Source of the DNA: a virus
DNA length: 30,727 nucleotides
Virus record (IMG/VR): IMGVR_UViG_3300032173_000023
Location: 1-30,727 of that record
Strand: one strand, 5' to 3'
This document shows positions 1 through 30,727 of the stretch, piece after piece; the first letter of the stretch is position 1, and each line of letters begins with the position of its first letter. The notes under the pieces are model-generated. The model made no database searches. It was not told where the DNA came from and saw only the letters and a program-made list of their open reading frames with translations. The position numbers and the translations under genes are program-made.

Positions 1-1
1 G

Positions 2-265
2 CCGAAAGCCGAGGCAAATAGTGCCGGTAAACCCTTATCAGCGGCAGAACGAGCTGCATTTAAGGCCGGTGGCGGTAATGCTGCTGGGATGAAGGGCAAG
101 AGCATTGATGAGACTGTTGCCCAAGGTAAGAAGAACCTGGAGCGCATGACTCCGGCTGAGCGTTCTGCATACAAGGCCGGTGGCGGTGATGCTGCTGGGA
201 TGAAAGGTAAGAGCATAGATGAAGTAATCGCCCAAGGCAGAAAGAACCTGAAGAGAATGACTTAA
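2..265 (+). CDS. 3' end of a repeat-containing protein (partial)
   Basis: An open frame enters from the left edge and stops at TAA 263-265, giving 87 residues; the start lies outside the window. The visible part is two tandem copies of a roughly 37-residue unit, each running P/A-AER-A-KAGGG-N/D-AAGMKGKSIDE-Q-KKNL-RMT. The units are Gly/Ala/Lys-rich and basic, with no Cys. The repeat is also visible in the DNA. I do not recognise the family. The basic repeats could bind nucleic acid or an acidic partner, and a virion protein fits the neighbourhood, but both are inference. The next gene begins 47 nt downstream behind a GGGTAAAA box. The frame itself is well supported by the conserved repeat phase. 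Confidence 0.75.
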   Translation, partial: PKAEANSAGKPLSAAERAAFKAGGGNAAGMKGKSIDETVAQGKKNLERMTPAERSAYKAGGGDAAGMKGKSIDEVIAQGRKNLKRMT

Positions 266-280
266 GGGTGATTTAACCAA

Positions 281-288
281 GGGTAAAA
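281..288 (+). promoter_or_regulatory. GGGTAAAA box (putative late promoter)
   Basis: Exact GGGTAAAA in the intergenic gap, 32 nt before the ATG at 313. It is followed after exactly 11 nt by AGC. It belongs to the recurrent element described under findings; promoter function is inferred. Confidence 0.55.
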
Positions 289-312
289 CATTCATTATAA
301 GCCTTTAGGAAA

Positions 313-804
313 ATGCTCGGCAACTTTGACATCCCGTCCGTAGACCACCTACGTGAAGGCATCGATTATACAATCGTTGAGTGGGACTTTGCCTCTCGGG
401 CCTCTGCCCCCCCGGTTCAACAGCCACATGCCGGCCAACCCTGCCCAGCAGGAACGAAAATGATCTTCGGGCTTTGCCGTCGCTTGAAGGGTTCTGGAGA
501 TTGGGCATCAGGTGACGATACTGACAAAGAGAGAGAGTTGAGGCAACAAGCGGGCAAGGAAGGTTCTGCGTTTGAAAACAACAAAGCTATCCAAGCCGGC
601 GGCAAGAAGTACGGATGGGCTAAAAAAGATGGTAAGCCGGTCCTCGTTGAATGGGGTTCGGTTTGCGCTAAAAAGGATGCCAAAGGTAACTGCGTAAGTT
701 CTACTGGCGCCAATACGCCAGCAACTCCCGCCGCCCCCGCTGCAAAGCCAGTAGTGCCTGCTGCAACCCCCGTTGCCCCAACTCAACGTAGAGCCGTAGT
801 CTAA
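313..804 (+). CDS. Hypothetical protein, Pro/Ala-rich C-terminus
   Basis: 163 aa. The ATG at 313 is preceded by AGGA at 307-310, a reasonable ribosome binding site. Residues 44-61 hold a small Cys motif (CPAGTKMIFGLCRRLKGSG). Two further Cys flank a KKDAKGN segment near residues 118-126. The last 30 or so residues are a low-complexity Ala/Pro/Thr/Val tail that is probably disordered. There is no signal peptide or membrane segment. The position between other putative virion genes and a GGGTAAAA box upstream suggest late expression. Family not recognised. A minor structural protein is plausible, but nothing in the sequence proves it. Confidence 0.75.
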   Translation: MLGNFDIPSVDHLREGIDYTIVEWDFASRASAPPVQQPHAGQPCPAGTKMIFGLCRRLKGSGDWASGDDTDKERELRQQAGKEGSAFENNKAIQAGGKKYGWAKKDGKPVLVEWGSVCAKKDAKGNCVSSTGANTPATPAAPAAKPVVPAATPVAPTQRRAVV

Positions 805-814
805 CCTTAATCAA

Positions 815-822
815 GGGTAAAA
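815..822 (+). promoter_or_regulatory. GGGTAAAA box (putative late promoter)
   Basis: Exact GGGTAAAA in the gap after the stop at 804, 43 nt before the ATG at 858. AAGCC follows, with AGC after 10 nt where most copies have 11. Confidence 0.55.
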
Positions 823-857
823 TAAGTTAACAAGCCTTTCCTTATAACTTGGTTAAA

Positions 858-1310
858 ATGTATAACCCAAGACCCTCTGACTTAGACACCTTTACAGAAG
901 AGGACTTAAAACTCAAAAAGTTCTCCCATGAACCCACAGACTACTTCAAAAATACTGTAATGGAGCCAAACGTCATTACCCCCATGAGACCCAGTTTCAG
1001 CGAGTATGACTCATTGGGCAAAAAGCACACGGACCTGTCGGACAGAATTCAGTCCCTCAACGATAAGATGAAGTTCTCCCGCCAAAGGGGTGCGTTTCAG
1101 GCTTTACAAACTCAGATGAAAGAAGTTAAGAATCTTGTAAAGGAGCGCGAAAGGATCGATGCCCAGATGGCGACCCTTGACCTGGCCCGCAAGAAAACGG
1201 ACGACCACCGGATTGCTACTGGTGAAGAAGTTTCCTACTCTGAGAGAATCGACTCAGTGTCAGACAGGATTGCTAACCTTGAGAAGTGGATGGCGACTGG
1301 GGAAGGGTGA
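858..1310 (+). CDS. Hypothetical coiled-coil protein
   Basis: 150 aa. I chose the ATG at 858; an in-frame TTG at 849 would add only three residues. Residues 1-50 are polar, with several Pro and Phe. Residues from about 55 to the end are highly charged (Lys, Arg, Glu, Asp) with heptad-like spacing of Leu/Ile/Val, as in a two-segment coiled coil: DLSDRIQSLNDKMKF, then VKERERIDAQMATL, and DSVSDRIANLEKWM at the end. No enzyme motif is visible. The TGA overlaps the ATG of the kinase-like gene (TGATG), so the two are probably translationally coupled and may act together. A scaffold, head-assembly or adaptor role is possible but unproven. Family not recognised. Confidence 0.75.
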   Translation: MYNPRPSDLDTFTEEDLKLKKFSHEPTDYFKNTVMEPNVITPMRPSFSEYDSLGKKHTDLSDRIQSLNDKMKFSRQRGAFQALQTQMKEVKNLVKERERIDAQMATLDLARKKTDDHRIATGEEVSYSERIDSVSDRIANLEKWMATGEG

Positions 1311-2437
1311 TGTGGAGGAAATCTAGAAAAGGCTGCTCACTGGGGAAATCCTGTGGGGCAACTTGTATTACCCGTTCTGACGTCTGTCAGATTGAACTAT
1401 CTGGCCGTACTTCTGAAGGTTTATCAGCATTCTTGAATAGGGTAAAGTCTGCTACCCAACAGAAGTTGTCCTCTGTATCGGGCCCTAAACTGGACCAGAG
1501 AACCCAAGCAGGCACTACAGGCAACACAAAGTGGGCCAGGGACGACGCTAAGGACTTTGACGGTGCCTTCTTAACTGGCAAGAGGATAAAGGGATTAAAA
1601 GAATCATTTAACTGGGCTGAAACTCACGCTAAAGGCTTTAAGGTCGGGGAAGGTGCCTATGGAACTGCTATACTGGTGGATGGTAAGTCAGGTAAGCCTG
1701 GTTATGTAGTGAAGCGGGGTGAAGTTAGCACCACAGAGGCTAGCATCATTAAGAAGCTCGGTGAATCGGACATTGGACCGAAACTTCTTTATGCCGAACT
1801 GGCTAAAGGTAAACCCAAGATGGAATACGGAAAGAGTTTTGTCACTGGCCGCATTGCTATGACAAGAGTTCCCGGTAAAGACTACGGTGAGTTTGATAAA
1901 AATACAGATAAAGTAGGAAAGACAACCATTGGTGATGCCTATTGGTTTCTAAGGTCTAAGCTCCACAAGATGGGCATAGCTCACAATGATTCCCACTCCG
2001 GCAATGTGCTGATTGACGATAAGGGTAAGGCACGTTTTGTGGACTTGGGGCTGGCCCAAAACAACCCCCGTGCTGCACTATCAGAGGCGCTAGGGGTATT
2101 CACAGCAAGGCGATTCTTCCCCGAGGGTGCCTCAGCAAGTTCAGGGAAAGAGAACGGGGACTTTCAGGCCAAGGGCCAACCCCAGTACGGTGTAAGAGAC
2201 ATGGTCAATGGCCGTGAAGCTCCCGCCAACTTGCTCCGAATGAGAGACAACCTTAAAAGTGTCTTCGGTGAGATGAAGTCTGCAGGATTCTCTGATGATG
2301 ACATTGCTGACATGATGGCATCGAAAATCAGGAAACCAGACTCTTACTACGAAAAGGGCACCTGGAAAAACATGACTGATGAAACAGCTACAAAGCTTAT
2401 CAACACCTTGTATGAGGGGGTCAAGGACTTTTCCTAG
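1310..2437 (+). CDS. Protein-kinase-like protein with Cys-rich N-terminus
   Basis: 375 aa; the ATG at 1310 overlaps the preceding stop by one base. Residues 9-26 hold four Cys (9, 15, 19, 26; GKSCGATCI core), a possible metal-binding or disulfide knot. The rest carries the protein-kinase fold landmarks in order: Gly-rich loop VGEGAYG (112-118), Lys135 in YVVKRGE, Glu143 in TTEAS, catalytic loop HNDSHSGN (225-232, Asp227 and Asn232), and metal-binding Asp245 in RFVDLG. The compact catalytic loop resembles RIO/Bud32 or ABC1-type atypical kinases more than classical Ser/Thr kinases. All key residues are present, so it should bind ATP and transfer phosphate. The substrate is unknown. It sits among putative virion genes, so it could be packaged or could modify structural proteins; that is inference. 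Confidence 0.8.
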   Translation: MWRKSRKGCSLGKSCGATCITRSDVCQIELSGRTSEGLSAFLNRVKSATQQKLSSVSGPKLDQRTQAGTTGNTKWARDDAKDFDGAFLTGKRIKGLKESFNWAETHAKGFKVGEGAYGTAILVDGKSGKPGYVVKRGEVSTTEASIIKKLGESDIGPKLLYAELAKGKPKMEYGKSFVTGRIAMTRVPGKDYGEFDKNTDKVGKTTIGDAYWFLRSKLHKMGIAHNDSHSGNVLIDDKGKARFVDLGLAQNNPRAALSEALGVFTARRFFPEGASASSGKENGDFQAKGQPQYGVRDMVNGREAPANLLRMRDNLKSVFGEMKSAGFSDDDIADMMASKIRKPDSYYEKGTWKNMTDETATKLINTLYEGVKDFS

Positions 2438-2599
2438 TGGAACCAAGTTTTGATAATTTTGCCTGAAAACGGCACGAACAAAAAGTTTCCCCCACGGGTT
2501 CCCACACAGATAAAAAATTTTTTCAGTGAGTGATGTAGTTAGCTAGCAGAAAAATTTCCACTCCAGTTTCCCACCATAATTATCAAAACTTGGTTCCAC
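2437..2599. repeat. 163-bp element bounded by perfect 22-bp inverted repeats
   Basis: The left arm (2437-2458, beginning GTGGAACCAAGTTTTG) is the exact reverse complement of the right arm (2578-2599). The spacer is 119 nt and non-coding. Inside it are an imperfect 25-nt direct repeat (2481-2505 and 2550-2574, 19 of 25 identical by eye) and a 12-bp A6T6 palindrome at 2512-2523. The left arm begins on the last base of the kinase-like gene's stop codon. No target-site duplication is visible. It could be a miniature mobile element, a binding region for a phage protein, or a structured RNA or terminator; the sequence alone does not decide. Confidence 0.75.
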
Positions 2600-2604
2600 C
2601 CCGC

Positions 2605-2630
2605 TACCCCTGAGTAGGATGGGGGTAAGT
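2605..2630 (+). promoter_or_regulatory. Hairpin with degenerate GGGTAA box before the first giant fibre gene
   Basis: TACCCC (2605-2610) pairs with GGGGTA (2622-2627) around an 11-nt loop. The right arm continues as GGGGGTAAGTTTAAGG, a degenerate form of the GGGTAAAA box, 45-49 nt before the ATG at 2670. A similar TACCC-CGA-GGGTA hairpin surrounds the box at 15318. Confidence 0.35.
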
Positions 2631-2669
2631 TTAAGGACGCCTTTGCGCACCGTATACGCTCTTTAGCAA

Positions 2670-5600
2670 ATGTCAGCAACCAAAATCATCTTCAAAAGGT
2701 CCAGCATTCTGGGCAAGCGTCCTACCAATCAACTTGAACCGGGCGAAATAGGGTTAAATACCAATAGTACCGAACCGGGACTATTCTTTGACACAACGGA
2801 CGGCAGAGTCGTCAAAGTAGGACCAACAGCCGTACTTCCTTTAGCGCCAGTAGAGTTTCCTGAGCGTGGAGAGACGTGGCTAGATACTAGCAGTGGCAAT
2901 TTAAAGGTCGGTGATGAGTTCAACAGTTGGAGGTCAATCGCTACCCCTTACCTGGGAGGGGGTGTTAGTATTGTCTTTGTATGCCCTAACTCGGACCAAT
3001 CTTCTGATTCAATTTTTAACGACGGTCAGTCAATTCCCTTCCAAACAATAACTCGTGCTTTGTTGGAGGTCTCAAAGAATAAGATCATCAATATACTTAA
3101 CGGCAGAAGTGCCAACGGCTTTGAGGAAAAGTATGTCATAATGGCTGCACCTTCGGTCTTCACCCCTAACAACAACCCTGGAACAACCGCCGATGACTTT
3201 TCAGTGGTTTTCAACGAAACCTCCGAATCTGAAGTTACTATTGCTGAGCTGGTTCAGTTCAACCCCGTTGACGGGGGCGTTATTGTCCCAGGTGGAGTAT
3301 CCATCAGGGGGGTAGACCTAAAGAAATGCGCCTTTAACCCCACTTACGTACCTACCTATAAACACCCCGGATATCCCGACGCCTACGCTGGCACCAACCA
3401 ACCTCTATCAAGCATCTTCAAGGTATCCGGCAATGTGTTCTGCGAGTCATTTACCTTGGGAGATAAGGTTCAAACTCGGAACGTTAACAGTGTAATTTCC
3501 ATAGAGACGATTGCCACTTTTGTTTCACCGGAACCTCACGGTCTAAGCAAAAATGATCTTGTCCAAGTTACCTTTGCACCAACTGTTGACCAAAGCACAG
3601 GGACATTTGTCTCAGGGTTTTATTATGCGGTCCCCATCAATACATTCCAGTTCCAGCTGTCAAATAGCGATTTAGATGAACAAGGTTCTACAGGCACCTA
3701 TATTCCCTTTTCATCGTTGCCTGTACTTACATCAACCACAGGCACAAAGCTAATCGTTTCAAATATTATTAAGTCAGCACACCGCTTGGCAGCGTTCAGA
3801 TACGCATCTTTTGAGGATTTGGCGGATTATTACACCAAAGTTCAAAAGGCATTTCCCGTATTTTTTGGAGGTAAGGTTACAAGTGGGGCTGAAATTGTTC
3901 GGAAAAGCGAGCATGTAATCGTTGCTCCCACCGAGATGCAATATCCAGATAACTTAGCCTCTAACTCTACTCAAAACTCATCGTGCTATATCAGACAAGT
4001 CAATCTTAGGTCCGGGTACGGCATGACATTTGGTGACTTCAACGGGAACGATGTCGAAGGGTTCAGGTCTCTAATCAGTAATGAGTGTACCTCTGTTTCC
4101 CTCCAATCGGACCCTGCCGCCTACGAAGTTTATACAATCTTGACAGACCCTGCTACAGGTGCGTCTGAGCAAAGGTGGTGGACTTTGGTAGAGGCAACTT
4201 ATTACTCTCTGCCCGTAGAAGAGCGTCCATCAACATTGGATTTGGTACCTGACTTATTCCAGAATCAGATACTGAACCAAACCTCCATAGAAAACATCAG
4301 ATATCACTACAAGAACTTGTCCAGCGTGGATGGTTTGAGTTTTGGCATCGTAGATATTGATAACGATTTTAGGCACTTTGGGTTCCGTGCCAGAAACTCT
4401 GCTTACCTGCAAGCGCAATCCATTTATAGTATCGGATGTGCAATCGGTGTTTGGGCTCTCAATGGCGGTATTATTTCGCTAACCAACAGTACAACTAACT
4501 TCGGCTCCGTTGCGTTCAAATCCGAAGGATTTAGAGGCATTAACACGATTGAGGGGGCAAGACTCAACAGCAAGGGATTTGTCCTTGAAGGGGTCCAGAG
4601 ACCGCTGGCTCTAACAAAGTCACAGACTGAGGCCCTCGACAACAAAAAGATTCTCTCTCTAGGCGGCAAGATAAACAGCATTTACATTGACCCCTTAAAC
4701 CCCAGCATCCAGATCGTTGAGTTAAACTCCGATTTCCTGCCATGCTATCTGCTGCCTTACTCCCTGAAGCCCGATAGTGCTATCTGGGTTGAGACGGAAA
4801 CCTGTACCTACAGGGGCTTCCTGGCAACCGATGGTGGGCCTACCGTTATCCTGGGGCTGGAAGATCCTATTGGATTTGCTAAGCTGCGCATACGCTCATC
4901 TGATAGCACTATCCCCAATGATGAGACCTTGTTCCCGGCACTAGGCGTCCCTTACATCCGGAGGTTCTCAGACCCTAGACAAGAGTTTGAGCGTTCGTAT
5001 AGCCTGTTCATCCGGAACACCTTCCCCAATGCTGTAGCACCCCAGGTTGGTTCAGTTCTTAGGTTGAATCAAACCAGCCAACAGTTAGGTTCCAGTTCTT
5101 TGAGGCCCAACGTACAGTTCGACCCAGGAATTTTGGGAGGCTGGGGCAGAGTATTTACTGTGGGCGCCATTGAAACTGGCAACCTCGGGTCTTCACCCCA
5201 GTTTAACTATGTCATCGGTAATGCAAATCAAGATCTAACTTATTACATCGCCGTCACTGCATCTGATTACAGTAGGCCATGGGGACAAGGCACAGGCTTT
5301 AACCTCCCCTCAGGTTCTTACACTACTTATAGAAATAAGAACTGGTATACGGCGGAGAACAACCTTTGGAGCAATGTCTACTATGGGGACGCATCAACCT
5401 TCACTGAGAATTTTGGGCCCTACTCAATTGCACCTACCGAGTCTTGCTCACCTTTTGTAGAGACTAGTGTTCTGGAAAAACAAGATCCTGTCTCACTCAC
5501 TTTCCAAGGGACTTACGCTACTGATTCCTACCTAACAGAAGAAGGGTATATAAATCAATCCTACTTCAGGGGATCCACAAATCCCTATCCTACCTATGCT

Positions 5601-7391
5601 TCCAAAGGGACTTACGACGGTGATGATGGCTCCGAAAGCTTAGGTCTATGCCTAAAAGACATAGCAGATGGCGCAGTAACTTACACTGTGTCCTTATTAA
5701 CCACTGTTCAAACGGAGCAACTTGCATCTTTGACCCCAACCCCCCAGAGATACCGACCAGCTGTAGTTGAATTCTCCGTACTTACACCTACTGACATCCC
5801 TAATCCTAGGCAAACCATTTCTATAATTCAGTTAGGTACAGGCTCCAACGTTGAATACATGCGTGTAGTTAACTTAAATGGGTCCATTGTGACAGGTATC
5901 CGCCTATCTTATGAAAATAGTTTCTATAAAACCACCCTTCCAAATAATAACTGGCCCCAACGAACCCGAGTAAAAGTATGTAGTACCAGCTCTTTAGCCG
6001 AACCTGGACTGTACGACCCAGATTGGGGCAATACAAAGAGTGCCATATTTAGGTTCTTTGAGATTATGGGGTACTCCCGCAGCATAATGGAACCTGTCCT
6101 AACCCCTCACTACTGGGGTGAGAGGCTTCTCCCTGTCCTATCATTGAACGGGAACTTACCTCTCGATGGTTACGCCCTGAGGACAGACAAGTGGCCCCTA
6201 GAGTTTAACCAGCCCTCCTTAGTAACTACTAATACCCACACTTGGGCCTACGCAGGGTACTATAGCTACTCCCGTGGATTGCCCGAGTACCAAAGCAGCG
6301 ACTTTGCAAGAAAGCTGGCAGCAGACTATCAAGCAACGACCACATGGAGTGGAAAACTCACGGTAACAGGCGTTAACGATAAGGGTGAAATCGTTCAATT
6401 TGGCCCCCAGAAGCAAGCTCTTACTGCTAACTTCTTCGAGTCTCTATCACCTGTCGCCAACCTCGCCAATCAGCAAATTTACGAAGAGCAACCCTATGTG
6501 GAATTTCCTTCCCAAGTTGTTATTTACTCTGCTGACGACATTTCAAGCAACTTCAACGGACTAATCAACTCCTTTGACCTAACCCGAAGCCTACTACCGA
6601 TACCGCCGGATCAACTGTCTGTCGAGTCTCTCTTCGTGACCCTGGGGGCAGTTATCCAAAAACCGGGCGTTGACTACGAACTCTTCGGTAACAGCATTCA
6701 GTTTAGTGAACCTCCGGTTGCCGGTCTTTCCTGCAACGTAAGGGTTGTCACAAGCAACGACTTTAACCGCACACTAGTAGTCTTAACTTTTGGGTTCTTG
6801 GAGCCTTTCGATGGAACCCGGACTATCTTTACAGCGCAGACTGATGACCCTGACATTCTGGCCCCCTACGAAGTTACTGCTAATGGCACCTTTGTATTCC
6901 TGGGTGGTGTAGAGCAGATTCCTCTGTCAGATGTTAGTCCATCCTTGGCCTATGCCTACTCGATTGAGAGAACGTCGCCAACAACTGTACAGTTTACCTT
7001 TACTGGGGCCCCCCCTGCTGGTACTACACTAGATGTCAGAGCGATATGCTCAGGTTTCTACTGGTCACAAAGGTCCATGTTCCCCGTTGAAGTTTATTCT
7101 TTAGACCCCCTAACCGACCAGTTCGATGGTGCTGAAACTTCATTTACCTTGAAGTACAATAACAAGGTTGTAAATGCTGCTTTGGTGTCTGTTGAAAATC
7201 TAATTATCAGTTTAGGTGGAGCTATCCAAATCCCTGGTGAATCCTACACCATTGAAAACTCCGTACTAACCTTCAGTCAAGCGGACCCGCCCCAAGCTGG
7301 CACAACAACCAACCTGCGGGTTATAGGGAACTCTGAGTTCATCCCTTGCAACAGTGGCACCATGGCGTGGGGCCCATCCGTTATTTCCTAA
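2670..7391 (+). CDS. Giant beta-helix tail fibre/spike protein (paralogue 1 of 3)
   Basis: 1573 aa. The N-terminal 65 residues hold the motif EPGEIGLNTNSTEPGLFF then KVGP, shared with the protein at 11821 and probably the virion-attachment part. Next is a pectate-lyase-like segment starting FQTITRALLEV. The motif GVSIRGVDLKK (about 210), an SGYG...GFRSLI segment (about 448) and GGIISLTNSTTNFG (about 599) all have counterparts in the next two large genes, which suggests a right-handed beta-helix. HTWAYAGYYSYSRGLPEYQ lies near 1189. The C-terminus carries three successive copies of a module (about 1283-1560) with pattern FDG...F...L-GG-IQ-PG-Y...F...PP-AG. I infer host-surface binding or degradation by the virion; no catalytic residues can be assigned. 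One fibre component of several. Confidence 0.8.
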   Translation: MSATKIIFKRSSILGKRPTNQLEPGEIGLNTNSTEPGLFFDTTDGRVVKVGPTAVLPLAPVEFPERGETWLDTSSGNLKVGDEFNSWRSIATPYLGGGVSIVFVCPNSDQSSDSIFNDGQSIPFQTITRALLEVSKNKIINILNGRSANGFEEKYVIMAAPSVFTPNNNPGTTADDFSVVFNETSESEVTIAELVQFNPVDGGVIVPGGVSIRGVDLKKCAFNPTYVPTYKHPGYPDAYAGTNQPLSSIFKVSGNVFCESFTLGDKVQTRNVNSVISIETIATFVSPEPHGLSKNDLVQVTFAPTVDQSTGTFVSGFYYAVPINTFQFQLSNSDLDEQGSTGTYIPFSSLPVLTSTTGTKLIVSNIIKSAHRLAAFRYASFEDLADYYTKVQKAFPVFFGGKVTSGAEIVRKSEHVIVAPTEMQYPDNLASNSTQNSSCYIRQVNLRSGYGMTFGDFNGNDVEGFRSLISNECTSVSLQSDPAAYEVYTILTDPATGASEQRWWTLVEATYYSLPVEERPSTLDLVPDLFQNQILNQTSIENIRYHYKNLSSVDGLSFGIVDIDNDFRHFGFRARNSAYLQAQSIYSIGCAIGVWALNGGIISLTNSTTNFGSVAFKSEGFRGINTIEGARLNSKGFVLEGVQRPLALTKSQTEALDNKKILSLGGKINSIYIDPLNPSIQIVELNSDFLPCYLLPYSLKPDSAIWVETETCTYRGFLATDGGPTVILGLEDPIGFAKLRIRSSDSTIPNDETLFPALGVPYIRRFSDPRQEFERSYSLFIRNTFPNAVAPQVGSVLRLNQTSQQLGSSSLRPNVQFDPGILGGWGRVFTVGAIETGNLGSSPQFNYVIGNANQDLTYYIAVTASDYSRPWGQGTGFNLPSGSYTTYRNKNWYTAENNLWSNVYYGDASTFTENFGPYSIAPTESCSPFVETSVLEKQDPVSLTFQGTYATDSYLTEEGYINQSYFRGSTNPYPTYASKGTYDGDDGSESLGLCLKDIADGAVTYTVSLLTTVQTEQLASLTPTPQRYRPAVVEFSVLTPTDIPNPRQTISIIQLGTGSNVEYMRVVNLNGSIVTGIRLSYENSFYKTTLPNNNWPQRTRVKVCSTSSLAEPGLYDPDWGNTKSAIFRFFEIMGYSRSIMEPVLTPHYWGERLLPVLSLNGNLPLDGYALRTDKWPLEFNQPSLVTTNTHTWAYAGYYSYSRGLPEYQSSDFARKLAADYQATTTWSGKLTVTGVNDKGEIVQFGPQKQALTANFFESLSPVANLANQQIYEEQPYVEFPSQVVIYSADDISSNFNGLINSFDLTRSLLPIPPDQLSVESLFVTLGAVIQKPGVDYELFGNSIQFSEPPVAGLSCNVRVVTSNDFNRTLVVLTFGFLEPFDGTRTIFTAQTDDPDILAPYEVTANGTFVFLGGVEQIPLSDVSPSLAYAYSIERTSPTTVQFTFTGAPPAGTTLDVRAICSGFYWSQRSMFPVEVYSLDPLTDQFDGAETSFTLKYNNKVVNAALVSVENLIISLGGAIQIPGESYTIENSVLTFSQADPPQAGTTTNLRVIGNSEFIPCNSGTMAWGPSVIS

Positions 7392-7446
7392 CCTTCTGTC
7401 TGGCTGTGGGCACACCTACTTCTCCGACTTAGCGTATTGTTAGTTA

Positions 7447-7454
7447 GGGTAAAA
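7447..7454 (+). promoter_or_regulatory. GGGTAAAA box (putative late promoter)
   Basis: Exact GGGTAAAA in a 91-nt intergenic gap, 36 nt before the ATG at 7483. AGC follows after exactly 11 nt. Confidence 0.6.
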
Positions 7455-7482
7455 CTAAGCATACAAGCCAACGTTGAGAAAA

Positions 7483-10400
7483 ATGTCGCTAACTAGAGCA
7501 CAGTTATTGATGGGGAACGTCAGCCAGGGAACTGTAATCCCTGGTCAAGTTCAGGGAGTTAAGCAAGGTACCGGTGTAGTTATAGCCTCTGACGGTACTA
7601 TCTCCTTTAATTCTGAAACATCTGCGGGGGTTGTTAAAACTAATAATGTAGGTGCTTTCAATGGCTATATTTGGCCATCCTCCACTGTCCCAGGGAGTCA
7701 ACTAACTCTAGGTAGTGGCGGGAACTTGTCTTGGGTTGTCAGCCTCTTTGGATTCGGACTGGACTTGACTGGCACAAATATCAAAGTTTCTCTACCTATC
7801 GGAACGTTTACAGATCTTAGTTCACCTGTCCCCCCCATAGGCCCAGGTCTCAACCAGGCCATTGAAGGTAGCCTATATTGGAACAACGAAAGTGAACAGC
7901 TATTTATCTGTATAAATGACTCGTGGGTACCGGCTTCGAATGGCCCATTAGACCTAAATGAGGCGCTTCTTGCCGGAACTTATACATTTTATGTAAACCC
8001 TGAGATTGGGAGTGATATTTATGTCACGGGTATTTATAATCCGGATGTCACCCCCGTAGTCACCAACCAGATGGTTACTGCCGGTTACTCCCCTCAGAGG
8101 CCGTTCAAGACACTGCAGAGAGCTGCTCTTGAAGTCGCTCGCTTTCAAGGTGGCCCTCAGCCTGATGCCCTGTCCTATGACAGGTTCGTAATCAAATGCT
8201 CTACGGGAGAGCACATCATTGATAATGCCCCTGGTAATACCATTGTAACACCCTGGGAAAACGATGTTGTGCCAAGTGCCACCCAGTTAAGGGCAATGAA
8301 CAATAATGCATATGCCGGTATCATTCTACCAAGGGGTGTTTCTGTCATCGGTGAAGATTTAAGAAAAACTATAATTCGACCAACTTATGTTCCCGATAAG
8401 TCCGGGGATATCGAGGCAGACAGAGGCTCCATACTGCGTATCACTGGTGGTGGATTCTTCTTTAACTTCACTTTTAAGGATAAACTAGGATTATCTGCTA
8501 GCCATCACCTGTTAGACTGCTTCTCGTTTGTTTCTGACACGGACCTGGTAAATTACTACAGCAAAGTTCGGACCATCTTTGAACAAGATTTCCCCGACAT
8601 CCCGGTAAACCCCGGTGAAACAGAGATTGTTGCTCCGCAGCCACCTGGCACACCTACAGAAACCACCGATGGTGTCCTAGGGTCTTCCCCTTACATCTTT
8701 AACTGCTCTGTCAGGTCTGATTACGGTATTTGCGGCATAAACGCAGATGGTGAAGATGTTTCTGGATTTAAGTCCCTGGTCACTGCACAGTTTACAGGCG
8801 TCAGCTTGCAAAGAGACCTTTATTGCTGGCAGCAATACAACCAATCCACCAAAGTTTGGGAAAATACAATCTCTAGCTACAATGGCTATGTCACCTTGGA
8901 TCCTAACAGCCTTAGGATGGATCCCAATAGAAAGACCTACCACATTAGGGCTATTAACGGTGCGTTCATTCAAGAGGTTTCGGTTTTTGCTATTGGTCAA
9001 GGTCTTCACCACTGGGTTAAAAGTGGCGGAGAAATTTCAATTACTAACTCTAACTCTTCCTTCGGCGGTGCCGCTGCCTTAGCAGAAGGTTACAGAACAG
9101 AAGCGTTCCCCCAAGACTTGAGTTGGAACGTCGGTTCTATCAGTGTAGCCACCAACATGGTAGATCAGACTACTGTGGTCTCCACCGTGTCCTTAGGAGT
9201 CGTAGCTAATAGCGTAGCGAATAACTCTACAACAATTGTGTTAACTCAATCTTTAGTGGAGTCAGAGGTATACCCCGGAACCCCTGAAATTTTAGCGTCC
9301 AGAAGGTATTCATTTAAGCCTGGTAGCTATCTGTGGATTGAGAACTCAGCTGGCCCCGACTGGAGAGCCCCGCTAACTTCGGCTGCCTGGGATCCTGATT
9401 TCCCCGACATGATTACAATTACTGTCCCAATGGAAAATCAGGACGGGGGCACCCCTGGCCAAGATGACCTTACACCTGACCTTGCTGACAGCAGAATCTA
9501 TATCCGCAGGCTCTTAGACAACCGTACTCCCAGCCAAAGAAAGTACAGTCTAGAACTTACCAACACGGACATCAATGTTAGAACACCTCCAAGAGATTAT
9601 GTCATTCAAACTGCCGCAGGAGTGGGCGGCGGTGTAATACAGCAGATCTCAGATTCGTACATGACTATTGTCAATCAATCTGGGCCAGTCCCAGTCCGCT
9701 GTGCTGACCCTGTTGTAAAGAAGGGTCAGGTTGTGCTAGGAAGGTCCAACCCGTCAAGCGCTTGGGTTTCCGGGAGATACTATAGACCTGGGGACACTGT
9801 CAGGTATCTAAATAAGCACTACACCTGTGTTGTTCTAAATAGCGACTTGTTATTTGATCCAGACAGGTGGAGTGAATCTTATGTTCACATGAGTTCCGAA
9901 TATAATGCCTACGATTTCCTTTTAACCGTAGCCCCGGCAATTTACTTCGACAATGACACAGACGGTTTCCAACCAACAGAGTCTTGTGGATTCAACCTTG
10001 CAACTTGCTGGAATCTTGCGGACATCCGGGCTCAATATACCACAACTACAGACTATCGAGGTGCTTGGTATTTCTTAATTGGGATGGGCTTTACCAATAA
10101 CGAAGCATTCAACATTCTGAAGCCTCGGACAATCGCTACAAGGGAGTTAAATCCTGCAAGTAGCGTTGATATGCTCGGGTACGTACCTAATGGGGCAGCA
10201 AATAGTTTAGGCAATTGGCCGGTTGAGTTTAGGCGCCCCTCAGTTCTACGCATGTTTGGCCACGCTTGGGAGTGGGCCGGTTATTTGAACTATACGAAGG
10301 CGCTCCCTCGGTACCAAGGTGAACTATCAGCACAAAACCAGTTTAACTATTACTTTACCAATAGTTTGGGTGGTAGAGTTTATGCTACCGGATTTAACCA

Positions 10401-11631
10401 GGAAGGTTACTTTGTTACGGCTGCAGGATTGACTGACTTGGGGACCGGATCTACTATCAGCATTACTGACATTGGTAATCCTTTTGCAGGCGTGGACATT
10501 CCCACCTATTACCCTTACTTACAGGTAGATAACTTAGAGGTAACCACTACCCTTAACTTTACAGATTCCAACGTAACTGGTTCCCCCACCTTTGACTCAT
10601 CTTGGTACACAAACTTTAGGCAGGCATCCACTACAGAGCCAGGTATTATCCGTATAGCTACTAATGCTGAGGCAAAAGCTCTATTTTCTGCTACCACTGC
10701 CATTACCCCAGCTACACTGTCTTCTGCGCTTAGCTCCGCTATTAAGCAAATTGTAAACCTAAGGTTGAGTTTGTCTGCTAGCAGCTCAATTCCAAATACA
10801 GATCAGTTAAATTCAGCAAACATCTTCATTCACCCTTACGGTGGCAGTGAGATATCCCTGTATGACACTGCATCCCTGAGCTGGCAAGTTATCCCCTTTT
10901 CGGGGGTGCTAACCAGAAGCTTAGCTCCAGCTAGCTCGCCTCTCACTAACTATGATGTTTACATCTATAACGCTGGCTCAAGTATAGCACCCAACCTGCA
11001 ACTTTCTTATGTAGCGTGGAGTGGTCCCCAGACACCTCCAGCGCGACTCAGTCAAGATGGAATTTTAGTTCGTAGTGGGCTTCCAAACCAGCGTTTAGTG
11101 GCGGTAGTGAGAACTACCATAGCCGGAAGAAGCACCTACGACTTAGGGGGGCTGATCACGGGGCCTGATAGTATTGACTACCCTAAGTTATACTTGTCAA
11201 ATCTATACAACGTTTATGATGCTAGTGCGAGGTACTTCTTTGGAACTTCTTGGACGGCCCCCAATGGAACCGGCCTTGTCCCCCCTCCTACTAGTGTTTA
11301 TGCCGTCAACCCTAGAATAGAATGGGTTCAGGCGGCACCAACACTGGCGACTACTTACATGGACGTTTATAACAACTGGGGCGCGGCTGGGTCTACGACA
11401 GTGGTTGCTTATGTCGCAGCTGGTATAGACAGCATCACTTATACGGGACAATCCTCTCAAGGGGAAATGTCAGCTGATAATGCTACAGCAACTACTTATT
11501 GGGCTCAAAGTCTCGATGCAGGGTCCCATTCAATTTACTATCTGTTCGCTGCAATAGGCGGTGCGCCGGGGTCCCAGACAATAATAAACGAACACCCGTA
11601 CCACGGTATAATCACCACCTGTAAGGTTTGA
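7483..11631 (+). CDS. Giant beta-helix tail fibre/spike protein (paralogue 2 of 3)
   Basis: 1382 aa. I chose the ATG at 7483; the in-frame TTG at 7474 would add three residues. It shares with the upstream gene the SPQRPFKTLQRAALEVARF segment, GVSVIGEDLRKT followed by RPTYVP (about 285), SDYGICGINADGEDVSGFKS (about 412), GGEISITNSNSSFGG (about 515) and GHAWEWAGYLNYTKALPRYQ (about 925). The C-terminal region from about 1094 (RLSLSASSSIP, then ISLYDTASLSWQ, NYDVYIYN, QDGILVRSG) resembles a receptor-binding domain found at the ends of many phage fibres. The N-terminus differs from its neighbours, which may mean a different attachment point or a partner fibre. A strong intrinsic terminator follows the stop. 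Role inferred: host recognition. Confidence 0.8.
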   Translation: MSLTRAQLLMGNVSQGTVIPGQVQGVKQGTGVVIASDGTISFNSETSAGVVKTNNVGAFNGYIWPSSTVPGSQLTLGSGGNLSWVVSLFGFGLDLTGTNIKVSLPIGTFTDLSSPVPPIGPGLNQAIEGSLYWNNESEQLFICINDSWVPASNGPLDLNEALLAGTYTFYVNPEIGSDIYVTGIYNPDVTPVVTNQMVTAGYSPQRPFKTLQRAALEVARFQGGPQPDALSYDRFVIKCSTGEHIIDNAPGNTIVTPWENDVVPSATQLRAMNNNAYAGIILPRGVSVIGEDLRKTIIRPTYVPDKSGDIEADRGSILRITGGGFFFNFTFKDKLGLSASHHLLDCFSFVSDTDLVNYYSKVRTIFEQDFPDIPVNPGETEIVAPQPPGTPTETTDGVLGSSPYIFNCSVRSDYGICGINADGEDVSGFKSLVTAQFTGVSLQRDLYCWQQYNQSTKVWENTISSYNGYVTLDPNSLRMDPNRKTYHIRAINGAFIQEVSVFAIGQGLHHWVKSGGEISITNSNSSFGGAAALAEGYRTEAFPQDLSWNVGSISVATNMVDQTTVVSTVSLGVVANSVANNSTTIVLTQSLVESEVYPGTPEILASRRYSFKPGSYLWIENSAGPDWRAPLTSAAWDPDFPDMITITVPMENQDGGTPGQDDLTPDLADSRIYIRRLLDNRTPSQRKYSLELTNTDINVRTPPRDYVIQTAAGVGGGVIQQISDSYMTIVNQSGPVPVRCADPVVKKGQVVLGRSNPSSAWVSGRYYRPGDTVRYLNKHYTCVVLNSDLLFDPDRWSESYVHMSSEYNAYDFLLTVAPAIYFDNDTDGFQPTESCGFNLATCWNLADIRAQYTTTTDYRGAWYFLIGMGFTNNEAFNILKPRTIATRELNPASSVDMLGYVPNGAANSLGNWPVEFRRPSVLRMFGHAWEWAGYLNYTKALPRYQGELSAQNQFNYYFTNSLGGRVYATGFNQEGYFVTAAGLTDLGTGSTISITDIGNPFAGVDIPTYYPYLQVDNLEVTTTLNFTDSNVTGSPTFDSSWYTNFRQASTTEPGIIRIATNAEAKALFSATTAITPATLSSALSSAIKQIVNLRLSLSASSSIPNTDQLNSANIFIHPYGGSEISLYDTASLSWQVIPFSGVLTRSLAPASSPLTNYDVYIYNAGSSIAPNLQLSYVAWSGPQTPPARLSQDGILVRSGLPNQRLVAVVRTTIAGRSTYDLGGLITGPDSIDYPKLYLSNLYNVYDASARYFFGTSWTAPNGTGLVPPPTSVYAVNPRIEWVQAAPTLATTYMDVYNNWGAAGSTTVVAYVAAGIDSITYTGQSSQGEMSADNATATTYWAQSLDAGSHSIYYLFAAIGGAPGSQTIINEHPYHGIITTCKV

Positions 11632-11648
11632 ACCTACCTTGCGTTTAA

Positions 11649-11678
11649 GAGCCGATCCACTCAGGGTCGGTTCTTTTT
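11649..11678 (+). terminator. Rho-independent terminator
   Basis: A ten-pair stem, GAGCCGATCC (11649-11658) with GGGTCGGTTC (11664-11673), includes two G-U pairs. The loop is ACTCA and five T follow immediately. It lies 18 nt after the stop of the 1382-aa fibre gene, and a new GGGTAAAA box follows. This is the best-formed terminator in the window. Confidence 0.85.
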
Positions 11679-11695
11679 ATGTTGGCAATGGGGGG

Positions 11696-11703
11696 GGGTA
11701 AAA
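11696..11703 (+). promoter_or_regulatory. GGGTAAAA box, distal copy
   Basis: Exact GGGTAAAA at the end of a run of nine G, 125 nt before the ATG at 11821 and 75 nt upstream of a second copy. It is much further from a start codon than the others and lacks the downstream AGC, so it may be a secondary or inactive copy. Confidence 0.35.
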
Positions 11704-11770
11704 CTCAATAACTCCGGCGTTTGCAGTTCAGGAACCCCGTAACTGTGCCCCCACACCAGAGTGCAAGTTA

Positions 11771-11778
11771 GGGTAAAA
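11771..11778 (+). promoter_or_regulatory. GGGTAAAA box (putative late promoter)
   Basis: Exact GGGTAAAA 50 nt before the ATG at 11821, with AGC after exactly 11 nt. It follows the terminator at 11649, consistent with a new transcription unit. Confidence 0.6.
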
Positions 11779-11820
11779 CTATGCGTAGCAGCACCCTTAG
11801 AAATCTAGTCAGAATAAACA

Positions 11821-13593
11821 ATGGCCAATTTGACCCCAATACAACTACTGCGCACAGGAGTAGCTAACCGTAGGCCAGACCCTGCGACTTTGCTGCCCGG
11901 TCAACCAGCAGTAAACCGCAATGAGCTTGACCCTGGACTATTCTTTTCAGACACGTTAGGAGATCTGTTCAAGGTGGGACCTTGCTCAGTAGGTACCGAA
12001 GCCCCCAACGTAACCCCTGGCGGTAGTGCTGGTAATGCTACTGGTGAGCAGTGGCTAAACACTTCAAACCCTAATTCCCCTGGACTCCTAGTATTTGACG
12101 GGAACCGTTGGAGAGGAGTTACTGCCATCTCTAACACTCTGTGGGTAGACATAAACGGCAGCGACGATAACGACGGCCTTAGCCCTCAAGCCCCAATGAG
12201 GACTATTAAACACGCTCTTGATAATGCTGAGGAAGGGACCCGGATTCAGGTCTCTCCAGGAAACTTTGAAGAGAGCAACCCACTGGTATTCCCCCACCCA
12301 TTCATCTCAATAGTTGGTGCGGACCTCCGTACCTCTTCCATCACTTTGGAGAATGACGACGACCTGTTCCATGTAGTTAACGGGTGCTATGTTCAAAACT
12401 TCTCCTTTTTCGGCTCTGTAACAAAAACCCTCGATCCGTCAGTCTCCCCGACAGAGTCGATCTGTTCTGCTGAATTTATTCAGACAAAGGGTATAATGTC
12501 GTTCAAACCTACGGGGTCGGGCATTATTTCTCACAGCCCCTATGTTCAAAACTGCACCAACTTTGTCAATAACAGCATCGGCCTAAATGTAAACGGAAGT
12601 AATGCTGGCGGCCTGAAGAGCATGGTTCTAGATAGCTTTACTCAGTACAATCCTGATGGGGTTGGGGTAAAGGTTTACAACCGTGGTTATTCCCAGGTTG
12701 TCAGTATGTTTACGATTTGTGCCGACAAGTCTGTCTTAGCAGAGACTGGGGGCACGGTCAGCGTTACGAACAGTAACTCAGACTTCGGCAACTACGGGAT
12801 GTATGCCGATGGTACTGGCCCACTGGAACAATCAGGAAAGCTGGTAGCCTCTACGGCAAATAACAGCGAATTTAGCCTTGAAGATTTAACAAGTGACCAA
12901 TACCCTTACGTGGGTCAAGTGGTCACTGTTGGGGACCTGTACTACAATGTCGGAACTATTACAGTTACTGACCAAGGCAACGGTTATACGAGTCCCCCAA
13001 CTGTAACGATATCAATTGGCACTGGGCCTAATGCTATTGCTGCGCAGGGCATCGCTGTAATTAGAAACGGGATACTTGATAGAATTGATATTGCTTCTCC
13101 AGGACAGAACTACAGGGCTAGTGATCCTATCTCAGTAACTATTACCGGTGGGGGTGGGATTGGGGCTGCAGCATCTGCATCTAAGTACCCTATCTACTAC
13201 ACTGTAGGAGGTGTGACAGAACCTTTTACCGGCCTCAATGGAACGGTATCAATTACAATTCAGGAAAATCTTCCCTACACTCCTTCCCCAGGAGACAACG
13301 TTAATTTCTGGCGCGTTAGCCGAATCATTGCCAACTCTCATTGCATGGAGTATGTCGGCAGTGGTGTAGATATTGGCCTTGCCATCCCCTTTAGCGGCGG
13401 AACTGCCATTCAAGCTAACGAAGTAGTTGAAGTAAATGGAGGTCGAGTTGCTATCACAAGCACTGACCAATTAGGAGACTTCCGTGTTGGTGAAGACTTG
13501 GTGATTAACCAAAATACTGGGACAATTTCCGGTCAAGCGTTCAGAAAGTCTATACTAGCTACCGTAATCCCTTACATCCTCGCCCTATCATAA
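11821..13593 (+). CDS. Beta-helix fibre/spike protein (paralogue 3 of 3)
   Basis: 590 aa, the smallest of the three related fibres. The N-terminus holds LLPGQPAVNRNELDPGLFFS then KVGP, matching the 1573-aa protein, followed by TGEQWLNTSN. The pectate-lyase-like opening WVDINGSDDNDGLSPQAPM leads into RTIKHALD. SIVGADLRTSSI (about 162), NCTNF...NVNGSNAGGLKSM and GGTVSVTNSNSDFG (about 310) match the beta-helix core of the others. Unique to it are two GYTSPPTVTISIG / NYRASDPISVTITGG units (about 385-445), a short beta-rich repeat seen in other phage and bacterial proteins. It ends 1 nt before the next ATG, so it is probably cotranscribed with the small protein and collagen fibre that follow. Probable structural fibre; enzyme activity not shown. 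Confidence 0.8.
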   Translation: MANLTPIQLLRTGVANRRPDPATLLPGQPAVNRNELDPGLFFSDTLGDLFKVGPCSVGTEAPNVTPGGSAGNATGEQWLNTSNPNSPGLLVFDGNRWRGVTAISNTLWVDINGSDDNDGLSPQAPMRTIKHALDNAEEGTRIQVSPGNFEESNPLVFPHPFISIVGADLRTSSITLENDDDLFHVVNGCYVQNFSFFGSVTKTLDPSVSPTESICSAEFIQTKGIMSFKPTGSGIISHSPYVQNCTNFVNNSIGLNVNGSNAGGLKSMVLDSFTQYNPDGVGVKVYNRGYSQVVSMFTICADKSVLAETGGTVSVTNSNSDFGNYGMYADGTGPLEQSGKLVASTANNSEFSLEDLTSDQYPYVGQVVTVGDLYYNVGTITVTDQGNGYTSPPTVTISIGTGPNAIAAQGIAVIRNGILDRIDIASPGQNYRASDPISVTITGGGGIGAAASASKYPIYYTVGGVTEPFTGLNGTVSITIQENLPYTPSPGDNVNFWRVSRIIANSHCMEYVGSGVDIGLAIPFSGGTAIQANEVVEVNGGRVAITSTDQLGDFRVGEDLVINQNTGTISGQAFRKSILATVIPYILALS

Positions 13594-13594
13594 A

Positions 13595-13927
13595 ATGGCT
13601 CTCCCTTTAACAAGCTTTAAGACTATTATCCTCGATGTCCCCTCTGCGCTTACGAGCGTTTACACCGCACCGATAGGTTACACCACCATCGTCTTGACGG
13701 CACAAGCGGTTAATACCGACCCCGACGCTCAAACCTTTTCAATGAAATTTGATAGGGGTGCTACCTCTCATTTCGTGGTTTATGAGTACCCAATCCCATC
13801 TTCGGAAGTTTTAATTGCTTCAGGGGGAACGGCTGGAAAACTTGTTCTCCAGACAGGGGACAGTTTATCAATTTCCGGCTCAACACCCATCAAATTTACT
13901 TTAAGTGTCCTTGAAACTTTAATATAA
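13595..13927 (+). CDS. Small beta-rich virion-associated protein
   Basis: 110 aa. The ATG at 13595 follows the stop of the 590-aa fibre after one base, and the stop lies 3 nt before the next ATG, so it sits tightly inside a fibre operon. The sequence alternates hydrophobic and polar residues with many Thr, Ser and Val and few charges, as in a beta-sandwich. The pattern TSVYTAPIGYTTIVLTAQAVN and the ending TPIKFTLSVLETL resemble small phage proteins that decorate or join tail fibres. I cannot name a family with confidence. A fibre cap, adaptor or trimerisation partner is possible by context. Confidence 0.7.
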   Translation: MALPLTSFKTIILDVPSALTSVYTAPIGYTTIVLTAQAVNTDPDAQTFSMKFDRGATSHFVVYEYPIPSSEVLIASGGTAGKLVLQTGDSLSISGSTPIKFTLSVLETLI

Positions 13928-13930
13928 GTC

Positions 13931-15286
<1,356 letters not shown>

Positions 15287-15309
15287 ACAAATTTACAAAC
15301 TACCCCCCC

Positions 15310-15325
15310 TACCCCGAGGGTAAAA
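15310..15325 (+). promoter_or_regulatory. GGGTAAAA box within a small hairpin
   Basis: The box at 15318-15325 lies 49 nt before the ATG at 15367, with AGC after exactly 11 nt. TACCC-CGA-GGGTA (15310-15322) forms a small palindrome over the box. The surrounding leader is very similar to those at 18060 and 18600. Confidence 0.6.
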
Positions 15326-15366
15326 TAAGGGGAAGTAGCGTGACCTTAAACTAACTATTTACTGAT

Positions 15367-16263
15367 ATGTCCTTAAGTACAGTTGAACTCTTAGACGCTA
15401 CAGGAGTTACTCCGGGTAGCTACGTCAACCCGAACCTTACAGTAACAACTGATGGTCGAATCACAAGTATTGTCTCAGACCCGACCCCTGGGCCAACGGG
15501 GCCACAGGGGTTGGGTGGACTTCAAGCCCTTGATGACATTAGCGCATCGTTTAACGGGGTTACCACAACTTTCCTTCTGACTTATTTCAGCGGAGCCAAT
15601 CTTCCACCCACTGTGGTTGAAGATGATCTGGTTATATTTGTCGGCGGTGCGGTTCAGTCCGCCGCAGCATTTTCCTGGAACTCAGCAACTAGCCAAATTA
15701 CTTTCTCGGAAGCTCCGCTTTCCGGGGACTACTTTGTTGGTTTCGTGGCAAACACGGGTGCAGGGGGACCTGGGCCAGCAGGGCCAGTAGGGCCAGCAGG
15801 ACCGACAGGGCCAACGGGGACTGTCATTTGGTGGTCTACCTCTACCGCGCCTGTAGGTTTCCTTACTTGTAACGGGGCGGCTGTTTCAAGAGCCACATAC
15901 AGCGACTTGTTCGATGTTATTGGAAGCACTTTTGGAAACGGTGACGGAAGCACAACGTTCAACCTCCCTGACCTCCGTGCCGAATTCATTCGCGGCTGGG
16001 ATAATGGTCGAGGAGTTGATCCGGGTCGAGTTTTTGGTAGTGCGCAGGCGGATGCGTTTGAGAGTCATACTCACGCATCAGCCGGTTCTGGGTCAGGGTC
16101 GAACGGATTTTGGCAAGATTGGCCTAGTGGTCCCGGTAGTTCTCAAGTGGAAAGCTCCACTAGCTCGGGAATTTGGTTAAACAGTTCACCTACTACAGCT
16201 TCTGCAGGAGGAACGGAGACCCGTCCTCGCAACGTTGCACTTCTCCCTTGCATTAAATTCTAA
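15367..16263 (+). CDS. Tail fibre with short collagen stretch and tail-collar domain
   Basis: 298 aa. The N-terminal 40 residues (VELLDATGV, NPNLTVTTDGRITSIVSDPT) are shared with the 148-aa protein at 18109. Residues about 50-137 hold the same globular module as the larger collagen fibre (DDISASFNGVTTTF, VIFVGGAVQ, WNSATSQITF). Six Gly-X-Y triplets follow (GGPGPAGPVGPAGPTGPTG). The C-terminal part from about 152 is a tail-collar domain: STSTAPVGFLTCNGAAVSR, FGNGDGSTTFNLPDLRAEF, then ETRPRNVALLPCIKF. This tip is a different collar subtype from the one at 13931. It probably binds the receptor or is an alternative tip. The next gene, a predicted fibre-assembly chaperone, begins 6 nt later. Confidence 0.85.
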   Translation: MSLSTVELLDATGVTPGSYVNPNLTVTTDGRITSIVSDPTPGPTGPQGLGGLQALDDISASFNGVTTTFLLTYFSGANLPPTVVEDDLVIFVGGAVQSAAAFSWNSATSQITFSEAPLSGDYFVGFVANTGAGGPGPAGPVGPAGPTGPTGTVIWWSTSTAPVGFLTCNGAAVSRATYSDLFDVIGSTFGNGDGSTTFNLPDLRAEFIRGWDNGRGVDPGRVFGSAQADAFESHTHASAGSGSGSNGFWQDWPSGPGSSQVESSTSSGIWLNSSPTTASAGGTETRPRNVALLPCIKF

Positions 16264-16268
16264 GAACG

Positions 16269-16712
16269 ATGAAAATCTATCACTACCACCCCCTCTACAA
16301 ACACCTTCTAGGAGAAGGAGTTGCTGATCCTTCGCCCATAGGTCCTCCAGACGTCTGGTTAATCCCTGCCCACGCGACTGAAGTAGAACCTCCAAATTTT
16401 TCTTCTGGCCGTATCCCTGTTTTTCAGGAAGACTCGTGGAAAGTAATCAAAGACAGAAGAGGGATCTATTACAACACGTTAAACCCAACCCAAACCGTTG
16501 AGAACTTCAACCCCTTGGAGGCTCCGGACGGTTTCACAAAAGAAATTCCCCCCGAAGTTCCACCTGGAAAAGAGTTGGTATGGGAGGGAGACTGGGTTAT
16601 TAAAGACGTGGAGGTTAAGCCTCTTCTTGAAGTTACACTCACTCCCTACGAAAAACTTGAAAAACTCGGCCTTACGTCCGACGATCTGAAGGAAATTCTC
16701 GGTCTTTCTTAA
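16269..16712 (+). CDS. Predicted tail fibre assembly chaperone
   Basis: 147 aa. The N-terminus follows the layout of caudoviral tail-fibre assembly proteins: YHYHPLYKHLLGEGVADPSP, VWLIPAHATEVEPP, PVFQEDSWKVIKDRRG. These are the recurrent 'gets its name from the fibre, gives W-LIP-ATE-PP' segments of the family. The tail end is short and charged, ending LTSDDLKEILGLS. Such chaperones help fibres fold and trimerise and usually sit directly after the fibre gene they serve. Here the gap to the collar fibre is only 6 nt, so that fibre is the likely client. Expected to act in the cytoplasm and not to be part of the virion. Family call is by motif recognition only. Confidence 0.75.
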   Translation: MKIYHYHPLYKHLLGEGVADPSPIGPPDVWLIPAHATEVEPPNFSSGRIPVFQEDSWKVIKDRRGIYYNTLNPTQTVENFNPLEAPDGFTKEIPPEVPPGKELVWEGDWVIKDVEVKPLLEVTLTPYEKLEKLGLTSDDLKEILGLS

Positions 16713-16737
16713 CTTAACACACACACAAACAAATTGC

Positions 16738-17352
16738 ATGAAAAACCCACTTATCCAAATTGTACCAACCTTAAGCAAAGAGGAACTGCGCTCAGTCAAT
16801 CTCTTTTGCGAAAGCAACAGTCAAAAGAAAACAAAATGTACCGTTTTCTCAGGTAATAGTTACAAAGAGGACACCTCAGTTCGTTCTAGTGAAGGCTTTA
16901 CTTTAACTGAGGGTAACTCTGTCACTGACCTGATCGGGAACTCAATTAACAAAGCGTTGCTTGAGTACCGGGACCGTCTCCAGGCGGTCCACCCTTCCTT
17001 GACCCATTACACACTTGCGCCAGGGGCAGTGGGAACGATGTCTCATCGTGAAGGTATTCAGATTCTGGAATACACCCCTGGGCAACAGTATAAATTTCAC
17101 TACGATCAAAACTGGGACCGCAACAGTAACGAATTCTATCGAACCATCTCCGTAGTTCTATACCTTACGTCGGACTTTGAGGGTGGCGGGACTGAGTTCG
17201 CTGACGCAGTGTATAAACCTCAACCGGGCGAAGCTCTAATCTTCCCCTCTAGCTGGTGCTTCCCCCATTCAGGGCAGACGGTCACCTCGGGGTTAAAACG
17301 TGTCGCAGTAACTTGGTACTACGTGTACCCGGCAATGCAGACCAATGGGTAA
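16738..17352 (+). CDS. 2OG-Fe(II) oxygenase, prolyl 4-hydroxylase-like
   Basis: 204 aa, about the size of a single P4H catalytic domain. The double-stranded beta-helix signature is complete: His121 and Asp123 in KFHYDQN, distal His177 in FPHSGQ, and the 2-oxoglutarate-binding Lys187 in GLKRVAVTWY. RTISVVLYLTSDFEGGGTEF and PGEALIFP match the usual intervening strands. It should couple oxidation of 2-oxoglutarate to hydroxylation of a substrate, with prolyl residues in proteins the closest family precedent. Such genes are frequent in cyanophages but usually have no known substrate. Here it lies directly downstream of collagen-like fibres rich in Pro, an obvious candidate substrate by analogy with collagen hydroxylation. 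The leader just before the ATG has a CA-repeat run and no clear Shine-Dalgarno. Confidence 0.88.
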   Translation: MKNPLIQIVPTLSKEELRSVNLFCESNSQKKTKCTVFSGNSYKEDTSVRSSEGFTLTEGNSVTDLIGNSINKALLEYRDRLQAVHPSLTHYTLAPGAVGTMSHREGIQILEYTPGQQYKFHYDQNWDRNSNEFYRTISVVLYLTSDFEGGGTEFADAVYKPQPGEALIFPSSWCFPHSGQTVTSGLKRVAVTWYYVYPAMQTNG

Positions 17353-17354
17353 AA
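17347..17354 (+). promoter_or_regulatory. GGGTAAAA box overlapping a stop codon
   Basis: Exact GGGTAAAA 42 nt before the ATG at 17389. The stop codon TAA of the oxygenase gene is read from inside the box (GGG-TAA-AA). A CA-repeat run follows, and AGC is absent at the 11-nt spacing. Confidence 0.5.
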
Positions 17355-17388
17355 GTTTTGCACACACACACTTTAGAAACTCAAAACA

Positions 17389-17706
17389 ATGACGTATTCA
17401 TGCTCTCAACCTTATATCGCTAGCGAAACCCAAGCGGGAGTCTCTTTAATTTGGGACCATCCCACTTTCGGCCCCATTCCCTTTTATGCAGTCCCAACCG
17501 ATGTTGAACCACATGGCGTCGAAATCTACGACCTAGCTATGGAAGGAGAGTTCGGCCCGGTAGTTTCATACGCTGACTCCCACTGGTATTCTACCGTAGA
17601 CGGGAATGTGTGGCAAGGGAACACCTATGGACTCGGGAATCAGATGATTTCCCCAACTGGGGAACAACCCCCGAACTCCACGCAAACACCACCACCACAA
17701 TCTTGA
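17389..17706 (+). CDS. Hypothetical fibre-region protein
   Basis: 105 aa. The ATG at 17389 lies 36 nt after the oxygenase stop and behind a GGGTAAAA box. The core SLIWDHPTFGPIPFYAVPTD, then EPHGVEIYDLAMEGEFGPV, is rich in aromatic residues and Pro, with a polar Pro/Thr/Gln tail (about 90-105). No catalytic motif, signal peptide or membrane segment is seen. It ends 6 nt before the next small gene, a predicted tail-assembly chaperone, so the two are likely cotranscribed. I do not recognise it. A role in fibre assembly or as a small virion protein would fit the place but is inference. Confidence 0.7.
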   Translation: MTYSCSQPYIASETQAGVSLIWDHPTFGPIPFYAVPTDVEPHGVEIYDLAMEGEFGPVVSYADSHWYSTVDGNVWQGNTYGLGNQMISPTGEQPPNSTQTPPPQS

Positions 17707-17712
17707 TTCAAA

Positions 17713-18048
17713 ATGTTACAACCTCAACAACTATTTGTTAGCTGGGATGGGACAGACTGGCGTCAGTCCCCCTTCAAGTGGGAAGATTCCCTTGAAGATT
17801 CTCAGACGTATATGATTTCTCAGACAAACTCTTTTGCCTACGGGATTCTATCCCCGACCGACTGGTATGTCACCCGTGAAGTAGAGACAGGTTTTTCGGT
17901 TCCAGCGGACATTACTGCTTGGAGACAGGCAATTCGTGACTCTGCCGAAGAAAAAGCGGTGCTGGTTGAAGCCTGTGAGACAAAAGACGACCTAAGTACC
18001 TACACTCAGAGCGAAGAATATTTGTTCTGGCCTGACCAACCTGTTTGA
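17713..18048 (+). CDS. Putative tail assembly chaperone
   Basis: 111 aa. The C-terminal half, SPTDWYVTREVETGFSVPAD, then ITAWRQAIRDSAEEKA and a LSTYTQSEEYLFWP ending, follows the pattern of a phage tail-assembly-chaperone family (TDWYV-RE-ETG--VP--V--WRQAIRD). The first 45 residues are aromatic-rich and not recognisable. It lies immediately upstream of the short collagen fibre at 18109, separated by a GGGTAAAA leader. Its presence with the other chaperone at 16269 suggests that different fibres have different folding helpers. Family call moderate; the coding frame is clear. Confidence 0.7.
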   Translation: MLQPQQLFVSWDGTDWRQSPFKWEDSLEDSQTYMISQTNSFAYGILSPTDWYVTREVETGFSVPADITAWRQAIRDSAEEKAVLVEACETKDDLSTYTQSEEYLFWPDQPV

Positions 18049-18059
18049 ACCACGAAGTG

Positions 18060-18067
18060 GGGTAAAA
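18060..18067 (+). promoter_or_regulatory. GGGTAAAA box (putative late promoter)
   Basis: Exact box 49 nt before the ATG at 18109, AGC after exactly 11 nt. The whole leader (GATAGCGTGACC...TTTACTGA-ATG) closely matches that of the fibre gene at 15367, at the same 49-nt spacing. Confidence 0.6.
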
Positions 18068-18108
18068 TACAGGAAGATAGCGTGACCCTAGAGTAACCAT
18101 TTACTGAC

Positions 18109-18555
18109 ATGGCCTTAGACAAAGTTAAACTCTTAAACGACACTGGCGTAGTTGCGGGTGCTTACATCAACCCAAACCTTACGGTAACAGCCCAAGGTCG
18201 AATCACAAGTATTGTCTCAGACCCGACCCCTGGACCAACTGGACCAACAGGGCCGGGCGGGCCGGGCGGGCCACCTGGGCCAACAGGGCCGGGCGGGCCA
18301 CCTGGGCCACCTGGGCCAACGCAATTCACTGCTGGACAAGTGGGGGCGTACGTATTTGCGGGAGTGCCCTCAGTCGGCTACGATTTCCTGGGTCTGGGGA
18401 CCGATATCAGCGGCATTTCGCTAATCGCATCTAATGCGAACGGGGAACGGCAAGGCGGCGTACTGGGCGGATCTTGGAGGCTAATGGGGGCTACTGGCTC
18501 TATCGGTTCAAATTATGCCGAGGCCGGGACAACACTATGGTTGAGAATTGCATAA
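18109..18555 (+). CDS. Short collagen-like fibre, paralogous N-terminus
   Basis: 148 aa. The first 40 residues (KVKLLNDTGVVAGAYINPNL, TVTAQGRITSIVSDPTPGPT) match the fibre at 15367, including an exact 38-nt DNA identity at 18196-18233. About ten Gly-X-Y triplets follow (GPT, GPG, GPP types; residues about 42-71). They are richer in Pro-Pro and Gly than the other fibres. The C-terminal 75 residues (GQVGAYVFAGVPSVGYDFLG, GSWRLMG, TTLWLRIA) resemble a small domain found at the ends of other phage fibres. It is a short fibre or a swappable tip carrier. The N-terminal identity suggests the same attachment site on the virion as the 298-aa fibre. Confidence 0.8.
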   Translation: MALDKVKLLNDTGVVAGAYINPNLTVTAQGRITSIVSDPTPGPTGPTGPGGPGGPPGPTGPGGPPGPPGPTQFTAGQVGAYVFAGVPSVGYDFLGLGTDISGISLIASNANGERQGGVLGGSWRLMGATGSIGSNYAEAGTTLWLRIA

Positions 18556-18599
18556 CTCGCACAATCAATAAATTCACAAGTTAAATCACCAAACCCCGA

Positions 18600-18607
18600 G
18601 GGTAAAA
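18600..18607 (+). promoter_or_regulatory. GGGTAAAA box (putative late promoter)
   Basis: Exact box 45 nt before the ATG at 18645, AGC after exactly 11 nt. It shares ACCCCGAGGGTAAAATAAGG with the leader at 15312. Confidence 0.6.
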
Positions 18608-18644
18608 TAAGGGAAGATAGCCAGCAGACTAAAAGGGTACCGTA

Positions 18645-21600
18645 ATGTCAACTCTTATTTTCCCTTCGTCACCGTTTAATGGACAGGTTTACCCTGAGCA
18701 GCCGATTCCTGGCGTCAACCAATATATTTACAACGCTCAGGCGAACACTTGGGAACTGACTACGGGAGACGGTCCCTGCTGCCCAGGCGTTTTCTTGGCG
18801 GACGAGCAAGACAACATTTGGTCTTGTAACACTTTGCCTCCGGGCGAAGCAGCTAATAATTTCCTAGTAGGGCATTGTGCTGGTGCCAATCTGTCGCTGG
18901 TAGGTACCTTCTACTCGAAACAAGACAACATATTTATTGGAGAATGCTCTGGATTTAGCGCTGGAACGGGCGGGGCAATTGGGCCCGAGGAGCAAGTTAG
19001 GGACGGGTTGATCGGGAATGTTAATGGTAACTTCTTTGCTGGCAGGTTAGCTGGCTACTGCCTGACCCAAGGTTCGCACAACAACTTCTTTGGAGGAAGC
19101 GCAGGCCGCCTCTCAACGGCTGGATCGTACAACAACTTTTTAGGACTCGGGGCGGGGTTATGCGTCACCGGGTCAAATAACAATTTCTTTGGAAGCTACG
19201 CGGGAGGGGGAGATTTCCCGATTGCTGACGCCGCTGGAATGGTTGATTCAACCGCCGAAAACACGGCGAGCCACAACAACTTCATGGGATCGGAGGCGGG
19301 CAGGCTTAACGTGTCTGGTGGTTGTAACAATTTCTTTGGACGCCAGGCAGGTTTTTCAAATAATACAGGGGAACATAATAATTTTATAGGGGATAGAACA
19401 GGTTGCGACAACACCAGTGGAAGTTTTAATAACTTCTTTGGCTTTCGAGCAGGGAAATACAACACTACAGGTTTAGGTAATAACTTTGTTGGTCCTGGTG
19501 CAGGAAGAAACAACACTACAGGTTTAGGTAATAACTTTATCGGAATTAGCGCCGGTCAAAATGAGAACGGTGTGTGTAACACCTATGTTGGCTTTTACTC
19601 CGGGAAGGGGGCTTCGAGTGCTAGGTTAACAGGCTGGGAATTAGTCAGCGCTACTACCTTACCTGGTCAAATAGACAAATACTACTACAGTGTAAATTTC
19701 ACTACGACAAGCGGAACCCAAATACAAGGGTGGGTTATTCGGGATGACGGGGTTTTAGATTTAGTTGATGGCGAAAACATACTTGTTTCTTTGTTAGGAC
19801 CTGTAATTGACGGTGAAACCGCTGTAATTCCTGGCAATCAAATCGGGGGGTCAAGTCCTGCGGATGACGCGACTGTAACTCTTTTTTCTGGGCCGAGTAC
19901 AAATGCCAATGAAAACTTAATTGCGATCGGCACTTGCGCAGCTAGTGACAACTACGGGGATTCCTTTAGCAACATCGCTATTGGAAACTACGCGGGCCAA
20001 TACACAAGTTACGACGGCGAGTTTAACCACATTTTTATTGGAACCCTAGCTGGTCAAATGGCTTTTGGCGGTTTCTACAACATCTATATTGGAGGATCCG
20101 CAGGCCAGTGCGCTGGCGGAGAGGGGAGTTTTTCAAACACCTTTATTGGGACTTACGCTGGTAGGTTAGCAGCAAACAGTTTTTACCAAACCTTTGTAGG
20201 CGCTTACTCTGGTATATCTGTTGTAAATCCCAACGGTTGGACAGGACCTGGAAACCAGTTGTTTGGAGCTTTTTCTGGCTACGCCCTGACAACGGGAGTT
20301 GCAAACTCGATGTTTGGTTCTTATGCCGGGTATTGTGCTACAACGGGAACCTACAACAGTTTCTTTGGTGTTTCCGCTGGCGAAGGTTTTACAACTGGCT
20401 CTTGCAATGCGATTTTTGGCTCTAACTCCGGGACTCAATCTTACTACGACGCTGGATTTGCGGGGAACCCTGCGGGTCCGAGAAGCTCCACAGGAAGTAA
20501 CAACACGAATATTGGATCACGGTCGGGGACCTTCCAGCCAGGGGACTCTTCCGGAAACGTGGCCGTAGGGTATAAGAGCAACACCGGAACTTTGTATGGC
20601 CTTTGCGCCTTGTCTGTTGTCCCCTCAACAGCCGTGCCTTCGGAGGCTTACTGTAGTTATGTGATTTCGACCGATTGCGTCTCGACTGCGTCCCTTTGTG
20701 GGGGGGACCCAGGTCTTATCAAAGTCTTCCGGGATGGCGCAGGAACAGTGTGTGATGTTTCCGTTATTGACCCTGGATTCCGCCAGCAATACAGAACTTT
20801 TACTTGCATTCCCGGTACCCTTATCGGCGGTGCATCTGCAGACGATTTACCAATCGCGTCAAGAACTTTATTTAGCAGCAACGATACCTGCAACTTTGAA
20901 AACACCCTTATCGGCCCGTACGCTGGTCAAATGACTGCTTTTGGGACCAGGAATTTCTTCGGCGGTTTTAGAGCTGGCGGATGGAGCGGAGACTACGCCG
21001 CAGATAACGTGGCTATTGGCTCCTATGCAGGTTTCTGCATGGGTGGCTCATATAACATTGCCATCGGCTCTTGTGCAGGATATCACAACACTGCGGGAGA
21101 GAGCAATAACTTCATAGGTAATTCTGCAGGATTCTGCAACACCTCTGGAACTAATAATAACTTCTTTGGTTCTTTTGCAGGATTCTGCAACACCATTGGA
21201 GAGGAAAACAACTTCTTTGGTGAGAGTGCGGGATATTCCAACACTACCGGAAGTCATAATAACTTCTTTGGTGAGAGTGCGGGATATTCCAACACCACTG
21301 GAAATTATAATAACTTCTTTGGTTCTCTTACAGGATTCTGCAACACCTCTGGGTCCTACAACAACTTCACAGGGTTTTGGACTGGTCGCTGCAACACAAC
21401 AGGCTGCTACAACAACTTTTACGGTTCTATTGCTGGCGAACGAAACACAACCGGTTGCTACAATACGTTCGTTGGCTACCTGGCGGGACAGTTCAATACC
21501 ACTGGTAATCGCAACAGTTTCTTTGGCCACCTGGCCGGTCAGTGCGCAACCGGTTCCTTTAATGTAGCCATTGGAAATGGAGCCCTTCGGGATAGCTCAG

Positions 21601-22220
21601 GGTGTTATAACGCCGCCCTCGGTCATTTCGCCGGAGGAGTTGGAAACCGACCCGGTTGTTGCAACATTTACGTCGGATACTACTCGGGGCCAATTCCTGG
21701 CGGACAAACTGGAGCAAACAACACCTACATTGGGTACAGGGCTGGCTGTGCGACGGCACTTAGCTCAACTTCCGCAAACAACATCTTAATCGGCTGTTTA
21801 GCCGGTGGAGACGCTGTCGCTACAATAACCACCCAATCTAACCAAATCGTTGTTGGAAACAACGCTCACACTGACGCTTTCATCAAAATCAACTGGACCG
21901 TAACCTCTGACGGACGGGACAAAACCTGCGTCTCGCAGATTTCCCATGGTCGTGACTTCCTGCAGAAACTTGAGCCTGTGCAATTCAACTGGAAAGATCG
22001 CGAGTCCGGTGAAGTTACCGACGAGAAACCTCGTTACGGTTTCTTAGCTCAGCAAGTTCTGGATGCAGAAGGTGAACCTTCCATTCTCGTGGATGACTCT
22101 GACTCCGAACACCTGAAACTGCGAGAATCAATGATGATTCCGGTCCTATTTAAAATCGTTCAGGAAATGGATGAGGAACTTCGCGCCCTTCGCGCCGAAG
22201 TGGATGCCTTGCGAAGGTAA
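18645..22220 (+). CDS. NNFFG-repeat tail fibre with S74 intramolecular chaperone
   Basis: 1191 aa. After a distinct N-terminus (PFNGQVYPEQPIPGVNQYIY), most of the protein is a repeat of 17 residues with consensus AG-C/S-NTTG--NNFFGS, as expected for a regular trimeric beta-fibre. Cys is unusually frequent. Two non-repeat inserts (about 324-420 and about 658-748) interrupt the array and resemble each other. The C-terminal roughly 105 residues are a peptidase S74 chaperone: Ser1088 in VTSDGRDKTC, then FLQKLEPVQFNWKD, RYGFLAQQVLDAEGEPSILV and a final coiled coil LFKIVQEMDEELRALRAEVD. In this family the domain drives trimerisation and then cleaves itself off before that Ser. It probably forms a mature fibre after release. 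The stop codon overlaps an AGGTAAAA box. Confidence 0.88.
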   Translation: MSTLIFPSSPFNGQVYPEQPIPGVNQYIYNAQANTWELTTGDGPCCPGVFLADEQDNIWSCNTLPPGEAANNFLVGHCAGANLSLVGTFYSKQDNIFIGECSGFSAGTGGAIGPEEQVRDGLIGNVNGNFFAGRLAGYCLTQGSHNNFFGGSAGRLSTAGSYNNFLGLGAGLCVTGSNNNFFGSYAGGGDFPIADAAGMVDSTAENTASHNNFMGSEAGRLNVSGGCNNFFGRQAGFSNNTGEHNNFIGDRTGCDNTSGSFNNFFGFRAGKYNTTGLGNNFVGPGAGRNNTTGLGNNFIGISAGQNENGVCNTYVGFYSGKGASSARLTGWELVSATTLPGQIDKYYYSVNFTTTSGTQIQGWVIRDDGVLDLVDGENILVSLLGPVIDGETAVIPGNQIGGSSPADDATVTLFSGPSTNANENLIAIGTCAASDNYGDSFSNIAIGNYAGQYTSYDGEFNHIFIGTLAGQMAFGGFYNIYIGGSAGQCAGGEGSFSNTFIGTYAGRLAANSFYQTFVGAYSGISVVNPNGWTGPGNQLFGAFSGYALTTGVANSMFGSYAGYCATTGTYNSFFGVSAGEGFTTGSCNAIFGSNSGTQSYYDAGFAGNPAGPRSSTGSNNTNIGSRSGTFQPGDSSGNVAVGYKSNTGTLYGLCALSVVPSTAVPSEAYCSYVISTDCVSTASLCGGDPGLIKVFRDGAGTVCDVSVIDPGFRQQYRTFTCIPGTLIGGASADDLPIASRTLFSSNDTCNFENTLIGPYAGQMTAFGTRNFFGGFRAGGWSGDYAADNVAIGSYAGFCMGGSYNIAIGSCAGYHNTAGESNNFIGNSAGFCNTSGTNNNFFGSFAGFCNTIGEENNFFGESAGYSNTTGSHNNFFGESAGYSNTTGNYNNFFGSLTGFCNTSGSYNNFTGFWTGRCNTTGCYNNFYGSIAGERNTTGCYNTFVGYLAGQFNTTGNRNSFFGHLAGQCATGSFNVAIGNGALRDSSGCYNAALGHFAGGVGNRPGCCNIYVGYYSGPIPGGQTGANNTYIGYRAGCATALSSTSANNILIGCLAGGDAVATITTQSNQIVVGNNAHTDAFIKINWTVTSDGRDKTCVSQISHGRDFLQKLEPVQFNWKDRESGEVTDEKPRYGFLAQQVLDAEGEPSILVDDSDSEHLKLRESMMIPVLFKIVQEMDEELRALRAEVDALRR
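21075..21533 (+). repeat. Tandem 51-nt repeats encoding 17-residue NNFFG units
   Basis: Nine consecutive in-frame 51-nt units begin at 21075, 21126, 21177 and so on. The fourth and fifth units (21228-21278, 21279-21329) are very similar in DNA, pointing to recent duplication. Diverged units of the same repeat continue on either side and in two earlier blocks (about 19057-19605 and 19920-20570). Confidence 0.85.
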
Positions 22221-22222
22221 AA
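22215..22222 (+). promoter_or_regulatory. AGGTAAAA box (variant) overlapping a stop codon
   Basis: AGGTAAAATAAAG spans the TAA stop of the 1191-aa fibre, 72 nt before the chosen sulfotransferase ATG. It has one mismatch to the box, and AGC is absent at the 11-nt spacing. Confidence 0.35.
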
Positions 22223-22286
22223 TAAAGCTTTGACCAGTTGCTTCTACACTGACTCGAACCAACTTCAACCATCTGACAAACCTAAC

Positions 22287-23114
22287 ATGCAAAAGCGTTA
22301 TTACTTCATGGCTGGGCTGCCCCGTTCAGGTAGCACCTTGCTCTCCTCTCTGCTCAATCAAAATCCACAAATTTGCTCAGGGCCGAGTAGCCCGGTTCTT
22401 TCAACAATGTTCGCTCTTGAGTCCCATCTTGGTCAAGATGAGCTTTTCAATGGGTTCCCCAAGCCTGAGCAAGCAAAGAACATGATTGCTAGCGTAATCG
22501 ACCAGTTTTATTCCGACGTTGAAAAACCAGTTGTTATCGACAAGAATCGTGCGTGGGCATCACGGATTCCTTATATTGAGGGGTACATTGGACAGAAAGC
22601 AAAGATTATCTGCCCTGTGCGGGACATTGAGGAAATTCTTACTTCAATGATTACAATGATTCGCAGAAACCCTTATCAAGAAGGAAACCCTCGTATCAAC
22701 TTTGTAGACGAACAGCTGATTAAAAACAATATTCCTTTGACGGATGTCAACCGCTGCAACTTCCTGATAAGTCCTCAAGGAATTTTGGGACAATCACTAA
22801 ACTCCACTCGGGATTGCATGGGGGATAAGACACGTAATCGCCTTCACTTTGTAGAGTATAAAGATCTTGTGGAAAGACCGCAAGAAACCCTCAACAAACT
22901 CTATGAGTTCCTTGGCGAAGAACCGTTTGAACACGATTTCCAAAATGTTGAGAACGTTCATCGTGAACGTGACCTTATTACCTACGGTGTCGCAGACATG
23001 CACGAAGTTCGATCAGAAGTGAAGGCTACTGCACCGTCGCCCGAATCAATCCTGCCGAAGCAAGTTCTTGACGGCTGCCAAGGAATGGACTTCTGGCGTC
23101 GCGCCATTATCTGA
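22287..23114 (+). CDS. Sulfotransferase family protein
   Basis: 275 aa from the ATG at 22287; an upstream in-frame TTG at 22230 exists, but the family fold starts at this ATG. The PAPS-binding loop is GLPRSGSTLLSSLL (10-23). The second phosphate-binding motif is PVRDIEEILTSM (110-121), with Arg112 and a downstream Ser as in sulfotransferases. VVIDKNRAWASRIPYIEGYI and the EYKDLVERPQETLNKLYEFL segment are also typical. It should move a sulfuryl group from PAPS to a hydroxyl or amine; the substrate cannot be read from sequence. It lies between a fibre gene and a glycosyltransferase, so candidates are fibre glycans, fibre tyrosines or host surface sugars, all by inference. Confidence 0.88.
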   Translation: MQKRYYFMAGLPRSGSTLLSSLLNQNPQICSGPSSPVLSTMFALESHLGQDELFNGFPKPEQAKNMIASVIDQFYSDVEKPVVIDKNRAWASRIPYIEGYIGQKAKIICPVRDIEEILTSMITMIRRNPYQEGNPRINFVDEQLIKNNIPLTDVNRCNFLISPQGILGQSLNSTRDCMGDKTRNRLHFVEYKDLVERPQETLNKLYEFLGEEPFEHDFQNVENVHRERDLITYGVADMHEVRSEVKATAPSPESILPKQVLDGCQGMDFWRRAII

Positions 23115-23122
23115 CCTACACA

Positions 23123-23130
23123 GGGTAAAA
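23123..23130 (+). promoter_or_regulatory. GGGTAAAA box (putative late promoter)
   Basis: Exact box in a 42-nt gap, 34 nt before the ATG at 23157. ACC stands where other copies have AGC. Confidence 0.55.
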
Positions 23131-23156
23131 ATAGTTCACAAACCTATCCCCACATC

Positions 23157-23468
23157 ATGGCTAAAACTCAAAGAACACCTCATCCGCCTATCGGTCGTGC
23201 CGGACGTCTTGGCCACCTTGGCACAGAACAAACCGACTCTGACAAGGCAGCCAAGCAAGTTGGCACCGCAATGGACAGCGTTACTTTAATTAACAATCTG
23301 ATTGCTGCGGGTGGTCGTTCTGAGCAAGAGCTGAAGACCATCAGTAGAAACGTCGAGCACCTCAAGATTGTGATCAACCGTGACGTAGTTAAGAACTCAA
23401 CTGAGGATTTAGCTCCTTTGAATGCAGCGATCGAGGCCGGTCAAACTTTCATGACTGCTGAAGTCTGA
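23157..23468 (+). CDS. Hypothetical small protein
   Basis: 103 aa from the ATG at 23157. The first 35 residues are basic, with Pro, Gly and His (AKTQRTPHPPIGRAGRLGHL), and probably flexible. Residues 36-103 look helical and amphipathic (AAKQVGTAMDSVTLINNLIA, RSEQELKTISRNVEHLKIVI, LAPLNAAIEAGQTFMTAEV). No catalytic motif, membrane segment or signal peptide is seen. It has its own GGGTAAAA box, which groups it with virion or late genes. It stands alone between sulfotransferase and glycosyltransferase, 42 nt on each side. Family not recognised. A small structural or assembly protein is the simplest guess. Confidence 0.7.
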   Translation: MAKTQRTPHPPIGRAGRLGHLGTEQTDSDKAAKQVGTAMDSVTLINNLIAAGGRSEQELKTISRNVEHLKIVINRDVVKNSTEDLAPLNAAIEAGQTFMTAEV

Positions 23469-23510
23469 GTCTTCCCTTCCTAAACCAAATAGTAACAAAC
23501 TCCACTCAAA

Positions 23511-24407
23511 ATGTCTAACAACTACTGCATTTTTCAAGTCCAGGGGGGCCTGGGTAAGCACATCGTTTCAACCGCCGTTGCCCAAGTAATCAAGCGCACT
23601 TATCCTGAGCGTCAACTTATCGTTATCGCAGCATGGCCGGAAATTTTCACGAACCTTCCGTTCGTAGATAGAGTTTACCAGCTTGGTAGCACACAATATT
23701 TCTACGACGATTACGTTAAGGGTCGCGATTCGAAGTTCTTCATTCAAGAGCCATATTTCGTAGACAGCCATATTAACAAGAAGCTCCCTCTTGTTGAGTC
23801 TTGGTGCAAACTCTACAACCTGGACTACCAAGGTGAAACCCCCGTTGTGAAGATTAACCCGCAGCAAAGAAGCGCCATTACCAATTTCTACAAGTCTGAA
23901 AAACCAATCTTGTTGATTCAGACGGGAGGTGGAATGTATATGTCGGAGCGTCCTTACTCGTGGGCGAGGGATATGCCCCAAGATGTTGCGCAAAAAGTTG
24001 TTGACCACTTCTCACGAAAATATCAAGTACTTCAAGTTACACGAGCCAAGGGTTACAGACTGAACAACGTTACAATCCAGGACAGGAAAATCAGCAATGT
24101 GGAGTTGGTTGGTTTGTTAGAATGCACGAGCAAGCGACTCCTAATTGATTCATGCCTCCAACACGCCGCCGCAGCGCTGAATCTCCCTTCTACGGTGCTT
24201 TGGCAAGCGACTTCGCCGGTAATCTTTGGTCACTCACTCCATGATAACATCTCGGCAAAACCGAAAGAGAACGAAAGACTTCCTTGGTCTGTATATTTCG
24301 ATTACCAATTTGACCAGAACGACCAGGAGTTTCCTTACGAAGATGAGGATCTGATAGACATGTATAATCTAGATGAGATTATTGCCTCACTGGAAGCCGA
24401 GGGGTAA
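23511..24407 (+). CDS. Glycosyltransferase family 9-like protein
   Basis: 298 aa. The N-terminal Rossmann half holds QVQGGLGKHIVSTAVAQVIK (9-28) and a LIVIAAWPEIFTNLPFVDRV segment. The C-terminal half holds PILLIQTGGGMY, SYWARDMP-like PYSWARDMP, and RLLIDSCLQHAAAALNLPST followed by VLW, the heptosyltransferase-type donor-binding region (D-S-H-AAAL-P-T-LW). It should use a nucleotide sugar donor. The acceptor is unknown: host LPS, phage fibre, or another phage product. An acidic tail (EDEDLIDMYNLDEI) ends the protein. It is the last + strand gene before the only inverted gene. Family call by motifs; the exact sugar cannot be assigned. Confidence 0.8.
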   Translation: MSNNYCIFQVQGGLGKHIVSTAVAQVIKRTYPERQLIVIAAWPEIFTNLPFVDRVYQLGSTQYFYDDYVKGRDSKFFIQEPYFVDSHINKKLPLVESWCKLYNLDYQGETPVVKINPQQRSAITNFYKSEKPILLIQTGGGMYMSERPYSWARDMPQDVAQKVVDHFSRKYQVLQVTRAKGYRLNNVTIQDRKISNVELVGLLECTSKRLLIDSCLQHAAAALNLPSTVLWQATSPVIFGHSLHDNISAKPKENERLPWSVYFDYQFDQNDQEFPYEDEDLIDMYNLDEIIASLEAEG

Positions 24408-24418
24408 GCCAGCCCCTC
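24399..24418. terminator. Possible bidirectional hairpin between convergent genes
   Basis: GAGGGG (24399-24404) pairs with CCCCTC (24413-24418) around an 8-nt loop. It spans the 9-nt gap between convergent stop codons, partly overlapping both gene ends. There is no T-run on either side, so intrinsic termination is doubtful. Confidence 0.35.
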
Positions 24419-25169
24419 AGAAGTCAAGGGTCAAATCTTCAGGGTCTCCTTTTGCAAAGCTTCCGTATAGTTCCGGCGGGGTTTCATAATCCCCGCAACC
24501 TTTACGGCGGTTTGCCGAAGCACACACTAAAGCAAACTCGGCCCTATCTTCATGGAAGTCTTGCCATCCGGACCAAAGGATGCTATCCTTAAATTTCTTG
24601 CCAGTGGGGGGACCAATCAAGGTAACGTCGGTGTACCTGAGACCGTTTGAAACCATAAAAGAGTCAGCAAGCTCAGCAAAGCTACAACCAACGTGGTCAA
24701 CATCTGTGCGATTCCCTTTCCTGAGCACCTTACCAGTCAGGTAACACTCAGTTGGCATTGAAGCGACGGCTCTGAAACTCTTTAACTGCCCTAAGACAGC
24801 GTTGCGCATTGCTGCTTTGACTGCATTAAAGTGTTTTTCCTCTGGTGTTGCCGAAGTCTTTATCTTCTTCACCGGATATAGGGCATCCACCAACTTGGAC
24901 TTGGAGACAGGTTGCTTTGAGCCATTCAACTCCAAGCTAATCATCTTTACTTTGTGACCACCTGCAATGTCAATGTTTCGCAAATATATTAGAACTTCCG
25001 GGTCGTTTGAAAGCTTTAGCCATTGCTCTGTCAGCCTGCATGATCTTAGTATGAACTCTCGGGGTTCCCCAATGATGCGACTATTGGCCCTGTGGTTACC
25101 AATAATCCGACCTAGTTTATCTGAATATTCCCCCTTGTTGAGGGTAAATGTAGTTTTTCCGATTGACAT
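24417..25169 (-). CDS. DCL/DUF3223-like protein with HNH-like C-terminus
   Basis: 250 aa, the only minus-strand gene in the window. The ATG at 25169 is preferred over an in-frame TTG two codons upstream. The N-terminal half (IGKTTFTLNKGEYSDKLGRI, NDPEVLIYLRNIDIAGGHKV, KQPVSKSKLVDALYPVKK) looks like the DCL/DUF3223 group. The C-terminal half has CYLTGKVL, RTDVDHVGCSFAEL and ALVCASANRRKGCGDY. The C-x-x-TG, VDH and final N residues resemble a reduced HNH nuclease site, but I cannot confirm activity. A GGGTAAAG sequence lies 30 nt before the start on the same strand. The lone orientation suggests a later insertion or a mobile or moron gene. Function otherwise unknown. Confidence 0.75.
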   Translation of the reverse strand: MSIGKTTFTLNKGEYSDKLGRIIGNHRANSRIIGEPREFILRSCRLTEQWLKLSNDPEVLIYLRNIDIAGGHKVKMISLELNGSKQPVSKSKLVDALYPVKKIKTSATPEEKHFNAVKAAMRNAVLGQLKSFRAVASMPTECYLTGKVLRKGNRTDVDHVGCSFAELADSFMVSNGLRYTDVTLIGPPTGKKFKDSILWSGWQDFHEDRAEFALVCASANRRKGCGDYETPPELYGSFAKGDPEDLTLDF

Positions 25170-25191
25170 TATCAATAATGTATCTGATAAA

Positions 25192-25199
25192 CTTTACCC
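25192..25199 (-). promoter_or_regulatory. GGGTAAAG box upstream of the minus-strand gene
   Basis: On the minus strand this reads GGGTAAAG, one mismatch to the recurrent box, 30 nt before the ATG at 25169. The same bases supply the -35-like TTTACC of the divergent + strand promoter. Confidence 0.35.
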
Positions 25200-25220
25200 T
25201 TTGCCCCTCGAAGCTATAAT
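25193..25220 (+). promoter_or_regulatory. Sigma70-like promoter for the replication-type block
   Basis: TTTACC (25193-25198), a 16-nt spacer, then a perfect TATAAT (25215-25220), 23 nt before the GTG start at 25243. This is a host-type promoter in contrast to the GGGTAAAA leaders of the structural genes, consistent with early or middle expression. Confidence 0.5.
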
Positions 25221-25242
25221 AAGTTTGTAAGGTTTTTTACCG

Positions 25243-25599
25243 GTGTTCAGCTCTGTTGTTAGACATAGAACCGACCTGCAGTTCCTTGAAGGTACTGAGG
25301 TTGAATGCTCTGGTAGAGTCAAAGAGTTTAAGCCTCACGCTAAACGAAAAGACCTTGATTCGATCTTGTTGGTTAACTTAATTGTCACTCCTGTACCCCT
25401 AGGAGAATCCATATCCTTGGAGCACCTGTGGTTGTTAAGGAAGCAGTTTAGCAAAATCGGAAGGGTTCCTGAGTATAACGAGAGGGTAAGGCTACTGGGA
25501 ACGGTTTATTCCTATACACGTTTAGGTGGAAAGTCAATTGACCGGGGACTCTACGGAACCACAGATTTTGGCGTTATGCCTGTAGCTTATTTATTATGA
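25243..25599 (+). CDS. Small OB-fold-like protein (putative)
   Basis: 118 aa from GTG at 25243 (no better ATG lies upstream in the divergent gap). The sequence alternates strands: EVECSGRVKEFKPHAK, SILLVNLIVTPV, SLEHLWLLRKQFSKI, ERVRLLGTVYSYTRL. The arrangement of a V-x-GRV strand, an EHLWL helix and a second V-x-L-x-GTV strand is similar to small OB-fold nucleic-acid-binding proteins of phages. This is pattern-level and unconfirmed. Its TGA overlaps the ATG of the 59-aa ORF (ATGA), so the two are coupled. It begins the replication and metabolism block, which fits a DNA- or RNA-binding accessory, but no function is proven. Confidence 0.7.
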   Translation: MFSSVVRHRTDLQFLEGTEVECSGRVKEFKPHAKRKDLDSILLVNLIVTPVPLGESISLEHLWLLRKQFSKIGRVPEYNERVRLLGTVYSYTRLGGKSIDRGLYGTTDFGVMPVAYLL

Positions 25600-25775
25600 A
25601 GATTGAAGTTCGCAACGGTTTTTCCAACGGTAAAGAGTATTTTGAGTTCGAGTTACTGGACGGGCCAGATGAAGTGGAGCGTGTCAAGGGTTTTTCCAAC
25701 GACCTCATAAATGCATTTACCAAGGTCTTGGAATGGCGGGAACGAATAGCCCTGGATTACGGTGATGACACCTGA
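25596..25775 (+). CDS. Small acidic ORF coupled by ATGA
   Basis: 59 aa. The ATG overlaps the preceding stop by four bases (ATGA), a classic coupling arrangement. The protein is acidic: KIEVRNGFSNGKEYFEFELL, then DEVERVKGFSND and TKVLEWRERIALDYGDD. It has one internal echo, GFSNG and GFSND. No known family, signal peptide or membrane segment. Support comes from the overlap, clean codon use and the close fit between two real genes. Too short for a confident functional guess. Confidence 0.6.
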   Translation: MKIEVRNGFSNGKEYFEFELLDGPDEVERVKGFSNDLINAFTKVLEWRERIALDYGDDT

Positions 25776-25797
25776 GGCTTACGTTCCAAGCCTGCCT

Positions 25798-25805
25798 GCT
25801 ATACT
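25798..25805 (+). promoter_or_regulatory. Extended -10 promoter candidate
   Basis: TGC-TATACT forms an extended -10 (TATACT at 25800-25805) 22 nt before the exonuclease ATG at 25827. No convincing -35 box is visible. Confidence 0.35.
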
Positions 25806-25826
25806 AAGGTTGAGTTTACACCATCA

Positions 25827-26447
25827 ATGAAACCATCCGAAGAAAAACTCGCAGAGTTTAAAAAATCTGCTGAGCTATGGGCTCAAGAGCGACTAGGCGA
25901 CCGCCGCAGCCTAATCATAGATGTGGAGACAACTGGAATGCTCCACCAAGACCTTGATACAGAGATTGTTCAGCTTTCCGTTATCAACACTGCGGGACGC
26001 TCTGTATTTTCACTCTTAATAAAGCCAAACAAGCCGCTAACACAAAAGCTCATTGACATCCACGGCATTACCAATGAAATGCTGATGGAAGCCCCAGTGT
26101 TCCCACAAATTGCCAAGATGCTTTCTTTCATCCTAGAAGACAAGCATGTCGTTGCATACAACGCTGACTTTGACCTGAAGCTATTGTGGCACTTGTTCAA
26201 GAAATATGACATCCCTGTGCCCAAGGTTGCAGGAGCCTCGTGTTGTATGGACAAATACTCTGAATGGTGTGGTGAATGGAGTCCTAAAAAAGAAGGGTTC
26301 AAGTGGCAAAAGTTGCCAAACCTTTCTGGAATCCCTTCTCACGATGCTTTCTCCGACTGTCTATCTACTTTGAAGGTAATGGAGTTGATGGCAAAGGTCC
26401 ATGACCCTACCTCAACTAACGCCGACGAAATTGACCTCGATTTTTAA
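25827..26447 (+). CDS. DnaQ-like DEDDh 3'-5' exonuclease
   Basis: 206 aa, the length of a stand-alone exonuclease domain. All three Exo motifs are present: Asp32-x-Glu34 in LIIDVETTG, NADFD (112-116, Asp116), and His172-x4-Asp177 in SHDAFSDC. KPNKPLTQKLIDIHGITNEM matches the usual substrate-side segment of DnaQ/PolC epsilon-like enzymes. It should remove 3' nucleotides from DNA or RNA, for proofreading, repair or host nucleic-acid turnover. Near the C-terminus it is acidic (DEIDLDF). The gene sits in a block with ThyX and a 5' nuclease, with an extended -10 just upstream. It is not fused to a polymerase. Proofreading versus RNA or oligonucleotide turnover cannot be decided. Confidence 0.87.
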   Translation: MKPSEEKLAEFKKSAELWAQERLGDRRSLIIDVETTGMLHQDLDTEIVQLSVINTAGRSVFSLLIKPNKPLTQKLIDIHGITNEMLMEAPVFPQIAKMLSFILEDKHVVAYNADFDLKLLWHLFKKYDIPVPKVAGASCCMDKYSEWCGEWSPKKEGFKWQKLPNLSGIPSHDAFSDCLSTLKVMELMAKVHDPTSTNADEIDLDF

Positions 26448-26450
26448 ACA

Positions 26451-26726
26451 ATGTTTGGGACTTTTACCTTTTCTTACACCCCGCTAGAAGATTGCCCCAA
26501 GGAGTGTAATGTAACTTTATCTTTCTCGTCCGAAACTGACATGAAAGACGTAATCAGCCATTTTGAAAACTTTCTTAGAGCAATAGGTTATCCATTGAAC
26601 TTCAGCGACAGGCTAGAGGTCGTTAGCGACCCTGAAATTCCCGGCCCCACTTTAGAGTCCTGGGAAGATTACTTCATGGGTAACGATTTTAATTTTAACC
26701 AACCCCTCATAAAGGATGATAACTGA
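26451..26726 (+). CDS. Hypothetical protein
   Basis: 91 aa. The ATG lies 3 nt after the exonuclease stop and the C-terminus overlaps the ThyX start by 11 nt, so it is embedded in a compact operon. Residues 1-30 look beta-rich (FGTFTFSYTP, CNVTLSFSSET), followed by an amphipathic helix MKDVISHFENFLRAIGYPLN and an acidic tail. Two Cys lie at about 15 and 19 (DCPKEC). No family recognised. Similar small proteins in phages are often unstudied; the operon position could tie it to nucleotide metabolism, but that is inference. Confidence 0.7.
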   Translation: MFGTFTFSYTPLEDCPKECNVTLSFSSETDMKDVISHFENFLRAIGYPLNFSDRLEVVSDPEIPGPTLESWEDYFMGNDFNFNQPLIKDDN

Positions 26727-27528
26727 GGTGGAAAATTTAAATCCGTGGTTCATCGAAAGTTCTAGCAAGGCTCGCCTAGTTAGTCATACTCCTAGCCCAG
26801 AAGAAATGATGGGATATGTCGCCAGAGTAACAAGTAAAGACCAGTCTAACCCCAGTGTTGGCAAGTTGTTGAAGTATTGCGCTAAACACGGCCACTGGAG
26901 CGTCTTTGAACACGCCACAATGACTCTTGAAGTTGTTACTCCGCTGGCAATTGCTATTCAGTTATTACGCCACCGTAGTTTCACCTTCCAACAATTTAGC
27001 GGTAGGTATGAAGATCAAAGCTTCATGCGTGAGTACACTCAGGACCTTTCCTCCTTTATGGAAATGTTCTATATGCCTGAGCAGGCCAGGCTACAAGATA
27101 CGAAAAATAGGCAAAATAGCATCGTTGCTGAGGACGCCTCACTCACAGACTTTATGTGGGGTGAGCTTGAATTTGCATACAGGGCCTGTATCCGGTCTTA
27201 TACAAATATGCTGGATAAGGGCATTGCTAAGGAACTGGCAAGATTTGCTCTACCAGAAGGAGTCTTCTCCCGAGTCTATGTTACTGGCAATTGCCGTAGC
27301 TGGATTCATTACATCGCCGCCCGAGACGACAAGGGAGTGGCCCAAGACGAGCATTGCGAACTTGCACAGTGTGCCAAACAAGTCTTTGCTAACGTGTTCC
27401 CCACAGTCCATGGTGCTATCAACTGGGACAAGCACCTTGACACCGACCTTGATGCACTCACTAAAGAACTTGAAGAAGCGAAAGCTGAAATCAAGACTTT
27501 GAAATTCGTACTTTCTAGCCAACCCTGA
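26716..27528 (+). CDS. thyX: Flavin-dependent thymidylate synthase
   Basis: 270 aa. The ThyX motif RHR-x7-S is at 85-95 (RHRSFTFQQFSGR), and ARFALPEGVFSRVYVTGNCR provides the C-terminal active-site region. It makes dTMP from dUMP with methylene-tetrahydrofolate, NADPH and FAD, unrelated to ThyA, and supplies thymidylate for phage replication. The start at ATG 26716 overlaps the previous gene by 11 nt; a GTG at 26728 is a less likely alternative. The C-terminal 25 residues (DALTKELEEAKAEIKTLKF) form an added coiled-coil-like tail beyond the usual end. The neighbours are nucleases, so the block likely serves DNA synthesis and recycling. Confidence 0.93.
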   Translation: MITEVENLNPWFIESSSKARLVSHTPSPEEMMGYVARVTSKDQSNPSVGKLLKYCAKHGHWSVFEHATMTLEVVTPLAIAIQLLRHRSFTFQQFSGRYEDQSFMREYTQDLSSFMEMFYMPEQARLQDTKNRQNSIVAEDASLTDFMWGELEFAYRACIRSYTNMLDKGIAKELARFALPEGVFSRVYVTGNCRSWIHYIAARDDKGVAQDEHCELAQCAKQVFANVFPTVHGAINWDKHLDTDLDALTKELEEAKAEIKTLKFVLSSQP

Positions 27529-27547
27529 TAACTCACTCACTGAGGAA

Positions 27548-27781
27548 ATGAACAACCAGATCGTTAAAGGCTTTTGGAAAATAGCCGAAGATTACCCCAC
27601 CGTAGATAAAGAATACATTGTAGTCTTCCCTGACCGAGGGGGAAACTACGACATTCTAGACTGCGATGTATGGGAGTTTAGGTCAGGCGAATGGCACAGC
27701 TTGCCCGACTCCAGATTTGCAGAAGAAGAGGTGGGTTTCCCCGGATACTACATCGAACTACCTATGCCAACACCAGTATAA
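27548..27781 (+). CDS. Small hypothetical protein, DUF551-like pattern
   Basis: 77 aa. It lies 19 nt after the thyX stop, with GAGGAA directly before the ATG. The spaced aromatic pattern (FWKIAEDYPTVDKEYIVVFP, CDVWEFRSGEWHSLPDSRFA, GYYIELPMP) recalls short DUF551-type phage proteins, which have W-x-P and a terminal LP-P motif. That similarity is only by eye. It is acidic, without Lys- or Cys-rich motifs. The stop overlaps the ATG of the 5' nuclease gene by one base (TAATG), so translation is likely coupled. No function assigned. Confidence 0.65.
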   Translation: MNNQIVKGFWKIAEDYPTVDKEYIVVFPDRGGNYDILDCDVWEFRSGEWHSLPDSRFAEEEVGFPGYYIELPMPTPV

Positions 27782-28755
27782 TGTCTGAAAGGCCCAAACC
27801 CGAAAAATCTATCGTCCTGGGGGTTTCCCCCAGTCCATTACTTGTGATTGACTACAACGTAATGTGCTTCGCTGTTTTGAACTGGTATCAGTCCAAGATC
27901 GAAGGATTCTTTGACAAAGATGTTGAAAGGAAGTTAGTAAGGGGGGCTTGGGCGTTGTTTGTCAACCGGGGTCCGCAATATATGCCCCGGCATAATTACC
28001 GCATTGTCTTTGCTGCTGATTACAGGAGCAAGAAAACAAGCAACTACTGGCGAAATGACTTCATGGAGCAATCCACCCAAGTTAAAGAAGCGTGGGTCAA
28101 CCACGCTGAAAAGACTGGGGTTGAATTGTCATCTTTGCAAACAAATTATAAAGGTACTCGTTCTGACAAGACAGACTCATTTTGGTTTGTTTACAACGAG
28201 GGGTTAGATTATTGTCGAACGTATTTTCCTTGGTTTTGGATTGAAAGCTTTGAAGCTGACGACGTTGTGTCTTGCATTTGCAGAGTTTCCAGAAACTCAG
28301 TTCCCAGCGATGTAATTAAGCAAAGGCAAATCCTAATTCATACGGTGGATAAAGATTGGATCCAACTGGTTGACGATGAGAATAAAATCCTATTCTCTGA
28401 CTCAAGATTTGTAAGACCGAACGAAAAGATTCAAAATCAGCTCCACGATGAGTACCATGTGAGAGCTTGGGTTGAACACAAGATGAAGACCACGGTAACG
28501 CACCCTCGTGAAATCGCTGACCATAAGGCCCGCCTGAGCGACATGTGTGATAACCTGCCTGCTGGTAGTCCTGTCGAGTTATTTGACCTTATTTACCCGA
28601 ACAATGACCCCAGGTGGAACATTGATGAGTTTCTAATTACCGACGACTTTATGGCAGATTTGAACGACCCTGAGGGAAACACAAGGTCAGATCACTATGA
28701 GCAGGCCATTAGAGCCTATGCAAAAATCTGCCTGGAGATTCCGATTCAAATATAA
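27781..28755 (+). CDS. FEN/RNase H-like 5'-3' exonuclease
   Basis: 324 aa, similar in size to phage T4 RNase H and T5 D15-type flap nucleases. I chose the ATG at 27781 (overlapping the prior stop TAATG) because the longer upstream frame only reads through the neighbouring gene. Metal-binding acidic clusters appear in order: Asp24 in LVIDYN, Asp80 in VFAADYR, FEADD (157-161) and TVDKDWIQL (Asp190, Asp192). YRSKKTSNYWRNDF lies in the helical arch region. It should remove RNA primers and 5' flaps during lagging-strand synthesis. It closes the thymidylate-nuclease block; the next gene starts 34 nt on, behind a GGGTAAAA box. Confidence 0.85.
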   Translation: MSERPKPEKSIVLGVSPSPLLVIDYNVMCFAVLNWYQSKIEGFFDKDVERKLVRGAWALFVNRGPQYMPRHNYRIVFAADYRSKKTSNYWRNDFMEQSTQVKEAWVNHAEKTGVELSSLQTNYKGTRSDKTDSFWFVYNEGLDYCRTYFPWFWIESFEADDVVSCICRVSRNSVPSDVIKQRQILIHTVDKDWIQLVDDENKILFSDSRFVRPNEKIQNQLHDEYHVRAWVEHKMKTTVTHPREIADHKARLSDMCDNLPAGSPVELFDLIYPNNDPRWNIDEFLITDDFMADLNDPEGNTRSDHYEQAIRAYAKICLEIPIQI

Positions 28756-28758
28756 AGC

Positions 28759-28766
28759 GGGTAAAA
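28759..28766 (+). promoter_or_regulatory. GGGTAAAA box (putative late promoter)
   Basis: Exact box in the gap after the 5' nuclease, 31 nt before the ATG at 28790. It marks the return from replication-type to structural genes. AGC is not at the 11-nt spacing. Confidence 0.55.
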
Positions 28767-28789
28767 ATCAGAAAGACAATGTTAATAAA

Positions 28790-29458
28790 ATGTCATCTGA
28801 TTCCGCTTACTTCGCCAGAGTCCTCCCTATTGCTCGCCTCCTTATCGAGGCCAGTAGGGGGGATTTTGAGCGTATCCCTGACGATTACTCCGATCATTTG
28901 TACCACGAGTATGAGGATGGTTGTGTTTCCCTAGTGCCGGCCATTTCACGATTTACTCTAACAGATGAGATAGAGAACTGGGAACTTGATGAGGCTATTG
29001 AACTCATTAGCAAAGTAGAGCCTTACTTTTGGCCGGATTTAGCAGATATTGAGTCTGTTGATGTTGTGTCTTTAGTAAGGGAACCTGAGTTTTTGGAAAG
29101 TGAAGATTTTGTTGAAGATAATTTGGGAACATCGGAAAAGGTGCAACGTGTGCTAGCGTCTGTTATCCAGAGCGTGTTCGAAGAGAAGGTAGATGCTATC
29201 CGGGACAAATCAGGTGATTTCCCGTCGTTAAAAAATAACTTTTTGCAAGACAAAGATGGTACTTTTTCGGGTACTTTTAAGTTTGACAATTTTAAGTTTC
29301 TGTTTGAAATCCTGCCCACTGAGATGGGCTGGGTATGCACTTACAGGTTAGATGAAAAATCGCTCGATGGCTTAAAGGGCTCTGGAAACATTTCCAAAGC
29401 CGAAGCCAAGAAGCAAAAACAATTCAAGAAAAACTTTCGTTACAAGGGGTGGAAGTAA
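28790..29458 (+). CDS. Hypothetical acidic protein
   Basis: 222 aa. I chose the ATG at 28790, after the GGGTAAAA box; the longer frame from 28697 overlaps the nuclease and is less likely. Residues 1-130 are strongly acidic (DYSDHLYHEYEDGC, LVREPEFLESEDFVEDN) and mostly helical. Residues about 150-200 look beta-rich (FSGTFKFDNFKFLFEILPTE, WVCTYRLDEKSLD). The last 20 are basic (KAEAKKQKQFKKNFRYKG). The next gene begins immediately after the stop (TAA-ATG), so it is likely cotranscribed with the baseplate-like protein. No family recognised. A virion or tail-assembly role is suggested by the box and neighbour only. Confidence 0.7.
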   Translation: MSSDSAYFARVLPIARLLIEASRGDFERIPDDYSDHLYHEYEDGCVSLVPAISRFTLTDEIENWELDEAIELISKVEPYFWPDLADIESVDVVSLVREPEFLESEDFVEDNLGTSEKVQRVLASVIQSVFEEKVDAIRDKSGDFPSLKNNFLQDKDGTFSGTFKFDNFKFLFEILPTEMGWVCTYRLDEKSLDGLKGSGNISKAEAKKQKQFKKNFRYKGWK

Positions 29459-30727
29459 ATGGCTAACTTTATCGGTGGACTTTTACCGACTTTCCCCCTT
29501 TCCTCTAGCGGCTTAACAAACGGCTTGGTTAACCAGGCGATTCAAAATACAGCCGGAGTGGTTGCTAACGTTGCCTTAGGCCCCGAAACAAGTGCCCAAG
29601 TCAGCAGGTACTTGGGGCTAGGGCCAACTGCTCTCAACAATGTTGCGGGGTCAATTATTACACCGGGGTTGGTTAGTTCAGGTCAGCAGGTTTTGGGCAA
29701 CTTCCTAACCGACCAACTTGTGAGTTCGGGAATTTTGGGAAGCGCTGCGGGACCTCTTGCATCGTCTCTGTCAACTGCGCTCCAAAGTGGAGTTAGTAAT
29801 TTGGCGGGAGACTTGCTTTCGGGTCTCCTGGGAGGCGGCAATAGTGACCCTTCTAGATGGTTTCCGGGTGCTGGGGATGAGCCAAATGCTGACTACGGGG
29901 GTTCGGCTTATACGGGTGGCCCCATAGGACCCGATGTTGTATTTTCTATAGCATCTGCGGAGACTAAGGCTCTGGAGACTTCCACAGAAATGTTGTATAG
30001 TCCCACAAATCCCATCAATCTTAATCTGGGTGAATCTGTTAATTTTAACCCAACCACTAATTTTAGTGGTGCCTTTGACCCTGCAAATCCAAGTAACTCC
30101 TTAAACTCCATACCATGGGACTTCTCGGGCGATATCGGTTTGCCCGACGCATACAAAGGGCTTGCGGATTCCAAAGTGAACTTCGAAAATTTCTCCGCAG
30201 ACGATAACGGCCTCACTGTTTCTGTACCCTCTGTATCTTGGAACTTCATTTGTGCGCCAGATGAGATTTCCTGGAGTAGTGAGGCCCAAGTAGAACGGGT
30301 GCAGATGTTTGGTACCAATGCACCGCCAGTCCTCTCCGGCTCCAAAAGCATGAGGGATTTAACTTTGTCCAATGCTTTAGTGGAAGGATTCAGCCGCAAT
30401 AAGACAGTTGAAGATAAGATTTCCCAGCTAGAAGCTCTAATGAACTTCACGTTGGATACTGCCAATGGTTATGTCAAAGTGCCTGTTTACCGTGTTACGG
30501 CAAACCAGAAGATGTACGGTGCTGGACTTGACTTCAAAGATGGTGGTTACTTTGTGTTGAAGAGTGTAAATGTCAAAGAAACAATGAGGGACCTGAGAGG
30601 TAGTGCTACTCGGGCCACCGTCGATGTGTCCTTTGTTCAGGTTCCTTCGTACCAGATTAATACTGGTAGGGACATAGCTAGTCAAGCTGTAAGGGGTCAG
30701 ACGTCCATTCTTGGTGCAGTAGGTGAG
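29459..30727 (+). CDS. Putative baseplate/tail structural protein (3' end outside)
   Basis: 423 codons are visible, open to the end of the window; the ATG at 29459 directly follows the previous stop. Residues 1-135 are low-complexity Gly/Ala/Ser/Leu-rich and hydrophobic (GLLPTFPLSSSGLTNGLVNQ, SSLSTALQSGVSNLAGDLLS), perhaps for insertion or oligomerisation. The later part (SWNFICAPDEISWSSEAQVE, VQMFGTNAPPVLSGSKSMRD, TLSNALVEGFSRNKTVEDKI, YFVLKSVNVKETMRDLRGSA, TVDVSFVQVPSYQINTGRD) resembles phage baseplate-associated proteins with a tail-tube-initiator or LysM-like arrangement. That assignment is by pattern and moderate. The C-terminus is missing. Confidence 0.65.
   Translation, partial: MANFIGGLLPTFPLSSSGLTNGLVNQAIQNTAGVVANVALGPETSAQVSRYLGLGPTALNNVAGSIITPGLVSSGQQVLGNFLTDQLVSSGILGSAAGPLASSLSTALQSGVSNLAGDLLSGLLGGGNSDPSRWFPGAGDEPNADYGGSAYTGGPIGPDVVFSIASAETKALETSTEMLYSPTNPINLNLGESVNFNPTTNFSGAFDPANPSNSLNSIPWDFSGDIGLPDAYKGLADSKVNFENFSADDNGLTVSVPSVSWNFICAPDEISWSSEAQVERVQMFGTNAPPVLSGSKSMRDLTLSNALVEGFSRNKTVEDKISQLEALMNFTLDTANGYVKVPVYRVTANQKMYGAGLDFKDGGYFVLKSVNVKETMRDLRGSATRATVDVSFVQVPSYQINTGRDIASQAVRGQTSILGAVGE

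Follow-up and report, generated by a model that had tools for sequence, protein, structure and literature searches.

A lone GGGTAAAA box as a probable phage-specific, late-type promoter element of S-CBWM1-like cyanophages

The window analysed here, by which we mean the whole 30,727-nt stretch of the viral record IMGVR_UViG_3300032173_000023, carries the octamer GGGTAAAA repeatedly at gene boundaries, which raises the question of whether this box is a promoter element and, if so, which sigma factor reads it. The genes of the window match tail fibre, collar and spike families together with an exonuclease, ThyX and a 5' nuclease, and the nearest named genome is that of Synechococcus phage S-CBWM1 (Aokuangvirus, 139 kb), which has been termed a 'non-T4 cyanomyovirus' (PMC10665884). 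The gene order near the minus-strand gene, the exonuclease and the 5' nuclease is the same in both, and S-CBWM1 has the same box, found 33 nt before its minus-strand gene, although with protein identities of roughly 35-56% the two are separate species; on sequence evidence the window is a fragment of an S-CBWM1-related phage. A search for related loci with the window's 5' nuclease as query found nothing. The feature table of the S-CBWM1 record holds no promoter annotation, searches of the literature for the octamer returned unrelated matches only, mostly chance matches to primers, and no cyanophage promoter of the GGGTAAAA kind was found there.

The eleven exact copies listed in the earlier note, all on the plus strand, were confirmed by a recount of the whole 30,727 nt (none on the minus strand) and exceed chance as judged by dinucleotide shuffles, in which the octamer averaged 1.63 copies with a maximum of 6 and reached eleven in 0 of 100 cases. 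Non-coding sequence makes up just 4.1% of the window, and there intergenic composition alone predicts about 0.12 copies; every copy is intergenic or lies on a stop codon. Measured to likely start codons, ten of the copies fall within the 31-50 nt given in the earlier note, at 281-288 (32 nt 5' of the ATG at 313), 815-822 (43 nt, ATG 858), 7447-7454 (36 nt, a tail-fibre gene), 11771-11778 (50 nt, the tail-fibre gene at 11821), 15318-15325 (49 nt, the tail-collar fibre gene at 15367), 17347-17354 (42 nt, ATG 17389), 18060-18067 (49 nt, ATG 18109), 18600-18607 (45 nt, the 1191-aa tail-spike-like gene at 18645), 23123-23130 (34 nt, ATG 23157) and 28759-28766 (31 nt, ATG 28790). The eleventh, at 11696-11703, is a distal tandem copy 125 nt 5' of the gene at 11821. 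The plus strand also has the variant AGGTAAAA at 22215-22222, 72 nt 5' of the likely ATG at 22287, and a degenerate box, GGGTAAGT, at 2623-2630, 47 nt 5' of the baseplate-wedge gene at 2670, while on the minus strand GGGTAAAG occupies 25192-25199, 30 nt 5' of the ATG (25169) of the minus-strand gene. Two sites overlap the end of the preceding gene, the TAA of the box at 17347 being the stop codon of a 2OG-Fe(II) oxygenase gene and that of the variant at 22215 the stop codon of the tail-spike gene. The claim that no copy lies inside a gene stands for GGGTAAAA but fails for AGGTAAAA, one of which is found within a gene body on the minus strand (26469-26462). There is indeed no box upstream of the exonuclease, thyX and 5'-nuclease genes, in the window or at their S-CBWM1 orthologues; the exonuclease gene at 25827 is preceded on the plus strand by TATACT with an upstream TGC (25800-25805), an extended -10 that reads as a host-type promoter without the box.

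The whole genome of S-CBWM1 presents the same picture on a larger scale, and counts by position class there and in a 190-kb relative (G006) came out as the earlier note had predicted. GGGTAAAA is the commonest 8-mer genome-wide, with 33 copies on the plus strand and 1 on the minus, and when all 8-mers were scanned none proved as enriched in the 15-75 nt ahead of coding sequences (24 of 33; log10 p -19.6). G006 has none in its first 101 kb and 21 in the remaining 89 kb, the half (101-190 kb) which holds the polymerase and virion genes. Genes preceded by GGGTAAAA or AGGTAAAA in S-CBWM1 include those for the major head protein, portal, protease, sheath, tape measure and fibre, as well as NMNAT and an APH kinase, whose products are found in virions (PMC10665884). 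With gene classes assigned by ourselves, 12 of 24 virion genes are boxed as against 3 of 29 replication or metabolism genes (p 0.002). The association with 'virion-type genes' thus survives as an enrichment and not as a rule: PhoH, a homing endonuclease, tRNAs and the sigma factor gp055 are also boxed, as is gp122, the gene adjoining the DNA polymerase gene upstream.

The clustering of box-to-start distances at 30-50 nt might be read as the mark of an RNA-level signal, such as a translation leader or processing site whose spacing from the start codon is fixed, rather than of a promoter. This reading is very improbable given that boxes overlap upstream stop codons and that S-CBWM1 copies lie 39 and 18 nt before tRNA genes and 98-103 nt ahead of other genes, including that of the tail sheath.

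Conservation at orthologous genes provides a separate line of evidence. The genes that are boxed tend to match when S-CBWM1 is compared with G006 (Fisher p 4e-4) or with the window (Fisher p 0.015). The tail-fibre gene behind the box at 7447 has an S-CBWM1 orthologue likewise boxed at 36 nt, and where the window has the degenerate GGGTAAGT before its baseplate-wedge gene, the G006 orthologue has GGGTAAAA at 51 nt. The strongest test of the box is the footprint at the conserved minus-strand gene of unknown function (24417-25169, minus strand), an orthologue of S-CBWM1 gp074 which is encoded at 57 IMG/VR loci. Among 32 upstream regions counted as distinct (identity below about 90%), 28 have the core GGGTAA or AGGTAA on the gene's own strand 18-46 nt upstream, compared with 0 of 3488 control positions farther upstream. 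The box turns with the orientation of the gene, which is how promoters behave, whereas a signal for replication or packaging is under no such constraint. The strong single-strand bias of the whole genome could otherwise have pointed to a replication, packaging or recombination site, and the stop codon within 8 of the 33 S-CBWM1 copies to a by-product of codon usage in Gly-stop contexts; such origins are hardly credible, since the flip with the minus-strand gene contradicts a replication or packaging site, and a stop-codon-context origin is rejected because 25 of the 33 copies hold no stop of the upstream gene. The divergent operon facing the minus-strand gene is box-less. A host-type -10, either TGCTATAAT or AGCTATAAT, precedes it in several relatives as well as in the window (there TATAAT within AGCTATAAT, 25215-25220, plus strand, of host sigma-70 type), so that two promoter types would stand back to back.

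The anatomy of the box is seen in the logo of 40 S-CBWM1 sites, on which these conclusions rest. It has eight near-invariant positions, RGGTAAAA, followed by a preference for T or C, and the box consensus may be written RGGTAAAR with T or C usually next. No -35 element appears in these sites, the upstream columns reaching at most 0.22 bit. By its letters GGGTAAAA is a GGGTA(T/A)-type, lone -10-like element. The -10 of SigB promoters is GGGTAT, generalized in Bacillales as GGGWAW (PMC9847131), while cyanobacterial SigF promoters have GGTAA at -12 and TAGGC at -32 (PMC2758279). The latter -12 element lends some colour to the idea that no phage sigma is involved and that the host supplies the reader, be it its group 3 sigma SigF or its sigma-A aided by an activator from the phage. 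SigF promoters need the TAGGC as well, however, and it is missing from the logo; moreover, the box is restricted to a lineage with conserved sigmas of its own and the other cyanophages tested are without it, so that a promoter working without a phage sigma appears improbable.

That restriction emerges from counts in about 30 related records, nearly all of which are strand-biased in excess of a reversed-pattern control (for example 31/0, 22/0, 1/20 and 33/1 on the plus and minus strands), and relatives with 66% G+C still have GGGTAAAA before a gene. No comparable enrichment was seen in T4, S-TIM5, S-N03, A-HIS1, S-CBS2, S-CRES3, Cr-LKS4, MaAM05 or phiAGATE. The phiAGATE count, 0/5, is slight.

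The window itself has no sigma gene in its 30,727 nt and the link between box and sigma therefore rests on relatives. S-CBWM1 has two sigma genes, gp045 and gp055, both with relatives across the lineage, so the phage sigma gene sought by the earlier note has two conserved candidates, neither of them gp55-like. The gp045 family (225-241 aa) has sigma regions 2-3 plus part of 4.1, the profile match stopping before 4.2. In S-CBWM1 its best subfamily is SigB/SigF/SigG (TIGR02980, 2.8e-14), at 53 bits far under the curated whole-protein cut-off of 234, and TIGR02980 is matched by all 8 of the 8 family members scanned. The best solved chain for the family profile is the sigma factor 8x6g_H (4.1e-11), which we take to be SigB of S. 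aureus. An AlphaFold model of gp045 (mean pLDDT 50) was of insufficient quality for a fold search and the apparent loss of region 4.2 accordingly rests on sequence. A sigma of SigB/SigF type that lacks a -35 reader would account both for the GGGTAA core and for the absent -35 element.

Box and sigma genes co-occur in the lineage. Ten of the records were fetched by gp045 similarity, so that their sharing of box and gp045 amounts to the box following the sigma. For the 20 others the query was the minus-strand gene, which is unrelated, and 11 of these 20 have a strong gp045 relative. Two records without one, G011 and G027, have contigs that end less than 6 kb from gp055. In relatives, gp045 sits in that gp055-adjoining stretch. 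Three records do not fit the link between gp045 and the box neatly: G020 has boxes and gp055 with no clear gp045 within 47 kb, and in G025 and G026 a gp045 relative is accompanied by just 3-4 boxes. Sigma type alone is not predictive of the box, as the distant phages S-CBS2, S-CRES3 and Cr-LKS4 have other SigF-like sigmas and no box. No match to PF00940 (T7-type RNA polymerase) was found in S-CBWM1, G006 or G010, the control genomes being equally matchless.

The same promoter class could be read by gp055, with gp045 serving another class. Of the 30 records searched, 24 have a gp055 relative; these relatives are 49-50% identical in the subset compared, and in S-CBWM1 the variant AGGTAAAA stands 32 nt before gp055 itself, as in autoregulation. 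Nevertheless gp055 has a region-4 HTH in addition to region 2, whereas the boxes have no -35 element for it to contact; among named subfamilies it scores best with SigK-like and generic ones, and in G006 its gene has a host-type CTATACT and no box. We consider gp055 less likely than gp045 to be the box reader, and the reading as a whole unlikely, though the least so of the alternatives.

The earlier note had framed the box as a possible late sigma recognition site, divergent from the T4 type. What endures of that proposal is a phage-specific promoter element, enriched ahead of virion genes, for which a phage sigma is the probable reader; the T4/gp55 framing does not endure. Late promoters of T4 consist of a lone box at the -10 position with no -35 (PMC2988020). 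The T4 late system (TATAAATA, read by gp55 with gp33 and the clamp gp45) resembles the present one in its lone 8-bp box at -10, in the AT-leaning stretch just downstream, in preceding virion genes and in its link to a phage sigma that has no canonical means of reading a -35 (PMC2988020). The box sequence is different, however, with TATAAATA occurring 0 times in S-CBWM1, and where the T4 sigma is gp55 (phrog_234), the conserved sigmas of this lineage are SigB/SigF/SigG-like or generic sigma-70 and match phrog_351 and others, gp045 giving no profile match to and no alignment with T4 gp55. The likely reader is thus not a divergent gp55, the protein family being a different one and TATAAATA absent from S-CBWM1. 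The S-CBWM1 annotation lists neither a sliding clamp nor gp33. Nor is the clamp-coupled mechanism of T4 implied, the DNA polymerase being a pol-gamma-like enzyme of family A. The SigB/SigF/SigG-type promoters of Bacillales and the SigF promoters of cyanobacteria share with the box a GG(G)TA-type -10, and gp045 scores best against that sigma subfamily, but a conserved -35 (GTTTAA or TAGGC) is part of those promoters and not of the box sites, and no region 4.2 is recognisable in gp045.

We therefore favour, with a probability of roughly 70%, the reading of GGGTAAAA as a phage-specific late-type -10 element without a -35, most likely read by a gp045-like sigma. In this model the box would be the lone -10 of a promoter class driving mostly virion genes in S-CBWM1-like cyanophages, and it is because the driven genes are mostly virion genes that the timing would be late. 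It would recruit host RNA polymerase bearing a phage-encoded sigma, most likely the 225-241-aa protein typified by S-CBWM1 gp045, which would read the -10 only, having no recognisable region 4.2 for a -35. Replication and metabolism genes would be left mostly box-less, some using a host-type extended -10 instead. Whether this amounts to a second, independently derived -35-less late system of myoviruses, in which a phage sigma of SigB/SigF type, having lost its -35 reader, would work on a lone GGGTAAAA, appears to us evenly balanced; by analogy, such a system may parallel T4 gp55 and TATAAATA.

An orphan promoter motif is now paired with candidate sigma factors. If the favoured reading is correct, late genes would become callable from sequence alone across an environmental cyanophage lineage, and such calls would extend to genes whose function is unknown, for example the conserved minus-strand gene. 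The finding would also offer a likely example of phage late promoters having shed the -35 element convergently.

In Synechococcus phage S-CBWM1 (NC_048106), the nearest named genome, the TAA within the box, the recurrent octamer proposed as a late-type −10 promoter element, doubles as the preceding gene's stop codon at 8 of the 33 copies, and the same holds for the boxes at 17347 and 22215 in the window, so that promoter and stop are fused at these sites. The protein encoded at 22287-23114 in the window, which matches the unnamed PHROG 27463, begins MAGLPRSGSTLLSSLLNQNP, an N-terminus that looks like a sulfotransferase P-loop.

Immediately 5′ of several S-CBWM1 boxes, and also close to the conserved minus-strand gene (gp074 in that phage), lies a repeat of about 27 nt, GATGTGAAAGATTATTCACTGTCCCA, found at 26635, 65859 and 126613 on the plus strand and at 84583 on the minus strand. 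In the window, a 34-nt inverted repeat (arms 2437-2470 and 2566-2599, 85% complementary, spaced by 95 nt) lies within the 232-nt gap separating the baseplate-wedge gene from an APH/RIO-type kinase-like gene (1312-2437), which has no box of its own and is akin to the S-CBWM1 kinases reported in virions. The contig edge (1-265) holds the C-terminal portion of a gene, which bears KAGGG(N/D)AAGMKGKSIDE-type repeats. In the S-CBWM1 DNA polymerase (44452-47313), the exonuclease domain is of the mitochondrial pol-gamma type (PF18136, 1.4e-59), and the protein also matches family A polymerases weakly.

The related viral records G025 and G026 (L102-L104, L106) form a branch with 66% G+C that has only 3-4 octamer copies and none before the minus-strand gene. 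A relative of gp045, the SigB/SigF/SigG-type sigma factor that is the candidate reader of the box, is present in this branch, whose promoter may have drifted.
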